Positions 1 to 64,000 of a DNA stretch of 64,000 nt are shown here, one piece after another. A program made the translations under genes and the position numbers. The stretch covers positions 186,001 through 250,000 of the forward strand of contig NZ_VFML01000001.1 of NCBI RefSeq assembly GCF_006715045.1, written 5' to 3'. The stretch is from Amycolatopsis cihanbeyliensis (lineage in GTDB: Bacteria; Actinomycetota; Actinomycetes; Mycobacteriales; Pseudonocardiaceae). The stretch's first letter is position 1. Each line of letters begins with the position of its first letter. Under the pieces are notes generated by a model that was not told the origin of the DNA, did not search any database, and worked only from the letters and a program-made list of their open reading frames with translations.

Positions 1-228
1 ATGGATCTCGTGAGATACTGCGCTGAAGGGAGTATCGCCCGCCTTCCCGGTGCGCAACAGGTTCGTTGAAAAGATAAGAATCGCTACCATATCGGCGGTC
101 CAATTGCAGGTGTGGATAGTTGGTATGAACAACGCGCTCGGGTTCACGGGTTGGTCCTTTTCTCGCAGCGAAAGCGTGGAAAAAAATCATGCGACACTTC
201 TTCCGGTCTATTTGGGAGGAATTTCAGT

Positions 229-894
229 ATGATCTTCAAGGGAAGTAGGAATCGGTTCGGTTTCGCCGCGCTGATCGGGGTGAGCGTCGCCGCTATGGTG
301 AGTGGCTCCGGGCACGCGAGCCGGACCTCCGGGGACGCAACATCCGGGACCTGGGCCACCACGACGCTGCGGGACGCGGCTGGTCATGCCATCGGGAAGG
401 TTGGGTTCAGCGGCTGGGGACGGTTCGTGCACGTGTCGGTGCGGGTCCGGCTACCGGCCGACTCGGCGGAGTTCCACGGGTTCCACATTCATGCCAACGA
501 CAATCCGGCCAATGGGTCCGGCTGCGTCGCGGACCCGCAGCAACCGTCCAGCACCTGGTTCGCCTCGGTCGACGGGCACTGGAATCCCGGCGGTGAGACA
601 CACGGTCACCACGACGGTGACCTTCCGACGCTGATGCGCCGCGCGGACGGCACTGCCGAGATGCACTTCCGCCTGGACAAGTTCGCGGTCCGCGATGTAC
701 TGGCACGTGCGGTGATCGTGCACACCGGGCCGGACAACGTCGGCAACGTTCCGCTCGGTGACGCGCCGAACCAGTACACCGCGAACAGCCAGGCCGCGAT
801 CGACGCCACGAAGGCCACCGGTAACGCGGGCAATCGGTTCGCCTGCGGCGTGCTCAGTGGCCGGCGTCACCCGCAGCCGGTGAGCTCCGGGTAG
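229..894 (+). CDS. sodC: Secreted Cu/Zn superoxide dismutase family protein
   Basis: This probably disproportionates superoxide outside the membrane. The 221-residue product starts with a basic, then hydrophobic signal peptide (about residues 1-30). The Cu/Zn SOD signature HGFHIHAN contains His83, His86 and His88; a second metal-ligand cluster lies at His117-Asp129 (HWNPGG, then THGHHDGDLP), a further His165 sits in AVIVHTGPDN, and Cys99 and Cys206 can form the family disulfide. I chose ATG 229 because GGGAGGA (214-220) lies 8 nt upstream; the frame is open further upstream to 112 but without a ribosome site. The 3' end overlaps the convergent gene by 28 bp. The family is clear; activity is inferred. 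Confidence 0.88.
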   Translation: MIFKGSRNRFGFAALIGVSVAAMVSGSGHASRTSGDATSGTWATTTLRDAAGHAIGKVGFSGWGRFVHVSVRVRLPADSAEFHGFHIHANDNPANGSGCVADPQQPSSTWFASVDGHWNPGGETHGHHDGDLPTLMRRADGTAEMHFRLDKFAVRDVLARAVIVHTGPDNVGNVPLGDAPNQYTANSQAAIDATKATGNAGNRFACGVLSGRRHPQPVSSG

Positions 895-2606
895 CAGTTC
901 TCAGGTTCGTTGGCGTGCACTGTAACGCCGCCGGACAACCGGATCGCGGGGTCGTCGGGCAGGTGCCATCCTGCGCCGAACCCGCCGCCGAGGCCCCGCG
1001 TCCCGGTCCCGCCTGCTCGCCCGTCCGGGTTCGGTGAGGTGCCGACCCGGCCGCCGGGGCCGGTGACGTTGCCGGTGATGGTGCCACCGTCGACGGCCAG
1101 CCTGCGCTTGCGGTCGACGTGCACGCCACCGCCGTCGCCGCCGTCCCATCCGCTGCCGCCGTGGCCCTTGCGGAGCGCGACCCTGCCACGGCCCGCGTCG
1201 CCGCCGTCGCCACCACGGCCGGTGCGGTTGTCCCTGACCGTGGTCGCGGCGAGCACCGCGCCGGGTTCGCTCGGCCCGGAGCCGAAACCGATACCCCCGC
1301 CGTGGCCACCCCAGCCACCGACGGCCCCGGAGCCCGCCAGCCCGTCGGCGCGCTCACCGTTGCCACCGCGGCCGCCGTCGCCGCCGTTGCCCCCGTCGCC
1401 GGTGCGGTTGCGCGCGACCGTGCTGTTCTCGATCCGCGTGGGGTATGCCCGCTGGGTGAAGATGCCGCCGCCGTCACCGCCGGAGCCCGCCTGGGTGGCC
1501 GCCCTGCCACCCCAGACTCCGGCCCCGCTCCCGCCGGTCACCCCGTCGCCGCCGTGACCGGCCTGCCCGGAGTCGCCGCCGTCCCCGGTGGCGTTGCGGT
1601 ACACCATGCTCCCGCTGACCGTCAGCGGGCTCGCGGCGGCGATCCCGCCGCCCGTGCCGCCGCTGGCGGAGGTCCTGCCGTTGCCGGCCTTGCCGCCATC
1701 ACCGCCCTCGCCGGTCGTGCCGTCGCCGCCGTCGCCACCGGATCCGGTGGGCCCGCCGTCGCCGGTGCGGTTGTGCGCGAACACGCTGCTGGTGATGGTG
1801 ACGGTTCCGCCGGAGCCGCCGAGCCCGGCACCGCTCCCGCCCGCGGCCCCTCTCCCGCCGTAGCCGCCGTCGCCACCCGCGGCTCCGTGCCCACCGTGCC
1901 CGCCGTCGCCGCCCGCGCCCCCGCGGCCCGTGCGGTTGTGGCTGACCAACGACTCGCGCAGCGTGACGGTGCCGCCCGCGTTGTAGATCCCGCCACCGCG
2001 TCCGCCCCGTGCGCCCCAGCCGCCGGGCTGTCCCGCCTCGCCCCCGTCCGCGCCCGGTGCGCCATCGGAACCGTCCGCGCCGCTACCGGTCCGGTTGCCG
2101 GTCAGCACGCTGCGGTGGAGCGTGAGCGTGCCCGCGTTGCGGATGCCGCCGCCGTCCGCGCCGGGTGCGCCCGGCGTGCCGCCGCCCGCGGTGTGCCCGC
2201 CGGAGATCGTGATGCCGTCCAGGCTCAGTGCGGCCGCAGGGGCGATCTCGAGGACGCGGAACCGGGGCGCCCGCGTGGCCCTGGCGATGGTCGTGTCCGT
2301 GCCACGCATGGTGACGTCTCCGGTGATCACCGGTAGCCCGTCCGCGCCGTTGCCACCGGACGCCGTGGGCTCGGTGAGCAGGTAGGTGCAGTTGCCTGCC
2401 AGCCGCACGGTGGCCGGGCCGCCCGCGTCGTTCGCCGCCGAGATCGCCCGGACGAGGCTGGGGGTGTCGCAGGTGGACGGGAACATGGCCGGGCCTGCCG
2501 CATCCGCCGCGGGCACGGTGAGGACACCCCAGCCGAGCGCGAACGCTCCCGCGGCGGAGGCGGCCCGGGGTCCGGCACGGCGTACGGCGAACGGGTCGTG
2601 ATCCAT
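867..2606 (-). CDS. Secreted glycine-rich right-handed beta-helix repeat protein
   Basis: The 579-residue product has a signal peptide ending near AADA (about residue 35), then a Cys-containing segment (CDTPSLVRAISAAND) typical of Pmp/CSLREA-type beta-helix adhesins. A very Gly/Asp-rich body follows. An N-x-T-G motif (usually NRTG) recurs at residues 171, 224, 279, 338, 400, 460 and 513, spaced 53-62 residues apart and each followed by a GGxGG run, so at least seven degenerate repeats can be seen. ATG 2606 is preceded by AAAGGAAG. Its composition resembles mycobacterial PE_PGRS proteins, but no PE domain is present. A surface or adhesive role is likely; no enzyme motif was found. The long open frame on the opposite strand is a composition artefact. 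Confidence 0.72.
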   Translation of the reverse strand: MDHDPFAVRRAGPRAASAAGAFALGWGVLTVPAADAAGPAMFPSTCDTPSLVRAISAANDAGGPATVRLAGNCTYLLTEPTASGGNGADGLPVITGDVTMRGTDTTIARATRAPRFRVLEIAPAAALSLDGITISGGHTAGGGTPGAPGADGGGIRNAGTLTLHRSVLTGNRTGSGADGSDGAPGADGGEAGQPGGWGARGGRGGGIYNAGGTVTLRESLVSHNRTGRGGAGGDGGHGGHGAAGGDGGYGGRGAAGGSGAGLGGSGGTVTITSSVFAHNRTGDGGPTGSGGDGGDGTTGEGGDGGKAGNGRTSASGGTGGGIAAASPLTVSGSMVYRNATGDGGDSGQAGHGGDGVTGGSGAGVWGGRAATQAGSGGDGGGIFTQRAYPTRIENSTVARNRTGDGGNGGDGGRGGNGERADGLAGSGAVGGWGGHGGGIGFGSGPSEPGAVLAATTVRDNRTGRGGDGGDAGRGRVALRKGHGGSGWDGGDGGGVHVDRKRRLAVDGGTITGNVTGPGGRVGTSPNPDGRAGGTGTRGLGGGFGAGWHLPDDPAIRLSGGVTVHANEPENCYPELTGCG

Positions 2607-3038
2607 CTCGGCTTCCTTTCCGGTTTCGTTCCGCCTGCGTCCCTTCCGTCGTCCGCATCTGTGCGCGCCTGAATCGCCGGGACGGCCCAACCGCGTTACT
2701 CGCCGGAATCGGTCTCGCTCATCTCGCTTTCACCCGTTTGGTCCAAGCTGGTGGGCGACAATTCCGCTGCGGCGCCAATACCTCTGCAAACGCGAGTAAT
2801 CGTCACGATGCGGAAAGTGACCACGGTGCGCCTGCCGGACGGCGGGACGCGGCTTACCGGACGGGGGCAACCGCGGCCGTGGGGTCCGTGGTAGAAAACG
2901 AATCCCGATCTGTTCCGCAGCAACACGGAGGGTGAGGCAAGACTGGTGACGGCGGCTGCTGTGTCCCCTCGTCGTGCCTGCCTCCTCAGCCGGGTCCCCA
3001 CTTTTCGTCGACTGTCACTCAGGAGCTCGTGAACCCCC
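2607..3038. other. Intergenic region between divergent genes, no gene seen
   Basis: This 432-base stretch separates the beta-helix gene (minus) from the conservon (plus). The short open frames here lack ribosome sites and recognisable motifs. It presumably holds both promoters; I could not identify convincing -35/-10 pairs. Confidence 0.5.
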
Positions 3039-5447
3039 GTGCAGAACAAAGCCGACAAAGACGAGTCCGACAAGCCGTACGACAAGTCGATCCGCAAGCG
3101 GCTGACCAGGACCGTCCTCATTCCCAGCGTGACACTGCTGGTGCTTTGGACCGCGGTGTCGTCGTACTTCTTCATCAACGGCCTCTACGTCCGGCTGGTC
3201 GCGGACTCGGTGCGCCAGGTGTCGATCCCCGCCGCCACCGCGCTGGCGGCCTTCCAGGAGGAACGGCAGATCGCCCTGCAGTACCTCGACAATCCCAGTA
3301 CGGGACAATCCGGGTTACAGGAGCAGCAAGCGGCGACGGACGAGCGGCTCGAGGCGCTGCAGACCGCGTTCGACGCGACGATCTCCAGCGCGCCCGACCA
3401 GATCGCGACCAAGGTCAACGCGCTGAAGAGCCACTTCGAGCAGTTGCCGGTGGTGCGCTCGCAGATCAACTTCCGAAGCATCGACCGCACGCAGGTCAAC
3501 AACTACTACAACGGGGTGCTGGACACGGCGTCGAACCTGTTCGACACCCAGGCACGTATCGTGCCGGAGGCCGAGGCCGCGCACGGCGGCATCACGGCGA
3601 CCGCGGTCTTCCGCGCCGGTGACATGATGTCGCGCGAGACCTCACTCGTGTCGACGGCGTTCGCGGACGGGCAGTTCGCGCCCGCCGATTTCGTCCGGTT
3701 CACCCAGCTGGCCGGTTTCTACCGTACGGAGCTGGCCCAGATCGCGCCCTTCCTCGAGCCCGGGGTCGGCGACAAGTACCAGGCCCTGACCGACAGCGCG
3801 GCGTGGAAGCAGCTGGCCGGCGCGGAGGACTCGCTGATCAAACACGGCCCGTGGTCCCCCGGTGAGCAGGGGAGCGTGCCGGTGAACGCGGCCGAGTGGC
3901 AGAACGCGACGAACGAGGTCGCCCGGCAGCTCAACGACATCGCCATCGACCAGGCCGACCAGGTCTCGGCTGCCGCGATCGAGGCCGGAAACGCCCAGCT
4001 GCGCAACGCGATCATCGGCAGCGTGGTCGCGCTGCTCGCCTCGCTGGCCGCGATCATCGTCGCGGTGCGAGTGTCCCGCTCGCTCGTCGACCGGGCGCTG
4101 ATGACGCGCCTCGCGCGCCTGCGCGACGACTCGCTCGACCTCGCCCGTGACCGGCTGCCGAAGATCGTGGACCGGCTGAAGAACGGCGAACCGGTCGAGG
4201 TGAAGAAGGAGCTCCCTCAGCTCGACCACGGCCGGGACGAGATCGGGCAGGTGGCCGAGGCGTTCAACGTCGCCCAGCTCACCGCCGTCAATGCCGCGGC
4301 GAGCGAGGCCAAGGCCCGCAGCGGTGTGCACAACGTGTTCCTCGGTATCGCACACCGCAACCAGGTCCTGGTCCATCGGCAGTTGCAGATCCTCGACGAG
4401 TTGGAGAGCCGGGAGGAAAACTCGACCCAGCTGTCGTCGCTGTTCCAGCTCGATCACCTCGCCACCCGCGCCCGCCGCACCACGGAGAACCTGATCATCC
4501 TCGGTGGCAAGCAACCCGGTCGCCGCTGGCGCAGGCCGGTCACGCTGATGGAGGTGCTGCGGGCGGCCGTCTCGGAGACCCAGCACTACTCGCGGGTCCA
4601 GGTCGAGCAGGTCGCCGACGTCGCGATCGCCGGGGTCGCGGTCGCCGACACGATCCACCTGATCGCCGAGCTGGTCGACAACGCGACCTCGTTCTCGCCG
4701 CCCGGTTCCCCGGTCGAGGTGACCAGCCGCGTGGTGGCCCGCGGGGTCGTGGTCGACGTGTCGGACCAGGGGCTCGGGATGAAGGACGGCGTCCTCAGGT
4801 GGGCCAACGAGATGATGGCCAAGGCGCCCGAGTTCGACGCGATGGCACTGCGGGCCGACTCCAGCCTCGGCCTGTTCGTCGTGGCGCGCCTGGCCGACAA
4901 GCTCGGGATCACCGTCACCTTCGACCCGTCCCGGTACGGCGGGCTCCGGGCCACCGTGCTCATCCCTTCCCAGCACCTGGCCGGCGAGCAGCACGTGGGC
5001 CAGGTCGGCGACGCCGAGTTCGCACCGGCGGAGGACACCGCCGTCCTCGCACCGGTCGGCGGCTCCGCCCCGCAGGCGAGGGAGCGCCCCTCTCGTGCCG
5101 TGGACACGTCCAGCCCACCCGCCGGTCAGATCCCGGCGAGGCGGGATGTCAAGCCGCGCCCGTACCCGGCACCGGGACCGGCCCCATCCGGCCCGGCGCC
5201 CGATGCGCCACCCGCGACCGCGGAGGGGACGGACGGCTCCGGTCCGGTCGAACGTCCCCCCGAACGGGGTGACGACCGGCCGCGGCTGCCCCGGCGCGAG
5301 CCTCAGCAGAATCTCGTCAGCGAGCTCCGGGACGAGCCCGATGAGGACCAGAATGACGACGTACCCCCCGGAACGGCCACCGCGCGCACGCTCGCCGCCT
5401 TCCACAAGGGCACTCGTCGGGGACGGGACGGGGTCGACGGCTCGTAG
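3039..5447 (+). CDS. cvnA: Conservon sensor histidine kinase-like protein (CvnA)
   Basis: The 802-residue membrane protein is the sensor of a four-gene conservon. Order: TM1 (about 25-50), a long extracytoplasmic nitrate/nitrite-sensor-like helical domain (about 51-320), TM2 (about 325-345), HAMP-like linker, then a HATPase domain with N box ELVDNA (about 541-547), D box DQGLGM (about 576) and SSLGLFVVARLA (about 607). The last 150 residues are Pro-rich and disordered. The GTG start at 3039 has AGGAG 13 nt upstream. A rare TTA leucine codon lies at 3315-3317, so translation may depend on a bldA-type tRNA. In Streptomyces CvnA works with CvnB-D as a membrane-associated signalling complex; the signal here is unknown. 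Confidence 0.88.
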   Translation: MQNKADKDESDKPYDKSIRKRLTRTVLIPSVTLLVLWTAVSSYFFINGLYVRLVADSVRQVSIPAATALAAFQEERQIALQYLDNPSTGQSGLQEQQAATDERLEALQTAFDATISSAPDQIATKVNALKSHFEQLPVVRSQINFRSIDRTQVNNYYNGVLDTASNLFDTQARIVPEAEAAHGGITATAVFRAGDMMSRETSLVSTAFADGQFAPADFVRFTQLAGFYRTELAQIAPFLEPGVGDKYQALTDSAAWKQLAGAEDSLIKHGPWSPGEQGSVPVNAAEWQNATNEVARQLNDIAIDQADQVSAAAIEAGNAQLRNAIIGSVVALLASLAAIIVAVRVSRSLVDRALMTRLARLRDDSLDLARDRLPKIVDRLKNGEPVEVKKELPQLDHGRDEIGQVAEAFNVAQLTAVNAAASEAKARSGVHNVFLGIAHRNQVLVHRQLQILDELESREENSTQLSSLFQLDHLATRARRTTENLIILGGKQPGRRWRRPVTLMEVLRAAVSETQHYSRVQVEQVADVAIAGVAVADTIHLIAELVDNATSFSPPGSPVEVTSRVVARGVVVDVSDQGLGMKDGVLRWANEMMAKAPEFDAMALRADSSLGLFVVARLADKLGITVTFDPSRYGGLRATVLIPSQHLAGEQHVGQVGDAEFAPAEDTAVLAPVGGSAPQARERPSRAVDTSSPPAGQIPARRDVKPRPYPAPGPAPSGPAPDAPPATAEGTDGSGPVERPPERGDDRPRLPRREPQQNLVSELRDEPDEDQNDDVPPGTATARTLAAFHKGTRRGRDGVDGS

Positions 5448-5510
5448 CCCGCGACGGCACACATAAAGTCCACATAGGAAATTCCGCAAAGGAAGCCGGG
5501 GTCTCTCCGC

Positions 5511-5936
5511 ATGAACGAGTACGGGAACTCCACACCCGATCTCAACTGGTTGCTCGACGACGTGGTGAACCGCGTGGTCGGCGCACAGAACGCCGTGGTG
5601 CTCTCCGCAGACGGGTTGCTGATCGGCCGGTCGGCCGGCATGAGCAAGGACGACTCGGACCAGCTTTCGGCCATCGCGTCCAGCCTGCAGAGCCTTGCCA
5701 AGGGGGTGAGCAAGCAGTTCTCCCGCGGCCAGGTGCTGCAGAACATGATCGAGATGGAGCGCGGGTACCTCTTCGTCTCGGCTGCCGGCCAGGGAGCATG
5801 CCTTGCCGTGCTGGCGGAGGAGAACGTGGATGTCGAGATGATCGCCTACGAGATGAACCGGTTGGTCAAGCGCGTCGGCGACTATCTGGCGTCCGCTCCG
5901 CGGGAAGCCGCGCACGCGCTCCCGGAGGCCAGGTGA
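5511..5936 (+). CDS. cvnB: Roadblock/LC7 domain protein (CvnB)
   Basis: The 141-residue protein has the roadblock/LC7 fold pattern: an N-terminal helix (LNWLLDDVVNRV), then a strand with VVLSADGLLIG, a Ser-rich helix (AIASSLQSLAKG) and a C-terminal strand-helix ending in MNRLVKRVGDYL. In bacterial conservons and MglAB-type systems such proteins partner a small GTPase, here CvnD. The gene lies 63 nt after cvnA, and its TGA overlaps the GTG of the next gene, so the two are probably translationally coupled. Confidence 0.9.
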   Translation: MNEYGNSTPDLNWLLDDVVNRVVGAQNAVVLSADGLLIGRSAGMSKDDSDQLSAIASSLQSLAKGVSKQFSRGQVLQNMIEMERGYLFVSAAGQGACLAVLAEENVDVEMIAYEMNRLVKRVGDYLASAPREAAHALPEAR

Positions 5937-6304
5937 GCGAGGACGACGGTTGGTACGACGAGGCCGCCGGGCCGCTGGTCCGGCCGTACACGATCACCGG
6001 GGGCCGGACACCGGCCGACGGCGAGCGGCTCGACCTTTCCACCCAGGTGCGAACCCTGCGGGCGGAGCAGGAACCGGCCGGGCTGACCCCGGAACACCTG
6101 GCGGTCCTGCGGCTGTGCCGCGAGCCGATGTCCGTCGCGGAGATCGCGGTCTACGTGAAGGTCCCGCTCGGGGTGGTACGGGTGCTGTGCGGCGACCTGA
6201 TCGAACGCGGCCTCGTCATCACGCGGTCCCCAAGTCACCAGCCGGCGCAGGAGCCGGACCTCGAAACACTTCAGGCGGTTCTCGATGGACTCATCAAGTA
6301 CTGA
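5933..6304 (+). CDS. cvnC: DUF742 protein (CvnC)
   Basis: The 123-residue DUF742 protein starts at GTG 5933, within the GTGA overlap with cvnB. It opens with an acidic stretch and a VRPYTITGGRT motif typical of the family, followed by a winged-helix-like segment (EHLAVLRLCREPMSVAEIAVYVKVPLGVVRVL). It is the third conservon component; its biochemical role in the complex is not well defined. The 3' end overlaps cvnD by 20 nt, which fits a tightly coupled operon. The frame is open further upstream, but this position matches family length and gene coupling. Confidence 0.88.
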   Translation: MSEDDGWYDEAAGPLVRPYTITGGRTPADGERLDLSTQVRTLRAEQEPAGLTPEHLAVLRLCREPMSVAEIAVYVKVPLGVVRVLCGDLIERGLVITRSPSHQPAQEPDLETLQAVLDGLIKY

Positions 6305-6875
6305 CGGCACCGGGAGGGACATGGTCCCCGCACCGGTCAAGATCATCATTGCGGGCGGCTTCGGTGCCGGGAAGACCACCATGGTCGGCTCGGTCAGCGA
6401 GATCCCGCCGCTGACCACGGAAGAGTTGATGACCGAGGCCAGTACGGGCGTGGACGACCTTTCCGGTGTGGAGCGGAAGCAGACCACGACGGTCGCGCTC
6501 GACTTCGGCCGGATCACGATCTCGACGCGGCATGTGCTGTACCTGTTCGGCACCCCGGGGCAGGCGCGCTTCTGGTTCATGTGGGACGACCTGGCGCGCG
6601 GTGCGATCGGGACGATCGTGCTCGTCGACACCCGGCGGGTGGAGGGCAGCTTCGCCGCGATCGACTACTTCGAGCGCCGGCAGATCCCGTTCGTCGTCGC
6701 GGTGAACTGCTTCGACGACGCGCCGCGCTACGAGGCGAACGAGATCCGCGAGGCGCTGGTCGTCCCGGACCAGGTGCCGATCGTCATGTGCGACGCGCGG
6801 GACCGGGACTCGAGCAAGATCGCGCTGATCCGGTTGGTGAAGCACGCGATGACCGTGATGCCCGCTCCGGTCTGA
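6285..6875 (+). CDS. cvnD: Conservon Ras-like GTPase (CvnD)
   Basis: This 196-residue P-loop GTPase has Walker A GGFGAGKTT at residues 24-32, a switch region around the conserved threonines (QTTTVALDFG), a G3-like LFGTPGQARFWFMW and a VNCFD motif in the base-recognition position. It is the output GTPase of the conservon and probably cycles on the membrane with CvnA-C. ATG 6285 overlaps cvnC by 20 nt; an in-frame ATG at 6321 with GGGAGG ahead of it is an alternative that would remove 12 residues. About 200 bp then separate it from the prenyltransferase gene, so co-transcription is uncertain. Confidence 0.9.
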   Translation: MDSSSTDGTGRDMVPAPVKIIIAGGFGAGKTTMVGSVSEIPPLTTEELMTEASTGVDDLSGVERKQTTTVALDFGRITISTRHVLYLFGTPGQARFWFMWDDLARGAIGTIVLVDTRRVEGSFAAIDYFERRQIPFVVAVNCFDDAPRYEANEIREALVVPDQVPIVMCDARDRDSSKIALIRLVKHAMTVMPAPV

Positions 6876-7041
6876 CCCGCGGACCGGCGCCGCCGGATTT
6901 TCCCTACCCGGCAAGGAAACTCAATGCCTCACCCGGATGCGAGGATCTCGGCGGTGACGCCGAGTGGCGGAGTCCGGAATGGCGCACGATGAGTAACCCA
7001 CATGGCGCAATACGCTGGGCTGGAAGGGTGTAAGTTGATAG

Positions 7042-7068
7042 TTGAATTCTCACTTCAGCTGCTAGCAT
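7042..7068 (+). promoter_or_regulatory. Candidate leaderless promoter for the prenyltransferase operon
   Basis: A TAGCAT hexamer (7063-7068) fits the actinobacterial -10 consensus TANNNT, and TTGAAT (7042-7047) is a possible -35 with a short 15-nt spacer. The GTG at 7075 lies 7 nt after the -10, about where transcription should start, so the mRNA may be leaderless. No Shine-Dalgarno sequence precedes that GTG. Confidence 0.4.
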
Positions 7069-7074
7069 CGCCCG

Positions 7075-8253
7075 GTGTTCAGAGGCTCGCCAGGGTTGTC
7101 CGATCAGGTAAGGGAAAACGAGGGATCCATTGATCGCGACCCCGACGTCGGGTCCGTGATCTATCCCGCACAGGGCCTCCTGGCCGGAGAGTTCCTCTGC
7201 GGACTGTGGGCGTCGGCGTGTGACGCGCTCGCGATTCCGGCCGACCAGACCGTCCGGTCCATCCGGGTACTGCGCTCCGTGCTCCCCGCGTGGGCGGGTG
7301 AGCGGATCGGGCCGGCCCCCGCCGAGCCGTCGTATGTCGCGGACGACGGGTTCCCGGCCGAACTGTCGGTGAACTGGTCCGGAACCCGTCCGGAGTTGCG
7401 GCTCCTGTTCGACTGCGGCCTGGCTTCGCGGGACAGCCCATGGCATGCCCGGTCCGGTGCGGTGGCAGCGAACCGTCGACTCGGGCGGATTCACGAGGTG
7501 TTCACGCCGCAGGTGGGCCGGTCGCCGGCGCCGCTGTGGCACTCGGTCGCCTGGCGCCCGCCGTCCAGGCCGGTCCACAAGACGTACTTCGGGTTGTATG
7601 CGTGGCCGCTCCCACAGCGCTACGCCGCGGTGAGCGAAGCCATGCGGCGGCTGCGCATGACCGCCGCATGGAACGATGCGCGCCGGCGGGTGGAGGGCAC
7701 CGCCGGCCGGCGGGAGATCGAGTTCTTCGCCGTGGACCTTGCCGACGAGGCGGACGCCCGGGTGAAGATCTACTATCGCAACCACGGCGCCGACATCGGC
7801 GAGGTGAACCGTGTCGCTTCCGTGGCGCGGCACCATGATGCCGAGCGTGCGTCGGCCGCCTACCGGACGCTGACCGGTGGCCGTACCGACGCCGGTGAAG
7901 CGGCCCTGAACTGCTTGGCGTTCCGTTCCGGACTGGACGGAGCCGCCGAGTGCGCCACCTACCTCAGGCTGGCCGGCCTGGCGTCCTGCGACCGGGAGGC
8001 CGTGGACCGTACCGCTGAGCTGTTGCGCCGTGAGGGTGTCGACCCCGGCCGGTTCCGCGGTCTCGCCACCGCGTTGGCGCCCGGACCGCTGCACGACAGC
8101 CGGGATCTCCTCGCACTGGTCAGCTATCGCGCGGCCGGCAGGCCGGGCGACGTCACGACCTACTTCCGGCCACCCGTCTACGACCGGTCCGTCCCTCGCC
8201 CCTCGTCGCCTGCCGATCTCGCGGCGCGTGACCGAAACGATGATTCCGCGTAG
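7075..8253 (+). CDS. DMATS-type aromatic (indole) prenyltransferase
   Basis: The 392-residue protein looks like a bacterial member of the dimethylallyltryptophan synthase (ABBA barrel) family, which transfers a prenyl group to indoles or other aromatic acceptors without an Asp-rich Mg motif. Supporting segments are ELRLLFDCG, KTYFGLYAW (Lys169), VKIYYRNHG (Lys231) and, near the end, LVSYR followed by DVTTYFRPPVY; the alternating Lys/Arg and Tyr motifs match the diphosphate-binding strands. Length fits (350-450 residues). It heads an operon with a diiron-type protein (21-nt gap) and a nucleotidyltransferase. The acceptor cannot be read from sequence. A different ABBA subgroup is possible. Confidence 0.75.
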   Translation: MFRGSPGLSDQVRENEGSIDRDPDVGSVIYPAQGLLAGEFLCGLWASACDALAIPADQTVRSIRVLRSVLPAWAGERIGPAPAEPSYVADDGFPAELSVNWSGTRPELRLLFDCGLASRDSPWHARSGAVAANRRLGRIHEVFTPQVGRSPAPLWHSVAWRPPSRPVHKTYFGLYAWPLPQRYAAVSEAMRRLRMTAAWNDARRRVEGTAGRREIEFFAVDLADEADARVKIYYRNHGADIGEVNRVASVARHHDAERASAAYRTLTGGRTDAGEAALNCLAFRSGLDGAAECATYLRLAGLASCDREAVDRTAELLRREGVDPGRFRGLATALAPGPLHDSRDLLALVSYRAAGRPGDVTTYFRPPVYDRSVPRPSSPADLAARDRNDDSA

Positions 8254-8274
8254 CACCGTCGGAAGGAGCAGATC

Positions 8275-8910
8275 GTGAACCAGCAGGACGTGGAACGCGT
8301 CGTCCGCCACAACGAGCAGCGTCAGCAGGAGTACGAGTCGTCGGAGCTGGTCCGGCTGCTGACCGACGGGAACACCGCGGACGAAACGAAGAAGGCCGTG
8401 CTCACCTACCTTCAGCCCTGGTCGCACGCCTTCCAACGGATGATCAGTGCCCGGGTCACCTTCGAGACCGACCCGGACCTGCGGGCGCTCGCACTGGAGC
8501 ATCAGCAGGAGGAGATCGGGCACGACGCCATCCTGGTCCGCAGCCGCGCGGGCGACGATCGGGTGGTCTGGGATCCCGTCATCGAAGCGGGCGCGTCGTG
8601 GTTCGTCGACCAGTTCGCCGTACTGCCGGGTGTCCAGCGCGCCGTCCTTGCGCACCTCGCGCTCGAAGCGGGGAGTCTCGTCTTCAGCAGGGCGGGCACC
8701 CGAGCCTTCCCCGAGGACCCCTACTTCGAGTTGCACGACGAGGCCGACGCCGAGCATCTCGAGATGGGTTACCGAGTTCTGCGGGAACGCACCGACTGGA
8801 CCGTGGACGACGTCATCACCGTGCTGGACCGCGCGTGGCAGGTCATCACCGTGGTCTCCGACCGCATCGCCGAGTGCGCCCGGCGGGACACCGGGGCCGC
8901 CGCCGCATGA
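8275..8910 (+). CDS. Haem-oxygenase-like diiron (HDO) family protein
   Basis: The 211-residue all-helical protein resembles iron-containing redox enzymes of the TENA/haem-oxygenase-like superfamily. Metal-ligand candidates fall in the usual places: Glu75-His76 and Glu79/Glu80-Ile-Gly-His83-Asp84, Glu131 in ALEAGS, and His154-Asp155 with Asp158/Glu160/His161 in HDEADAEHLEMG. Members oxidise small substrates (for example N-oxygenation or oxidative C-C cleavage). GTG 8275 has AAGGAG 9 nt upstream. Position between a prenyltransferase and a nucleotidyltransferase suggests it modifies the prenylated product or its amino-acid precursor; this is inference. A non-redox TENA-type role is less likely given the ligands. 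Confidence 0.72.
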   Translation: MNQQDVERVVRHNEQRQQEYESSELVRLLTDGNTADETKKAVLTYLQPWSHAFQRMISARVTFETDPDLRALALEHQQEEIGHDAILVRSRAGDDRVVWDPVIEAGASWFVDQFAVLPGVQRAVLAHLALEAGSLVFSRAGTRAFPEDPYFELHDEADAEHLEMGYRVLRERTDWTVDDVITVLDRAWQVITVVSDRIAECARRDTGAAAA

Positions 8911-9770
8911 CCATGATCGACCCGGTCGCCGCGGCACGTGCCGTCGCCGGTGAATGCGCCCGCGATTTCCGGGACGCGTTCACCGGACGGCTGGTCGCCG
9001 CCTACCTGCTGGGCAGCCTCGCGTACGGCGGTTACGCGCCGGCTGTCAGCGACATCGACCTGGCCGTCGTCCTCACCGACACCCACGACGGCGATCCCGG
9101 CACCGTCGAGACCACGAGCGAAACCGTGCGCGGGCGGGGCGGCCTGCACCGCAAGATGTCCGTGTTCTGGGGCTCTCTGCCTGCGCTGCGGGACGGGCAC
9201 GACGACGGGCGTTTTCCCGCGCTCGACCGCTTGGAGTTGGCCGACCACGGTGTACTCCTGCTCGGCGCCGACGTCGCACCGCAGGTCGCCCGCCCGGCCA
9301 CCGAGGAGCTGCTACTGGAGAGCGCCCGGTTCGCCGTCGACGTCCTGGCGACCGACGAGGTGACCGCCGAGTTCCACCACCCCCGCCGACTCCTGGCGGA
9401 CCCGGTGTGGTTCACGAAGGCCGTGCTGTTCCCGGTTCGCTTCCTCCGCACCGGCACCATGACCACGGGACGTGCCGCCACCAACGAGGAGGCCGTGGCC
9501 TGGTACCTGGCCACCAGCACCGTCGCACCGTCCCTGGTCCGCCTGGCCGCGCGTGTCAGAGCGGGACATCCGCTGGATCCCGCGCAGGTCGCACCCCTGC
9601 TGGCGGCCGGTTTGATCCCGCTCTATCGGCACTACATCGACGAGCAGATCGATCGGTTGCGTCGCGCCGACGCCCCGGCCGATCTCGTCACCGCCTTCAG
9701 CCATTGGGGCCAACGTCTCGTCAGCGACAGCCACGCGGAGAGCCGGTCCAGTGCCGCGGAGCGGCACTGA
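8907..9770 (+). CDS. AadA-like nucleotidyltransferase
   Basis: The 287-residue protein has the nucleotidyltransferase (Pol beta-type) core GSLAYGGYAPAVSDIDLAVVL, with Gly36-Ser37 and the catalytic Asp49-x-Asp51 pair, plus a C-terminal helical domain with a segment (LFPVRFLRTGTMTTGRAATNEEAVAWYL) reminiscent of aminoglycoside adenylyltransferases. It probably transfers a nucleotide to a small hydroxylated molecule. ATG 8907 overlaps the stop of the diiron gene (ATGA); ATG 8913 is an alternative. As the last gene of the operon it could make a nucleotidylated product or act in self-resistance. Substrate unknown. Confidence 0.7.
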   Translation: MTMIDPVAAARAVAGECARDFRDAFTGRLVAAYLLGSLAYGGYAPAVSDIDLAVVLTDTHDGDPGTVETTSETVRGRGGLHRKMSVFWGSLPALRDGHDDGRFPALDRLELADHGVLLLGADVAPQVARPATEELLLESARFAVDVLATDEVTAEFHHPRRLLADPVWFTKAVLFPVRFLRTGTMTTGRAATNEEAVAWYLATSTVAPSLVRLAARVRAGHPLDPAQVAPLLAAGLIPLYRHYIDEQIDRLRRADAPADLVTAFSHWGQRLVSDSHAESRSSAAERH

Positions 9771-9884
9771 GCACGCCTCCCGCGTTCCGGAATCACCTGG
9801 CCGGCTCCCGCGCGGACGTCGCTCGTCGTCTCGCGCCCGCTGCCGCTTTCCGTGGACCGGCCGGCGCCGGCTCCCTACCGTTAC

Positions 9885-9906
9885 CCTACCCTAACGTTAC
9901 AGTAGG
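9885..9906. promoter_or_regulatory. ACGT-centred palindromic operator A, ahead of helD
   Basis: The core CTACCCTAACGTTACAGTAG (9886-9905) is an imperfect palindrome centred at 9895.5. TAGGTT (9903-9908) begins 7.5 nt right of the centre and fits a -10 hexamer, the same geometry as site B. A promoter here would start transcription near 9916, which argues for the helD start at 9932 rather than 9911. A MerR-type regulator encoded downstream is the prime candidate to bind. Confidence 0.6.
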
Positions 9907-9931
9907 TTTTATGCGGAGGCCTGGATCGGAG

Positions 9932-12061
9932 ATGGTGTTGACGGACGCGCAGACGCGAGACGAGGAGCGGGAGCGGCGGCATCTGGCCGAGACGGTGCGG
10001 CTGCTGTCGGGGGAGTTGGAGCGTCTTACCGGTGACATCGACGGGTCGGCTCGCGCGATCGAGGAGCGGAAGCGGCACCTGTGGGACAACCTGCGGGATA
10101 TGGATTTCGCGGAGAAGGCCAACTTCCGTGGTGAGGTGGACATGTCGGTGCGGCTGGCCGAGCACGCGGTGATGCTGCGCGGGCGGATCGAGCGGTTGCT
10201 GGAGTCGCCGTACTTCGGGCGCGTCGACTTCCACCGCCGGGGTGAGGCGGGGGCCAGGCCGTACTACATCGGTGTGCACAATTTCTCGGATCCCGAGACG
10301 CAGGAGATCGTGATCCACGACTGGCGTGCTCCGGTGTCGGGTCTGTACTACGACTTCGAGTCGGGGGAGGCGTTCTTCGAGACCCCGGCGGGCACCACCC
10401 ATGGCGAGATCACCGGCAAGCGCCAGTACAAGATTCAGGGTGGGCGCCTGGAGTACATGTTCGACACGTCGTTGAACATCGGGGACGAGGTGCTGCAGCG
10501 GGAGCTGGGTCAGTCCGCCGACGACCGGATGAAGAACATCGTCGCGACCATCCAGCGTGAGCAGAACGCGGTGATCCGCAACGAGACGGCACGGGTGTTG
10601 ATCCTGCAGGGTGTGGCGGGGTCGGGGAAGACGTCGATCGCCTTGCACCGGGTGGCGTTCCTGCTGTATCGCTTCAAGGACACCCTCTCCTCGGACAATG
10701 TCATGATCCTGTCGCCCAACAGGGTCTTCGGCGACTACATCGCCGATGTGCTTCCCGAACTGGGTGAGGAGCGGATCGCGGAGATCGACGTCGACACGAT
10801 CGCGGGCAGGTTCCTGGCGAGGGTGACCGGCTACGAGGCGTTCAGCGACCAGGTGGTCGGCCTGCTCGAGGGGGTCGAGGACGCGGCGGCCGAGCGTATG
10901 CGTTACAAGGCCACGCCCGAGTTCGTCGCCCGCCTCGAGGAGTGGATCACCTCGCGCGCGTACGAGGACTTCACCCCCGGGGAGATCGAGCGCAAGCACA
11001 AACGGCTCTCGGCGGACTGGGTGGCCGACCTTTTCCACGAGTCGCCGACCCTTCCGGTCTTCACCCGGCTCGACCGCGTCGCCAATGCCGCTGTGCACAA
11101 GCTCAAACACGAGGTGCTGGACAAGGGTGGCACGTGGGCCGCCGCCGACACCGCCAGCATCCGCAAGCAGGTCCGCGCCATGTTCCCCTACAAGGACGCG
11201 TTCGCCATCTACCGGGCGTTCTACACCGACGGCCCCGCCCGGCGCGGCCTGTTCCAGCCACTCGGGCGGAAGAAGATCGAGTACGCCGATGTGTTTCCGC
11301 TGATCTACACCATGATCAGAACGTCCCGGCAGGAGAGCTACGGCCACATCCGGCACCTGCTGGTCGACGAGATGCAGGACTACACGCCCATCCAGTACGC
11401 CGTGCTGCGCGAGCTCTTCTCCTGCACGATGACGATCCTGGGAGATGCCAACCAGTCGATCAACCCGTTCAGCTCCTCGTCCCTGTCGAGGATCCACAGC
11501 ATCTTCCCGGAAGCCGACTGCCTGGAGTTGTGCAAGAGCTACCGCTCCACCAGCGAGATCACCGAGTTCGCCCAGAACATCTCGCGCAACGACAAGCTCA
11601 TCCCGATCGAGCGCCACGGACCACCACCCCAGGTCCTCGCCTGCGCGGACCAGCACGACCAGCGGGCGCGGATCCTGACACTCATCGAGCAGCACCGCGA
11701 CAGCGACCATCGCTCCCTCGGCATCATCGGCAAGACCCTCGCCCAGGCGGAAACCCTCTACCACGCCCTGTCCGGGGCCGGTGTCGAGCTGACCTTCCTC
11801 GACTACGACAGCACCGCCTTCACCGGCGGCATCGTCATCACCTCGGCACACATCGCCAAGGGGCTGGAGTTCGACACGGTGATCGTCCCGCAGGTGGACG
11901 AGCAGAACTACGCCAACGAGATGGACAGGTGCATGCTCTACATCGCCTGCACCAGGGCCATGCACGAACTTCACCTCACCCACCACGGGCAACCCTCCGG
12001 CTTCCTGACATTCAGCACAGAACCCAGAAGTCACGCTCACGACACCCAGACGGTGTCGTGA
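9932..12061 (+). CDS. helD: HelD-like RNA polymerase recycling helicase
   Basis: The 709-residue UvrD/Rep-like superfamily 1 protein carries Walker A GVAGSGKTS (about 227-235), Walker B/motif II DEMQD (about 479-483), motif III GDANQS and YRSTSEI. The N-terminal charged coiled coil (about 5-60) matches HelD, which enters RNA polymerase and frees stalled complexes; some actinobacterial HelDs give rifampicin tolerance. Start choice is uncertain: ATG 9911 lies within the operator-promoter region, whereas ATG 9932 has GGAGG at 9915-9919, 12 nt upstream, and lies downstream of the predicted transcription start. A UvrD-like DNA repair helicase is less likely because of length and the coiled coil. 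Confidence 0.82.
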   Translation: MVLTDAQTRDEERERRHLAETVRLLSGELERLTGDIDGSARAIEERKRHLWDNLRDMDFAEKANFRGEVDMSVRLAEHAVMLRGRIERLLESPYFGRVDFHRRGEAGARPYYIGVHNFSDPETQEIVIHDWRAPVSGLYYDFESGEAFFETPAGTTHGEITGKRQYKIQGGRLEYMFDTSLNIGDEVLQRELGQSADDRMKNIVATIQREQNAVIRNETARVLILQGVAGSGKTSIALHRVAFLLYRFKDTLSSDNVMILSPNRVFGDYIADVLPELGEERIAEIDVDTIAGRFLARVTGYEAFSDQVVGLLEGVEDAAAERMRYKATPEFVARLEEWITSRAYEDFTPGEIERKHKRLSADWVADLFHESPTLPVFTRLDRVANAAVHKLKHEVLDKGGTWAAADTASIRKQVRAMFPYKDAFAIYRAFYTDGPARRGLFQPLGRKKIEYADVFPLIYTMIRTSRQESYGHIRHLLVDEMQDYTPIQYAVLRELFSCTMTILGDANQSINPFSSSSLSRIHSIFPEADCLELCKSYRSTSEITEFAQNISRNDKLIPIERHGPPPQVLACADQHDQRARILTLIEQHRDSDHRSLGIIGKTLAQAETLYHALSGAGVELTFLDYDSTAFTGGIVITSAHIAKGLEFDTVIVPQVDEQNYANEMDRCMLYIACTRAMHELHLTHHGQPSGFLTFSTEPRSHAHDTQTVS

Positions 12062-12193
12062 GCATCCAGCGGCAGTCCGTCCGCTGTGGACATGCCGGGC
12101 AGCCTGTCCGACACCGGCACGAGGGGCGCGTGACGGCGGAGACGGCGCGTGGCCGGTACGGTGTCGGGATCAGCTGCCGGAAGTGAGGGTGAC

Positions 12194-12610
12194 GTGGCCG
12201 AACACATGCAGATCGGCGAGGTGGCCGAGCGCACCGGCCTGTCCCTGCGCACGATCCGGTACTACGAGGAGGTCGGGCTCGTCACGCCGAGCGCGCGGAG
12301 CCAGGGCGGTTTCCGGCTGTACACCGAGCCGGACGTGGCGCGCCTGCTGCTGGCGCGGCGGATGAAGCCGCTGGGGTTCCAGCTCGAGCAGATGCGGGAG
12401 CTGCTGGCGTTGCTGTGGCCGGAGGGCACGGACGAGGTGGGGTCCGGTGGGCTCGGCGTGGACGGGTCGGAGCGGCTGCGCGGGTTCAGCGAGACCGCCG
12501 AGCAGCGGTGTGCCGAGCTGCGGGCCAAGCTGGAGGACGCCGAGGCGTTCGCCGGCATGCTGCGCAAGCGCCTCCGGCGGCGGAGTTCCCGCGCGGTGCG
12601 CAGCGGCTGA
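12194..12610 (+). CDS. MerR family transcriptional regulator
   Basis: The 138-residue protein has the MerR N-terminal helix-turn-helix and wing: MQIGEVAERTG, then LRTIRYYEEVGLV and GGFRLY, followed by a long dimerisation helix (about 95-135). The C terminus is short and has no metal-binding cysteines, so the effector is unclear. GTG 12194 has GAGGGTG upstream; ATG 12206 is an alternative. The gene sits between helD and a broken small gene, both preceded by the same palindrome, and MerR proteins bind dyads located between -35 and -10. I infer it controls sites A, B and C. Confidence 0.88.
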   Translation: MAEHMQIGEVAERTGLSLRTIRYYEEVGLVTPSARSQGGFRLYTEPDVARLLLARRMKPLGFQLEQMRELLALLWPEGTDEVGSGGLGVDGSERLRGFSETAEQRCAELRAKLEDAEAFAGMLRKRLRRRSSRAVRSG

Positions 12611-12618
12611 GCACCAGC

Positions 12619-12646
12619 GATTCTACCCTAACGTGAGGGTAAAATC
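12619..12646. promoter_or_regulatory. ACGT-centred palindromic operator B with -10 box
   Basis: TACCCTAACGTGAGGGTA (12624-12641) forms the core of a 28-bp near-perfect palindrome (GATT at 12619 pairs with AATC at 12643-12646), centred at 12632.5. TAAAAT (12640-12645) is a good -10. The ATG of the following broken gene is at 12653, 8 nt after the -10, so its transcript would be leaderless. Confidence 0.68.
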
Positions 12647-12652
12647 GTTCGC

Positions 12653-12888
12653 ATGGACGCGGCCGGAGTGAACCGGTCGGTCCCGCTGACGGCGCGAGTT
12701 GCGTGAACATATCGAGGACGCCTTCATCTCCGCGCGGCCGAGTGTGGTCGATCTGCTGGACGCCGCTGTTCGCGGTCACCCGCGGCCGGGTGGTTTTCGG
12801 GGCGTTGAACGGCCTTCCGCCGCGCCGGTTCGAGTCGGTGGCGGATGTGCTTGGCGAGTTGCCGGACCTTCTCGACGGCGGCCCGTAG
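12653..12888 (+). pseudogene. Frameshifted DUF2795-like small gene
   Basis: Three consecutive segments in three frames reassemble into one small protein. Codons from ATG 12653 give a start ending VPLTA; from 12696 the next frame gives ELREHIEDAF and then VVDLLDAAVRG; from about 12785 the third frame gives GRVVFGALNGLPPRRFESV and VLGELPDLLDGG before a TAG at 12886. The assembled product aligns with the intact protein at 15595-15822 (DEIIDAVEDAF, ELLIAAIQ, LQRLPDRTFGHVRDLWDHLPD). Total length is 78 codons plus 2 nt, which fits two single-base insertions, one near 12695 and one near 12780. DUF2795 assignment is tentative. Sequencing error cannot be excluded. Confidence 0.6.
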
Positions 12889-12906
12889 ACCTGCGGTACC
12901 GCCGGT

Positions 12907-15549
12907 TTACGGGTTCGGTGGGGGTTTGTCGATGTAGTCGGTGGTGGCGTAGCCGGGGCCACGGTGCCACCCGTTTCGGGTGACGGTGGAGACGTGTACG
13001 TCGATGCGGTTGGCGGGGTAGCGGTAGCGGACCTCGTGCAGGGTGCCCCACGCCCGCGGGTCCGGGTTGCCGGTCAGGCGTGCGGGGATCTCGTGATAGG
13101 TCGCGACCGAGCCCATACCGGCGAAGGCACCGGCGAACGGACCGTAGGACCGGGCGAGGTTGCCATGGTGGGCGTGCTGCCCGGGAGCGGTGATCATCAG
13201 GGTGGGTGGTTCCACCAGGCCGTCGGCCAGTACGGGCAGGCGGGCGCACGGGTACCAGAACGAGATCGGCCAGTCGACGAGGACGGGGCCCGGCGTGCGC
13301 GCGATCTTCTGGGTGAGGGTGGTGCCGTCGTCGAGGCGAACGTGGTCGGCGGCGCCGCAGGTGGACCCGATGAGTGCGGCCAGGTTGGCCGCCGGCGGTG
13401 ACCAGGAGTCCCTGGCGTGCTGGTTGAGTGCCGCCTTGCCGAGCGCGCCCGCGGTCACCACCGGCATGGCCAGCAGGCTGAGACCGGCGATCGCGAGCGC
13501 CGACCAGCCGGCCATGCGGGTCGTGACCGGTTGCGGGTCTCGTGGCCCGATCCCGCGGTGGCGGTGCCAGAGCAGGATCACCGTGGCGAACACGGTTCCG
13601 ATGGCCAGCAGGGTCAGGGGATCGGCCAGGGCGCCGTCGAACAGGTGCTCGTCGAGGGCGGGCATGCCGAGGCGGTGATAGCCCCACCAGGCGTTGGGTC
13701 CGTTCCAGGCGAGGCTGGTCGTGAGGACGACAAGGAACAGCGCGCTGAACCGGATCGCCCAACCCGCGTTCTCGCTGGCGAAGGCGCGGGGCAGCGCGGC
13801 GAGGCCGAGGGCGAGCACAAGCGCGATGAGGAAGTCGAGCGCGGCGAAGTGGGACGCGATCTTGGTGGGTGTGACGACCAGCGCCGCGAGGCCGAGACCG
13901 AACCAGGCGAACGGCCACCCGCAGGCCCCGGCGAAGGCGTGGGTCGGCTGGCGTCGCGGGGCCAGCGCCAGCGCGACGAGCAGTAGGGCGACCGCCAGCA
14001 GGATGGGCAGGCGGCGGGCGGGGTGCTGCTCGAAGGCGAACGCGTCGCTGACGCCGCCGAGTAGCATCTGGTAGCGGTCGAACTCGCCGTGCCAGCTCTG
14101 CGCCGCGCCGTACCAGTAGCGTGCGCCGGTCGAGTCCAGGAAGCCGCCGATACCGGAGTCGAGGAACACCAGCGGTGCGGCCACCGCGACGGCGGCCCCG
14201 CTCAGCGCCACCAGCGTGAAGCGCTCGCGGGCGCGGGGCAGGTGCCGGCAGGCATGCACGAGTCCCAGCGCCAGCGGGATGAGCGCGAGCATGCCGGTCG
14301 AGGTCACCGCGAAGCACACGCCCGCGGCGACCCCGGCGACGAGCAGCCAGGCTGGCCGTTCGGTGAGGCGGGCGCGCACGGCCGCGTAGCCGCTGATCGC
14401 GGTGCACAGCGCCACGAACGGCTCCGGCCGCAGACCGACGCCGTGTGGCATCCATGCGGTGAAGAACGCGGCGGCCAGCAGCCAGGTCGGCACCCGGGGC
14501 GCGGTGGTGTGCCGGCGCAGCAGGCGCACGATGCCGAGCAGGAGCAGCCACATCGCCACCCCTGCCGCCATCGCGGGCGACCGGACCACCAGCGGTGCCC
14601 AGGAGAGCTGGAACAGCGGCGCGAACAGGTGGTGCAGCAGAACGGCGGGGTTCTCGGCGGCGTTGAGCGCCATGTAGTAGTCGCCGGCGAACCCGGAAGG
14701 GCCGAGATTGCGGTGCATGCCGAGGAACCAGCCGTCGTCCACCGTCTGCGGGCCGAGCACCCCCCACCCGGCGATGCCCACGGTGACCAGGCCGGTCCAG
14801 GCGATATCGGCGCGGCGAGGCAGCGATCGACCACCCGGCCGGGACGGCCCGCGGAAGGTGCGGAACGCGAGCACCACGCAGCCGAGCACCCCGGCACCGC
14901 AGGCCAGCATGAGGATCAGCTTCAGCGGGCCCGGCGAGGTCTGGAAGCGGGCGTCGGCGCGCGCCACCGCGGACACCGCACCGGTGGCCCGCTCGGCTGG
15001 CAGGTCGGTGACGAACGCCGTCACGTGCGGCACGCGGGTGCCGATCCTGGCCAGTTCCCGCTCACCGGCCGCGGGGCCGGACACCAGCACGACCAGTTCG
15101 TCGTTCTCGGCATGGATCCGGTACCGGCAGTCCGTGCCCGGGGGTGACCCGAGTGGTGTCTCGGTGCCACCCGCGATCAGCGCGAGCCGGCGATCGCGTA
15201 TGACGACGGACAGGCCCCAGTCGCCGGCGATGTCGGCGTCCGGCGGGATGGTCGCGAACGCGGTGCGGTCCTGACCGGATGGTGTTTCGGCCACCGCGGC
15301 GCAGGCGAGTGTCACGTCCAGGCGCAGGGGGCGGTAGGGCATGAACATCGCCACCGCCGACTCCGCGGACTGCCCGGCCTCGGGCCAGCGCACCTCGACC
15401 CGTTCGGATTCCACCGGGGCGAACGGCACCGCGACGGCCACCGCGATCGTGGCGAACGCCAGCGCCAGCAGCCACCGGAGGCCGTGACGGGAGCGTGCCG
15501 GGGAACCCGGCGCGCTCACCGGGCGCGGTGTGGTGGCGTTGTCCGTCAT
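12907..15549 (-). CDS. Emb-type arabinosyltransferase (GT-C fold)
   Basis: The 880-residue polytopic membrane protein resembles EmbA/B/C, which add arabinofuranose from decaprenyl-phosphoarabinose to cell-wall arabinan. There is one N-terminal TM (about 25-45), a beta-rich extracytoplasmic domain (about 55-205), then about a dozen TM segments. The first catalytic-loop acid motif follows the next TM as TVDDGWFLGMHRNLG (about residue 268). A C-terminal extracytoplasmic region of about 230 residues remains. It is about 200 residues shorter than mycobacterial Emb proteins, so the terminal carbohydrate-binding part is probably reduced. It is monocistronic or leads into the next minus-strand gene. 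Arabinan substrate is inferred from family. Confidence 0.82.
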   Translation of the reverse strand: MTDNATTPRPVSAPGSPARSRHGLRWLLALAFATIAVAVAVPFAPVESERVEVRWPEAGQSAESAVAMFMPYRPLRLDVTLACAAVAETPSGQDRTAFATIPPDADIAGDWGLSVVIRDRRLALIAGGTETPLGSPPGTDCRYRIHAENDELVVLVSGPAAGERELARIGTRVPHVTAFVTDLPAERATGAVSAVARADARFQTSPGPLKLILMLACGAGVLGCVVLAFRTFRGPSRPGGRSLPRRADIAWTGLVTVGIAGWGVLGPQTVDDGWFLGMHRNLGPSGFAGDYYMALNAAENPAVLLHHLFAPLFQLSWAPLVVRSPAMAAGVAMWLLLLGIVRLLRRHTTAPRVPTWLLAAAFFTAWMPHGVGLRPEPFVALCTAISGYAAVRARLTERPAWLLVAGVAAGVCFAVTSTGMLALIPLALGLVHACRHLPRARERFTLVALSGAAVAVAAPLVFLDSGIGGFLDSTGARYWYGAAQSWHGEFDRYQMLLGGVSDAFAFEQHPARRLPILLAVALLLVALALAPRRQPTHAFAGACGWPFAWFGLGLAALVVTPTKIASHFAALDFLIALVLALGLAALPRAFASENAGWAIRFSALFLVVLTTSLAWNGPNAWWGYHRLGMPALDEHLFDGALADPLTLLAIGTVFATVILLWHRHRGIGPRDPQPVTTRMAGWSALAIAGLSLLAMPVVTAGALGKAALNQHARDSWSPPAANLAALIGSTCGAADHVRLDDGTTLTQKIARTPGPVLVDWPISFWYPCARLPVLADGLVEPPTLMITAPGQHAHHGNLARSYGPFAGAFAGMGSVATYHEIPARLTGNPDPRAWGTLHEVRYRYPANRIDVHVSTVTRNGWHRGPGYATTDYIDKPPPNP

Positions 15550-15594
15550 TCTTGCGGTTCCTGGCCGGACGCCGGTCAGCTGCCCGTTCCGGGG

Positions 15595-15822
15595 TCAGTC
15601 GCCGAGAGGAATATCGGGCAGGTGGTCCCACAGGTCGCGAACGTGGCCGAAGGTGCGATCCGGAAGTCGCTGCAGAATGGTGTGCACCTCGGTGCGGGCC
15701 TCGTGCTGGATGGCGGCGATGAGGAGTTCCTGCTTGGTCGCCGAGCCTTCCCGGAAGGCATCCTCGACGGCGTCGATGATCTCGTCTCGGGTGACCACCG
15801 GATCGGTGTTGGTATCCTTCAC
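15595..15822 (-). CDS. Small DUF2795-like protein
   Basis: The 75-residue acidic, helical protein contains EIIDAVEDAF, ELLIAAIQHEAR and LPDRTFGHVRDLWDHLPDIP, a pattern seen in short DUF2795-type proteins of unknown function. I chose GTG 15822 because operator C supplies a TAGAGT -10 (15835-15830, minus strand) exactly 8 nt from this GTG, the spacing also seen at site B, implying a leaderless mRNA; GTG 15828 is the alternative. The broken gene at 12653-12888 is a paralogue. The gene ends 45 bp before the arabinosyltransferase start. Confidence 0.62.
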   Translation of the reverse strand: MKDTNTDPVVTRDEIIDAVEDAFREGSATKQELLIAAIQHEARTEVHTILQRLPDRTFGHVRDLWDHLPDIPLGD

Positions 15823-15828
15823 GCGCAC

Positions 15829-15856
15829 AACTCTACCCTAACGTGACGGTAGAGTT
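15829..15856. promoter_or_regulatory. ACGT-centred palindromic operator C
   Basis: CTACCCTAACGTGACGGTAG (15833-15852) is the core of a 28-bp palindrome with AACT/AGTT outer arms, 24 of 28 positions symmetrical, centred at 15842.5. On the minus strand it supplies TAGAGT (15835-15830) as -10 for the small gene starting at 15822. The centre-to-minus-10 and centre-to-start distances equal those at site B. Confidence 0.65.
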
Positions 15857-15865
15857 GCTGGGGTG

Positions 15866-16159
15866 TCAGGCGAGCCGTCCGGCAGCCTCCAGCCGCTCGA
15901 TCCACGAGCGGGGCAGGATGGTGGCGCCGTTGCGGGCTCCGGCGAGCGTCCCGGCCATGGCCGCGATGGTGTTGGCGTCGCCGCCGGCTTGGATGGCATA
16001 GCGGATGGCCTGCGCGACATCGTCGGGGTGAGCCAGGAACGCCGTCAGCGCGGTGGGTACGGAACCCAGGGCGAAGGCGTCGTTGCCGAGGGCGTGCGCG
16101 GCCTGCTCGGGACCGGCGTCGTTGCGGGCGCTGTTCGAGGACGAGATGACCATGCGCAT
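15866..16159 (-). pseudogene. C-terminal remnant of an ADP-ribosylglycohydrolase
   Basis: About 80 residues (DAFALGSVPTALTAFL, AIQAGGDANTIAAMAGTLAGARNG, then SWIERLEAAGRL) match the C-terminal end of DraG/ADP-ribosylglycohydrolases, where GGDADTIAAMAGAIAGA carries metal-binding Asp residues. The N-terminal two-thirds and its metal site are missing. The first residues (MRMVISSSNSARN) appear unrelated, and on the opposite strand the same bases read as the tail of another protein ending at 16217, so the break point is near 16125. Probably not functional. Confidence 0.7.
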
Positions 16160-16246
16160 CCTGCAGCGGCAGAACCCCGAACTCGCGCTCGAACCGCTCG
16201 TGGCCGAAGGCGCCTGACCGCCGGGACGGTTACGGCGCCGGTGCGG

Positions 16247-17518
16247 TCAGGAATCGTGGCGCGGTGGTGTTGGTGGCGGGGTGCGGACCAGGGCGCCGGC
16301 CAGAGTGACCACGAGGGGTAGCGCGGTGGCGGCCAGGAGGATGGGCCGGTAAGTGCTGGCCTGTTCGCGGCCGAGGGCGAGGAGTAGGGGGCCGAAGGCG
16401 GAGGCGCCGACGGTGACGGAGTGCACGACGCCGCGGATGGTGCCGAGGTGGCGCAGGCCGAAGCAGCGGGGGAAGGCGACGGCTTCCAGGGTGCGGATGC
16501 CGTTGCCGCAGGCGCCCAGGGCCAGGCCGTAGAGTACGGCGGTGAAGCCGGGGGTGAGCCATCCCGCGCCGGCGGTGGCCAGGGCGAGGACGGCCATGGT
16601 GACGATGATGAGCATCCGGTCGGAGAACCGGTCGGCGAGCCAGCCGAGGCCGAAGGTGGCGATTAGCCCGGCGATGGTCTGGGGCAGGAAGGTCGCGGCG
16701 GCTTCGGCGGGGGAGAGGCCGCGTTCGCCGAGTAGGGAGACCTGGTGGAAGTTCAGGCCGGTGGTGACCAGTGCGCACACGGCGACTCCGGCGGTGACGA
16801 CCCAGAACATGCCGGTGCGCGCCGCTTGGCCGAGGGTCCAGTCCACCGGCGGCAGCGCGCTGCCGCGTGGGGCTTCGGTGTCGCCGTCATCGGCGGGTGG
16901 TGCGGGTGCGTGCCGGGGCAGCAGTAGGAGGGCGGCGGGGATGACCAGTGCCCAGACGGCGAGGCCCTCGATCATCCAGACCTGGCGCCAGCCCCAGTTC
17001 GACACCAGCCGTTCCAGCAGCATCGGGGTCAGGGAGATTCCGGCGGTGCCGATGGCGGAGGCGATCCCGGTGGCGAAGCCGCGGCGGCGGTGGACGTAGA
17101 GGGCGACGGTGGTGGTGGCGACCAGGTTGAGCGCGCCCTGGCCGCCGACCCGGATGCCGATGAACGCGGCGGTCAGCCCGGTGATCTCGGAAGCCGCGGT
17201 CGAGCCGATCAGGACGGCGCCGAAGCACAGCGCGATGGTGGCCATCACCCGGCGCGGGCCGTAGCGGTCGATCAGCCTGCCGAGCACGGGCATGACGAAC
17301 GCGCCGGTCAGCGACCCGATCAGGTAGGCAGTGGACACGGCGGAGCGGGAGACGCCGAGATCACGGATGAGCGGATCGACGAACACCGACACCGCGGCCG
17401 TCTGCCCGGGCGCGGTCAGGGCCAGCGCCACCGAGGCGGCCGCGACCACCCTGGGCACGTGCGCGCGCCCCGGGGCCCCGGTAGCCGGCGGTTGCGTAGC
17501 GGTGGTGCCGGTGGGCAC
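16247..17518 (-). CDS. MFS transporter, monocarboxylate/OFA-like
   Basis: The 423-residue protein has about 12 TM segments and the MFS motif A between TM2 and TM3 (GRLIDRYGPRRVM). An early TM1 PGQTAAVSVFVDPLIRDLG and the cytosolic loop around residues 200-230 resemble oxalate/formate-antiporter-like MFS members, which move small organic anions. GTG 17518 has AGGAAGGA upstream; the frame extends 17 codons further without a ribosome site. Neighbours give no substrate clue. Confidence 0.78.
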   Translation of the reverse strand: MPTGTTATQPPATGAPGRAHVPRVVAAASVALALTAPGQTAAVSVFVDPLIRDLGVSRSAVSTAYLIGSLTGAFVMPVLGRLIDRYGPRRVMATIALCFGAVLIGSTAASEITGLTAAFIGIRVGGQGALNLVATTTVALYVHRRRGFATGIASAIGTAGISLTPMLLERLVSNWGWRQVWMIEGLAVWALVIPAALLLLPRHAPAPPADDGDTEAPRGSALPPVDWTLGQAARTGMFWVVTAGVAVCALVTTGLNFHQVSLLGERGLSPAEAAATFLPQTIAGLIATFGLGWLADRFSDRMLIIVTMAVLALATAGAGWLTPGFTAVLYGLALGACGNGIRTLEAVAFPRCFGLRHLGTIRGVVHSVTVGASAFGPLLLALGREQASTYRPILLAATALPLVVTLAGALVRTPPPTPPRHDS

Positions 17519-18030
17519 GAGGAGTCCTTCCTGTCGTGGCGACCCCGGCTTCGGACAGCACGCCAGCACCCGAACCCGAAGGCTCGGGCGCTCACCGCGA
17601 TGCGGAGGCTGCTCCGGCCGGGTTCGGTGCCTGGTCGGTCGGGGGATGCGCCGGAGACAAGACGTCCAACGCGATGATCATGTTACCGCGGGCGGGGCAC
17701 TCGCCGGCACCGGTCGCCGGCGCGTGGGCGGGTGATCCCGCACTCATTTGACCTGAGGGGTTACGCGTGCCGATGATCTCTCGTCTAACGTGAGGGGAGA
17801 TTTGCCGACGACCGCGGCGCGTATGTCGCTGGTCCGCCGGGGTCATCGACGCCCCCGACTCCGAATGACGAGCCGAGGAGCGCCGCGTGTCTGCCGAGCA
17901 GGTGTTGTGACCCACCCGAGCTAGTCGTCGTGCCGCGACAAGATTCCTACCCGGGCGGCGACGAGCCCTTCTTCCCGTAGCCCACGTACCGGCGGTAGCC
18001 GGTGCGAGTGTCCTTTCGCGCCGTGGAACG
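17519..18030. other. Intergenic region with a degenerate operator-like site
   Basis: These 512 bases lie between the minus-strand MFS gene and the plus-strand SulP gene. The only recognisable element is palindrome D at 17776-17803. Short open frames, including one of 49 codons on the minus strand ending at 17592, have no recognisable domain. Confidence 0.45.
17776..17803. promoter_or_regulatory. Degenerate ACGT palindrome D
   Basis: TCTAACGTGAGGGGAGA (17784-17800) shares the TAACGTGAGGG core with operators B and C. Nine of fourteen half-site positions are symmetrical about 17789.5. Neither strand shows TANNNT at the expected distance, so the site may be decayed or used differently. Confidence 0.35.
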
Positions 18031-19560
18031 GTGCCCCGAACACGTCTGGTTGTCCTCGTGTCTTCTTTTCCGTCCCTGTCGCCTGCTCGCCTGCGCACCC
18101 CGCGCCCGGCCTGGCTGTCGCCCAGGGTCGCCCGTACCGAGATCCTCGCCGGTCTGGTGGTTGCGCTGGCGCTGATTCCGGAAGCGATCTCGTTCTCCAT
18201 CATCGCCGGATTGGACCCGAGTGTCGGCCTGTTCGCCTCGTTCACCATGGCGGTGGTGATTTCGGTGGTCGGCGGCCGGGCCGCGATGATTTCCGCGTCC
18301 ACCGGGGCCATCGCGCTGGTGGTGGCCCCGCTGGCCCGCGAGTACGGCCTCGGTCATCTGATCGCGGCGGTCGTCCTCGGTGGGGTGTTCCAGGTCCTGC
18401 TCGGCTCGCTCGGGGTGGCGCGGTTGATGCGGTTCATCCCGCGCAGCGTGATGGTCGGGTTCGTCAACGCGCTGGCCATCCTCATCTTCATGGCGCAGGT
18501 GCCGGAGCTGGTCGACGTGCCATGGGCGGTCTACCCGCTGTTCGCGGGTGGTCTCGTGTTGATGATGCTGTTTCCCAGGATCACCAAGGCGGTACCGGCA
18601 CCCCTGGTGGCCATTGTGGCCCTGACGGGGTTGACCGTCGCCGCCGGGATCGCGGTGCCGACCGTGGGGGACAAGGGCGGGCTGCCGTCGTCGCTGCCCA
18701 CGCCGGGTGTTCCGGACGTACCGTTCACTGTGGACACACTGGCGCTGATCGCGCCGTACGCGCTGGCGTTCGCGCTGGTGGGCCTGATGGAGTCGCTGAT
18801 GACGGCCAAGCTGGTGGACGACATCACCGACACCCACTCGAACAAGACCCGCGAGGCGATCGGGCAGGGCGTCGCCAACGTGGTCACCGGGTTCTTCGGT
18901 GGCATGGGCGGCTGCGCGATGATCGGCCAGACCATGATCAACGTGAAGACGGCGGGCGCGCGGACCCGGCTGTCCACCTTCCTGGCCGGGGTGTTCCTGC
19001 TGGTGCTGTGCCTGGCGCTCGGTCCGGTGGTCTCGGATATCCCGATGGCCGCGCTGGTGGCGGTGATGGTGCTGGTCGCGTTCGCCACCTTCGACTGGCA
19101 CAGCGTCGCGCCCGGCACGCTGAAGCGGATGCCGGCCGGGGAGATCACCGTGATGGTCGTGACGGTGGCCGTGGTCGTGGTGACGCACAACCTCGCGGTC
19201 GGCGTGGTCGCCGGGTCGCTCACCGCGATGGTGCTGTTCGCCCGCAGGGTGGCGCACCTGGTCGAGGTCACCGCCGCCATCGACCCCGACGGTGGGCAGG
19301 TGGTGTACGCGGTGACCGGCGAGTTGTTCTTCGCCTCCAGCAACGACCTGGTCTACCAGTTCGACTACACCGGTGACCCGGACAGTGTGGTCATCGACCT
19401 CACCGACGCCCACATCTGGGACGCCTCCACCGTCGCCGCCCTGGACGCGATCACCACCAAGTACGAGGCCCGCGGCAAGACCGTGGAGATCGTGGGACTC
19501 AACAAGCGCAGCGCCACCATGCACCGCAGGCTCTCCGGCGAACTCGCCGGAAGCCACTAA
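18031..19560 (+). CDS. SulP family anion transporter with STAS domain
   Basis: The 509-residue protein has a transmembrane core (about 40-400) with the SulP N-terminal signature (ILAGLVVALALIPEAISFSIIAGLDP), and a C-terminal STAS domain (about 415-505: VTGELFFASSNDLVYQF, DLTDAHIWDASTVAALDAI). SulP proteins carry sulfate, bicarbonate or other anions; bicarbonate or sulfate is equally possible here. The mid-protein GGMGGCAMIGQTMINVKTAGARTRLSTF is typical of bacterial members. GTG 18031 and GTG 18058 are both possible starts; neither has a strong ribosome site. Confidence 0.85.
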   Translation: MPRTRLVVLVSSFPSLSPARLRTPRPAWLSPRVARTEILAGLVVALALIPEAISFSIIAGLDPSVGLFASFTMAVVISVVGGRAAMISASTGAIALVVAPLAREYGLGHLIAAVVLGGVFQVLLGSLGVARLMRFIPRSVMVGFVNALAILIFMAQVPELVDVPWAVYPLFAGGLVLMMLFPRITKAVPAPLVAIVALTGLTVAAGIAVPTVGDKGGLPSSLPTPGVPDVPFTVDTLALIAPYALAFALVGLMESLMTAKLVDDITDTHSNKTREAIGQGVANVVTGFFGGMGGCAMIGQTMINVKTAGARTRLSTFLAGVFLLVLCLALGPVVSDIPMAALVAVMVLVAFATFDWHSVAPGTLKRMPAGEITVMVVTVAVVVVTHNLAVGVVAGSLTAMVLFARRVAHLVEVTAAIDPDGGQVVYAVTGELFFASSNDLVYQFDYTGDPDSVVIDLTDAHIWDASTVAALDAITTKYEARGKTVEIVGLNKRSATMHRRLSGELAGSH

Positions 19561-19670
19561 CCCGGCGGGCGTTGCTTGCCCGCGCGTCAGCGCTTGGATG
19601 GCACCGGGCGAAGCGGTCGCGCGCGGACCCCGTATCCTCGCCTTCCACGTCAGAATGGGGGTCCTGCGCG

Positions 19671-20024
19671 ATGCTTTACCTCGGTGGACTGTTCGGGCTG
19701 GTCACGATCGGCCTGTGGATCTTCTGCCTGGTGGACATCATCACCACCCAGGAAGGGGACTGCCGGAACCTGCCGAAGATGGGGTGGCTGGTCGTCATCC
19801 TGTTCCTGCCGCTGGTGGGCGGTGTGTTGTGGCTGGTTGCCGGGCGACCGCAGGGGACGAGTGCGTACCGGGCCGGAGCCTACGAGCGGAACACGCCCGG
19901 CTTTCCCGAGTACGACCGTCCAGGGCGCTTCGCCGTGCCCGATCCGGCGGCCGACGAGGAGTTCCTACGCCGGTGCCGCGAGCGTGCGGAGGAACAGCGG
20001 CGCAAGGGCCGCGGCGAGAGCTGA
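19671..20024 (+). CDS. PLDc_N-type small membrane protein
   Basis: The 117-residue protein has two TM helices (about 5-23 and 38-56) separated by a short loop, as in the phospholipase D nuclease N-terminal (PLDc_N) family: WIFCLVDIITTQEGDCRNLPKMGW and LPLVGGVLWLVAGRP. The cytosolic tail is charged (EEFLRRCRERAEEQRRK). No phospholipase catalytic motif is present. Function is unknown. ATG 19671 follows a GGGGGT stretch. Confidence 0.72.
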   Translation: MLYLGGLFGLVTIGLWIFCLVDIITTQEGDCRNLPKMGWLVVILFLPLVGGVLWLVAGRPQGTSAYRAGAYERNTPGFPEYDRPGRFAVPDPAADEEFLRRCRERAEEQRRKGRGES

Positions 20025-20145
20025 GCGGTCGAGTCGGCCGAGGTTCCAGCCCGGTCGGCAGCGCGCGAGCGCCCGCCGCTTCGGGCCTCCGGGATGTGGC
20101 TGAGGGCCAGGTGCCACAGCCAGGCAGTTCGAACCGGCGACCGCC

Positions 20146-20205
20146 GTGTCGAGGTTCGCGCAGCTCGCTGGGATCCCGCAACGCACCTACCGGCGGCGAC
20201 GGGCG
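20146..20205 (+). pseudogene. Possible IS3-type transposase N-terminal scrap
   Basis: A GTG-started frame encodes VSRFAQLAGIPQRTYRRRR, like the beginning of some actinobacterial transposase OrfB proteins, then runs into the methyltransferase 3' end on the opposite strand. The region 20025-20186 otherwise has no gene. The match is short. Confidence 0.3.
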
Positions 20206-20975
20206 GAGACGATCCAGGCGCGGGAGTTGAACCAGACGCCGTCGTCGCTCGCGTGCGCGGCGAGCGTCTCGCGTAGTTGCCTGACCGTGCGCTCCGCGGC
20301 GACGGGGTCCAGCCGCTTCAGCGCCTCGCCAGTGCAGGTGAAGCTACGGACCCAGTCGAGGGCAGCTTCAACGTCCACGCCGTAGTAGACGGGCTCACAT
20401 ACTTCGGTGAAGGTGATGTCGGCGAACCCCGCGGCCTCCAGAATCTCCGTGACGGCCGGCGGGTCGGCGAGCGAGAACGGGTTCAGTCCCGCGGAAGCGT
20501 CGGCCAGTGGTGCTTCGACCGTTTCGAGCGAGCGGCGGATGGCGACGATCCATTCGTTGCGCTCGCGGGCTTGCCAGACCATCATCACCAGCCGCCCGGA
20601 CGGGCGCAGGGCCCGCCGGATATTGGCGAACGCTGCGGCGGGGTCGTCGAAGAACATCGTGCCGAACCTGCTGATCGCCAGGTCGAAGTGGTCTGGCGGG
20701 AAGCGGTGGATCTGAGCGTCGACGTGCTCGAAGGTGATGTTGCGGAGTTTCGCCGCACCAGCACGTTGGCGGGCACGTTCGATCGAGGGCGCGGAGATGT
20801 CGACTCCGAGAGCGCTGCCTGACCGGGCTGCGCGTGCGGCTTGCCGGGTCGTGTGTCCTGTCCCGCAGCCGATGTCGAGGATGTGGTCGCGGACCTGGAC
20901 GCCGCTCGCCCGGCGCAGTACTTCGTCGTGTCGCCGCAGTTCGGTGTCGAAGTCCGTTCGCGTTGGTCTGTTCAT
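20187..20975 (-). CDS. Class I SAM-dependent methyltransferase
   Basis: The 262-residue protein has the Rossmann methyltransferase motifs: motif I ILDIGCGTGHTT (about 33-44), acidic motif II LGVDIS, FEHVDAQ, motif IV FDLAISRFGTMFF, and post-motif LRPSGRLVMMVW. It is of the UbiE/COQ5-like type acting on small molecules. Its start overlaps the stop of the upstream LLM oxidoreductase (ATGA), so they form a translationally coupled pair. The C-terminal Arg-rich tail lies over an apparent transposase scrap on the other strand. Substrate unknown. Confidence 0.85.
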   Translation of the reverse strand: MNRPTRTDFDTELRRHDEVLRRASGVQVRDHILDIGCGTGHTTRQAARAARSGSALGVDISAPSIERARQRAGAAKLRNITFEHVDAQIHRFPPDHFDLAISRFGTMFFDDPAAAFANIRRALRPSGRLVMMVWQARERNEWIVAIRRSLETVEAPLADASAGLNPFSLADPPAVTEILEAAGFADITFTEVCEPVYYGVDVEAALDWVRSFTCTGEALKRLDPVAAERTVRQLRETLAAHASDDGVWFNSRAWIVSARRRR

Positions 20976-21817
20976 GCGGATGCGACCTCCGCCGCGGCGG
21001 GGATGGTGGGGCCGTCTCGGAGCACTCCCTGCACGTGGTCGAGCGTGATCGCTTCCGGTTCGAGTTCCGTCAAGCACCAGGTGGCGCCGGCGGCGACGTA
21101 CGCCGCGGGATCGGCACCGGGCGGCAGGGGCATCGCGATGTCGAAGGGCGCTGCGGGATCCGGGCGGAGGCCGCGGATCGTCTCGGCGATCTCCGCGAGC
21201 TGGTCGGGGTGCTGGACCCCGACCGGGAAGTATCCGTCGACGCTCGCCGCTCGGTGCGGCGGCCGGCGGAGGCCCGCGTTGCCCGCGGCCCAGATCGGCA
21301 CGCGCGGCCGCTGAACCGGCGTGGGCAGGAACGTGAGGTCGTCGATCACGTAGTGCGGTCCGCGGTGGCGCACGGGCCGCCCCGACCAGGCGGACGTGAG
21401 GATGTGCAACGCCTCGTCCAGCATCTCGGCTCGGACCCGGCCGTCGACCTGCTCTCCGGTGCGTGCGAACTCCGCGCCGTAGGCGTCGCCGCCAAGCCCG
21501 ACCCCCAAGGTCAGCCGCCCCCTGCTGAGCCGGTCCAGTGACGTGGTCTCCCGAGCCAACCTTGCGGGCCGGTAACGCGGGACCGGCGTGACCATCGGGC
21601 CCAGCCTGAGTGAGTCGGTCGCCGTTGCGGCTGCGGCCAGGGAGATCCACGGGTCGGCGACTCGTTCCACCGGCGCGGACCAGGTGAGTCTGTCCCACAC
21701 GAAGAATCCGTGCCAGCCGACCTCCTCGGCCCCGGCTGCGAGCCGTGCCGCCACGAGCGGATCGGCCAGTTCGTCAAAGAGCGGGATCCACAACGCGGAT
21801 CGGGGATGTGTCGCCAT
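20972..21817 (-). CDS. LLM-class flavin-dependent oxidoreductase
   Basis: The 281-residue luciferase-like monooxygenase-fold protein contains GWHGFFVWDRL, DPWISLAAAA.TDSLRLGPMVTPVPRYRP, LSRGRLTLGVGLGG and a FLPTPVQRPRVPIWAAG segment, typical of F420- or FMN-dependent LLM enzymes. It probably oxidises or reduces a small organic substrate with the coupled methyltransferase. ATG 21817 is followed directly by MATHPR; the divergent LysR remnant lies just upstream, consistent with a former regulator-target pair. Confidence 0.83.
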   Translation of the reverse strand: MATHPRSALWIPLFDELADPLVAARLAAGAEEVGWHGFFVWDRLTWSAPVERVADPWISLAAAATATDSLRLGPMVTPVPRYRPARLARETTSLDRLSRGRLTLGVGLGGDAYGAEFARTGEQVDGRVRAEMLDEALHILTSAWSGRPVRHRGPHYVIDDLTFLPTPVQRPRVPIWAAGNAGLRRPPHRAASVDGYFPVGVQHPDQLAEIAETIRGLRPDPAAPFDIAMPLPPGADPAAYVAAGATWCLTELEPEAITLDHVQGVLRDGPTIPAAAEVASA

Positions 21818-21861
21818 GCGTCCGACGCTAGATGGGCTCCTTCATCGTGAAAAGCGATCAT

Positions 21862-22132
21862 TATCGATGGTTACGATCGATTCTGCCGATGGTTGCTCGG
21901 CCGTGCACTCCATGATCCGAGTCGGTCTCGGCTCGGCAGTCCTCCCCAGCCTCGCCATGCGGGGCCGCCGGCGCCACGACCGACGAGAGCCTGAGGATTC
22001 ATGCGCTGCGCCCGCCGATAGCAACGGGCGATCTACCTGGTGCGCCCGGCGTACCGCACTCCCGCGCCACGGGCGGCCCGAGCCAGGCAGCTGGTCGCAA
22101 GCAGCGCAGAAGACCCCGAAGACAACCAATGA
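21862..22132 (+). pseudogene. Decayed LysR-type regulator, C-terminal part
   Basis: Pieces in different frames reconstruct the end of a LysR effector domain: about 21868-21970 gives HSMIRVGLGSAVLPSLA, about 21985-22030 gives ESLRIHALRPPIA, and about 22030-22132 gives IYLVRPAYRTPAPRAARARQLV before a TGA. The DNA-binding N terminus is absent. LysR genes are often divergent from the enzyme they control, here the LLM oxidoreductase, so this is probably its lost regulator. Confidence 0.6.
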
Positions 22133-22184
22133 AGCGATGCGGCCCATGGATTGCGATGTCGCAGGTACCTGTACATCCGGTACC

Positions 22185-22222
22185 CGGCGGGCGTGGTCCC
22201 TGCCCGGGGAGCACGCCCGCCG
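22185..22222. terminator. Hairpin downstream of the minus-strand Dabb/MFS operon
   Basis: CGGCGGGCGTG (22185-22195) and CACGCCCGCCG (22212-22222) are perfect 11-bp inverted arms around a 16-nt loop. It lies 22 nt beyond the stop of the last minus-strand gene. There is no T-run, which is common for actinobacterial terminators. Confidence 0.4.
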
Positions 22223-22243
22223 CTTGCTTGGTGCCGGCGTTGG

Positions 22244-22477
22244 TCATCTCCCGTGTTTGCCGGGTGCGGCGCTGCCGGTATATTCGGCGAGGCCGGAGAC
22301 CAGTTCGGCGATCTCGGGCCTGGTGCCGTACCGGCGCTGGTGGGTCTCGGCGATCCTGGCGCCGCCCTCGGGGTCGGGGTCGTCGGTGATGTCGAACGAT
22401 ATGAACTTCCCGACCAGCGGCTTCTCCTCCTCCGAGATGCCGGGCTTGACGGTGAACCGGATGCAGTGGTGGATCAT
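22244..22477 (-). CDS. Internally deleted Dabb-type protein
   Basis: The 77-residue product joins the first 19 residues of a Dabb (dimeric alpha/beta barrel) protein (MIHHCIRFTVKPGISEEEK) directly to the last 58 (PLVGKFISFDITDDPDPE onwards). Compared with the intact 138-residue protein at 23697-24113, about 61 internal residues are missing in frame. The retained parts are very similar, so the two are duplicates. A GAAGGAAG site precedes ATG 22477, and it lies 11 nt after the MFS gene. Without the central strands a barrel is unlikely to form; it may be nonfunctional. Confidence 0.65.
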   Translation of the reverse strand: MIHHCIRFTVKPGISEEEKPLVGKFISFDITDDPDPEGGARIAETHQRRYGTRPEIAELVSGLAEYTGSAAPGKHGR

Positions 22478-22488
22478 CGGGACTTCCT

Positions 22489-23676
22489 TCAGCCGGTGTT
22501 TCGTTTCCGTGATCCGGCCACGGCGACGGCGATGGCCGCGCCGGCGAGCATGGCGATCCCGGCCCAGGTGAAGGTGTCGCCGATACCGATGGTCCGGACC
22601 AGGGGTTGGGCGGCCAGCGGCGAGAGGAACTGACCGAGGAAGATCCCGGCGACGAGCCCGCTGAGGACACGGCCACGCCGGGCGGGTGGGGCGAGCTCGG
22701 AAAGGCGCAGGTTCAGGTTGGGGACGGCCAGCCCGACACCGGCGCCGCCGACGAGCAGCCCGGCCGCGACGCCGGCTACCGTGCCGATGCCGCCCACCAG
22801 CAGCCAGCCCACGCCAAGCAGCGCGATGCTGATCGTCGTGATCGTCGCCGAACCCAGGCGCCTGCGCAGCGCCGGGAACCTGAGCGCGCCGAGCATGCTC
22901 GTCAGCGTGCTCCCGGCGACGACGACACCCACGAGGCCCGGCCCGATACCGAGGCCCTCCAGCAGGAACGGGACCTGCGTCGGCGCCATGTAGAACACCG
23001 TCGTCGCGACAAGCGCCAGTGCGTAGATGCCGAGCACGGGACCGGTCGCCACCCGCCCGCGGCCGGTGGCGATCCCTGGCTCGTCCCGTTGCCGGTCCCG
23101 CACGGCGAGGATCGCGAACAGCGCGACCACGGCCGCCAGGCTGTAGAGCCAGAACGGCACCCGCCAGTCGATCGTCGCGAGTACTCCGGCCAGCGGCAGG
23201 AACACCACCCCGCCGAGGCTCGCGAAGGCCTGCTGCAGCCCGAGAAAGGACGCCCGCCGTGGCCCTTCGAACCAGTCGGTGATCGTCGTGCTGACCGCCG
23301 TCATTATCCCGCCGATGGCGATGCCGAGCAGCGCCCTGGTCACCAGCAACAGGTAGAGGTCGGTCACGAAGTACCCGACGGTGCCGCTGACCGCGTACAG
23401 CGTGAGGCAGGACACCAACAGCGGGCGGCGCCCGGCCCGGTCGGCGACCAGGCCGGACACCGGGGCACTGATGGCGATCATCAGCGAGGTGACCGTCATT
23501 GCGAGGCGGACCAGCAGGGACGCTGCTGGCTGGTCGGCGAAGACCTGCTCCATCCTCGGCAGGCTGGGAGCGACGACGGCCGGCGCCATGATCGTCAAGG
23601 TCGCCGCGGCGAGGATCGTGCCGCGGGCGAGCCGGGAAGGCTCTACGCGGTCGGTGTGCGTCGTCATGGTCATCAT
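22489..23676 (-). CDS. MFS drug-exporter-like transporter
   Basis: The 395-residue protein has about 12 TM segments, with motif A GLVADRAGRRPLL between TM2 and TM3 and an antiporter-type motif C region (ALLGIAIGGIMTAVSTTITDWF, LGGVVFLPLAGVLA). This pattern fits proton-coupled efflux of a small molecule. It is the fourth gene of a minus-strand operon (20 nt after the Dabb gene). GGAGAGG precedes ATG 23676; internal ATGs at residues 2 and 4 are alternatives. Confidence 0.8.
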   Translation of the reverse strand: MMTMTTHTDRVEPSRLARGTILAAATLTIMAPAVVAPSLPRMEQVFADQPAASLLVRLAMTVTSLMIAISAPVSGLVADRAGRRPLLVSCLTLYAVSGTVGYFVTDLYLLLVTRALLGIAIGGIMTAVSTTITDWFEGPRRASFLGLQQAFASLGGVVFLPLAGVLATIDWRVPFWLYSLAAVVALFAILAVRDRQRDEPGIATGRGRVATGPVLGIYALALVATTVFYMAPTQVPFLLEGLGIGPGLVGVVVAGSTLTSMLGALRFPALRRRLGSATITTISIALLGVGWLLVGGIGTVAGVAAGLLVGGAGVGLAVPNLNLRLSELAPPARRGRVLSGLVAGIFLGQFLSPLAAQPLVRTIGIGDTFTWAGIAMLAGAAIAVAVAGSRKRNTG

Positions 23677-23696
23677 GATCGCCTCTCCGGGGTTGG

Positions 23697-24113
23697 TCAG
23701 TTCCCGTGTTTGCCGGGCGCGACGCTGCCGGTGTACTCGTCGAGGTCGGCGACGAGCCCGGCGATGTCCGGCATGGCTTCGTACCGGCGCTGGTGGATCT
23801 CGGCGATCCTGGCGCCGACCTCGGGGTCCGGGTCGTCGGTGATGTCGAAGGACATGAACTTCTCGACCAGTGGCAGGCCGATCCGGTCGGTGGCGAGGTG
23901 CGCCGGGTGGTTCATGTACTCCTCGTAGCCCGCGAGGTCCTCGAGCACGAAGACGGCGCCGTACTGGTACTCCCCGCCGAAGTCGGGGCCGACGACGAAC
24001 GAGGTGACGGACGGGATGACGCGACCCTGGTTGCGCAGGCTCTCGAGAGCGGTCTCCTTGTCCGCTTCCGAGATGCCGGGCCTGAGGGTGAAACGGTTGC
24101 CGTGGTAGATCAT
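23697..24113 (-). CDS. Dabb (stress-responsive A/B barrel) family protein
   Basis: The 138-residue protein resembles Dabb/ferredoxin-like barrel proteins, with RFTLRPGISEADKETALESLRNQG, YGAVFVLEDLAGYEEYMNHPAH and a C-terminal extension (FDITDDPDPEVGARIAEIHQRRYE). Such proteins act as small cyclases, monooxygenases or binding proteins. It sits between an NmrA-like reductase and an MFS exporter in one operon, and a deleted copy follows the exporter. Start ATG 24113 has AAAGGACTG upstream. Activity is not predictable. Confidence 0.72.
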   Translation of the reverse strand: MIYHGNRFTLRPGISEADKETALESLRNQGRVIPSVTSFVVGPDFGGEYQYGAVFVLEDLAGYEEYMNHPAHLATDRIGLPLVEKFMSFDITDDPDPEVGARIAEIHQRRYEAMPDIAGLVADLDEYTGSVAPGKHGN

Positions 24114-24148
24114 TGAACAGTCCTTTCGGTTGGTGTTCGTTCCGGTGG

Positions 24149-25003
24149 TCACGCCGCGGTGAACGCGGTGGCGTAGTCGCGGGCGAAGTCGGTGAGGTCG
24201 CGTGCGGGGTGTCCGGTGAGGTCGGCGACCGAGGCGGACACCCCGGCGGCCTCGCCCCTGGCGTAGTGCGCGTAGTCCTCGACGAGGCCCTCGAGCTGCC
24301 ATGAGGGGAGGACGCCGGTCAGTGCGGCGGTGAACCGGTCGGCGGAGGCGTCGTGGAAGGTGATGTCCTTCCCGGTGGCGGTGGACAGCGCGTGGGCGAT
24401 CTGCTCGTGGGTCACGGCGCGGGGTCCGGTCAGCGTGTAGGTGTGGCCGGTATGCCCGGTGCTGGTCAGCACGGCCGCGGCGACATCGGCGATGTCCCTG
24501 GTGTCGATGGCGCTGACCGCCGCGCCGCCGATGGGCGCGGCGAACCAGCCCTGCGTGATGGTGCCCGCGAGGCCGAGCAGCGCCTGCAGGTAGAGGTTGG
24601 GGCGCAGCACGGTGTGGTCGAGGTCGAGCCCCCGGACGTACGCCTCGACCTCGGCGTGCCAGCGCAGGAACCGCACCGGTGAGTCGGCGCGTGCCGCGTA
24701 CTGCGAGAGCAGGACCAGCCGGTGCACCCCGGCGTTCCGGGCCAGCTCGGCGAACCGGATTTGCAGCTCGGCGGCGTCCTCGGTGGAGGGGCTGTTCAGG
24801 AAGGCCGCGTCCATGCCCCGCAGCGCGGCGGCGACCGACTCCGGCTCCCGCAGGTCGGCGACGACGTTCTCGACGCCTGGCACGGGACGGTCGGGGTTGC
24901 GGATCATCGCGCGGACGGTGACGCCGCGGGCTTGCAGTGCGGGGACCAGTGCGGATCCGACGGTTCCGGTCGCGCCGGTCACGAGCACGGTGGGGGTGTT
25001 CAT
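24149..25003 (-). CDS. NmrA-like NAD(P)-binding reductase
   Basis: The 284-residue atypical short-chain dehydrogenase has a glycine-rich nucleotide motif TGATGTVG (residues 9-16), an Arg after strand 2 (AMIRNPDRP) favouring NADP(H), and LVLLSQYAA instead of the classical YxxxK. This matches NmrA/QOR2-like reductases or redox sensors. It follows the DHA2 exporter by 26 nt in the operon and may reduce a quinone or toxic aromatic compound exported by the neighbours; that link is inference. Confidence 0.8.
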   Translation of the reverse strand: MNTPTVLVTGATGTVGSALVPALQARGVTVRAMIRNPDRPVPGVENVVADLREPESVAAALRGMDAAFLNSPSTEDAAELQIRFAELARNAGVHRLVLLSQYAARADSPVRFLRWHAEVEAYVRGLDLDHTVLRPNLYLQALLGLAGTITQGWFAAPIGGAAVSAIDTRDIADVAAAVLTSTGHTGHTYTLTGPRAVTHEQIAHALSTATGKDITFHDASADRFTAALTGVLPSWQLEGLVEDYAHYARGEAAGVSASVADLTGHPARDLTDFARDYATAFTAA

Positions 25004-25029
25004 CGTGGTGTTTCCTTCCTGGGTTCGGG

Positions 25030-26448
25030 TCAGCGCGTGCCCACGGCGGCCGGGGCTGGGTTCGTGCTGGTGGCGCGGAAGAGCGACAGTGCGAGGGCGA
25101 TGAGGATGAGCGCGGCCTCGCCGAGGAACGCGGTGGTGAAGTCGATGTCCCCGTGGGTTCCCGCGGCGCCGATGGCGATGCCGGCGAGGGCGGCGAGGCC
25201 GACCGCGCCACCCAGCTGCTGCGCGGCGTTGATCAGCCCGCTGAGCAGGCCGGACTCATTGTCGGCGCTGTCGCGCACTCCCATCGCGGTGGCGTTGACC
25301 AGGCCGAGCCCGAGCCCGGTGCCGATCAGCAGGAACGCGCCGAAAAGGCTGGCGGAGAAGCCGCTGGTCGTCGGATCGAGCGTCAGCCACAGGAATCCGA
25401 CGAGCAGCACGGCGAGGCCGACCGGCAGCGCGCGGGTCAGTCCGATGCGCCTCACCAGCAGTGGTGCGACCCCGGCGCCCACGATGATCATGCCGGCGAT
25501 CGGGATCTGTGCCATCCCGGCCTCCAGCGGGCTCATCCCGAGCATGTCCTGCTGGTACTGGGGCAGGAAGAAGAACAGGCTCACCAGCGAGCCGCCGAGC
25601 AGGAACACCACCACGTTCGCGGTGACCACCGGCTTCCTGCGGAAGACCCCGAGCGGGACCAGAGGGTGTGCGGCACGCCGCTCGACGAGCACGAACGCGG
25701 CCAAACCGGCGAGGCCGACCACGAGGCCGATGACCGTGCTGGGCGCGCCCCATCCGGCGTCGGAGGCGGACACCATACCGAACGCGAGCGCGGATATACC
25801 CAGGGTGATGGTGGCGGCGCCGAGCGCGTCGAACTCGCCGGGCCGGCCGGGGGCCCGCGGTGCCGAGCGCCACACGATGATCGCCCCGATCAGGCCGAAC
25901 GGCACCGGGGTCAGGAACACCGCCTGCCAGCCCAGCATCTCGGTCAGCGTTCCACCGAGGAAGACGCCGACCAGGCTGCCGGCACCCGAGACGGCCCCCC
26001 AGATACCCATCGCGCGAGAGCGGTCTGCGGGGGACTGGTAAAGGGCAAGGACGAGCGAGAGTGCGGCCGGTAGCACGATCGCGGCCCCGACGCCCTGCGC
26101 GATCCGCCCGCCGATCAACGTCGTGCCGCTGGTCGCCAGCGCGCAGAAGGCCGATGCCGCGAGGTAGAGGGTCATGCCGGCCATGAACACCTTCCGACCC
26201 CCGAGCACGTCGGCGAGGCGGCCGCCGAGCAGCAGCAGACCGGCGAACGCCACCAGGTAGCTGTCCACCACGATGGTGAGCTCGGCGGCCGAGAGCCCGA
26301 GGCTCTCGCGGATCGTGGACCCGGCGAGGTTCACCATCGAGCTGTCCAGAATGACCAGGAACATGGCGGCCGCCAGGCCGGCCATCGCCACACCGCGCGG
26401 TGTCCGCGGGCGGGTGGGCACCGTGGTGGGTGCGGTTTCGTCATTCAT
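25030..26448 (-). CDS. DHA2-family MFS drug exporter (14 TM)
   Basis: The 472-residue protein has about 14 TM helices, the DHA2 opening FLVILDSSMVNLAGSTIRESLG, motif A GGRLADVLGGRKVFMAG and motif C AVSGAGSLVGVFLGGTLTEMLGWQAVF. It is a proton-driven multidrug or antibiotic exporter. I chose ATG 26448 because AAGGA lies 8 nt upstream; ATG 26463 is in frame without a clear site. It is the first gene of a five-gene operon divergent from a large LuxR-type regulator, which likely controls it. Confidence 0.84.
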   Translation of the reverse strand: MNDETAPTTVPTRPRTPRGVAMAGLAAAMFLVILDSSMVNLAGSTIRESLGLSAAELTIVVDSYLVAFAGLLLLGGRLADVLGGRKVFMAGMTLYLAASAFCALATSGTTLIGGRIAQGVGAAIVLPAALSLVLALYQSPADRSRAMGIWGAVSGAGSLVGVFLGGTLTEMLGWQAVFLTPVPFGLIGAIIVWRSAPRAPGRPGEFDALGAATITLGISALAFGMVSASDAGWGAPSTVIGLVVGLAGLAAFVLVERRAAHPLVPLGVFRRKPVVTANVVVFLLGGSLVSLFFFLPQYQQDMLGMSPLEAGMAQIPIAGMIIVGAGVAPLLVRRIGLTRALPVGLAVLLVGFLWLTLDPTTSGFSASLFGAFLLIGTGLGLGLVNATAMGVRDSADNESGLLSGLINAAQQLGGAVGLAALAGIAIGAAGTHGDIDFTTAFLGEAALILIALALSLFRATSTNPAPAAVGTR

Positions 26449-26624
26449 CGTTTCGTCCTTCATCGGCGGTTGTCTCCCCGTTCCGGGAGTGGCAGGAGCA
26501 GCGCTATGCCACAACCGTCGCGTGGGCAGCCCCCCACTCGCGTCGGTGACAATCACCTACCTTCCGCGGGCGCACGGGGCGGGTGGTGCGTCGGCGCGCC
26601 GGCGTCCCCCATATGGTTCGCACC

Positions 26625-29303
26625 ATGTCCACGACGTCCTCCCGCCCGCTCGTCGGCCGGCGCGACGAGATCGCCCACCTACTCGCGCTCGTCGGCGCGG
26701 CGGAGAAGGGGGAGGGTGGTGTGCTGGTGCTCCGCGGCGAACCGGGCATCGGCAAGAGCGCGCTGCTGGACCACGTCGGCCAGGCGGTGCCGGAGACGTT
26801 CCAGATCATTCGCGCGTCCGGGTCGGAGTTCGAGGGCGAGCTGCCGTTCGCCGCGCTACACCAGCTGTGTGTGCCGGTGCTGGCGCGACTCGACGCGCTG
26901 TCGGCTCCCTACCGCGACTCCCTCCTGGTCGCGTTCGGGTTGGCCGACGGCGCGCCGGACTCGTTCCGCGTCGGCCTCGCCGCGCTCGAACTGCTGGCGA
27001 CCGCCGCGGCGGAACGTCCGCTGCTGTGCGTCGTCGACGACGCGCACTGGATGGACGCCGCCTCGGTGCGAGCGTTGACGTTCGTGGCAAGGCGCGTCGT
27101 GGCCGAACCGATCGCGATGGTGTTCGCGGCCCGCGACTCGGGTGCCGCCGGCGGGTTGGATGAGTTGCCAGGGCTGACGGTCGGCGGCCTGAGCGACGCG
27201 CATGCGCGCGCGTTGCTGGCCGAGGAGAAGACCGCGACGCTCGACGAGCGGGTGCGGGATCGCCTTCTCGCCGAGGCACGCGGAAATCCGCTGGCCCTGA
27301 TCGAGTTGCCGAAGGCCGGTGGCTTCGCGCCGCCGACGCCGTCACCGGTCGCGAGCCGGATCGAGCGCAGCTTCCAGGCCAGGACGGCGGAACTGCCCCC
27401 GGACGCGCGGCTGCTGCTGACTCTCGGGAGCGCCGATCCCACCGGCGACCCGGGCCTCCTGTGGACGGCGGCGGGGCAGTTGGACATCGACGTCTCCGCC
27501 GCGAGCGCCACCGCCGAGTCGTCCGGGCTGGTGCGGTTGGACACGCGCGTACGGTTCTGCCACCCGCTGGCACGCTCGGCCGCATATCGCGCGGCCGAGC
27601 CGGAGCGGCGCCGCGCGGCGCATCGGGCGCTGGCCGACGCCACCGACCCGGTCGCCGCGTCGGACCGGCGGGCCTGGCACCGTGCTCAGGCCACCACCGG
27701 GCCGGACGAACGGGTCGCGGCAGAGCTGGAATGGTCGGCGTCGCGCGCGCAGGCGCGCGGGGGCGTAGCGGCGGCCGCCGCGTTTCTCGAACGTGCGGCG
27801 GCGCTGTCGCTGGACCCCGGCAAGCAGACCGAGCGCACGCTCGCCGCCGCGCGGGCCACACTCGAGGCGGGTGGCCCGGAGGCCGCGGCGGACCTGCTGG
27901 CCAGCATCGACACCGCGACGCTGGATGACCTCCAGCACGCGTCCGTCGATCTGCTGCGCGGGCAGATCGCATTCGTCGAGGGCGCGGATGGTGTCGCCAG
28001 GGGGCCAGAACTCATCCTGCGGGCAGCGCAGCGGCTCGCCGCCAGTGATCCACGGAGGTCACGCGAGTGCTTCGTGGCCGCGCTGGAGATGGGGCTCGTC
28101 GTCGGGAGGGCGGTGGGGGTGATGGACCGGGTGCTCGATGCGGCCCGCTCGGCGCCGCCGGCATCGGGACCGCCGGATCTCCTCGACGCGCTGATGGTGT
28201 TGAACACCGAGGGTCACCACGCCGGTGTGCCGGCACTTCGGCGGGTGCTCACCGGTGACGGTGCCGGCTGGGCCGGTGTGCCGGCGTTGGCCACGGTGCT
28301 CGCGGGCGAGCTGTGGGACCTCGACCTGCACGCGACGGTCGTCGACTGGCTGATGCGGACCGGGCGGGAGGCGGGGGCACCGATGACCATCCGGCTCGGT
28401 CTGTCGCAGGTGGCCGTGTCCGCGGTGTTGACCGGCGACTTCGGGCAGGCGATGGCCGCGATCGCCGAGGAGGAGGCGATCGCCGACGTCCTCGGCGACG
28501 CGCCGCAGCTGTACTCGAGAGTGCACCTGGCGGCGATGCGCGGCCGCCGCCAGCAGGCGCTCGACCTGTTCGCCGAGGTGGTGGGCCGGGGCAGCGGTCA
28601 TACGAACGCGAACGTCCACTGGGCGGCGGCGGTGCTGCACAACGGCCTGGCCGAGTACCCGGCCGCACTGGACGCGGCCACCCGAGCCGTGGCAGGCGAA
28701 GACCTTTTCGTCACCGGTGTCGGACTGCCCGAGCTGGTGGAGGCAGCGGTCCGGTGCGGCGAGAACGCCGCCGCGGAGTCGGCGCTGGAGTCCCTGGTCG
28801 AGCGCACGGAGCCCGCCGGAACCGACTATGCCCTCGGCGTCGCGGCAGGCGCGCGGGCGCTGGTCAGCGGCGTCGAAGATGACTACCGGGAGGCCATCGA
28901 GCACCTGAAGGCCAGCCGGCTGGCGCCGGATCTCGCGCGGGCGCACCTGCGGTACGGGGAGTGGCTACGCCGTGCGGGCCGCCGTCGCGACGCGCGCGAA
29001 CACCTGCGCACCGCGCACGAACAGCTGTCGGAGATCGGGCTGGAGGCGTTCGCCCGGCGGGCCGCGGACGAGCTGCGCGCGACCGGGGAAGTGGCCCGCG
29101 GCCGCTCCGAGCACACCTACGAGCGCCTGACCATGCAGGAGATGCATATCGCGCGCCAGGTCGCGGCTGGCGCGACCTCGAAGGAGGTCGCCGCGCGCCT
29201 GTTCCTCAGCCCGCGCACGGTGGACGCCCATCTACGCAACATCTTCCGCAAGCTCAATATCACCTCCCGCAGGCAGCTCAGGGACATGCCCGATCTCGGG
29301 TGA
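26625..29303 (+). CDS. LAL-type LuxR family ATPase regulator
   Basis: The 892-residue regulator has an N-terminal P-loop ATPase (Walker A GEPGIGKSALL, about 32-42; Walker B-like LLCVVDDAHWMD, about 130-141), a long helical TPR-like middle, and a C-terminal LuxR/NarL helix-turn-helix (about 830-890: LTMQEMHIARQVAAGATSKEVAARLFLS, RTVDAHLRNIFRKL). LAL proteins activate transcription on ligand and ATP binding. It is divergent from the DHA2 exporter operon with about 175 bp between the starts. ATG 26613 is an alternative start; neither has a ribosome site. Confidence 0.85.
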   Translation: MSTTSSRPLVGRRDEIAHLLALVGAAEKGEGGVLVLRGEPGIGKSALLDHVGQAVPETFQIIRASGSEFEGELPFAALHQLCVPVLARLDALSAPYRDSLLVAFGLADGAPDSFRVGLAALELLATAAAERPLLCVVDDAHWMDAASVRALTFVARRVVAEPIAMVFAARDSGAAGGLDELPGLTVGGLSDAHARALLAEEKTATLDERVRDRLLAEARGNPLALIELPKAGGFAPPTPSPVASRIERSFQARTAELPPDARLLLTLGSADPTGDPGLLWTAAGQLDIDVSAASATAESSGLVRLDTRVRFCHPLARSAAYRAAEPERRRAAHRALADATDPVAASDRRAWHRAQATTGPDERVAAELEWSASRAQARGGVAAAAAFLERAAALSLDPGKQTERTLAAARATLEAGGPEAAADLLASIDTATLDDLQHASVDLLRGQIAFVEGADGVARGPELILRAAQRLAASDPRRSRECFVAALEMGLVVGRAVGVMDRVLDAARSAPPASGPPDLLDALMVLNTEGHHAGVPALRRVLTGDGAGWAGVPALATVLAGELWDLDLHATVVDWLMRTGREAGAPMTIRLGLSQVAVSAVLTGDFGQAMAAIAEEEAIADVLGDAPQLYSRVHLAAMRGRRQQALDLFAEVVGRGSGHTNANVHWAAAVLHNGLAEYPAALDAATRAVAGEDLFVTGVGLPELVEAAVRCGENAAAESALESLVERTEPAGTDYALGVAAGARALVSGVEDDYREAIEHLKASRLAPDLARAHLRYGEWLRRAGRRRDAREHLRTAHEQLSEIGLEAFARRAADELRATGEVARGRSEHTYERLTMQEMHIARQVAAGATSKEVAARLFLSPRTVDAHLRNIFRKLNITSRRQLRDMPDLG

Positions 29304-29471
29304 CGCGGACCAGGAGCTGGTGAAGAAGGTGCCTGCACGAGGTGATGCGGGGTCGCGCCTGCTCAACAGAGGTTAGGTGATTCCTACCGACGCGAACGGC
29401 GCCGGGGTGGCGCGACCGTGTGCGGTGACACGCGGAGTCGGCCGGCTCCAGTCCCCGGGGAAGGAGTGCGA

Positions 29472-29912
29472 ATGATCACCGAGATCGACGTGAGGGCACC
29501 GGTGGTGGTGCGCCATGACATCGTCATCGGCGCACCGCTACAGCGCGTGTGGCGACTGCTCACGGACGTGTCCTCATGGCCTGAGTGGCAACCCGATATC
29601 ACCGCCGCGGCGGCCGATCATCCACTGCGGGCGGGCAGCGTGTTCCGCTGGAGCACGGCTGGGCTGGACATAGAGTCCACTGTGTACTCGATACGGCCGC
29701 CACGTCGGATCCTGTGGGGTGGGAACGCCTACGGAATCAACGGCATTCACCTGTGGACACTCGACGCGCTCGGCTTCTCGGTGCGCGTCCACACCGCGGA
29801 GTCATGGGACGGCGACCCGGTACTCGCCGACGTCGACGGTATGCGGGCCGCACTCGACGAATCCCTTGCCGCATGGCTCAGCCACCTCAAGACGGCCGCG
29901 GAGCACTCCTGA
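29472..29912 (+). CDS. SRPBCC (START-like) ligand-binding protein
   Basis: The 146-residue protein belongs to the polyketide cyclase/dehydrase-like SRPBCC fold: VVRHDIVIGAPLQRVWRLLTDVSSWPEWQPD at the N terminus, a beta-rich middle (FRWSTAGLDIESTVYSI) and a long C-terminal helix (ALDESLAAWLSHLKTA). It binds or modifies a hydrophobic small molecule. AAGGAG (29461-29466) precedes ATG 29472. It seems to stand alone; a link to the polyketide cluster starting 1 kb downstream is possible but unproven. Confidence 0.75.
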   Translation: MITEIDVRAPVVVRHDIVIGAPLQRVWRLLTDVSSWPEWQPDITAAAADHPLRAGSVFRWSTAGLDIESTVYSIRPPRRILWGGNAYGINGIHLWTLDALGFSVRVHTAESWDGDPVLADVDGMRAALDESLAAWLSHLKTAAEHS

Positions 29913-29973
29913 AGGTCGCTTACCGTGCTTTCCTCGTAGGCTGAGTCTCACACGTGAGGGACAGGAGGCCGAG

Positions 29974-30647
29974 GTGGCCGAGACGACGGTGGCCGAGGTG
30001 ATGGACGAGCTGGCCGCGCTCGAGGACCGAGGACACGCGAGGTGAACGAGAAGCACGGTGACGATCACGGTGTGAACCTCGGCAAGCCGCGCGTGCTCGC
30101 GAAGCGGCTGAAGACGCAGCAGGAGTTCGCGCGCCGGCTGTGGGAGACGGAGGACACCGCGGCGAGGCTGCTGGCGATGCTGGTCTGCCGCCCGAAGGCG
30201 TTCGAGCGTGACGAGTCGGACCTCATGTTGCGCGAGGCGCGCACCCCCAAGGTGCACGACTGGCTCGTGAACTACGTGGTGCAGAAGAACCGGCACTCCG
30301 AAGAGCTGCGCCTGGCCTGGTCCGCCGATCCGGATCCAGTGGTCGCGAGTGCCGGCTGGGCGCTGACCACCGAACGCGTGACGAAGAAGCCCGAGTGCCT
30401 CGACCTCGTGGGACTGCTCGATGTCATCGAGGCGGAGATGAGGGGCGCGCCGGATCGCCTGCAGTGGGCGATGAACCACTGCCTGGCTCAGATCGGGATC
30501 GAGCACGCCGAGCACCGCGCCCGCGCACTCGACACCGGTGAGCGCCTTGAGGTGCTCAGGGATTACCCGACGTCACCGAACTGCACGTCTCCGTTCGCGC
30601 CCATCTGGATCACCGAGATGGTGCGCCGGCAGCAGCACACCGGATGA
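29974..30647 (+). pseudogene. AlkD-like DNA alkylation repair gene with a -1 frameshift
   Basis: GTG 29974 (AGGAGG upstream at 29963-29968) reads VAETTVAEVMDELAALED and then shifts out of frame to a stop at 30043. In the next frame, from 30027, PRTREVNEKHGDDHGVNLGK continues into a full HEAT-repeat alkylation-repair-like protein (ARRLWETEDTAARLLAMLVCRPKAF, ARTPKVHDWLVNYVV, FAPIWITEMVRRQ) ending at 30647. The two parts share one C at 30027, so exactly one base is missing. The 3' part alone (GTG 30042, 201 residues) could still be translated. The cause could be a real mutation or a base-calling error. Confidence 0.75.
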
Positions 30648-30954
30648 CCCTGCCTGTGCCGCGTTCCTGACATCGGAGCTGGCTGACCGGCCGGTTCGTC
30701 CGCTTGACGACCCAACGGTTCCGAGAGCGCCGAGCGCACGAGGTGAATTCGGCGAGATCTGTCGCGAGGCGGCAATATTGCCGCCATTAGACGCTGCACA
30801 AGGATCGAGTGACAGGTGGTGCGTTTCCGCACGTCACAGATGCTCTCAACGACTACTCGCGCATTGCTTCGCCAGTCACCGGACGGTGCGCCCAATCCAC
30901 TCTTTTTCCTTGCGGTGCCCTCGGCCGGTGGTACGTTAGCGACACACAAAGGGG
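30648..30954. other. Upstream region of the AfsR-like regulator
   Basis: These 307 bases hold no convincing gene. The stretch just before 30955 contains AAAGGGG as ribosome site; a clear promoter could not be assigned. Confidence 0.4.
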
Positions 30955-33933
30955 ATGTGTCTGGGGGTACTGTTGGGGCCGAACAGGCTGTCGATCGCAG
31001 TTTTGGGGCCGCTGCAGGTCGAAGCGGACGGCGTTCCGGTGACGGTGTCCGGTACCCGGATGCGCGCGCTGCTCGTCCTGCTGGCGCTCAACGCGGGGTC
31101 TCCGGTCACCAACCAGCAGCTGATCGACGGGATCTGGGGACAACGGCCACCCGGCCGGGCGCTGCACGCCCTGCGTGCCCTTGTCTCGAGGCTGCGCCGG
31201 GTGCTTCCGGCCGGCGCGGTGGAGTGGCACGCGGCGGGCTACCGGCTGGCCGCGCCCCCGGAGGCGGTCGACGCACTCCGGTTCGAGCAACGGGTCGCCG
31301 CGGCGAGGACGCGGACACCGGCCGAGGCGGTCGCCGACCTCCGCGAAGCCCTGGACATCTGGCGTGGCGACGCGCTCACCGACGTCGCCGACCTGCCGTT
31401 CGCGCAGGCACACATCGTGCGGCTCGAGGAACTGCGGATCAGCGCCATCGAGGATCGGATCGAGGCCCAGCTGCAGCTCGGGGAGAGTCTCCGGCTCACA
31501 GCGGAGCTGCAGTCGCTGTCCACTGCCCACCCGCTCCGGGAACGGCTGCGGGGCCAGCTGATCCGTGCCTTGTACCTCAGTGGAAGGCAGGCTGACGCGG
31601 TCGCAGCCTATGAGGAGACCCGCAGGATGCTCGCCGACCAGCTGGGTCTGGATCCCTCGCCCGCCTTGCGCGAGGCGCACCTGGCCATGCTGCGCGGTGA
31701 GCCGGTGCCCCATGCCGTGCATCCGCCACCGGAGGCCCGCCCGCCGGACCTCGTCCTGGCGCCCCCCGCGTTGCCGACCAGCAACCTGCGAACCCAGGTC
31801 ACCAGCTTCGTCGGCCGCGCCGCCGACATCCTGGAGATCAGCAGGCTGCTCGACGACGCCAGACTCGTCACCCTGCTCGGCCCGGGAGGTGTCGGGAAGA
31901 CCCGGCTCGCCGAGGAGGTCGCCACCGCGCTCGAACAGCAGCTGGGCGAGGTGTGGACGGTCGAACTGTCCGCGGTGCGCGACGCGGCCGAGCTACCGCG
32001 AGCGGTGCTCGCCGTGCTCGGCTCGCCGGAGCCCGCGGGCAGGGCCTCCGACCGTTCCGGTGACATCGATCGTCTGATCGGAGCCTTGCGGTCGCGGCAC
32101 ATGCTTCTGGTGCTGGACAGTTGTGAGCACCTCGTGCGGGCCACCGCGCAACTCGGCGGGATGATCCTGTCCTCCTGCCCGGGGGTGAAGGTCATCGCGA
32201 CCAGCCGGGAACAACTCGGTATCGCGGGAGAACGGTTATGGCTGGTCGAGCCGCTGGCGCTGCCGCCGGTAGACGCGGACAGCCGGACCGCGGGGTCCTA
32301 CGTGTCGGTCCAGCTCTTCGCCGAACGGGCCCGATCGGTCCGCCACGGGTTCGAGGTCGACGACTCGAACGTCGCGGCGGTCGTCCGGCTGTGCCGGTCG
32401 TTGGACGGGATACCGCTGCTGCTGGAGCTGGCTGCGGGCAGGCTGCGGGCACTGTCGGTCGAGCAGCTCGCCGACCGGCTCGACGACCGGTTCGAGATGC
32501 TCGGCGGAAGCAACCGGATGTCGCTGGGCAGGCACCAGACCCTGCGGGCCGTCGTGGACTGGAGCTGGGAGCTGCTCAGCTCCACCGAGCGCACCCTGCT
32601 GTGCCGAATCGCGGTCCTGCACGGGGGCGCGACATTGCACAGCGCGGAACGGGTGTGCCGGGGACCGGGCCTGGCCGGTGAGCAGGTGGTCGGCGTGCTG
32701 ACCGCGCTGGTGGACAAGTCGATGGTGATGGCGACCGGACCGGACGCGCTCGGCGAGCCACGCTTTCGCCTGCTGGACACGATCCGGCTGTACGCGCTGG
32801 AGCAACTCGCCGTCACCGGCGAGGAGCAGGCCGTACGCCGGGCACATGCCGAGCACTTCCTCGAGTTCGCCGAGCGGATCGAGCCGACGCTGCGCGGGCA
32901 CGACCAGCTCGACGGCTTCGAATGGCTGCGGGCCAACCAGGACGACCTGCACGCCGCCGCGCGGTGGGCGGCCGAGTCGGCCGAGCCGGAACTCGGCCTG
33001 CGGTTCGTCGGGGTTCTCGGCTGGTACTGGCTGCTGACCGGCCAGCATGTCGAGTGCGAGAACATCGCGACCCGGGCGCTGCGCAGGGCGGACGGCACGG
33101 CGGGCCGCGTCCTGTCCGTCGCCCACACGATGCGTGCGCTCAACGGTTTCGGGCACCAGGACCGCCGCGAGATCAGCGCGAGCCTGGGTATCGCGGCCGA
33201 CCTCGGCGGGGATGAGAACGGCGGGCCCTCGCATCCGGCGCAGCGCATGGCGGCCCCGCTGCTCGCGACGCTCACCGGCGACCACGTGAGCGCGCTGGAG
33301 CGGGCGGGCGTCCTGATCAGCGAACCGGACCCGTGGATGAGTGCGTGCGCCCACTTCCTCCGCGGGGAGACCTACCTGCAGCTGCGCGACCCCGCGACCG
33401 CGCGGGACGAACTCGGCCGTGCGCTGGAGCGATTCCATGTCGCGGGGGACCAGTGGGGTGCCGGGCAGGTGGCGAGCTCACTCGCCGACCTGCACACTTC
33501 GCTCGGCGACCACCAGGCCGCAGCGCGGCACTACGCCGAGGCGATCGACCGGCTGGAGCGGTTCGGCGTCACCGAGGACTCCATCGAGGCACGCACCAAA
33601 CTCGCTCGGGGACTGGTGGCATGCGGTGAGCACGACCGCGCGGCCGGCATGCTGTCCGCCGCGCTGGACGCCGCGCACCGGCTCGGCATGCGGGAGCCGC
33701 TGGCCAGGGTGCACTACGAGCTCGGCGAGTCGGCTCGCCGGGACAACGACACGGACCTGGCGCGGGACCACCTCGGCCGGGCGTGGCAGCTGCTCCGGAC
33801 CGAGGCCGGGGCCGCGCAGCGGCGCAAACCGGGCAGGCACGGCCCGACCGCGGACTCCTGCGTACCACGCGCGCCGGGGGTACTCCGGTCGGTGCGGATG
33901 GCGCTGGCACACCTGCGCGGCGTCAGCGAGTGA
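30955..33933 (+). CDS. AfsR/SARP-type multidomain transcriptional activator
   Basis: The 992-residue regulator has an OmpR-type winged helix (about 12-85), a bacterial transcriptional activation domain (about 95-245), an NB-ARC/P-loop ATPase (Walker A GPGGVGKTRLAEE, about 305-317; Walker B MLLVLDSCEH) and a TPR-like C-terminal half. Such proteins activate antibiotic clusters, often responding to nucleotides and Ser/Thr kinases. ATG 30955 has AAAGGGG upstream. A rare TTA codon lies at 32236-32238, so bldA-type translational control is likely. It marks the left side of the polyketide cluster and converges on the export genes (15 nt apart). Confidence 0.88.
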   Translation: MCLGVLLGPNRLSIAVLGPLQVEADGVPVTVSGTRMRALLVLLALNAGSPVTNQQLIDGIWGQRPPGRALHALRALVSRLRRVLPAGAVEWHAAGYRLAAPPEAVDALRFEQRVAAARTRTPAEAVADLREALDIWRGDALTDVADLPFAQAHIVRLEELRISAIEDRIEAQLQLGESLRLTAELQSLSTAHPLRERLRGQLIRALYLSGRQADAVAAYEETRRMLADQLGLDPSPALREAHLAMLRGEPVPHAVHPPPEARPPDLVLAPPALPTSNLRTQVTSFVGRAADILEISRLLDDARLVTLLGPGGVGKTRLAEEVATALEQQLGEVWTVELSAVRDAAELPRAVLAVLGSPEPAGRASDRSGDIDRLIGALRSRHMLLVLDSCEHLVRATAQLGGMILSSCPGVKVIATSREQLGIAGERLWLVEPLALPPVDADSRTAGSYVSVQLFAERARSVRHGFEVDDSNVAAVVRLCRSLDGIPLLLELAAGRLRALSVEQLADRLDDRFEMLGGSNRMSLGRHQTLRAVVDWSWELLSSTERTLLCRIAVLHGGATLHSAERVCRGPGLAGEQVVGVLTALVDKSMVMATGPDALGEPRFRLLDTIRLYALEQLAVTGEEQAVRRAHAEHFLEFAERIEPTLRGHDQLDGFEWLRANQDDLHAAARWAAESAEPELGLRFVGVLGWYWLLTGQHVECENIATRALRRADGTAGRVLSVAHTMRALNGFGHQDRREISASLGIAADLGGDENGGPSHPAQRMAAPLLATLTGDHVSALERAGVLISEPDPWMSACAHFLRGETYLQLRDPATARDELGRALERFHVAGDQWGAGQVASSLADLHTSLGDHQAAARHYAEAIDRLERFGVTEDSIEARTKLARGLVACGEHDRAAGMLSAALDAAHRLGMREPLARVHYELGESARRDNDTDLARDHLGRAWQLLRTEAGAAQRRKPGRHGPTADSCVPRAPGVLRSVRMALAHLRGVSE

Positions 33934-33947
33934 CGGTGGCCCGGCTT

Positions 33948-34751
33948 TCACCGGTGCCGCATCGCCCGCACGGCGAGTGGCAGCAGCACCACCACGAGGC
34001 CGACCGACCACGCCAGCGTGTACCAGATCGGCGCGACCACGACCGGACCGGTCAACAGGCCTCGTACGGCGGCCACCAGGTGAGCGGCCGGGTTCGTCTC
34101 CACCCACCACATCAGCCAGCCGGGCATGGTGTCCTTCGGCACGAACGCACCACTGGTGAAGGCGGCCGGAAAGACGATCACGAAGCCGACGTTCTGTACC
34201 TTCTCCGGATCTCCGGCCCACACCCCGACATAGATCGCGATCCAGGAGAGCCCGAAGCTGAACGCCAGCAACAGCGCGAACGCCGCCAGTACCGCCACCG
34301 GGTCCGTCCCGACCCGGAAGCCGAGCAGCGCGCCGAGGCCGAGCAGCAACGCCATCCCGTAGGCCTGCTTGACCGAACCGGTCAGCACGTGACCGGCCAG
34401 CGGGGCCGACCGCGCGATGGGCATACCACGGAGCCGGTCGAAGTACCCCTTCGTCACGTCGGAGTTGAGGCTCATCCCGGTGCTCATCGTGGCCAGCATG
34501 CTGCTCATCACGATCACCCCCGGCAGTACGAACTGCAGGTACTCGCCGGTGGAGGTCAGCACGGCGCCACCGAAGACGTAGGTGAACAGCAACAGCAGCA
34601 TGACGGGGGTGAAGCTGAGATCGAACAGCTCGTCCGGGTTGCGGCGGATGTGCCGCAGGCCGCGCCCGGTGAGGGTCAGCATGTGGCGAAGGCCCGCGGT
34701 GAGGCCGGTACGGCGAGGGGGTGCGCCCGCGTGCGGCGCCATGGCAGTCAT
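33948..34751 (-). CDS. ABC-2 exporter permease, DrrB-like
   Basis: The 267-residue protein has six TM segments and the ABC-2 signature region (FVIVFPAAFTSGAFVPKDTMPGWLMWWVETNPAAHLVAAVRGL). It resembles DrrB, the membrane partner of the daunorubicin exporter ATPase. ATG 34751 overlaps the stop of the ATPase gene (ATGA). With it, the pair should export the polyketide product and confer self-resistance. Confidence 0.88.
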   Translation of the reverse strand: MTAMAPHAGAPPRRTGLTAGLRHMLTLTGRGLRHIRRNPDELFDLSFTPVMLLLLFTYVFGGAVLTSTGEYLQFVLPGVIVMSSMLATMSTGMSLNSDVTKGYFDRLRGMPIARSAPLAGHVLTGSVKQAYGMALLLGLGALLGFRVGTDPVAVLAAFALLLAFSFGLSWIAIYVGVWAGDPEKVQNVGFVIVFPAAFTSGAFVPKDTMPGWLMWWVETNPAAHLVAAVRGLLTGPVVVAPIWYTLAWSVGLVVVLLPLAVRAMRHR

Positions 34752-35710
34752 CCTACTGTCCGTTGTGGACAGGCTGGTGAGCGGTCGCCGGTTCCGGTGA
34801 TGGCCAGGAAGACCTCGTCCAGGCTGACCTCCCGCAACGCCAGCTCCGCGACGGGCACGCCCGCGCTTTCCAACCGCTGGGCCAGGACCGCCGACACCGC
34901 GGGATCCGCGATCGCGGCGAGCACCTGGTCGCCGTCGATCCGTGGCGCTCCACCGCAGATGCTCGCCGCCAGGTCGCGTAGCACGGGTAGGTCCACCTGG
35001 TGGCGCGGGCGCACGACGAGGGTCTGCCCGCCAACGCGGGTCTTCAGCTCGTTCGCCGTGCCCGAGGCTACGATCCGGCCGCGGTCGATGATGACGATCT
35101 CGTCGGCGAGCCGGTCAGCCTCCTCCAGGTACTGAGTGGTGAGCAACACGGTGGTCCCCCCGATGACGAGTTCACGGACCAGTTCCCACAGCTCGCCCCT
35201 GCTGCGTGGATCCAGGCCCGTGGTCGGTTCGTCGAGGAACAACACTCTCGGCTGGCTGACCAGGCTCGTCGCCAGGTCGAGCCTGCGGCGCATGCCGCCG
35301 GAGTACGTCCGCACCGGCCGTCCCGCGGCCTCGGCGAGGCCGAGTCGGGACAGCAGCTCCCCGGCCCGCCGCTTGGTCTCGGCGCGGGAGAGACCGAGCA
35401 ACCTGCCGACCACCCAGAGGTTCTCGAAACCCGAGAGGACCTCGTCGACGGCGGCGTACTGGCCGGTCAGCCCGGTCAGCGCGCGGGCCTGGTGGGAGTC
35501 GCGCACGACGTCGTAGGGGCCGACCCTGACGCTGCCTCGGTCGGGGAGCAGGAGCGTGGCGAGGATGCGTACCAGCGTGGTCTTGCCCGCGCCGTTCGGC
35601 CCCAGGACTCCGAGCACCCTGCCCGCGGGCACCGAAAGGTCGACACCCGCCAGCGCGGTGGTCGTGCCGAAGGACTTGGTGAGCCCTTCGATCTGAATGG
35701 CGTTCGTCAT
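34748..35710 (-). CDS. ABC exporter ATPase, DrrA-like
   Basis: The 320-residue ATPase has Walker A GPNGAGKTTLVR (about 38-49), Q-loop, signature YSGGMRRRLDLA, Walker B RVLFLDEPTTGLDP and the extended C-terminal domain typical of DrrA-type antibiotic exporters. ATG 35710 has AGGAGAG upstream. It is translationally coupled to the permease. It follows the six-gene minus-strand polyketide operon after a 169-bp gap and may be part of the same transcript. Confidence 0.9.
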   Translation of the reverse strand: MTNAIQIEGLTKSFGTTTALAGVDLSVPAGRVLGVLGPNGAGKTTLVRILATLLLPDRGSVRVGPYDVVRDSHQARALTGLTGQYAAVDEVLSGFENLWVVGRLLGLSRAETKRRAGELLSRLGLAEAAGRPVRTYSGGMRRRLDLATSLVSQPRVLFLDEPTTGLDPRSRGELWELVRELVIGGTTVLLTTQYLEEADRLADEIVIIDRGRIVASGTANELKTRVGGQTLVVRPRHQVDLPVLRDLAASICGGAPRIDGDQVLAAIADPAVSAVLAQRLESAGVPVAELALREVSLDEVFLAITGTGDRSPACPQRTVG

Positions 35711-35879
35711 CGACGATCTCTCCTGCAGTGTGCGTGGCGCGGTCGCCGGGCCGCTGACCGGACGGTTCATAGCGTGTCGACGTTCGGTGACATGGTGATC
35801 GCACGACGATGATGCGAGGCCGGGCGCCGGCCCATGAGCTGGTCGGGAGGTTGCCAGCGCCCGGTGGCCCGCCCCGGCC

Positions 35880-36200
35880 TCAGACGTCGAGCGCCTCGTG
35901 GTTGGCGTACGCGGCCTCGAAATCGAGTCTGGCCTTCCAGTCGGTGATGAAGTCGAACACTTCGGGCAGCTCGGAGAACTTCTGCAGGGCGGCGAGGTTC
36001 TCGGTGCTGAACTGAACGATGGTGGCCGCGGTGAGTCCCCTGGCTCCCTGGTCGGCGGGGAGCGCGAGATGCGGCTTGAGATCGAACCGGTGGACCAGTC
36101 CGGTGCCCATCGCCACCTTGCGCATCGCGGAGAAGAACTCGTCCACCTCGGCCTTGGCGGCGGACTCCGGAAACTTGTACAGCAGCGTGTGAACGATCAT
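35880..36200 (-). CDS. Dabb-type small protein, candidate polyketide cyclase
   Basis: The 106-residue protein (MIVHTLLYKFPES, VDEFFSAMRKVA, LTAATIVQFSTENLAALQKFSELPEVFDFITDWKARL) looks like a Dabb/ferredoxin-like dimeric barrel. This fold includes plant olivetolic acid cyclase, and TcmI-type polyketide cyclases and ABM monooxygenases have the same architecture. ATG 36200 has GGAG 6 nt upstream; the frame opens at 36212 without a better site. It is the last gene of an operon with an ACP 12 nt upstream, so a folding or oxidation step on the ACP-bound chain is plausible but inferred. Confidence 0.62.
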   Translation of the reverse strand: MIVHTLLYKFPESAAKAEVDEFFSAMRKVAMGTGLVHRFDLKPHLALPADQGARGLTAATIVQFSTENLAALQKFSELPEVFDFITDWKARLDFEAAYANHEALDV

Positions 36201-36212
36201 GTCGTGCTCCAA

Positions 36213-36464
36213 TCAGTGCGGGGTGGCGGGTGCGGCGGCTGCTACCAGGTCGAGCAGCTCGCGCGGGGTGCTCAGGCCGATGACGTCGTCGTCGGCGATC
36301 GTCACGCCGAACTCCCTGGTGATGCGCGCCGCGGTCTCCATGAGGGCCAGCGAGTCGTAGCCGAGGTCGGCGAACGGCCGGTCCAGGATGTCGCCACCGA
36401 GGTCGCCGTTCTCGTCCTCACCGGCGCACTCGGCCAGGATTCTGCGCAGGTCGTCGATGGTCAT
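36213..36464 (-). CDS. Acyl carrier protein (type II PKS), ACP1
   Basis: The 83-residue acidic protein has the phosphopantetheine site in FADLGYDSLALMETA (Ser38), and the sequence MTIDDLRRILAECAG is typical of aromatic polyketide ACPs. It would carry the growing poly-beta-keto chain for the KS-alpha/CLF pair encoded at 50.6-53.1 kb. Its ATG overlaps the stop of the upstream hydroxylase gene (ATGA). Confidence 0.92.
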   Translation of the reverse strand: MTIDDLRRILAECAGEDENGDLGGDILDRPFADLGYDSLALMETAARITREFGVTIADDDVIGLSTPRELLDLVAAAAPATPH

Positions 36465-38089
36465 GACGTGTGGATCACTCCTTGCCGGTCTGCGGAACGG
36501 GCTTCTTCTGTCGTTCCCGGCTCGCCGAACCAGGACGCCAGCGCGGTGCGCAGCTGCGCGGCGTGGAACGGTGCGTCCGGCGGGAGCGCCCAGGCGACGC
36601 AGCCGTCCGGGCGCAGCAGCAGCGCGTCGGCATCGGTGCGGGCGACCGGGCCGATCGCGGTGGCGGCCGTCCGGCGCACCCTGGCTGCCCACGGTGCCGC
36701 GGCGGCGGAGACCGCGGACCCGGCCCGCAGGTCCACGAGCACCCCACGCCCGTCGAACAGCGTCGCCAGCCGGGTCTTCCCGGTGGCCCCCGAGTCGTCG
36801 GTGGCGACACTCAGCTCGGCATCCCCGATCAGCGTGCCGACCAGCGGGTGCGCCGAGCCGAGCGGGTAACGGACGTCCATCCCGGCCAGCATGTCGGCGA
36901 TAAGCCGGTGCACGTCGTCCAGCTCGAACAACTCGTCGAACAGCTCACGCAGCGCGCTGCTCTGCGGATCCGACCTGATCAGGGCGATCTGCGCCTTGGT
37001 GTTCTGCAGCAGCCGCTCCGCGACCGGGTGGCGCTCGCCCCGGTAGCTGTCCAGCAGCCCGCTCGGGGCCCAGCGGTGGACCTGCGCGGCGAGCTTCCAG
37101 CCCAGGTTCGCGGCATCGGTCAACCCGACGTTGAGCCCTTGACCACCGACCGGTGCGTACATGTGCGCGGCATCGCCGCACAGCAGGACCCGCCCCCTTC
37201 GGTACTCACTGGCCTGCCGGGCCGGGTCGGTCCAGCGGATGCCGGACGTGAAGTTGGCCAGGGTCACCGGCCGACCGCTCACCCTGCGGATACTGTCCTG
37301 CATCTCCTCGCGGGTCAGCGGCCGGTCCTCCGCGGGCGGCCCGGAGCCGAACTCGGCGGTGGTCAGCCGGTTCAGCCCGAGCCCGTACACGTACGCGCCC
37401 TCCGGCGTGAAGTGCACCCCTGGCGTGAGCCGCGCGTCCTCGGCCAGCTCCACGACGGCCACGCGACCGGTCATGCTGGGGTCGGTTCCCGGGAAGTCGA
37501 AGCCCGCCAGCCCGCGGACCGTGCTGGTGGTGCCGTCGCAGCCGACCAGGTACTGGGTCCGCAGCCGGTAGGTACGGCCCTGGGTGCTGACCGTCACGGC
37601 CACGCACTCCTCGTCCTGCTCCACCCCGACCACCTCGTGCTCGCGGTGGAGCACGACCCCGAGTTCATCGGCATGCCGCCACAGCAGGTCCTGCAGTACG
37701 GGTTGTTCGAGCCGGACCCGGCGACGCTCCGGGCTGGTGCGGCGCGCGGGATCGATCCGTTCCAGGCCACCGAAATGTTCCTTGGGCTCACTCGGCGACG
37801 CACCATCCTGCCCGGCCGCACGCGCCCAGGCGGCGAACATGCGCTCGTACTCGGCCAGCGTCCTTTCCTCGGCGGCCAGCACCGGCTCGCCGAGGCCCAG
37901 CCGGTCCAGCACCTCGAAGGCCAGCGGGCCCATCGACCCGGCCCAGCCCCGCGACGTGGCGTCCGGCCCGGCCCTGCGCTCCAGCATCAACACCGACACA
38001 CCGGCCCGGCGCAGCTCGCAGGCCAGCACCGTGCCGACCGGTCCGGCCCCGGCGACGACCACGTCGTACTCGAAACCTGTGCTTCTCAC
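36461..38089 (-). CDS. FAD-dependent aromatic polyketide hydroxylase 1
   Basis: The 542-residue protein is a class A flavoprotein monooxygenase (PHBH/RdmE/PgaE-like). The FAD motif GxGxxG is AGAGPVGTVLACEL (about 13-26), the DG motif is VGCDGTTSTVR, the GD motif is RVLLCGDAAHMYAPVGGQGLNVGLTDAANLGWKLA (Asp near 310), and a thioredoxin-like C-terminal domain follows. It would hydroxylate an aromatic polyketide intermediate using NAD(P)H and O2. GTG 38089 overlaps the amidase stop. Confidence 0.88.
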   Translation of the reverse strand: MRSTGFEYDVVVAGAGPVGTVLACELRRAGVSVLMLERRAGPDATSRGWAGSMGPLAFEVLDRLGLGEPVLAAEERTLAEYERMFAAWARAAGQDGASPSEPKEHFGGLERIDPARRTSPERRRVRLEQPVLQDLLWRHADELGVVLHREHEVVGVEQDEECVAVTVSTQGRTYRLRTQYLVGCDGTTSTVRGLAGFDFPGTDPSMTGRVAVVELAEDARLTPGVHFTPEGAYVYGLGLNRLTTAEFGSGPPAEDRPLTREEMQDSIRRVSGRPVTLANFTSGIRWTDPARQASEYRRGRVLLCGDAAHMYAPVGGQGLNVGLTDAANLGWKLAAQVHRWAPSGLLDSYRGERHPVAERLLQNTKAQIALIRSDPQSSALRELFDELFELDDVHRLIADMLAGMDVRYPLGSAHPLVGTLIGDAELSVATDDSGATGKTRLATLFDGRGVLVDLRAGSAVSAAAAPWAARVRRTAATAIGPVARTDADALLLRPDGCVAWALPPDAPFHAAQLRTALASWFGEPGTTEEARSADRQGVIHTS

Positions 38090-39606
38090 GTGTCCCTCCT
38101 CAACGGCAGATCGGTTCCCTCGTTCAGCGGTGGTGGCTGGAAGCCCCCGGTCAGCTCCGCCACGCGCGTGGCGATGTCGAGTACCGTGCGGTCCTCAAGC
38201 CGGGGGCCGATCACCTGCAGGCCGATGGGTAGCCCGGCCGGGCTACGGCCGGCGGGCACGCTCGCCGCGGGCAGCCCCGCCATCGAGGCCAGGCAGCTCC
38301 AGCGGATCTGGTCCAGGTACGGCCGCGGTTGGCCGTTCACCGTGATCCGCCGCGCGGCGACGTCCGGGGTGGTGTCGTGCGGAATGGCCGGCACCGGCGA
38401 CACGGGACACAGCAGGGCGTCGTACTCGGTGAAGAACTCGTGCCAACTCGCCCGCTGCCGAGCTCGCTGCTCGTCGGCGAGCAACCAGTCCCGGTGTCGT
38501 TGCGTACGGCCGCGGAGTTGCCACGCCTCGAACGAGTCGTCCTCGGCGCCGAGCTCACCGGCCCGCACGCAGTCGTGTTCGAACACCTCCTGCGGCGGCG
38601 CCAGGCAGGTCGCGCCGTGCAGCAGGCGCAGGTAGAGCCGGTCGTGCTCGGCGCGGTCGACCGGGCGGGTCTCGGCGACCCTGCCGCCGGCCGTGGCCAG
38701 GGCGTCCACCGCGGCCTGCAACACCTCGCCGACGGCGGCTTCGACCGGGCACAGCGGATCGTCGAGCCACACGCCGATCCGGTATCCGGACAGGCTGCGC
38801 GCTCGCGGCGGCGGCAGCACCAGCCGCCAGCCGCCGGCCCGCGTGCGGGCGGGCCCGGTGAGCACGTCCAGCGCAAGCTCCAGATCCCGGGCGGTGCGCG
38901 CGATCGGCCCGACGGTGACCATGTCGTTACTGGTCAGTGAGCCGGGGGCACGGGGGATGTGCCCCCGCGCCGGCACGATCCCGTGGCTGGGCCGCAGGCC
39001 GAACACGCCGCAGCAGTGAGCGGGCAACCGGATGGAACCGGACAGCTCGCTGCTGAGGTCGAGTGCGGTGAACCCGGCGGACACCGCGGCCGCCGCACCT
39101 CCCGACGAGCCTCCCGGGCTGCGCCCGGGATCCCACGGGTTACGGGTCGTGCCGAACACGGGGTTGGTGGTCTGCGCGTCGGCGGCGTAGGTCGCCGCGT
39201 TGGTCTTGCCGACCAGCACCGCGCCCGCCGCGCGCAGCAGCCCCACCGCATCGGCGTCCACGTCCGGGATATGCCCGGCGAGTTCCGCGGCCCCGGCCGT
39301 GCTGCGTAACCCCGCCGTCTCCAGGGTGTCCTTGACCGTGACCGGGAGCCCGTGCAGCGGTCCGAGCCACGCACCGCGGGCCGCCGCGGTGTCGGCCTCG
39401 GCCGCCCGCGCCCTGGCGCCGTCCTCGTCGAGGGTGGCCACCGCCACCAGCTCCGGGTTGAACCGCCGGATGCGTCCCAGGTGCACCTCGAGCAGCTCTG
39501 TGCTGGACACCTCCCGCCGCGCCAGCGCCGCGAGCTGCTCCCCGGCCGGCCACATGCCCAGTTCGGGTCCGTCCGTGCCCTGGCATCCGGTGGCCTGCCC
39601 GGTCAC
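38086..39606 (-). CDS. Amidase-signature family enzyme in the PKS operon
   Basis: The 506-residue protein has the amidase signature with Lys92 (VTVKDTLETAG), GGSSGG (165-170) and the nucleophile Ser191 in SGSIRLPAHCCG, so the Ser-Ser-Lys triad is preserved. The usual D-x-GGS before the nucleophile is replaced by E-L-SGS. It hydrolyses or forms an amide or ester. GTG 39606 overlaps the upstream hydroxylase stop (GTGA), and its own stop overlaps the next gene, so it is an integral part of the operon. It may trim or transfer an amide on the polyketide or its starter; the role is unknown. Confidence 0.85.
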   Translation of the reverse strand: MTGQATGCQGTDGPELGMWPAGEQLAALARREVSSTELLEVHLGRIRRFNPELVAVATLDEDGARARAAEADTAAARGAWLGPLHGLPVTVKDTLETAGLRSTAGAAELAGHIPDVDADAVGLLRAAGAVLVGKTNAATYAADAQTTNPVFGTTRNPWDPGRSPGGSSGGAAAAVSAGFTALDLSSELSGSIRLPAHCCGVFGLRPSHGIVPARGHIPRAPGSLTSNDMVTVGPIARTARDLELALDVLTGPARTRAGGWRLVLPPPRARSLSGYRIGVWLDDPLCPVEAAVGEVLQAAVDALATAGGRVAETRPVDRAEHDRLYLRLLHGATCLAPPQEVFEHDCVRAGELGAEDDSFEAWQLRGRTQRHRDWLLADEQRARQRASWHEFFTEYDALLCPVSPVPAIPHDTTPDVAARRITVNGQPRPYLDQIRWSCLASMAGLPAASVPAGRSPAGLPIGLQVIGPRLEDRTVLDIATRVAELTGGFQPPPLNEGTDLPLRRDT

Positions 39607-41099
39607 CGCCACACCCCCGCGGGCCCGAACCAGCGGTGCAGTGCCGCGTGCAGCGCGTCCTTGTCCCCGCTCCGGCCCGCTCCGACCCAGGCGACGTGAC
39701 CGTCCGGGCGTACCAGGACCGTGGCGGCGCCGTCCGGCCAGTCCCGCGGCTCGGTGACGGCCACCGTGTCCACCCGGTCCGACCAGCCCTCGGCAAGCCC
39801 GAGCAGGGCCGGATCCGTGTCGACGTCCAGCAGCAGCCCGCGGGCCGGGTGCAGCAGGCGCGTGGAGCTGGTGGCCACACCGCCGGCCACCAGCTCCCGG
39901 TGCGGCAACCGGGCGCCGAGCAGGTCGTGCGAGGCGTCCCCGCAGCCGACGTCGTAGCGCACGGTCAGCGCGCTGACCCGGCCGGCGAGGAGCCGGTTGG
40001 GCCGTTCGAACCGCAGCAGGTCGGCGAAGACCGAGCGCAGCGCGGCGGACTCCGGCCCGCCTGCGAGCAGCGCGAACTGGGCCTGCGTGTCGGTGAGCAC
40101 CTGCGCGGCCACCGGTGCGCGCTCCCGCTCGAAACTGTCCAGCAGACCGGGCGGGGCCCAGCCGTGCACCGCCGCGGCCAGCTTCCAGCCGAGGTTGACC
40201 GCGTCCTGCACACCGAGGTTGAGACCCTGACCCGCGGCGGGCATGTGCACGTGGGCCGCGTCGCCGACGAGCAGGACCCGGCCCCTGCGGTAGGTCTCCG
40301 CCTGCCGTGCCGCGTTGCCGAACCGGGTGCACCAGCGAGGGGTCGCCTCGCTGATGTCCAGGTCCCCGATCCGCCGCGCCAGCGCGCAGATCTCCGCGAA
40401 CGGCGGCGGTTCCCGGTCACCGGAGGGTTTCCGGCCGAACTCGTAGAGGATCACCCGGTACGCGTCCGGCAGGACCGGCAGCACCAGCAGGTGCCCCACC
40501 TCGTTACGCCGGATGTACGGGATCTCCGTACGAAACGGCGTGTGTTCGGGCACGTCGGCCACGTCCGCCGAGAGCAGCTCGACGGTTCGCGCGGTGCCGG
40601 GAAAGTTGATTCCGGCCAGCTTGCGTACGGTGCTGCCGGCTCCGTCGCAGCCCGCCAGCCACTGGGCATCCAGCCGGTACTCGCCCGCGGGCCCGGCCAC
40701 GGCGACCTCGACCCCACCGTCGCGCTCGTGGAACCCGGTCAGCGCGTGCCCCCGGCGTAGCTCGGCCCCCAGTTCGGTGGCCCAGTTGCCGAGCTCCCGC
40801 TCGGTGTGGGTCTGTGGGATCAGCCGCATGCCGAACCGGGTGTCCAGCGGCGCGAACTCGATCGGTGCCAGCCCGCCCGAGTAGCCGTAGCGGGGGACGG
40901 TGGGCCCGGCGAACCGGTCCGCGACACCGCGCTGGTCCCAAACCTCGACCGTTCGGGCATGCACCCCGATCGCGCGCGCCTGGCCGGTCGGCTCGGCCAG
41001 GCGTTCCAGCACGACCACGTCGACCCCGGCCAGCCGGAGTTCCGCGGCGAGCATCAGCCCGACCGGACCCGCGCCCGCGATGACGACCTGGGTGCTCAT
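39603..41099 (-). CDS. FAD-dependent aromatic polyketide hydroxylase 2
   Basis: The 498-residue class A monooxygenase has AGAGPVGLMLAAEL (about 8-21), LAGCDGAGSTVRKLAG, and GRVLLVGDAAHVHMPAAGQGLNLGVQDAVNLGWKLAAAV. It is similar to, but diverged from, hydroxylase 1, and lacks a long insertion after residue 70, so the two probably act at different positions or stages. ATG 41099 overlaps the stop of ACP2. Confidence 0.88.
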   Translation of the reverse strand: MSTQVVIAGAGPVGLMLAAELRLAGVDVVVLERLAEPTGQARAIGVHARTVEVWDQRGVADRFAGPTVPRYGYSGGLAPIEFAPLDTRFGMRLIPQTHTERELGNWATELGAELRRGHALTGFHERDGGVEVAVAGPAGEYRLDAQWLAGCDGAGSTVRKLAGINFPGTARTVELLSADVADVPEHTPFRTEIPYIRRNEVGHLLVLPVLPDAYRVILYEFGRKPSGDREPPPFAEICALARRIGDLDISEATPRWCTRFGNAARQAETYRRGRVLLVGDAAHVHMPAAGQGLNLGVQDAVNLGWKLAAAVHGWAPPGLLDSFERERAPVAAQVLTDTQAQFALLAGGPESAALRSVFADLLRFERPNRLLAGRVSALTVRYDVGCGDASHDLLGARLPHRELVAGGVATSSTRLLHPARGLLLDVDTDPALLGLAEGWSDRVDTVAVTEPRDWPDGAATVLVRPDGHVAWVGAGRSGDKDALHAALHRWFGPAGVWR

Positions 41100-41365
41100 G
41101 CGGTCGTTTCGGCGCCGTCGGCGAGCCGTGCGTTCACCGTGTCCAGCGTTCGCCTCGGGGTCGTCATCTGGTCCACCTGGTCGTCGGTGACGGCCACCGC
41201 GAAGTTGTCCTGGATCCGGGTCACCAGCTCGTAGAGGGTCAGCGAGTCCACACCGAGCTCGTCGTAGGTCGTGTCCAGGTTGTGCTCGTACAGCGGGATG
41301 GCGTTACCGGCTCCCAGGCTCGCGTCCAGGGCGTCCTGCAGGTCGGCGAAGGTGAAGGTGCGCAA
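41096..41365 (-). CDS. Second acyl carrier protein, ACP2 (starter-unit type)
   Basis: The 89-residue acidic protein carries the phosphopantetheine site in ELGVDSLTLYELV (Ser41). The TTG 41365 start is chosen because GAGGAGGA lies just upstream and no ATG or GTG fits. It is the first gene of the minus-strand operon and is divergent from KAS III. In R1128- and frenolicin-type pathways a dedicated second ACP works with KAS III and an acyltransferase to make the starter; that role is inferred. Confidence 0.85.
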   Translation of the reverse strand: MRTFTFADLQDALDASLGAGNAIPLYEHNLDTTYDELGVDSLTLYELVTRIQDNFAVAVTDDQVDQMTTPRRTLDTVNARLADGAETTA

Positions 41366-41415
41366 CGTGTCCTCCTCGCTCCGGCGGTTCACCCCACGAC
41401 CATCGGCAGGTGGGC

Positions 41416-41431
41416 TCGAGGCGGCCTCGAA
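41416..41431 (-). promoter_or_regulatory. SARP-type direct repeat ahead of ACP2 operon
   Basis: TCGAG (41416) and TCGAA (41427) are spaced exactly 11 bp, as in SARP operator heptads, and lie about 50 bp upstream of the ACP2 start on the minus strand. Confidence 0.5.
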
Positions 41432-41463
41432 CCCGGCTGGACGTGGCCGCTCCCCGGAAGGTC

Positions 41464-41490
41464 TCGAGCCCCGCTCCGGCGCGGTTCGAG
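41464..41490 (+). promoter_or_regulatory. SARP-type repeat ahead of KAS III
   Basis: TCGAG at 41464 and TCGAG at 41486 are 22 bp apart (two 11-bp turns), with a degenerate TCCGG at 41475 between them. They lie 67-93 bp upstream of the KAS III start. Confidence 0.5.
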
Positions 41491-41556
41491 CGCACCTGCC
41501 GCAGGGTGTACGCGAGCACTCGAACAGCACCGGCGAACCGGAGGAGGTTAGGTGCC

Positions 41557-42582
41557 GTGGCGGTGACACTGCGCACTGGGACAGGGGCCAGAAGCAGCCG
41601 AATCATGGGTCTGGGGACGTACCGGCCGCACCGGGAGGTGTCCAACACCGAACTGTGCGAGGCGATCGACTCCACCGAGGAGTGGATCGAGACCCGATCC
41701 GGCATCATCCACCGGCGCTTCGCCGGACCGGCGGAGACGCTGCGGGCGATGGCGACCTCGGCCGGGCGCGCGGCGCTGGCGCACGCGGGGCTGGCCGCCG
41801 AGCAGGTCGACTGCGTCGTGCTGGCGACCCTGACCAACCTGGTGCAGACCCCGCCCGGGGCGTTCGCCGTGGCCCGTGACCTCGGGGCGGTCCATGCGGC
41901 CGGGTTCGACCTTTCCGGTGCCTGCGCCGGGTTCTGCCAGGCGCTGGCCGTGGCCAGCGACGCGGTGTGCCTGGGTAACGCCGAGTACGTGCTGGTGATC
42001 GGTGCTGAGCGGATGACCGACGTCGTTGACCCCAGCGACCGCACGGTGGCGTTCATGTTCGCCGACGGTGCGGGGGCGGTGGTGGTCGGGCCGTCCGAGC
42101 GACCGGGTATCGGGCCCGTCGTGCGCGGTTCGGACACGTCCGGTTGGGCGGCGGTGTGGATGAGCTCGAGCTGGACGGACTTCGCCGACGATCCTGCCGC
42201 CGGCCGGCCGTCGCTGCAGATGGACGGTCGCAAGGTGTTCCGGTGGGCGGTGGACTCCGTCGTGCCCGCGGCCAGGTGTGCGGTCGAGCGTGCGGGTATC
42301 GGGTTGGCCGAGCTGTCCGCGTTCATCCCGCACCAGGCCAACCTCCGGATCGTCGATCTGATCGCCGACCGGCTCGAGCTGCCGAGCCAGGTCGCCGTGG
42401 CGCGCGACGCCGCCCACTCCGGCAACACCTCCGCGGCGTCGGTCCCGCTGGCGATGGACCGGCTGATGCGGGACGGAGGCGTGGCCCCCGGCGACGCCGC
42501 GTTGCTGATGGGCTTCGGTGCCGGGCTCAACTACGCGGGCCAGGTCGTGCTGCTGCCACCCGCCCCTGCCGATGCGGACTGA
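41557..42582 (+). CDS. Beta-ketoacyl-ACP synthase III (starter-unit KAS III)
   Basis: The 341-residue protein has the KAS III triad Cys123 (DLSGACAGFCQAL), His259 (FIPHQANLR) and Asn290 (HSGNTSAAS). It condenses an acyl-CoA starter with malonyl-ACP, so the aromatic polyketide probably begins with a non-acetate primer, as in R1128, frenolicin and benastatin. GTG 41557 has GGAGGAGG about 10 nt upstream; the frame is open back to 41410 without a site. It overlaps the flavin reductase gene downstream and is divergent from ACP2. Confidence 0.92.
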   Translation: MAVTLRTGTGARSSRIMGLGTYRPHREVSNTELCEAIDSTEEWIETRSGIIHRRFAGPAETLRAMATSAGRAALAHAGLAAEQVDCVVLATLTNLVQTPPGAFAVARDLGAVHAAGFDLSGACAGFCQALAVASDAVCLGNAEYVLVIGAERMTDVVDPSDRTVAFMFADGAGAVVVGPSERPGIGPVVRGSDTSGWAAVWMSSSWTDFADDPAAGRPSLQMDGRKVFRWAVDSVVPAARCAVERAGIGLAELSAFIPHQANLRIVDLIADRLELPSQVAVARDAAHSGNTSAASVPLAMDRLMRDGGVAPGDAALLMGFGAGLNYAGQVVLLPPAPADAD

Positions 42583-43147
42583 CCCGCGGGACGGCGGCCG
42601 CGCGCGGGCGACCGCCGTGGCCGGGGACGAGTTCCGCGCCGCGATGGCCAGGTACGCGGCGGGAGTGACCGTGGTGACCACCAGCGACGAGCACGGCGGC
42701 AGGTACGGCTTCACCGCGAGCTCGTTCTGCTCGGCGTCCGCGGAACCACCACTGGTGCTGGTATGCGTCGACCGCTCGGCCCTGTCCTTCCCCGCGTTCC
42801 GTACCTGCCGGTCGTTCGCCGTCAGTGTCCTGGCCGAGGAGCAACGCGATGTGGCGCGCCGGTTCGCCACCAGCGGTGCGCGGAAGTTCGTGCCGGACCA
42901 GTGTTCGACCACGCCGCTCGGCCTGCCCTCGGTGCGCGGGGCGCTGTGCGTGCTCGACTGCCTCGCCCGGGACCGGCACGAGGCGGGGGACCATGTGATC
43001 CTGGTCGGCCTGGTGATCCACGCGGCACTGGCGGAGGGCCTGCCGATGGTCTGGTTCGACCGTGACTTCCGGCGGATCGAACGTCCCCCGCCGCGCCGGA
43101 TCACACGTCCCGGCGCCGGAGGACCACGGCCGCGCTCGCCAGGATGA
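42572..43147 (+). CDS. Flavin reductase (two-component hydroxylase partner)
   Basis: The 191-residue protein belongs to the flavin reductase-like FMN-binding family: RYAAGVTVVTTSDEHGGRYGFTASSFCSAS, ALSFPAF and a DVARRF segment. It supplies reduced FMN/FAD to a separate oxygenase, most likely the acyl-CoA-dehydrogenase-like hydroxylase at 49427-50554 in the same cluster (ActVB with ActVA-ORF5 is the known pair). ATG 42572 overlaps the KAS III stop. Its 3' end overlaps the convergent permease gene by 47 bp. Confidence 0.88.
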   Translation: MRTDPRDGGRARATAVAGDEFRAAMARYAAGVTVVTTSDEHGGRYGFTASSFCSASAEPPLVLVCVDRSALSFPAFRTCRSFAVSVLAEEQRDVARRFATSGARKFVPDQCSTTPLGLPSVRGALCVLDCLARDRHEAGDHVILVGLVIHAALAEGLPMVWFDRDFRRIERPPPRRITRPGAGGPRPRSPG

Positions 43148-43955
43148 CCAGGACGTAGCCGCCGAGGACGGCGAACCCGGTCAACGGTTCGAGCAGTTCG
43201 CGATCGTTCGGCACCGACATGAACGCCACCGACATGGACGCCCGGCCCGCCGTCGACGGCAGGTAGGGAACCACGACGTCCGCGACCGAGCCCGGCAACA
43301 GTAACGGTGCCAGCGAGTCCAGCAGGAACATCACGAAGGCGATCGTGGAGAAGGCGAGCACCGTACTGCGCATCAGCACGGCCACGGAGATGGCGAGCAC
43401 GCCCACCGCGGCGAGGTAGGTGGGGGTGGCGAGTACCGCACGCAGCACGCCGGGATCACCGAGGGAGGGCGCGACCCCGTGCGCCGACAGCGGCACGCTG
43501 CCGGCGAAGAACGCGACCAGCGTGGCGAGCAGGGTCAGGCCGAACACCACCCCGCCGTAGACCAGGCACTTCGCCCACAGCATCGGCAACCGCGTCGGGA
43601 CGGCCGACGAGGTGGCTCTGATCATGCCCGTGGAGTACTCGACGGACACGTAGAGCACGCCGATCGCGCCGACCAGCAACTGCGCGAACACGGCCCCGTT
43701 GAGGGTCGCCTCGGCCGGGCTGGTCGGGATGAACGGTGCGCCGTCCGGCTCGGTGCCGGCGGCGAACGTCTCGCCCATCGAGCTGGACATGATCAGGCCG
43801 ACGCCGACGAGTACCACCATCGCCAGCGGCAGGCCGATCGTGGTCGACCGGACGGACCTGAGTTTGATCCACTCCGACGTGCTCACCCTGGCCAGTGAGA
43901 CGCCGGGGACGTGGGGCGCGGGGGCAGGCGTGGGGACAGGCGCGGGGGCAGCCAT
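43101..43955 (-). CDS. ABC-2 type transporter permease
   Basis: The 284-residue protein has about six TM segments after a Pro/Ala-rich N terminus (EWIKLRSVRSTTIGLPLAMVVLVGVG, then TM helices to the end). It is the membrane half of the ATPase encoded just upstream (overlap at ATG 43955), and resembles bacitracin/antibiotic-peptide-type export systems. With the adjacent two-component genes it may sense and export a toxic product. Confidence 0.82.
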   Translation of the reverse strand: MAAPAPVPTPAPAPHVPGVSLARVSTSEWIKLRSVRSTTIGLPLAMVVLVGVGLIMSSSMGETFAAGTEPDGAPFIPTSPAEATLNGAVFAQLLVGAIGVLYVSVEYSTGMIRATSSAVPTRLPMLWAKCLVYGGVVFGLTLLATLVAFFAGSVPLSAHGVAPSLGDPGVLRAVLATPTYLAAVGVLAISVAVLMRSTVLAFSTIAFVMFLLDSLAPLLLPGSVADVVVPYLPSTAGRASMSVAFMSVPNDRELLEPLTGFAVLGGYVLVILASAAVVLRRRDV

Positions 43956-44872
43956 CAGACCCTCCCGAGGCTCGGCGAGCGGTACTCGACCGCGTCGTGG
44001 GTGAGCTCGAGGAAGGCCTCCTCGAGCGAAGCCTGGGCCGTCGTGAGCTGGTGCAGCGGGATACCCTCGGCAGCCGCCACGTCGCCGATCCGCTCCGCGG
44101 TGAGGCCTTCCACCTCGAGTTCCACCGGGCTGACCGTGGTGACGGTGACGTCCGGGCCGAACAGGGCCCGCCGCAACCGGGCCACCTGTGGCGAGCGAAC
44201 CGACACCCGGTGGCCGGAGATCGCCCCGATCAGGTCGGCGAGCGGCAGGTCGGCGATCAACCTGCCCTTGCCGATGACGACCACCTGGTCGGCGATCTCG
44301 GCCATCTCCCGCATCAGGTGTGAGGACACGAAAACGGTGCGGCCCTCGTCGGCGAGCCGGTTCAGCAGGTCGCGGATCCAGATGATGCCCTCCGGGTCCA
44401 GACCGTTCACCGGCTCGTCGAGCAACACCGTCGAGGGGTCGCCGAGCAGGGCCGCGGCGATCCCCAGCCGCTGGGCCATGCCGAGGGAGAAGCCGCCTGC
44501 CCGGCGATGCGCTGCGTCGGTCAGCCCGACGAGCTCGAGCACCTGTGTCACCCGCCGCTTGCCGATGCCGTTGCTGGCGCCGAGCGCGTGCAGGTGATGG
44601 TAGGCCGAACGGCCGTGGTGGGTGGCGGTCGCCTCGAGCAGCGCGCCGATCTCGCGAAGCGGGGCCTGGTGCTGGTCCGGCGCGGCGCCGTTCACCCGTA
44701 CCGTTCCCGTGGTCGGCGCGTGCAACCCGAGGATCATGCGCATCGTCGTCGACTTGCCCGCCCCGTTGGGACCGAGGAAACCGGTGACGACACCGGGGCG
44801 GACGGTGAAGGTCAGCCCCTCCACGGCGAGCGTGGAGCCGTATCGCTTGCTGAGGTTCTCGACTTCAATCAT
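43955..44872 (-). CDS. ABC transporter ATP-binding protein
   Basis: The 305-residue ATPase has Walker A GPNGAGKSTTMRMI (about 37-50), signature FSLGMAQRLGIA, Walker B STVLLDEPVNGLDP, and a switch His in VSSHL. It resembles antibiotic-resistance exporters of the BcrA type. ATG 44872 starts a two-gene operon with the permease; a 59-nt gap separates it from the response-regulator gene, so four genes may be co-transcribed. Confidence 0.9.
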   Translation of the reverse strand: MIEVENLSKRYGSTLAVEGLTFTVRPGVVTGFLGPNGAGKSTTMRMILGLHAPTTGTVRVNGAAPDQHQAPLREIGALLEATATHHGRSAYHHLHALGASNGIGKRRVTQVLELVGLTDAAHRRAGGFSLGMAQRLGIAAALLGDPSTVLLDEPVNGLDPEGIIWIRDLLNRLADEGRTVFVSSHLMREMAEIADQVVVIGKGRLIADLPLADLIGAISGHRVSVRSPQVARLRRALFGPDVTVTTVSPVELEVEGLTAERIGDVAAAEGIPLHQLTTAQASLEEAFLELTHDAVEYRSPSLGRV

Positions 44873-44931
44873 GCCGGTACGGTCCCGGGACCGGAGTGTC
44901 CGCCACATCTCCCCGCGGCGGACACTCCGGC

Positions 44932-45615
44932 CTACCCCGAGCGGGGTACGTGGTCGACCGTGACCAACCCGGTCTGGTAAGCGATGACCACGAGCTGCGC
45001 CCGGTCCCGCGCGCCCAGCTTGGCCATGGACCGCTTCACGTGCGTCTTCACCGTCGAGGGGGCCAGCCACAGCCGCTCGGCGATCTCGTCGTTGGACAGT
45101 CCCATCGCCACGACCGCGACGATCTCGCGTTCCCGTTCGGTCAGCGCCTCCAGCAGCGCGGGCACCGAGCCATCGACCCGGTCCGGCTGGGCGAGGAACC
45201 GCGTGATCAGGCTCCTGGTGGCCTTCGGCGAGAGCAGCGCGTCCCCCCGCACGATCGTGCGGATGGCCGCCAGCAGGTCGTCCGGCTCCATGCCCTTGCC
45301 GAGGAACCCGCTCGCGCCCGCCCGCAGCGCCCGCAGCACGTACTCGTCGACCTCGAACGTGGTGAGCACGAGCACCCGGACCTCGGAGAGGTCGGGGTCG
45401 GCGACGATCCGCTCGGTGGCGTCGATGCCGTCCAACTCGGGCATCCTGATGTCCATCAGCACCACGTCGGGGCGCAGGCCGCGGCTCAGCGCCACCGCGT
45501 CGGTGCCGGTGGCCGCCTCGCCCACCACCTCGAGATCGTCCGTGGCGTCGATGAGCGAACGGAACCCGGCCCGGATCAACGCCTGATCGTCGGCCAGCAC
45601 CACCCGGATCGTCAC
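44932..45615 (-). CDS. LuxR-type response regulator (NarL family)
   Basis: The 227-residue protein has a receiver domain with Asp9-Asp10, phospho-acceptor Asp55 (LMDIRMPELDG) and LVLTTFE, and a LuxR HTH (about 160-220: LTEREREIVAVVAMGLSNDEIAERLWLA, TVKTHVKRSMAKL). GTG 45615 overlaps the kinase stop. It probably activates the adjacent ABC exporter genes on signal from the kinase. Confidence 0.92.
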   Translation of the reverse strand: MTIRVVLADDQALIRAGFRSLIDATDDLEVVGEAATGTDAVALSRGLRPDVVLMDIRMPELDGIDATERIVADPDLSEVRVLVLTTFEVDEYVLRALRAGASGFLGKGMEPDDLLAAIRTIVRGDALLSPKATRSLITRFLAQPDRVDGSVPALLEALTEREREIVAVVAMGLSNDEIAERLWLAPSTVKTHVKRSMAKLGARDRAQLVVIAYQTGLVTVDHVPRSG

Positions 45616-46760
45616 GTGTCCTCCCGTCCCGCGGCGGGCAACCGGGCCAGGACGACGAACTCGTCGCCGGACCGGGGCCCCGCGCTCAGGTTGCCACCCA
45701 GTGCCGCGGCCCGCTCGGACATCCCGGCCAGCCCGTGGCCCTGGCCGGACCAGCGGCCGCCCTCCGGCCGGAGCGCGTTGTGCACCTCGATGCGCAGCTC
45801 GTCCTCGGCGTAGCCGATGCGCAACCGCACCGGGCCGCGGCCGTGCTTGCCCGCGTTGGTCAGTGACTCCTGGACGATCCGGTAGGCCGACAGCTCGACG
45901 GCCGGGGACAACTCCCGTGGTTGGCCGGCGACGGTCCACTCGACCCGGGTGCCCGCCTTCGCGAGGTCCTCGACCAACCGGTCGAGCTCGGCGAGGCCGG
46001 GCTGCGGTTCGGCGGGCGCCTCGCTGCCGTTCTCCCGCAGCACGCCGACGACGGTGGTCAGCTCGTGCAGGACCGTGCGGGCCGCGTCACGGACGTGCCG
46101 CAGCGCCTCCTCCGCGGCGTCGGGCCGGGCCCTGAGGTGGTGCGCGGCCGCGCCGGACTGCACGTTGATCACCGCGATGTGGTGCCCGACCACGTCGTGC
46201 ACCTCGCGGGCGATGTGCAGCCGTTCCTCGACCGTCCTGCGCCGGGCCCGTTCCCACAGGGTCCGCTCCAGCTCCCGCCTGCTGCGCACCGCATAGCCCA
46301 GTGCGAGCGAGGTCAGCAGTGCGGCGATCAGCAGTTCGGGGCCACCCGGGGTGGGCAGGTCCAGCACCTGCTGCACGAACAGGGTGCCGAAGGAGAGCGT
46401 CGCCGTGGCCACCAGCGCGGTCACGGCCGCCGCGACACGATCGCGCGCGGTGCCGACCAGGTAGCCGGTGAATCCGACAGCCACCGCTCCCAGCTCGGAC
46501 ACCCTGTCCACCGGCAGGAGCAACACCCCGGCGACGCACGCCCCGGCCAGCGCGGGCAGCGGCAGGAGCCGCCGGCCTGCCGACGACGCCGCGGCCAGCG
46601 CCGCCGCGAGCACCACCCACACCGGGGGTTCGGACGCGGTGAGGCCGACCGCTACGATCCCGCCGCCCAGCACGGTGCCGACCCCGGCGTCCACGCACCA
46701 CGCGGGCACGGCCCGCGGGCGGGTTCGCGAACTCACCGAACCCACACGGCTCGCGCGCAC
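45612..46760 (-). CDS. NarL-type sensor histidine kinase
   Basis: The 382-residue kinase has four to five N-terminal TM helices (about 25-165) and no large sensor domain, a dimerisation motif AREVHDVVGHHIAV (phospho-His near 188), and a HATPase with SLTNAGKHG and GHGLAGMSERAAALGG. Such intramembrane-sensing kinases often detect membrane-active antibiotics. GTG 46760 is the assigned start. It is the first gene of the minus-strand sensor/exporter operon and is divergent from the cyclase genes. Confidence 0.88.
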   Translation of the reverse strand: MRASRVGSVSSRTRPRAVPAWCVDAGVGTVLGGGIVAVGLTASEPPVWVVLAAALAAASSAGRRLLPLPALAGACVAGVLLLPVDRVSELGAVAVGFTGYLVGTARDRVAAAVTALVATATLSFGTLFVQQVLDLPTPGGPELLIAALLTSLALGYAVRSRRELERTLWERARRRTVEERLHIAREVHDVVGHHIAVINVQSGAAAHHLRARPDAAEEALRHVRDAARTVLHELTTVVGVLRENGSEAPAEPQPGLAELDRLVEDLAKAGTRVEWTVAGQPRELSPAVELSAYRIVQESLTNAGKHGRGPVRLRIGYAEDELRIEVHNALRPEGGRWSGQGHGLAGMSERAAALGGNLSAGPRSGDEFVVLARLPAAGREDT

Positions 46761-46861
46761 TCCATGGGGCGACGATAGCCGCCCGTGCTGGGGTCGACGT
46801 CCGCCAACGGTGGTATCCGCGGTCCTCCGATGGGGGTATGCGGGCGGAGCCGTGGCCCGAG

Positions 46862-46888
46862 TTCACCCGGGTTCGAGCCGTCTTCCAG
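46862..46888 (+). promoter_or_regulatory. Possible degenerate SARP repeat ahead of cyclase genes
   Basis: TTCAC (46862), TCGAG (46873) and TCCAG (46884) follow at 11-bp steps, 55-81 bp upstream of the cyclase start. Only the middle unit matches well. Confidence 0.3.
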
Positions 46889-46942
46889 GCGGCGGCCGCA
46901 ACCTCGGCGACGGCATACGAACCACCGCAGAATGGAGTTGCC

Positions 46943-47434
46943 GTGACGCACGCAGAGCACACCGTGACCGTCGAGGCCTCGCTCGCCGAGGTCTGGGCCG
47001 TCCTGGTGGACGTCGAGCGGTACGCCGACATCTTCCCGCCGACCCAGGACGTCACGATCGTGGAGGAGGGCGATGGCTACCAGGTCATCAAGCTGACCGT
47101 CGAGGTCAACGGCGAGGTGCACACCTGGAAGTCACGGCGGGACGTGGACGAGGAACGTCACGTTATCGCCTACCGGCAGGTGGAGACCGCCCCGCTGGTG
47201 GACCGGATGGCAGGCGAGTGGCGGGCGTTCTCACTCGGCCCGGTGACCACCCAGCTCGTGCTCACCCACGACTACGCCGTACGCGAGCCGGTGGACGGCA
47301 AGGTGGCCGGCCGATTCACCCCGGAGGAGGCCGAGACGGTGCTGCACAACGCGGTCGAACGGAACAGCGTCGCGGACCTGGGGGCGGTCAGGCAGGAGGC
47401 CGAGCGCCGCCAGGCGACGGTCCCGGGCCGATGA
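46943..47434 (+). CDS. START/SRPBCC polyketide cyclase-aromatase (single domain)
   Basis: The 163-residue protein has the SRPBCC fold (VTVEASLAEVWAVLVDVERYADIFPPTQDVTI, VHTWKSRRDVDEERHVIAYRQ, WRAFSLGPVTTQLVLTHDYAV), similar to monodomain aromatase/cyclases of type II polyketide pathways such as TcmN-type or WhiE-ORFVI-like. It would guide the first ring closure. A single-domain enzyme fits a pathway without a ketoreductase. GTG 46943 has GGAG 5 nt upstream. Its stop overlaps the next cyclase start (ATGA). Confidence 0.82.
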   Translation: MTHAEHTVTVEASLAEVWAVLVDVERYADIFPPTQDVTIVEEGDGYQVIKLTVEVNGEVHTWKSRRDVDEERHVIAYRQVETAPLVDRMAGEWRAFSLGPVTTQLVLTHDYAVREPVDGKVAGRFTPEEAETVLHNAVERNSVADLGAVRQEAERRQATVPGR

Positions 47435-48192
47435 GCCAGATCATCGACCTGTCGGTACCCACCGAGGACAGTCCCAGCGAGGCCACCCCGGTCACCGTGG
47501 AGGTCCTGGACCACCGTACGGGCGCGACGGTCCTGGGGCTGACCCCGGAGGACTTTCCCGGCGGGATGGCCATCTCCAACGAGACGGTCACGCTCACCTC
47601 GCACACCGGCACCCACATGGACGCCCCGTTGCACTACGGGCCGACCAGCGGTGGGCGACCCGCGCGGAGCATCGACCAGGTACCGCTGGAATGGTGCCAT
47701 GGCCCCGGCGTCCGGCTGGACCTGCGGCACGTGCCCGCGGGCGAGGAGATCACCGTCGACCACCTCACCGACGCGCTCCAGGTGGCGGGGCACCGGCTGG
47801 GTGCCGGCGACATCGTGTTGCTGTGGACCGGTGCGGACACCTTGTGGGGCACCGCGGCGTACCTGAGCGACTACCCGGGTCTCGGCGGGAAGGCCACCGC
47901 GTTCCTGGTGGAGCAGGGCGTCCGGGTGATCGGGATCGACGCGTGGGGACTGGACCGGCCGATGCGGGCCATGATCGAGGAGTACCGCCGCACCGGCGAC
48001 CGGGACTGCCTGTGGCCCGCGCACGTGTACGGGCGCACGAGGGAGTACCTGCAACTGGAGAAGCTCGCCAACCTCGGTGGGTTGCCCGCCCCGACAGGCT
48101 TCACGGTGTGCTGTTTCCCGGTCGCGATAGCCGGCGCCGGGGCCGGCTGGACCAGGGTGGTGGCGATACCGGAGCAAAAACGTGCGAAGTAA
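47431..48192 (+). CDS. Metal-dependent cyclase family protein (PF04199-like)
   Basis: The 253-residue protein has the metal-binding signature SHTGTHMDAPLHY (His58, His62, Asp64, His68), shared with kynurenine formamidase and with late ring cyclases of some aromatic polyketides. It probably closes a later ring or opens/hydrolyses an intermediate. It is translationally coupled to the START cyclase, and a strong hairpin lies about 100 bp downstream. Confidence 0.83.
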   Translation: MSQIIDLSVPTEDSPSEATPVTVEVLDHRTGATVLGLTPEDFPGGMAISNETVTLTSHTGTHMDAPLHYGPTSGGRPARSIDQVPLEWCHGPGVRLDLRHVPAGEEITVDHLTDALQVAGHRLGAGDIVLLWTGADTLWGTAAYLSDYPGLGGKATAFLVEQGVRVIGIDAWGLDRPMRAMIEEYRRTGDRDCLWPAHVYGRTREYLQLEKLANLGGLPAPTGFTVCCFPVAIAGAGAGWTRVVAIPEQKRAK

Positions 48193-48588
48193 CCGCCACG
48201 ACACTGTGTCCTATTACCGAGGAGATCGAAAGTGGCTGGACCGGGCCATGTGACCGATATGTGAGCGATGCCTGAGCCGGTGCGGGCAAGCTTCAGGAAT
48301 GGTGGCCATCGCCGGACAGGCCGGCGGTGGCCACCTGAAGCCTTCTGGGGAGTCATCCGTAGCGGCCGGTGATGACTGGGATATCACCAGTACATCATGT
48401 GCCGACAACGTGGTCCGGCAACAGCCAGCCTGGCCGGCGGTGACGAGTTGCGTACAGTCCGGGTAACAGGTTCCCGGAGTTCACTGAGGGGGCTCGCGGC
48501 GACCGCACGCGGGGAAGACGCGGACGCCGAGACACCTCGTGAGCAGGCGCGACACCCGGACTCGAAGCCGAGTACGAGCGAGGATGTC
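48193..48588. other. Intergenic region between cyclases and SARP
   Basis: These 396 bases hold a long hairpin (48290-48341), a second smaller imperfect repeat near 48350-48376, and the SARP ribosome site. The frame is open upstream of the SARP start but without domain similarity. Confidence 0.45.
48290..48341. terminator. Long hairpin after the cyclase operon
   Basis: GCTTCAG (48290) pairs with CTGAAGC (48335-48341), and GGTGGCCA (48301) pairs with TGGCCACC (48327-48334), with an inner CCGG/CCGG pair around an ACAGG loop and a four-base bulge. No T-run follows, as is usual for GC-rich terminators. Confidence 0.55.
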
Positions 48589-49404
48589 ATGCATATCGGA
48601 CTGCTGGGTGTTCTGCAATTTTCAATCAACAACGTCTCCATAGTCCCGTCGGCGCGAAAAATAAGGAACTTACTCGCGTTACTCTCGCTGAACGCGGGAA
48701 ATTTGGTGACCGTCAGCAAGATCCGCGAGGAACTCTGGGGAGACGAACCGCCACGCAGTGCGAGCACCACACTACAGACGTACGTCATGCAGTTGCGAAA
48801 TCGCATATCGCGATCGGTGGACGATCAACATAATGGCGACGTCGCGAGAAATATTCTGATTACCGCCCCGAATGGGTACTTGCTCCGGGCTGGGGACGGC
48901 TGCTGTGACGCCATCGAGTTCGACCGGCTGGCCGCGTGGGGCAACCGGCTCCTCGACAACGAGGAGCACCACGGCGCCGCCGAGGCGCTGCGGGCGGCAC
49001 TCGCGCTCTGGCGCGGTCCCGCGCTCGTCGACATCGAGACCGGCCCCGTGCTGACCGGCGAGGTCATCCGGCTGGAAGAACGCAGGCGCCTGATCGTGGA
49101 ACGGCGGATCGAGCTCGAACTGCTGCTCGGCCGGCATCACGCCATCGTCGACGACCTCTCCGCGCTGGCCGCGCTGGACCGCACCCACGAGAGCGTGCAC
49201 GGGCAGCTCATGGTCGCGCTGTACCGCTGCGGGCGGCGGACCCAGGCCCTCGAGGTGTTCAGCAGGCTCCGCACGGCCATGCTGGACGAACTCGGGTTGG
49301 AGCCCGCACCGTGGCTGCACGAGCTGCAGCGCGCCGTGCTGGACGCCGAGCCGGGCCTCGAGCTGGAGTCCTATGGCATTCGAGGGCTGCTCGCCAGGCG
49401 GTGA
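48589..49404 (+). CDS. SARP family pathway-specific activator
   Basis: The 271-residue protein has an OmpR-type winged helix (about 5-95: RNLLALLSLNAGNLVTVSKIREELWG, STTLQTYVMQLRNRI) and a bacterial transcriptional activation domain (about 105-255). Such SARPs bind 11-bp-spaced TCGAG-like repeats and recruit RNA polymerase, and several such repeats lie ahead of the PKS operons here. GAGGATG precedes ATG 48589. Two rare TTA codons (48670-48672 and 48679-48681) suggest bldA-type control. The first 280 bases are clearly more AT-rich than the neighbours. Confidence 0.9.
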   Translation: MHIGLLGVLQFSINNVSIVPSARKIRNLLALLSLNAGNLVTVSKIREELWGDEPPRSASTTLQTYVMQLRNRISRSVDDQHNGDVARNILITAPNGYLLRAGDGCCDAIEFDRLAAWGNRLLDNEEHHGAAEALRAALALWRGPALVDIETGPVLTGEVIRLEERRRLIVERRIELELLLGRHHAIVDDLSALAALDRTHESVHGQLMVALYRCGRRTQALEVFSRLRTAMLDELGLEPAPWLHELQRAVLDAEPGLELESYGIRGLLARR

Positions 49405-49408
49405 CCCG

Positions 49409-49424
49409 GGGCCCGGCCGGGCCC
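49409..49424. terminator. Palindrome between convergent SARP and hydroxylase genes
   Basis: GGGCCCGGCCGGGCCC (49409-49424) is a perfect 16-bp palindrome in the 22-bp gap between convergent stops and may act as a bidirectional terminator. Confidence 0.35.
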
Positions 49425-49426
49425 AC

Positions 49427-50554
49427 TCAGCCGCCGTCGAGCAGGGCCCGCGCGTGCAGGTCGGCGTTGCGCTCCCAGCGCAGCACCGCATGGGAGGTGG
49501 CTCCGTGCACATCCCGCCAGATCCGCTGCAGGGGGCTCGCGGAGTCCTGGGCCTGGCCACCGCCGGCCAGGAAGGCCCGGTGCACGGCATCGCGCAGCAG
49601 CCGCGCCGCGAACGCCGCGTCCCTTGCGCCGCGGGCGGCAACGTCGGCGCCGACCGGGGTGGCCGTGTCCGTCGCCGCGCAGGCACGGTGGACCAGCATG
49701 GCAGCGGAGTCGATCTCGGCACCGGCCATGGCGATCGCCTCGAGTGCGGCCGGTTCGCGCGCCGTTTCGGGCCTGGCCGCGGTCAGCTCGACCAGGTGTC
49801 GCAAGGCCGCCCTGGCGGCACCGACCGACACCGAGGCGAACAGCGGCGGGGCGGCACCGAGTAGCGGCACCCGGTGGCAGGCCTGCGCGCCGGCGCCCGC
49901 GGCACCAGCGATGAGCGCGGCACGCGAGAACACCCGATGCTCGGGCACCAGCACCCCGTCCAGCACCACCGTGTGGCTTCCGGTGGCCCGCATACCGACC
50001 GTGTCCCAGGTGTCCCGGACCGCGAAGTCGGACCGGGGCACGGCGAAGAACCGGGCCTCGGATTCCCGCGCACCACCGGCCGGCGCGCACAGCAGCGCCC
50101 AGGTGGCGTGATCGACCGCACTGACCGGCCGCCACGAGCCGCTGAGCAGCCAACCGCCGGGAGCGGGCTCGACCTCCCCCGAGGGGACGAGACCGGCGAC
50201 GATGGCGGTGTCCGGCCCTTCCGCCCACACCTCCCGCTGGCCCTCCGGCGGCAGGTAGGCGGCCATCCGGCCGGACGTAGCGTAGATCAGCCCGCACCAG
50301 GCGGCGGAAAGGCACCCGCCGCCCACGGCGTCGAGCGCATCGGCGAGCTCGGTGAACCCGCCCGCGGTGCCGCCCCGGGCACTCGGCACGAAATGCCGGG
50401 CGAACCCCGCTCGCAGCAGGGCTTCCGCGACCTCGGGGGTCAGCCGGCGCCGGGACTCGCCCTCGGCGGCATCGGCCGAGGCCGCCGCGACGAGGTCCGC
50501 GGTGCACAGTTTCCTGGCCTGGGGTACGGGCGTCGGCAGTTGGTTGATGGGCAC
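49427..50554 (-). CDS. Acyl-CoA-dehydrogenase-fold flavin-dependent hydroxylase
   Basis: The 375-residue protein has the acyl-CoA dehydrogenase fold (FVPSARGGTAGGFTELADALDAVGGGCLSAAWCG, GGWLLSGSWRPVSAVDHATWALLCA, WDTVGMRATGSHTVVLDGVLVPEHRVF) but resembles group D oxygenases such as HpaB/ActVA-ORF5. These use reduced flavin from a reductase to hydroxylate phenolic polyketides. The reductase encoded at 42572-43147 is the obvious partner. It follows the CLF gene by 9 nt in the KS operon. Confidence 0.84.
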   Translation of the reverse strand: MPINQLPTPVPQARKLCTADLVAAASADAAEGESRRRLTPEVAEALLRAGFARHFVPSARGGTAGGFTELADALDAVGGGCLSAAWCGLIYATSGRMAAYLPPEGQREVWAEGPDTAIVAGLVPSGEVEPAPGGWLLSGSWRPVSAVDHATWALLCAPAGGARESEARFFAVPRSDFAVRDTWDTVGMRATGSHTVVLDGVLVPEHRVFSRAALIAGAAGAGAQACHRVPLLGAAPPLFASVSVGAARAALRHLVELTAARPETAREPAALEAIAMAGAEIDSAAMLVHRACAATDTATPVGADVAARGARDAAFAARLLRDAVHRAFLAGGGQAQDSASPLQRIWRDVHGATSHAVLRWERNADLHARALLDGG

Positions 50555-50563
50555 GGTCCCTCC

Positions 50564-51787
50564 TCAGTTGGTCGCGCGGACGACGAGCGCGGCGTTGAAG
50601 CCGCCGTGCCCCCTCGCCAGCACGAGGGCGGAGCGCACCGGCGCGCCACGGCCGCGCCGGCACACCAGGTCCATCCGGTGCTGGTACGCCGGCGAGTCGA
50701 CCGGGCCGGACGGCGGGATCACCTGGTCCCGCAACGCCAGCAGGGCAGCCGCGACGTCCAGCGGGGGGCCGCCGGCGGACAGCCGTCCGAAGGCGGCCTT
50801 CGGCGCGGTGACCGGTACTCCGGCCGGTCCGAAAACCTGCTCGATCGCGGCCGACTCCAGCCGGTCCCGCTCCGGTATGCCGGCGGCGTCGGCGAACACC
50901 ATGTCGATCTCGGCCGGCACCATCCCCGCGTCGGTGATGGCCGCTCGCGCGGCCCGCGCCAGCCCGGGTGGACGAGTCGAGCCCGGTGGCGGATCGAACG
51001 TCGCGGCGTACCCGGCGATCTCGCCGCAGGGCTCCGCGCCCCGAGCGCGCGCCGCCGACTCCTCCTCGAGAACCAGTATCGCGCCGCCCTCGCCTGGCAC
51101 GTACCCACCGGCCTCGGCGTGGAACGGTCGGTAGGCCAGCCCCGGGTCCGGCTCCGTGCTGACCCGGCCAGTGGAGAGGTGACACACCCATCCCCACGGG
51201 TCGAGGGCCGACTCCACCCCGCCGGTCACCGCGAGCGTGCTGCCGGCGAGGATGGTGCGCCGCGCGTGCCCGATCGCGTCCAGCCCGCCCGCCTGCTCGG
51301 CGACCACCACCCCGCTCGGTCCGCGCATCCCGTACCGGATAGAGATCTGCCCGGTGTTCACCGCGTAGAACCAGGCGAACGACTCGTAGACGCTCACGTG
51401 CTCCGGGCCGTTGTTCCACAGCTTGTTGACCTCGGTGTGGGTGAACTCGAAGCCACCCATGGCGTTCGACGTCACCACCCCCATGCCGTACTCGGGGAAC
51501 CCGGAAGGGTCGACGCCCGCGTCGACGAGTGCTTCTTCGGCGGCGGGCAGGGCGAGCCTGGTCACCCGGTCGGTTTGCGGGAGAAGCCTGCCCGGAACAT
51601 GCTGCTCCGCGTCGAAATCCAGCACCTGGCCCGCCACGCGAGCCGGGTACACCGAGCTGTCGTAGCCGGTGAGCCGGTTGAGCCCGACACGCCCTTCCAG
51701 CACCGCCTTCCAGTACCGGTCGATCCCGATCCCGTTCGGCGCGACGGCACCCAGTCCGGTGACCACCACCCTCGGCCGCCCGCTCAT
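50564..51787 (-). CDS. Chain-length factor (KS-beta) of the type II PKS
   Basis: The 407-residue ketosynthase homologue has Gln165 in place of the active-site Cys ([14 protein letters not shown]), the hallmark of chain-length factors. It pairs with KS-alpha to set polyketide length and make the first decarboxylation. Its ATG overlaps the KS-alpha stop (ATGA), as in nearly all aromatic PKS clusters. Chain length cannot be read by eye. Confidence 0.95.
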
Positions 51788-53052
51788 GCCGCCACCGCCC
51801 GCGGCCCGCGCAGCACCATGGCGCTCTGGAACCCGCCGAAACCGCTTCCGACGCACAGCACTGTGTCCACTGTGGTCTCTCGAGCGGTCAGCGGGACGTA
51901 GTCCAGATCGCATTCGGGGTCCTGCTCGTGCAGGTTCGCGGTGGGCGGCACGACGTCATGCTCGATGGCGAGGGCGCACGCGGCGATCTCGAGGGAACCG
52001 ATCGCACCGAGCGAGTGACCGAGCATCGACTTGATCGAGCTGACCGGAACCCGGTAGGCATGCTCGTGCAGCGCCCGCTTGAACGCCGCGGTCTCGTGCC
52101 GGTCGTTCTGCTTGGTGCCCGACCCGTGCGCGTTGACGTAGTCGACGTCGGTCGGCGCGGCCCGCGCCTGGTCGAGTGCGGCGACGATCGCCTCGGCCAT
52201 CTCCCGGCCGTCGGCTTTGAGCCCAGTCATGTGGTAGGCGTTGCACCGCGTGGCGAACCCTTCGACCCCGGCATAGATCCGGGCACCGCGGCGGACGGCG
52301 TGCTCGTAGGACTCGAGGACGAGTACCGCGGCGCCCTCGCCGAGCACGAAGCCGTCCCGGGTCCGGTCGAAGGGGCGGGAGGCGTGCTCCGGGTCGTCGT
52401 TACGTGGCGAGGTCGCCTTGATCGCGTCGAAACAGGACACCGCGATCGGCGAGATGGGGGCTTCGGTCGCGCCGGTCAGCACGACATCCACCGTTCCGTC
52501 GCCGATCAGCTGTGCGGCGTAGCCGACGGAGTCCACACCGGACGTGCAGCCCGAGGACACGATGCAACCGGGACCCTCGGCGCCGACCACCCAGGCGACC
52601 TCCGCCACGAGCGCGCCCGGGGTGAAGTAGTCGTACAGGTGCGGGGTCGAGTACTCGAGATCGACCTGCCATTTCCGACCGGTGTTCGACAGCACGAGGT
52701 ACTCCCGCTCGAGGCTGGTCGTGGCGCCCACCGCGGTGCCCAGCGCGACCCCCATCCGGTGCGGGTCGATGCGCCCGGTGTCGAGGCCGCTGTCCTCGAC
52801 GGCGGCGCGAGCACTGGTGACCGCGAACTGGGTGGCCCGGTCCATCCGCCGGATCTCGCGGAACGAGAGGCCCATCGACGTGGCGTCGAAGTCGCACTCC
52901 GCGGCCATCCGAGAACGGAACGGAGCGGGGTCGAAGGCCGTGATGCGGCGGGTCGCGCTGCGCCCGGCGGTCAGCGAGTCCCAGAACGCGTGAGTGCCCG
53001 TTCCCCCCGGCGCCACGACCCCGATCCCCGTGATTACCGCTGTTCGGTTCAC
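51784..53052 (-). CDS. Ketosynthase alpha (KS-alpha) of the type II PKS
   Basis: The 422-residue KS has Cys169 ([13 protein letters not shown]), His309 ([11 protein letters not shown]), Lys341 and His346 ([12 protein letters not shown]), a complete condensing-enzyme active site. With the CLF and ACP it builds the poly-beta-ketone from malonyl units. GTG 53052 follows GGAGGAG; a run of in-frame codons upstream (ATG 53064) overlaps that ribosome site and is rejected. It leads the operon KS-alpha, CLF, hydroxylase. Confidence 0.96.
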
Positions 53053-53101
53053 CGTCTCCTCCATACTTCGTGGGTCCGGCCCCGAAGATGGCGACGCCGA
53101 C

Positions 53102-53117
53102 TCGAAACCGGCTCGAG
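53102..53117 (-). promoter_or_regulatory. SARP-type direct repeat ahead of KS-alpha
   Basis: TCGAA (53102) and TCGAG (53113) are spaced 11 bp and lie 50-65 bp upstream of the KS-alpha start on the minus strand, the position usual for SARP sites. Confidence 0.55.
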
Positions 53118-53146
53118 GACGGGTCGCTCGCGGGAGCGAGCGCGGT

Positions 53147-53162
53147 CCGAGCCCGCCTCGAG
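53147..53162 (+). promoter_or_regulatory. SARP-type direct repeat ahead of the acyltransferase
   Basis: CCGAG (53147) and TCGAG (53158) are spaced 11 bp and lie 58-73 bp upstream of ATG 53220 on the plus strand, mirroring the site for KS-alpha. Confidence 0.5.
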
Positions 53163-53219
53163 CGACGGCGGGCAGGGTCGCAGGCGCCAACCCACTGACC
53201 GTTTCGGGAAGGAGTCCGC

Positions 53220-54236
53220 ATGGCCGGACGCCCAGTCGCCCTGCTGCTGCCGGGACAGGGCGCGCAGTACCCGGGGATGGCCGCTGAGCTCTACGGCACC
53301 GAGCCGGCGTTCACCGGCGCTATGGACGATGTCTTCGGACTCCTCGGCGAGGAGGGCGCGAGGATACGTGCGGACTGGCTCAGCGACGAACCGGCGGTGC
53401 CGATCGACGACGCCGTGCGCGCGCAACCGTTGCTGTTCGCCATCGGCTACGCGGCGGGCCAGGCGTTGCGGGCGGGTGGGATCCGGCCCGACGTGCTGCT
53501 CGGGCACAGCGTGGGCGAGCTCGTCGCGGCCGTACTGGCCGGGGTCATCGACCTCCCGGGATGTGCGCGACTACTGCTCGCCAGATCGGCCGTGCTGGTG
53601 GACGTGCCCGCGGGCGGCATGCTCGCCGTCGCGGCGGCCCCGCGCGACGTAGCCCCTTTCCTGCGGGAGGCGTACCCGCACGTGGTACTCGGCGCCGTCA
53701 ACGCACCGCGGCAGGTCGTGCTGGCGGGCACCGAGCCCGAATTGTCCACAATAGAGCACGAGCTGTCGACGGCCGGGTTCCGGTGCGCGCGGGTGCTTTC
53801 CCGACAACCGTTCCACAGCCCCGCCGTCCGGCAGGCAGCGCGGCGGCTGGCGGTGGTGGCGGCCAGGCTCGAACTGCGGTCGCCGCGCGTGCCCATCCGG
53901 TCGACAAGGACGGGCCGGCTGGTCACCTCAACCGAGGCGACCGACCCGACGTTCTGGACCCACCAGGTCGCCGAACCGGTCCTGTTCTGGCCCGCGCTGG
54001 AGGGGCTGCTTGGTACGGGGAACTACCTCCTGGTCGAATCCGGCCCCGGTGCGGGACTGACGACCCTTGCCCGTCGCCATCCGAAGGTGCGCTCAGGGCA
54101 CAGCGAGGTGCTGGCCCTCTCACCACCTGGTGCGGCGGGAACGCTCGAAACATGGCGCTCGGCGATCCGCAGGTTGCCGATCGCCGAGCCGGTCCACGAA
54201 CCGCGCAAGCTGTGGTACTCCGGCCGCACTTCGTAG
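53220..54236 (+). CDS. Malonyl/acyl-CoA:ACP transferase
   Basis: The 338-residue protein has the acyltransferase oxyanion motif [11 protein letters not shown], nucleophile Ser97 in GHSVGE, and a later RQPFHSPAV His. Free acyltransferases are rare in type II PKS clusters and usually accompany non-acetate starters (DpsD, ZhuC). It may load the starter ACP, or remove acetyl primers as ZhuC does. GGAAGGAG precedes ATG 53220. Downstream lies IS debris. Confidence 0.9.
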
Positions 54237-54366
54237 TGTTGGGCTTGCCTGTACTGTTGGTGGGCTTGTTGGGAGCGGCACTGGCGGTGTCGGCGCCAGT
54301 GGGACCAGGCCCGGGTCGCGGCGTGCTCGGCGACAGCGTCGCGGGTGCGCCGGGCACGGCACGGGG

Positions 54367-54768
54367 ATGACCTGCCGGCGGCGCCTGCGGGACTGGATCG
54401 AAGCCGGGGTGCGGCAACGCCTGCACGAGGTGTTGCTGGCCCATTGAACGCCGCCGGGCTGATTGACTGGTCGCGGGCGGCACATTCGCGGCCACCGCGG
54501 GCGAACTCGTCGCCGACCCGCGCGGGTCCAACGCCGACCGCGCCCATGCCCACGACGGGTTCCGCACACTGGTGCGGAGCGAAGGCATCCAGCCTGTGAT
54601 CGCCCGCCGGGGCACCGAGCACGGCTCCGGACTCGGCATCTACCGGTGGGCCGTCGAACAAGCCTTCCCGAGCATCGGATGCAGCATCATCTGCTGGCGC
54701 CGACTCAAGCGAGCATCCGTCCGATCTGGGACCGCTGCCGCGTGATGATGTCGGGATCGACGGTGTGA
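54367..54768 (+). pseudogene. Degraded IS5-family transposase
   Basis: Three frames carry fragments of one transposase: MTCRRRLRDWIEAGVRQRLHEVLLA from 54367, LNAAGLIDWSRA around 54447, and GFRTLVRSEGIQPVIARRGTEHGSGLGIYRWAVEQAF at about 54560-54670. These match the typical order of an actinobacterial IS5-type (IS1647-like) transposase, but with large deletions and frameshifts. Clear terminal repeats were not found. The bases 54237-54366 show no gene. Confidence 0.7.
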
Positions 54769-54805
54769 GCGGGTACTCGGCCTGCCGTGGTGTCGTGGCC
54801 GGCCG

Positions 54806-55603
54806 TTGCCGACGTGGGCAGGCACGGGGAAACGAGTACGGGCCATCTGTCAGGACCGCCGACTCGGCCTGGAGCCCCAGTGTCCCATCCACCGGATGGT
54901 ATCTGCATCAAAGTCGACGTGGGACCTACCTCTGGTCTATTTACTAGACATACGCGATGTCCTGCTGGCCCGCCACTACGCGCGGTACATCCGGGACATC
55001 CAGCCGGACGGACCGTACCTGCTGGGTGGCTGGTCCTTCGGTGGTGTGACCGCGACCGAGGTGGCCAGGCTGTTGCTGGAGCAAGGGCACGAGGTCCGGC
55101 CGGTCGTGCTGCTCGACGGCAGGGCCCCTGAGCAGATGGCGCACCAGCTGGCCGGGCTCACCGAGTTCCTGGACTCGTGGGAGCCGTATCTGGCCGCGGT
55201 GCCCCGGCTGCTGGCCACACCCGACCTCGGGGACGACGACATCGAGGCGTCCGGCGTGCCCGTCGCGCTGGCCAGGACGATGCTGTCCCTCGACGAGCAC
55301 TCGATTCACCGGTCGCTGCTGACCGCGCCGCACGCGCGCGCGGTCGCCAGGGCGCATATTCACGCCATGCGCCACCACCGCCCCGCGGCCCTGACCGTCC
55401 CGGTGATCGTGGTCAGGGCCGCCGACCAGCCCGATGTGTTCGGCAATGACCCGCTGCTGGGCTGGCGGGACCTGGCGACAGCGGGCATCACGGCACACGA
55501 GGCACTCGGCGACCACTTCTCGATGCCGCGTAGCCCGAACGTATCCTCGCTGGCGACATGGTTGAGTTCCGTGCTGGCTGGCCGCGGCATCGAGGGCGGG
55601 TAA
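54806..55603 (+). pseudogene. N-terminally truncated alpha/beta-hydrolase thioesterase
   Basis: From about 54955 the frame encodes a PKS/NRPS-type thioesterase: ARHYARYIRDIQPDGPYLLG, nucleophile motif GWSFGG, VVLLDGRAP and late His in ALGDHFSMP. The roughly 50 residues before that do not resemble the family, and the first 60-80 residues of a thioesterase core are missing. Loss coincides with the IS debris just upstream. The catalytic triad is retained, so weak activity is possible if it is expressed, but I treat it as broken. Confidence 0.6.
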
Positions 55604-55814
55604 ACATGGCCCGTCGCGACCGGCACGGCATGCGCCCGCGTCACCGTGGGTGGCGGTCGTGTCGGTCGCGGGACCGTTGACACGGACGTCGCCGTCGCCC
55701 TGGGCGGCGGCTGCCGATACGCAGCCGCATGCCTCGGGCACTGGGTCGGGTGGCGCGGTCGGTATCGGCGTGCGCACCGCGGCACCGTCGCCTCGCTGAT
55801 CACATCGGCGAGGA

Positions 55815-56393
55815 TCATCCATCGCCGCGAGTCAGCAGGGGTATGGTGATGTCGTCGATGATTCGTTCGATGGCCGTGTCGGGCACGGGTTTCAGCGTCA
55901 TCAGCACCTCGTGCCGGAACAGGTCGAAGGGCAGCGAGGTCAGGTGCGGCTTCAGGATGGAGGCCGCGATTTCTCCTCGATCGACCGCTCGCGCGATGAT
56001 GGCCTCGGCCGCCGAGCTCTGGCCGGCCAGGACCTGCGCGCGCAGCTGTTCGGGGCTCGATCCTCGCTCGGCGAAGTAGTCTTCCAGTAGCACCGCGGTG
56101 ACGACGAGCAGGTCGATCCGCGAACGGTTGGCCGCCTGCATCATCTTGATCAGGTCACCGCGCAAGGTTCCGGTGTCCGGGACATCGACCACCCGTGTGG
56201 AGCTTTCGTGCAGCAGGGCCGCCTCGACCATCAGTGCTTTGTTGGCCCAGCGGCGGTAGATCACCGGTGTGCTCGTACCGGCTCGCTTGGCCACCGCTTC
56301 CAGGGTGAACCCCGCGTAGCCGCGCTCGGTCAACTCGGCCCACGCGGCCCCGAGTAGTGCCTCTTCCAGGTCCCTGCCTCGCCTACGCTGCAT
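55815..56393 (-). CDS. TetR family transcriptional regulator
   Basis: The 192-residue protein has the TetR HTH (about 9-55: ALLGAAWAELTERGYAGFTLEAVAKRAGTSTPVIYRRWANK) and a variable helical ligand domain. It is divergent from an ABM monooxygenase gene, and the 133-bp gap contains two copies of a 20-bp palindrome, the likely autoregulatory operators. Confidence 0.9.
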   Translation of the reverse strand: MQRRRGRDLEEALLGAAWAELTERGYAGFTLEAVAKRAGTSTPVIYRRWANKALMVEAALLHESSTRVVDVPDTGTLRGDLIKMMQAANRSRIDLLVVTAVLLEDYFAERGSSPEQLRAQVLAGQSSAAEAIIARAVDRGEIAASILKPHLTSLPFDLFRHEVLMTLKPVPDTAIERIIDDITIPLLTRGDG

Positions 56394-56409
56394 GTCGACT
56401 ACCTCTCAC

Positions 56410-56429
56410 AAGATGTGCTTGTACATCTT
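56410..56429. promoter_or_regulatory. TetR operator copy 1
   Basis: AAGATGTGCTTGTACATCTT is a 7-6-7 inverted repeat 17 bp upstream of the TetR start. It shares the pattern AAGAWGT, six bases, ACWTCTT with copy 2. Confidence 0.6.
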
Positions 56430-56452
56430 AAAGCGGCGGCGTACCGTCGCAA

Positions 56453-56476
56453 ATAAGAAGTTATTGCACTTCTTAT
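56453..56476. promoter_or_regulatory. TetR operator copy 2
   Basis: ATAAGAAGT (56453-56461) and ACTTCTTAT (56468-56476) are perfect 9-bp inverted arms with a 6-bp spacer. The centre is 45 bp from that of copy 1 and about 60 bp upstream of the monooxygenase gene start. Confidence 0.65.
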
Positions 56477-56526
56477 CGGGTTGGCTAACCTGCCGACCCC
56501 TCGACCACGAACGGGCAGATGAAGCC

Positions 56527-56823
56527 ATGAGCAGCCAGGACACCGTGACCGTCCTCATCGAGATCCACGCCACCCCCGGTCAGGAGCGACAGGCCCGCGA
56601 TTCGCTGCTGCACGCGATCCAGACCTCCGAGAAGCCGGGACTGATCAGCTCCACCGAGTACGCCGACCTCGACGACGCCGGCGCGTTCTACGCCGTCCAG
56701 ATATGGGAGGACATGGACGCCTTTCACGCCCATATGAAAGACGCCGCCGAGGGCGGGATGAACGAGGCGATCAAGGTACTGCGCGAGCCCCCCAGGACAG
56801 CTGTGCTGCGCACCATCAGCTGA
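56527..56823 (+). CDS. Antibiotic biosynthesis monooxygenase (ABM) domain protein
   Basis: The 98-residue protein has the ABM dimeric barrel pattern: VTVLIEIHATPGQERQARDSLLHAI, then FYAVQIWEDMDAFHAHMKD. ABM proteins oxidise aromatic polyketides without cofactors or serve as quinone or stress proteins. ATG 56527 starts it; TetR operators lie upstream. It may be the right-hand end of the polyketide cluster. Confidence 0.8.
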   Translation: MSSQDTVTVLIEIHATPGQERQARDSLLHAIQTSEKPGLISSTEYADLDDAGAFYAVQIWEDMDAFHAHMKDAAEGGMNEAIKVLREPPRTAVLRTIS

Positions 56824-56964
56824 TCGGAGTCGTCCCGGCGGTGTCGATGCCCCGGACAACAAACTTTATCCAGGGTAAAAGTCTCCGCATCATACGGCGC
56901 AGCGTGCCCGGCCGCTACACGAAGCGGCCCCGTTATCCAGGGCAAGCCAGAAGGGCGGCAACCC

Positions 56965-57140
56965 ATGGCGGGCACCGCGACCCGGATCCGCACCGCCGCC
57001 CCGCACACCGTGCGCGGATCGACCGAAACGTTCCTGGACACGATCGGCGCACCCAACACCCGCCGCTCCTGCGGCATCGCCATCGTCAGGGCCGCCGACA
57101 CTCTCGACGGCCCCAGCACGGACCCAGTGGGATCTATAAG
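56965..57140 (+). pseudogene. Integrase/tyrosine recombinase N-terminal remnant
   Basis: ATG 56965 encodes about 57 residues, with TETFLDTIGAPNTRRSCGIAIVRAADTL resembling the SAM-like N-terminal core-binding domain of site-specific integrases (FLDTIGSPNTRRAY). No catalytic domain follows; the frame ends at the inverted repeat. Confidence 0.5.
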
Positions 57141-57145
57141 GGAGT

Positions 57146-57193
57146 GTCAGCGATCTTGTGGGTGATCACATCATCACCCACAAGATCGCTGAC
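57146..57193. repeat. Perfect 21-bp inverted repeat
   Basis: GTCAGCGATCTTGTGGGTGA (from 57146) is mirrored by TCACCCACAAGATCGCTGAC (to 57193). The full arms are 21 bp (57146-57166 and 57173-57193) with a 6-bp CACATC loop. It may be a pair of IS ends left back to back, or a hairpin; it lies exactly between the integrase and ISL3 remnants. Confidence 0.8.
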
Positions 57194-57197
57194 CCGA

Positions 57198-57365
57198 CCG
57201 GAGAATCTGACCGAACGGCAACGTGAACGCGTGGAAGGCTTGGCCGCGGCCTGCCCCGAGATGACGGCACTGGCAAGCGTCGTGGGCACCTTCGCCGCCC
57301 CGCTCGTTCCCGCCAAGGGCAATCCCGTCCGGCTGGCGCAGCGGACTCACCGACGACGAGCTTGA
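57198..57365 (+). pseudogene. ISL3-family transposase fragment
   Basis: The frame encodes LTERQRERVEGLAAACPEMTALASVVGTFAAPLVPAKGN, which corresponds to an internal C-terminal part of ISL3 transposases, then ends out of frame. The catalytic DDE core is not present. Confidence 0.6.
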
Positions 57366-57419
57366 CCGCCCGGGCCGCCCGCGAAACTCGCGAAACCGGC
57401 GACCCGCGTGCCGGATTGA

Positions 57420-58637
57420 TCAGCCGGCCGCCGATGCCACGGCCTTCTCGCCGATCCGGTGTGCGGCCGGTGCGCCCCAGGTCAGGCCGAGTGCGGCGGT
57501 GACAGAGCCGAGCGCGGCGAGTACGGGTGCCACTGGTTGCAGCTCGTAGAGCGCGGTGCCGAGCAGCGGACCCGCGACGAACGTGGCGCCGATGGTGGCA
57601 TTGACCAGACCGGCGACGGAGCCCTGCTGATCCGGCCCGACGGCGAGTGTGGGGGCGGTGGTGAAGCCGGGAATCGCGAGCCCGAGCCCGAGCGAGAGCA
57701 CGGCGAACGCGGCGGTCATCGTCCAGAGCTGGCCGGCGAGGGCGAGCAAGGCGAATGCCGCGATCGTGATCGGGATCCCGGTGCGCAGGAGCCGGCGGGC
57801 CGGCCAGCCGAGCTTGGGCACCACGGCGCCCTGGACGGCGACGAGGACGAGCCCGGAGACGAACAGCACGACACCCACGGCGCCGGCGGTGGCCTGCGGA
57901 TCGAGGCCGAGCCGGTCCGCGACGAGGAAACCGATGATGACCTGCACGAGGCTGAGCGAGAGGTAGAGCAGGAAACCGATGGCGAACAGCGGCCAGAGGT
58001 GTGCTTGCCAGGGGCGTATCTTCGCCGGACGCTCGGCCTCGGGCCGTGCCGGGGTTACCCCCGGCACGGCGGTGAGGACCCAGCCGGCGAGGAGCAGGGG
58101 CAGTACGGGCGCCACGTACAACGGCAACATCAGCGACACCAGCGCGAGCGTTCCGCCCGCGGCCGGGCCGAGCACGAGGGAGAGGCCCTGTGCCGCGCCG
58201 ACGAGACCGACGACACGGGTGCGGTCGGTCTCGTTCGTGGTGACCGTGCCCGCGACGGCCAGCGCCGCTACCGGGATCGCGGCGATGCCCGCCCCGAAGA
58301 GCAGGCTGCGGGTGGCGAGCATCAGGCCGAACGTCAGCGCCGGCCCGCTCGTGCCGTCCAGGCCGATCGCGGCGACCGCCGCGAAGCCGGCGAGGCCCGA
58401 CGTCGCGAGGCCGAGCCCGGCGAGCAGCACGGTACGGAGCCCGAGCCGATCGAGCGCCCGGCCCCAGAGCGGGCTGGCGATCGTCAGGGTCGCGGCCGCG
58501 ACGGTGACGACGAGCCCGAGCTGGGTCTCGGTGAGGGACAGCTCGCGGGACAGTGGCGCGAGGATCGGCATCAGCAACTGCTGCGCCGAGTACACCACCA
58601 GCACCGTGACGAGTAGGGGAGTCATGGTCTTGCGCAT
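57420..58637 (-). CDS. MFS exporter, probable siderophore efflux
   Basis: The 405-residue protein has about 12 TM helices, motif A-like GRALDRLGLRTVLLAG and a motif C-like LVLGPAAGGTLA. AAAGGAC precedes ATG 58637. An iron box lies 57-75 bp upstream, and the divergent genes make a salicylate siderophore, so export of that compound is the best guess. Confidence 0.8.
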   Translation of the reverse strand: MRKTMTPLLVTVLVVYSAQQLLMPILAPLSRELSLTETQLGLVVTVAAATLTIASPLWGRALDRLGLRTVLLAGLGLATSGLAGFAAVAAIGLDGTSGPALTFGLMLATRSLLFGAGIAAIPVAALAVAGTVTTNETDRTRVVGLVGAAQGLSLVLGPAAGGTLALVSLMLPLYVAPVLPLLLAGWVLTAVPGVTPARPEAERPAKIRPWQAHLWPLFAIGFLLYLSLSLVQVIIGFLVADRLGLDPQATAGAVGVVLFVSGLVLVAVQGAVVPKLGWPARRLLRTGIPITIAAFALLALAGQLWTMTAAFAVLSLGLGLAIPGFTTAPTLAVGPDQQGSVAGLVNATIGATFVAGPLLGTALYELQPVAPVLAALGSVTAALGLTWGAPAAHRIGEKAVASAAG

Positions 58638-58693
58638 GGTGTCCTTTCCGGCCGTGCCCGACCGCGGCTGCTCCGTCGGAGTGGATAGCATGT

Positions 58694-58712
58694 TTAGGCA
58701 AGGCTAACTTAA
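58694..58712. promoter_or_regulatory. Iron box (IdeR/DmdR-type operator)
   Basis: TTAGGCAAGGCTAACTTAA matches the DtxR/IdeR consensus TTAGGTTAGGCTAACCTAA at 16 of 19 positions. It lies between the MFS exporter and the salicylate synthase gene, so both are probably repressed when iron is plentiful. Confidence 0.8.
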
Positions 58713-58925
58713 CTTGCTGGCGTGGCCCGTGGGGTCACCTCGGGGCTTTTGCGATGCTATCGACAGCGGAAACCATGTTCATTAAGGTGGCCGTAACTCT
58801 TCCGGGGGACACATGAATTCACCTGCTCGACGGAGGTGAGCACTGTCGTGATGGATCGGTGGCTGCGCTGCCGGGCACCGAGCGCGAGGGCGGTGTGCCC
58901 GTCGCGCCCTGACGAAAGGGACAAC

Positions 58926-60281
58926 GTGATACCGCCTGGTTACGTCGAGCGCCGCGTGCCGTTCGAGTTCGACCCGCTGACCGCGGTGACGGCGCTCGCC
59001 GCGGGATCGGGGGAAGCCCACGTCGTCTACGAGGGCGCCGGCACGGCCTGTCTCGCCGAGGGCGAGCTCGCCACGGTCCGCGTGCACGCCGACGGCGCTA
59101 CGCTCAGCACCGGAGGGCGGCGGCGGGAGTTCCCCGCCCCTGGAACGCCACTCGACGGGGCCGGCGCGGCACTGCGGGACGTGCCGGTACCGCACTGGCG
59201 CGCCTATGGCTGGGCCTGCTTCGAGCTGAGTCACGCGCTGAACGGCGCGCCGGGCCCCGCCCGTGACAGCACGCTCGCCCACCTCGCCGTGCCCGAGCGG
59301 GAGATCCGGATCGGTGCGGGTTCCGCGTTGCTGCGCGCCACCAGTGGCGCCGAGTTGGACGTGCTGCAACAGCGGCTCGCCGACGCGGTGCCCGGCGAGA
59401 GCGAGTCCGGATCCCGCCAGCGACTCGACGTGGACGTCGCGGGGTATGGCGGTGCGGAGTACCGGGCCGCCGTCGACACCGCGGTGGCGGACATCAGGGC
59501 GGGCGGGCTCGACAAGGTGATCCTCTCCCGCACGGTTCCGGTGTCCGCCGAGATCGACCTGCCCGCCACCTACCTGGAAGGCAGGCGCGGCAACGATCCC
59601 GCACGCTCCTTCCTGCTCCGGCTCGGCGGCTGGGAGGCCACCGGGTTCAGCCCGGAGATCGTCGTCCACATCGGACCCGATGGGCAGGTCACCACGCAGC
59701 CGCTCGCCGGTACCCGCGCGCTCGACGGCAACGCCGTGTTCGACATCGCCCGCCGCGAGGAGCTCTACCGCGATGCCAAGGAGGTCTTCGAGCACGCGAT
59801 CTCGGTCCGGCTCGCCGCCACCGAGCTGGCCACGGTCTGCGAGCCCGGTTCGGTGCGGGTGGCCGACTTCATGTCGGTCAAGGAGCGCGGCAGCGTCCAG
59901 CACCTGGCGTCCGAGGTTTCCGGCAGGCTGGCCGGGGCCTGCTCCCCGTGGGACGCGCTGGCCGCCCTGTTCCCCGCGGTCACCGCGTCCGGTATCCCCA
60001 AGGCCTCCGCATGCGAGGTGATCCGCCGCACCGAGCCGGAGCGCGGCCTCTACAGCGGCGCCGTGCTCACCGCGGACGCGGATGGCACGTTGGATGCCGC
60101 GCTCGTGCTGCGCAGCGTCTACCGCCGGGGCGGTCGCACGTGGCTGCGCGCGGGGGCGGGCATCGTCGCCCAGTCCGCTCCGGACAGGGAACTGGAGGAG
60201 ACCGAGGAGAAGCTCCGCAGCGTGTCCCGGTTTCTCGTGCGCGCACCCGCCTACCGCGGGGCGGCGGTGGTCGCGTCGTGA
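58926..60281 (+). CDS. Salicylate synthase (MbtI/Irp9-type)
   Basis: The 451-residue chorismate-utilising enzyme matches MbtI-type salicylate synthases: KVILSRTVPV, FLLRLGGWEATGFSPEIV, TTQPLAGTRALDG, EHAISVRLA, VKERGSVQHLAS, FPAVTASGIPKA and AGAGIVAQS. It makes salicylate from chorismate through isochorismate for a siderophore. GTG 58926 has GAAAGGG 5 nt upstream and gives the length of MbtI (450); the frame is open back to GTG 58836. Its stop overlaps the next gene (GTGA). Confidence 0.92.
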   Translation: MIPPGYVERRVPFEFDPLTAVTALAAGSGEAHVVYEGAGTACLAEGELATVRVHADGATLSTGGRRREFPAPGTPLDGAGAALRDVPVPHWRAYGWACFELSHALNGAPGPARDSTLAHLAVPEREIRIGAGSALLRATSGAELDVLQQRLADAVPGESESGSRQRLDVDVAGYGGAEYRAAVDTAVADIRAGGLDKVILSRTVPVSAEIDLPATYLEGRRGNDPARSFLLRLGGWEATGFSPEIVVHIGPDGQVTTQPLAGTRALDGNAVFDIARREELYRDAKEVFEHAISVRLAATELATVCEPGSVRVADFMSVKERGSVQHLASEVSGRLAGACSPWDALAALFPAVTASGIPKASACEVIRRTEPERGLYSGAVLTADADGTLDAALVLRSVYRRGGRTWLRAGAGIVAQSAPDRELEETEEKLRSVSRFLVRAPAYRGAAVVAS

Positions 60282-61378
60282 CACCCCGCCCGTTGCGCGT
60301 GGTGGTCGCCGGTACCGGGTTCGGCCGCGTCTACCTGGAGGCCGTCCGGCGGCACCCGGAGGAGTTCGCCCTCGCCGGCATCCTGGCGCGCGGTAGTGAC
60401 TACTCGGTCGCCTGCGCCGTACGCCACGGCGTTCCGCTGTTCACCACGGTGGACGAGGTGCCCGGCGAGGTGGAAGCCGCGTGCGTGGTGGTGCGGCCAG
60501 GCACCATCGGTGGCGCGGGGACCGAGCTCGCGCGGGCGCTGCTGCGGCGCGGCATCCACGTGCTGCAGGAGCACCCGCTGCGCGCCGACGAGATCACCGA
60601 GTGCCTGCGCGCGGCTGCCGAGGGCGGGGCCGCCTATGCCGTGAACACCCTCTACCCCCGGCTGCGGCCGGTGCGCCGGTTCCTCGCCGCCGCCGAGTTC
60701 CTGCGGCGCGGGCGGCCACCCGCGTTCCTCGATGCTGCGTGCAACAGCCAGGTCGCCTACCCGCTGCTGGACATCCTCGGCCGGGCCGCGGGCGGGCTGC
60801 GGCCGTGGGCGCTCGGGGAGCCGTCCCCGCGCGGCGCGCACCCGTTCCGTGCCCTGCCCGCCGTGATCGGCGGTGTCCCGGTGACGCTGCGGGTGCAGAA
60901 CCAGGTGCACCCCGACGACCCCGACAACCACTCGTACCTGCTGCACCGGGTCACCCTCGGCCACGAGGGCGGCGCGCTGACCCTGGCCGACACCCACGGG
61001 CCGGTGCTGTGGAACCCGCGGCTGCACTCGCCGCGCGACGGCACCGGCCGGTTGGTCATGGCCGGGCCGGGCACCGAACGGCTCGCCGTGCCCAGCACGG
61101 TCCAGCTCGGTGCCGAGCGGCCGGGCAGCTACCACGAGGTCCTCGCCGCGCTCTGGCCGGACGCGGTGGCCGAGAGCCTGCGCGTCCTGCGCCGCGACAT
61201 CGAGCACCCGGCTGGGCGGGGCCGCGGCGGGCAGTGGGCGCTCGGCGTGTCCCAGCTGTGGGGCGAGCTCACCGCCCGGATCGGCCTGCCGGAGCTGATC
61301 CGCCCCGGCGAGCCGGAACCTGTCCCGCTCGACGAACTACAGGAGGCAGCCCGATGCGATGCAGCCATGTCCTGGTGA
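60278..61378 (+). CDS. Thiazolinyl imine reductase (Irp3/YbtU/PchG-type)
   Basis: The 366-residue Gfo/Idh/MocA-type protein begins with a Rossmann motif LRVVVAGTGFGRVYLEAVR and has VLQEHPL and the family C-terminal tail. In yersiniabactin and pyochelin synthesis these NADPH enzymes reduce a thiazoline on the NRPS to thiazolidine. Length equals that of YbtU/Irp3. The pathway product therefore probably contains hydroxyphenyl-thiazoline/thiazolidine rings. Confidence 0.87.
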   Translation: MTPRPLRVVVAGTGFGRVYLEAVRRHPEEFALAGILARGSDYSVACAVRHGVPLFTTVDEVPGEVEAACVVVRPGTIGGAGTELARALLRRGIHVLQEHPLRADEITECLRAAAEGGAAYAVNTLYPRLRPVRRFLAAAEFLRRGRPPAFLDAACNSQVAYPLLDILGRAAGGLRPWALGEPSPRGAHPFRALPAVIGGVPVTLRVQNQVHPDDPDNHSYLLHRVTLGHEGGALTLADTHGPVLWNPRLHSPRDGTGRLVMAGPGTERLAVPSTVQLGAERPGSYHEVLAALWPDAVAESLRVLRRDIEHPAGRGRGGQWALGVSQLWGELTARIGLPELIRPGEPEPVPLDELQEAARCDAAMSW

Positions 61379-62061
61379 AGGTCGCCGACCTGCACGCCGC
61401 GGTCGCAGACTTCCGCGAGCTCGGCTTCACCGTGGACTACGCCTCGGCCGAGCGCGCCGCCCGACACGCGCACATCTGGTTCGCCGAGGGGCCGATCATC
61501 GAGCTGCTCACCACGCCACCGAGGGCTGAGCTGCTCAAATGGCCGATCGAGCTCGCCCTCGGCCGGGGCGTGGGTACCCGCATGACGCGCTGGGCGCGGG
61601 CGGGGGAGGGCTTCTGCGACGTCGCCGTCGTCACCGGGGGATCCGACCTGGCGGGGCCGCGGCGGCGGCTGCGCGACGCGGGCGTGCCCATCGGGCGGCC
61701 GGTGGCATGGAAGCGCACCCGGCCCGACGGCGCCGTTACGCGGTTCCGCTTCGCCTATCCCCGCAACGACCGGTTGCCGTTCCTGGTCACGCCCTACGAC
61801 CCGCCGCAGCATCCGCCGGAGGTGCGCCACCCCAACGGCGTCACCAGCCTTATCCGCGTGCTGCTCGACGTCGGCGCCACGGACCGGCCCGCGTTCGACC
61901 GCGTCATCGGCGACAGCCCCGACTTCGCCGTCACGCCTGGCGAGACGACCCGGATCCGGGCGATCGAGCTGGCTGGGCTCACCGAGCAACTCGACACCCG
62001 GCTGCTGCACGGCGCAGCTGTGCGCCCGGCGTCCCCGACCGATTCCCGGAGGACCTCATGA
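61354..62061 (+). CDS. Glyoxalase-like (VOC) domain protein
   Basis: The 235-residue protein has a vicinal-oxygen-chelate-like start (CSHVLVKVADLHAAVADFRELGFTVDYA) and a repeat-like second half (GVTSLIRVLLDVGATDRPAFDRVIGD). It resembles glyoxalase-like PF13468 proteins. AGGAGG (61341-61346) precedes ATG 61354, and it overlaps the reductase end by 25 nt. A role in siderophore processing or protection is possible; no substrate can be given. Confidence 0.68.
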   Translation: MRCSHVLVKVADLHAAVADFRELGFTVDYASAERAARHAHIWFAEGPIIELLTTPPRAELLKWPIELALGRGVGTRMTRWARAGEGFCDVAVVTGGSDLAGPRRRLRDAGVPIGRPVAWKRTRPDGAVTRFRFAYPRNDRLPFLVTPYDPPQHPPEVRHPNGVTSLIRVLLDVGATDRPAFDRVIGDSPDFAVTPGETTRIRAIELAGLTEQLDTRLLHGAAVRPASPTDSRRTS

Positions 62062-63614
62062 CGATCAACCGCCGGCATCTGCTGCGGACCACCGGCATGG
62101 CGCTCGGCGTGGCCGGCGCGGGCGCGCTGCTCGCCGCCTGCGGCGCCGGAGGCGGCGGCGGGGGACCGGTCGAGAACGCCGGAGCGGCCACGCCCCGCCG
62201 GGGTGGCACGCTGCGCGCCGCCTTCACCGGCGGCGGGGCGGCGGAGAGCCTCGATCCGTATGCGGGTGGCTCGCCGATCGACTTCGTGCGCAACGACGTC
62301 ATCTACGACTCGCTGTTCGGTATGCGTGGCGCCGAGGTGGTGCCCGCACTCGCGACCGAGGCGACTCCGGCAGCCGACGCGCGCTCGTTCACCCTGCGGC
62401 TGCGGGAAGGCGTGGTCTGGCACGACGGATCGCCTTTCACCGCGCGGGACGTGGCGTACAGCCTGCGCTACATGAGCTCGCCGGACCGCCCGCAGCCGAG
62501 CCAGCTCGCGGCCTATGTGGACCCCGAGGGCGTCGAGGTCCGCGACGAGCACACCCTGTACGTGCCAACCCGCCAGCCGGTCGGCGATCCCGCGCTGTTC
62601 CTTGCCGCGTTCCCGGGGAAGATGGTGCCCGACGGCGCCACGGCCTTCGGCGCCGGCGAGGCCGTCGGCACCGGTCCGTACACGGTGGACGCGTTCGAGG
62701 CCGGCCGCGAGGCCAGGCTCCGGCGGTTCGACCGGCACTGGGACGGTGCGGCACCCGCCGACGAGCTCGTGCTGCTGAGCCTTTCCGAGGCGCAGGCGAA
62801 GGTGAACGCGGTCAGGACCGGGCAGGCGGACTACGCGGGCGACATCCCCTACGCCACGGCGAAGGCCGGCGCCCCCTCGGCGGACCTGGAGATCCGCACC
62901 GCGGGCGCGGCGGCTCGCACCGGCATGGGTTTCGTGCTCAACACCACCAAACCGCCGTTCGACGACCCGAGGGCCCGCAAGGCGGTGCGGCTCGGCATCG
63001 ACCGCAAGGCGCTCGTCGACGCGGTGCTGCTCGGCTACGGCGTTCCCGGCAACGACCTGTTCTGCGCGGGTGCCAAGTACTTCAGCGACCGGGAGCCGCT
63101 CGCTCGCGATGTCGGGGCGGCGCGGCGGCTGCTGCGCGAGGCCGGTGCCGAGGGCGCCGAGGTGACGATCCGGTCGGCGGAATGGGAGATCGGCTACAAC
63201 GCCTCGACCCAGCTGCTGGCCGAGCAGCTCAAGGACATCGGGCTCACCGTGCGACCGCAGATCGTCGGCCCGGCCGAGTTCTTCGCGGCCGATGCCGTTG
63301 CGGCCGCGAACGGGATAGCGTTCTCGGCGGGTCCCGTACCGCTGGTCGTCATGTACGCCCGGCTGAGCGCGATTCCCGCGCTGGCCATGCCGGGCAGGGA
63401 GTTCCAGTCGGCGCTGACCACAGCCATCGCGAGCACGGCGGGGGCCGAGCGCGCCGGCGCCTGGGCGCGGGCGCAGAACGTCATGGCCGAGCGCGGCAAC
63501 ACGGTCATCTGGGGCCTTGCCGACGCGTTGAGCCTGGCCAGGACGAGCGTGGCCGGAGTCGAGGTCCGTGGCCAGCCGAAGTACCCCTACCTCGGCAAGG
63601 CCGGGCTGGCGTGA
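62058..63614 (+). CDS. ABC importer solute-binding lipoprotein (SBP family 5)
   Basis: The 518-residue lipoprotein has a twin-arginine-type start (MTINRRHLLRTTGMALG) and a lipobox LLAAC (Cys near 29). The mature part is a peptide/nickel-type (OppA/DppA/CntA) binding protein: LREGVVWHDGSPFTARDVAYSLRYM, GTGPYTV, FVLNTTKPPFDDPRARKAVRLGIDRKAL. It is coupled to a Dpp-like permease downstream and to the reductase genes, so it may bind the metal-loaded siderophore. Confidence 0.88.
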   Translation: MTINRRHLLRTTGMALGVAGAGALLAACGAGGGGGGPVENAGAATPRRGGTLRAAFTGGGAAESLDPYAGGSPIDFVRNDVIYDSLFGMRGAEVVPALATEATPAADARSFTLRLREGVVWHDGSPFTARDVAYSLRYMSSPDRPQPSQLAAYVDPEGVEVRDEHTLYVPTRQPVGDPALFLAAFPGKMVPDGATAFGAGEAVGTGPYTVDAFEAGREARLRRFDRHWDGAAPADELVLLSLSEAQAKVNAVRTGQADYAGDIPYATAKAGAPSADLEIRTAGAAARTGMGFVLNTTKPPFDDPRARKAVRLGIDRKALVDAVLLGYGVPGNDLFCAGAKYFSDREPLARDVGAARRLLREAGAEGAEVTIRSAEWEIGYNASTQLLAEQLKDIGLTVRPQIVGPAEFFAADAVAAANGIAFSAGPVPLVVMYARLSAIPALAMPGREFQSALTTAIASTAGAERAGAWARAQNVMAERGNTVIWGLADALSLARTSVAGVEVRGQPKYPYLGKAGLA

Positions 63615-64000
63615 CGGGACATCCGGTGCTGCGCAGGCTGGCGCCGCGGCTGGGTACCAGCCTCGGCCTGCTGGTCCTGCTGTCTTTCCTGGTCTACGTC
63701 GGGGTCGAGGCGCTGCCCGGCGACCCGGTCACCAGCAGGCTCGGGCCCACCGCCACCCCGGAGCGGGTCGCCGAGCTGCGTGCCCACCTCGGGCTCGACC
63801 GGCCCGTGCTGGTCCGCTACGGCGAGTGGGTGGCCGGGCTGTTCCACGGCGATCTCGGCAGGTCGGCGACCGGGCAACCGGTCACCGCGATGCTGTCGGA
63901 CCGGGTCGGCAACTCCGCGCTGCTGGCGGGGATCGCGATCGGGCTGCTGGCCCCGCTGTCGCTGGGGCTGGGGCTGTGGGCGGCGTGGCGCCGGGGCCGG
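63611..64000 (+). CDS. Dpp/Opp-type ABC permease, partial at right edge
   Basis: Only the first 130 codons are in the window. They show an N-terminal TM (LGTSLGLLVLLSFLVYVGVEALPGDPV), then ATPERVAELRAHLGLDRPVLVRYGEWVAGLFHGDLGRS and the start of the next TM, typical of DppB-like permeases. GTG 63611 overlaps the binding-protein stop (GTGA). The second permease, ATPases and NRPS genes probably follow outside the window. Confidence 0.9.
   Translation, partial: MTGHPVLRRLAPRLGTSLGLLVLLSFLVYVGVEALPGDPVTSRLGPTATPERVAELRAHLGLDRPVLVRYGEWVAGLFHGDLGRSATGQPVTAMLSDRVGNSALLAGIAIGLLAPLSLGLGLWAAWRRGR

Follow-up and report, generated by a model that had tools for sequence, protein, structure and literature searches.

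An R1128-type polyketide cluster with a RubC-type oxygenase in Amycolatopsis cihanbeyliensis

The 64,000-nucleotide stretch of Amycolatopsis cihanbeyliensis DNA analysed here (the window, along which all coordinates are numbered, with the strand given as plus or minus) carries a contiguous type II polyketide cluster at ~30955-54236, whose catalytic motifs appear intact by Pfam and motif checks. The cluster looks like a natural cross of two known pathways, those of R1128 and rubrolone, rather than an unknown pathway. Judging from the genes, we lean modestly towards an R1128-type pathway with two extra oxidative steps, which would yield a sugar-free, hydroxylated alkyl-anthraquinone. The original prediction had found the gene set unrecognisable, a view that fails because the set is that of R1128, including the amidase (64% identity) and FAD oxygenase (62%). 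No characterised cluster matched the entire set at high identity: three R1128 proteins reach just 62-70%, and some genes are unlike those of R1128. A literature search, conducted outside most subscription papers, found no R1128-type cluster described as carrying a RubC-type oxygenase. The cluster bears on what diverts one aromatic scaffold to anthraquinone or tropolone.

A Pfam scan covering 49 of the 57 called genes of the window confirmed all of the parts previously named (KS-alpha/CLF, two ACPs, KAS III, acyltransferase, two FAD hydroxylases, two-component hydroxylase, START and PF04199 cyclases, and amidase). KS-alpha (51784-53064, minus), also assigned by Pfam, retains Cys, His and His and is 75% and 73% identical to its counterparts in S. 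echinoruber (locus L009) and D. vinaceum (L015). The CLF, or KS-beta (50564-51787, minus), is 70% identical to the R1128 CLF and has the motif VAEQAGG, with Gln replacing Cys. A CLF phylogeny, proposed in the original prediction as a guide to chain length, showed weak support around the window and did not place its CLF firmly beside that of R1128 (support 12 where the two join). At position 116, in what we take to be the act CLF numbering, the window, R1128 and S. boncukensis share Val, with Ile in S. echinoruber (L009/L106), L015 and two Nonomuraea loci (L044, L049), and Phe in L072, L107 and L108; across 74 other loci the site is Phe in 31, Leu in 25, Ile in 9, Met in 3 and unread in 6. Both ACPs (PF00550) carry the DSL serine. 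ACP1 (36213-36464, minus), which adjoins the FAD1 gene here as in S. boncukensis, is taken as the elongation ACP from its ZhuN-like position, and ACP2 (41096-41392, minus), taken as a ZhuG-like initiation ACP, is 44%, 40% and 48% identical to the second ACPs of L009, L015 and L104 (S. boncukensis). The priming ketosynthase, a KAS III of the ZhuH type (41557-42582, plus), starts with GTG at 41557, preceded by GGAGGAGG; its Cys and His were found by motif check and its Asn by eye in the printed sequence, and the nearest solved structure is 1mzj (E 3.5e-126), which we take to be ZhuH. A free-standing, ZhuC-type acyltransferase homologue (53220-54236, plus; PF00698, motif GHSVG) shares 52-58% identity with the acyltransferases of L009, L015, L016, L044 and L049. 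KS-alpha/CLF and the full starter module are present, as in an R1128-type cluster, and the combination of KAS III, second ACP and acyltransferase supports the predicted non-acetate (alkyl) starter. ZhuH, ZhuG and ZhuC are reported to prime with propionyl or isobutyryl units (PMC340942), and ZhuC to edit acetyl-ACP (PMC12664062).

The cyclases likewise follow the R1128 pattern. The first-ring aromatase/cyclase (46943-47434, plus), of the ZhuI type with a single START domain, matches 3tfz, presumably ZhuI itself, at E 2e-57, followed by 4xrw (E 8e-24). The second (47431-48192, plus) is 78-81% identical to proteins of L009, L015, L016, L044, L049 and L072, and is called ZhuJ/RubE5-type from PF04199 and these related loci. 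Since ZhuJ-type proteins (66-80%) also occur in the otherwise differing L072, L107 and L108, the PF04199 gene alone is no marker of an R1128 pathway. As originally predicted, C-9 ketoreductase, glycosyltransferase and methyltransferase genes are absent: Pfam revealed no short-chain ketoreductase and neither transferase among the called genes of 30955-54236, and the lack of a C-9 ketoreductase is itself typical of an R1128-type cluster. ZhuI and ZhuJ are reported as cyclases acting on unreduced chains (PMC340942), so the missing ketoreductase is normal here and gene loss need not be invoked. Adjacent to ACP1 lies a gene left unnamed in the original prediction, encoding a 106-aa protein with a ferredoxin-like DABB fold (35880-36200, minus). 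Foldseek placed hydroxynitrile lyases in rows 1-2 and olivetolic acid cyclase third, a ranking that runs against the cyclase reading. Of the catalytic residues of olivetolic acid cyclase, the comparison covered one position: His4 of the protein, invariant in 10 of 10 rows, stands opposite position 5 of that cyclase provided that no gap falls at the beginning of the VIA range. The protein occurs in seven related genomes, in two of which it is fused to a ZhuI-like cyclase, and it is a candidate partner of that cyclase; the fused proteins offer a handle on a cluster protein to which family libraries gave no name.

Kinship with R1128 extends to one FAD oxygenase and the amidase. FAD1 (36461-38089, minus; FAD_binding_3/Rng_hyd_C) is a ZhuM-type oxygenase, 62% identical to the R1128 oxygenase Q9F6C9, and the neighbouring ZhuL-type amidase (38086-39555, minus) is 64% identical to R1128 Q9F6D0; we infer the names ZhuL and ZhuM for these accessions from their order between ZhuJ (Q9F6D2) and ZhuN (Q9F6C8). 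The amidase triad is present, with Lys75-Ser150-Ser174 spaced as in ClbL. In a tree of 44 of the 119 listed matches besides the window's own, plus locus copies, FAD1 falls within a 16-row clade containing the R1128 oxygenase (SH-aLRT 100), inside which it pairs with a nameless protein (89) and not with the R1128 enzyme; a second tree joins it with R1128 and S. boncukensis (99), apart from the enzymes of rubrolone and rubterolone producers. By sequence, FAD1 is a member of the ZhuM/RubB family on the R1128 branch. The R1128 cluster (Streptomyces sp. R1128) and the window both have KS/CLF, the KAS III/acyltransferase/second-ACP module, cyclases of the ZhuI and ZhuJ types, an amidase and an FAD oxygenase, and both lack a C-9 ketoreductase; the comparison took in the CLF (70%), oxygenase and amidase as sequences and two more proteins via the PDB. 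As R1128 has an amidase, that gene is no sign of a new pathway or an amide starter. A wider family of amidase clusters was also considered and set aside, the 60% (G1152) and 55% (G754) matches being without homologues of the window PKS nearby; the check took in these two, with seven further matches at 49-53% outside it.

Three window genes, a RubC-type oxygenase, a flavin reductase and a PgaE-type FAD2, go unmentioned for R1128 in the portions of the literature covered. FAD2 (39603-41099, minus; FAD_binding_3/Rng_hyd_C) is a PgaE/CabE-type hydroxylase with CabE (2qa2) as top PDB sequence match, and groups with an S. boncukensis copy (63% identity) in a tree that omitted matches below 300 residues and the duplicate L106. 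The RubC-type enzyme (49427-50554, minus) is an ACAD-fold, flavin-dependent oxygenase by Pfam, PDB hydroxylase matches and phylogeny. Its tree was built from 59 tblastn matches among the collected loci, each scoring 120 bits or more with a coverage of 60% or higher, leaving out the window's own loci, the short loci L095-L101 and L103 (a second S. boncukensis match, 32%); the window enzyme groups with those of S. boncukensis (100/94), of two rubrolone producers, S. echinoruber and D. vinaceum (97/80), as a RubC orthologue should, and of Nonomuraea (100/98), separately from the remaining 53 of the 60 rows. Its likely partner is the flavin reductase (42572-43147, plus; PF01613, E 4e-39), whose gene overlaps that of KAS III, an adjacency that recurs in L007 and L008.

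From this observed gene content, kinship and set of motifs we infer the following pathway. KAS III would join a short acyl-CoA, such as propionyl- or isobutyryl-CoA, to malonyl-ACP2, and host fatty-acid enzymes would reduce the product, while the acyltransferase homologue may edit acetyl-ACP or hand the primer on. On ACP1, KS/CLF would then add malonyl units to the alkyl primer. The ZhuI-like cyclase, perhaps with assistance from the DABB-fold protein, would fold the unreduced chain C7-C12, and the PF04199 cyclase would take the ring closure further. ZhuM-type FAD1 is predicted to convert anthrone to quinone, and the amidase probably acts on an intermediate that is ACP-bound or carries a carboxyl group, releasing or trimming it; hydroxyl groups could then be added by the RubC-type oxygenase with the flavin reductase, and by FAD2, with export via DrrAB and activation by the SARP regulators. 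The strongly oxidised product originally predicted is probably right.

A challenge to the anthraquinone reading comes from rubrolone biosynthesis, where RubC and RubB, a ZhuM homologue, are both needed for the tropolone ring, and deletion of either rubB or rubC yields R1128A, making RubC one of two enzymes that turn the scaffold to tropolone (PMC5059770). Because the 49427-50554 oxygenase is a relative of RubC, which with RubB makes a tropolone and not an anthraquinone, the anthraquinone reading is weakened. The RubC-type oxygenase and FAD1 (or FAD2) might instead act on an early ring intermediate to give a sugar-free rubrolone/isatropolone-like aglycone, oxidised further by FAD2, an alternative that we regard as a serious though less likely rival. 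The shared oxygenase clade and the membership of FAD1 in the ZhuM/RubB family speak for it, whereas the grouping of FAD1 with the R1128 enzyme, rather than with those of rubrolone and rubterolone producers, speaks against. The clusters of S. echinoruber (L009/L106) and D. vinaceum (L015/L105/L102) share with the window the PKS genes, DABB protein, RubC-type oxygenase and a ZhuM/RubB-family FAD enzyme, but the window differs in having the amidase and FAD2, and its luciferase-like gene (20972-21595) lies left of, and outside, the cluster. It also differs in that the scan of 49 of the 57 window genes yielded neither a nitroreductase (RubE7) nor a glycosyltransferase or sugar gene, yet RubE7 is dispensable for rubrolone, ~60% of production persisting without it (PMC5059770). 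The amidase is an R1128 trait, with best matches of just 36% and 38% in the two rubrolone-producer genomes. Against this point, S. echinoruber, whose best match is the 36% one, also has a partial hit of 41% identity over residues 12-238; it lies at 30880 of the contig with the rubrolone-type cluster, ~11 kb past the stretch examined. The coexistence of an R1128-type FAD oxygenase and amidase with a RubC-type oxygenase also raises the doubtful but distinct prospect that the cluster is a natural intermediate between the R1128 (anthraquinone) and rubrolone (tropolone) pathways and makes a new sugar-free tropolone or third-branch product, with the DABB protein as an unrecognised third cyclase complexed with the ZhuI-type cyclase.

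Ring cleavage is an improbable alternative, in which FAD1 would open the quinone ring in Baeyer-Villiger style and the amidase would release the resulting seco-anthraquinone or xanthone-like product. By sequence, FAD1 matches 4k5r best among PDB entries, a protein listed as 'Oxygenase' and presumably of the MtmOIV family, a further match (23lo) is listed as a Baeyer-Villiger monooxygenase, and FAD1 and amidase share one overlapping gene run (36461-39555); against this, FAD1 also has strong matches to PgaE-type hydroxylases (E 2e-75), and its R1128 homologue (62%) comes from a pathway ending in an intact anthraquinone. The aryl priming entertained in the original prediction, with salicylate supplied by a nearby chorismate-binding, salicylate-synthase-like gene (58848-60281), is very improbable and was rejected because that gene probably belongs to a separate siderophore operon and because KAS III is of the ZhuH type. 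Next to the salicylate-synthase-like gene come genes for a thiazolinyl imine reductase-like protein and a solute-binding protein, and past the window edge there are transporter-like ORFs and a 1806-aa ORF taken as an NRPS.

The combination of R1128-type genes with a RubC-type oxygenase and FAD2 recurs in Streptomyces boncukensis, whose cluster spans two contigs (L016 and L104) and returned 17 reciprocal best hits, which favour the anthraquinone reading and include amidase, FAD1, FAD2, RubC-type oxygenase, exporter and regulators, in a comparison of 32 chosen from the 57 window proteins. With the R1128-type FAD oxygenase and RubC-type oxygenase together in two genomes, the two factors are separated, so the question of what diverts the scaffold becomes testable. 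S. boncukensis differs in having two FAD2-like genes, a siderophore-interacting-type flavoprotein (PF04954/PF08021) beside the oxygenase, without a match to the window PF01613 reductase, and no reciprocal hit for the window's two-component system or second ABC transporter. The Nonomuraea loci (L044, L049) share KS, CLF, ACP, acyltransferase, both cyclases, DABB protein, RubC-type oxygenase, two-component system and ABC transporter; in these 21-kb loci no amidase, KAS III or second ACP was found; they carry two FAD1-like genes and, by eye, RubE7-like and carboxylase-like ORFs, with a 2OG dioxygenase in L044.

The S. boncukensis comparison also shifts the left border, originally placed at 35880, to ~30955, since a large SARP-type regulator (BTAD + AAA + TPR; 30955-33933, plus; 48%), an ABC-2 permease of a DrrAB-type exporter (33948-34682, minus; 67%) and a DrrA-type exporter ATPase (34748-35710, minus; 65%), all assigned by Pfam, are reciprocal best hits there, the S. 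boncukensis SARP copy being cut by a contig edge. Within the cluster lie a further ABC transporter, a two-component system and a SARP regulator: an ABC permease (43101-43955, minus; no Pfam match; 64% to L044, 63% to L049), an ABC ATPase (43955-44872, minus; PF00005; 66% and 70%), a LuxR-type response regulator (44932-45615, minus; Pfam; 71% and 69%), a sensor histidine kinase (45612-46709, minus; Pfam; 50% to both) and a SARP activator (48397-49404, plus; BTAD + Trans_reg_C; 53% reciprocal best hit in S. boncukensis). Elsewhere in the genome, a KS at position 145004 was considered as a second aromatic PKS and discarded, as it adjoins KAS III-like and ACP genes and resembles a housekeeping fatty-acid locus. 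Left of the cluster, the window also contains a methyltransferase gene (20187-20975) and an arabinosyltransferase-like cell-wall gene (12907-15549), the latter excluded from the glycosyltransferase tally.

All components named in the original prediction of a type II polyketide cluster with starter-unit genes were recovered by gene calling on codon-position G+C and by Pfam, and the active-site motifs of the cluster enzymes appear intact on inspection. That prediction did not recognise the gene set; however, judged from sequence, its polyketide synthase part is of the R1128 type. The CLF (50564-51787), the amidase (38086-39555) and the FAD oxygenase FAD1 (36461-38089) are 70%, 64% and 62% identical to their R1128 counterparts, the latter two filed as 'enantiomer selective amidase' (Q9F6D0) and 'oxygenase' (Q9F6C9). 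In PDB sequence searches, the START cyclase (46943-47434) matched 3tfz (E 2e-57), well ahead of the second structure, and the KAS III (41557-42582) matched 1mzj (E 3.5e-126; second structure 4e-91). These entries, labelled 'Cyclase' and 'Beta-ketoacylsynthase III', we take to be ZhuI and ZhuH, respectively; 4k5r, the best PDB match of FAD1, presumably belongs to the MtmOIV family. Since Q9F6D0 and Q9F6C9 fall between the accessions of ZhuJ (Q9F6D2) and ZhuN (Q9F6C8) given in an excerpt of PMC340942, they probably represent ZhuL and ZhuM. The same excerpt has ZhuI and ZhuJ cyclising unreduced chains, which accounts for the missing ketoreductase.

We took the cluster to span 22 genes, by our own count, from a SARP regulator (30955) to the acyltransferase (54236). 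This extends the predicted stretch (35880-54236) on its left side. Comparison of 32 chosen window proteins with 23 ORFs on two Streptomyces boncukensis contigs gave 17 reciprocal best hits, every one within 30955-54236, and the left part is included because an exporter and a large regulator are among them. The S. boncukensis contig break lies between the CLF and oxygenase genes, which adjoin in the window (186001-250000 of the large contig; genome 7.4 Mb). To the right of the acyltransferase lies a thioesterase-domain protein (PF00975; 54806-55603), a doubtful member of the cluster, for which the S. boncukensis contigs gave no reciprocal hit.

Three enzymes of the cluster are not R1128-like: an ACAD-fold oxygenase (49427-50554), the FAD hydroxylase FAD2 (39603-41099) and a PF01613 flavin reductase (42572-43147), whose gene overlaps that of KAS III. 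FAD2 matches CabE first and PgaE second in the PDB, and clusters in a tree with one S. boncukensis copy (63% identity). In place of the flavin reductase, S. boncukensis has a siderophore-interacting-type flavoprotein adjoining the oxygenase, perhaps a different reductase doing the same job. A careful tree of the ACAD-fold oxygenase (60 rows, 55 distinct) joined it first to the S. boncukensis enzyme (100/94), then to the enzymes of S. echinoruber and D. vinaceum, both rubrolone producers (97/80), and after these to those of two Nonomuraea (100/98), with the remaining 53 rows separate. We infer that loci L009/L106 (S. echinoruber) and L015/L105/L102 (D. vinaceum) are rubrolone clusters from their gene content, namely nitroreductase, luciferase-like and DABB genes in L106 (Pfam) and, judged by eye, glycosyltransferase-like and sugar-gene-like ORFs in the assigned loci, and from the naming of both species as producers in PMC5059770 and in reference titles in PMC9099902.

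Within the ZhuM/RubB family, FAD1 sides with R1128: one tree has it in a 16-row clade with the R1128 oxygenase (SH-aLRT 100), and a second groups it with R1128 and S. boncukensis (99); the enzymes of rubrolone and rubterolone producers form a separate group without it (93 and 82, respectively). This placement, together with best amidase matches of only 36% and 38% in two rubrolone-producer genomes, argues that the cluster is, by sequence, a combination of R1128-branch genes with one RubC-type gene. S. echinoruber also has a partial 41% amidase match on the contig of its rubrolone-type cluster. When rubB or rubC is lost, the rubrolone pathway yields R1128A (excerpt of PMC5059770), and the tropolone ring therefore needs both. 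We lean towards a hydroxylated R1128-like anthraquinone as the product; a tropolone, with the RubC-type gene in its favour and the position of FAD1 against it, is less likely but a substantial alternative. The same paper calls ZhuM and RubB cytochromes P450, whereas the R1128 sequence filed as oxygenase carries FAD-binding domains (a FAD_binding_3 enzyme); the reported RubB-ZhuM identity of 55% is close to the 54.7% measured between the S. echinoruber FAD1 homologue and the R1128 oxygenase.

The best PDB match of the amidase is ClbL (E 6e-73), and its Lys75-Ser150-Ser174 spacing equals that of the ClbL triad. ClbL couples a carrier-protein-bound beta-ketothioester with an aminoketone (excerpt of PMC10478638); our guess is that ZhuL-type amidases act on ACP-bound polyketide. 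At E <= 1e-140, the amidase occurs in 9 of 392 genomes in the genus of genome G443 (67% identity in G550, taken from its coordinates to be S. boncukensis; 49-55% in the other eight). Two of 397 genomes of the order have it, the window's own included; the second, G1152, has no PKS match near the amidase. Within the class, the PF04199 cyclase (47431-48192), used as the marker, has matches at E <= 1e-80 in 4 of 394 genomes; within the genus, 8 of 80 genomes match at E <= 1e-60. Both counts include the window's own genome, and the other matching genomes of the genus show 48-55% identity. PF04199 proteins of the ZhuJ type are also present in L072, L107 and L108, loci that are otherwise built differently.

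A small DABB-fold protein without a family name (35880-36200) adjoins a ZhuI-like cyclase in five genomes and is fused to its N-terminus in two (L072:5000-5845 and L108:9986-10807). Beyond the cluster, 58848-64000 and the next 12 kb (L139) hold salicylate-synthase-like, thiazolinyl imine reductase-like and solute-binding protein genes, the last followed by ORFs transporter-like in appearance and an 1806-aa ORF; together they look like a salicylate-type siderophore operon. On the left, methyltransferase, luciferase-like, two MFS, NmrA-like and Dabb genes (20187-26391) possibly form a separate small cluster, and 7156-8253, which matches tryptophan dimethylallyltransferase (PF11991, E 1.1e-9), encodes a possible prenyltransferase.
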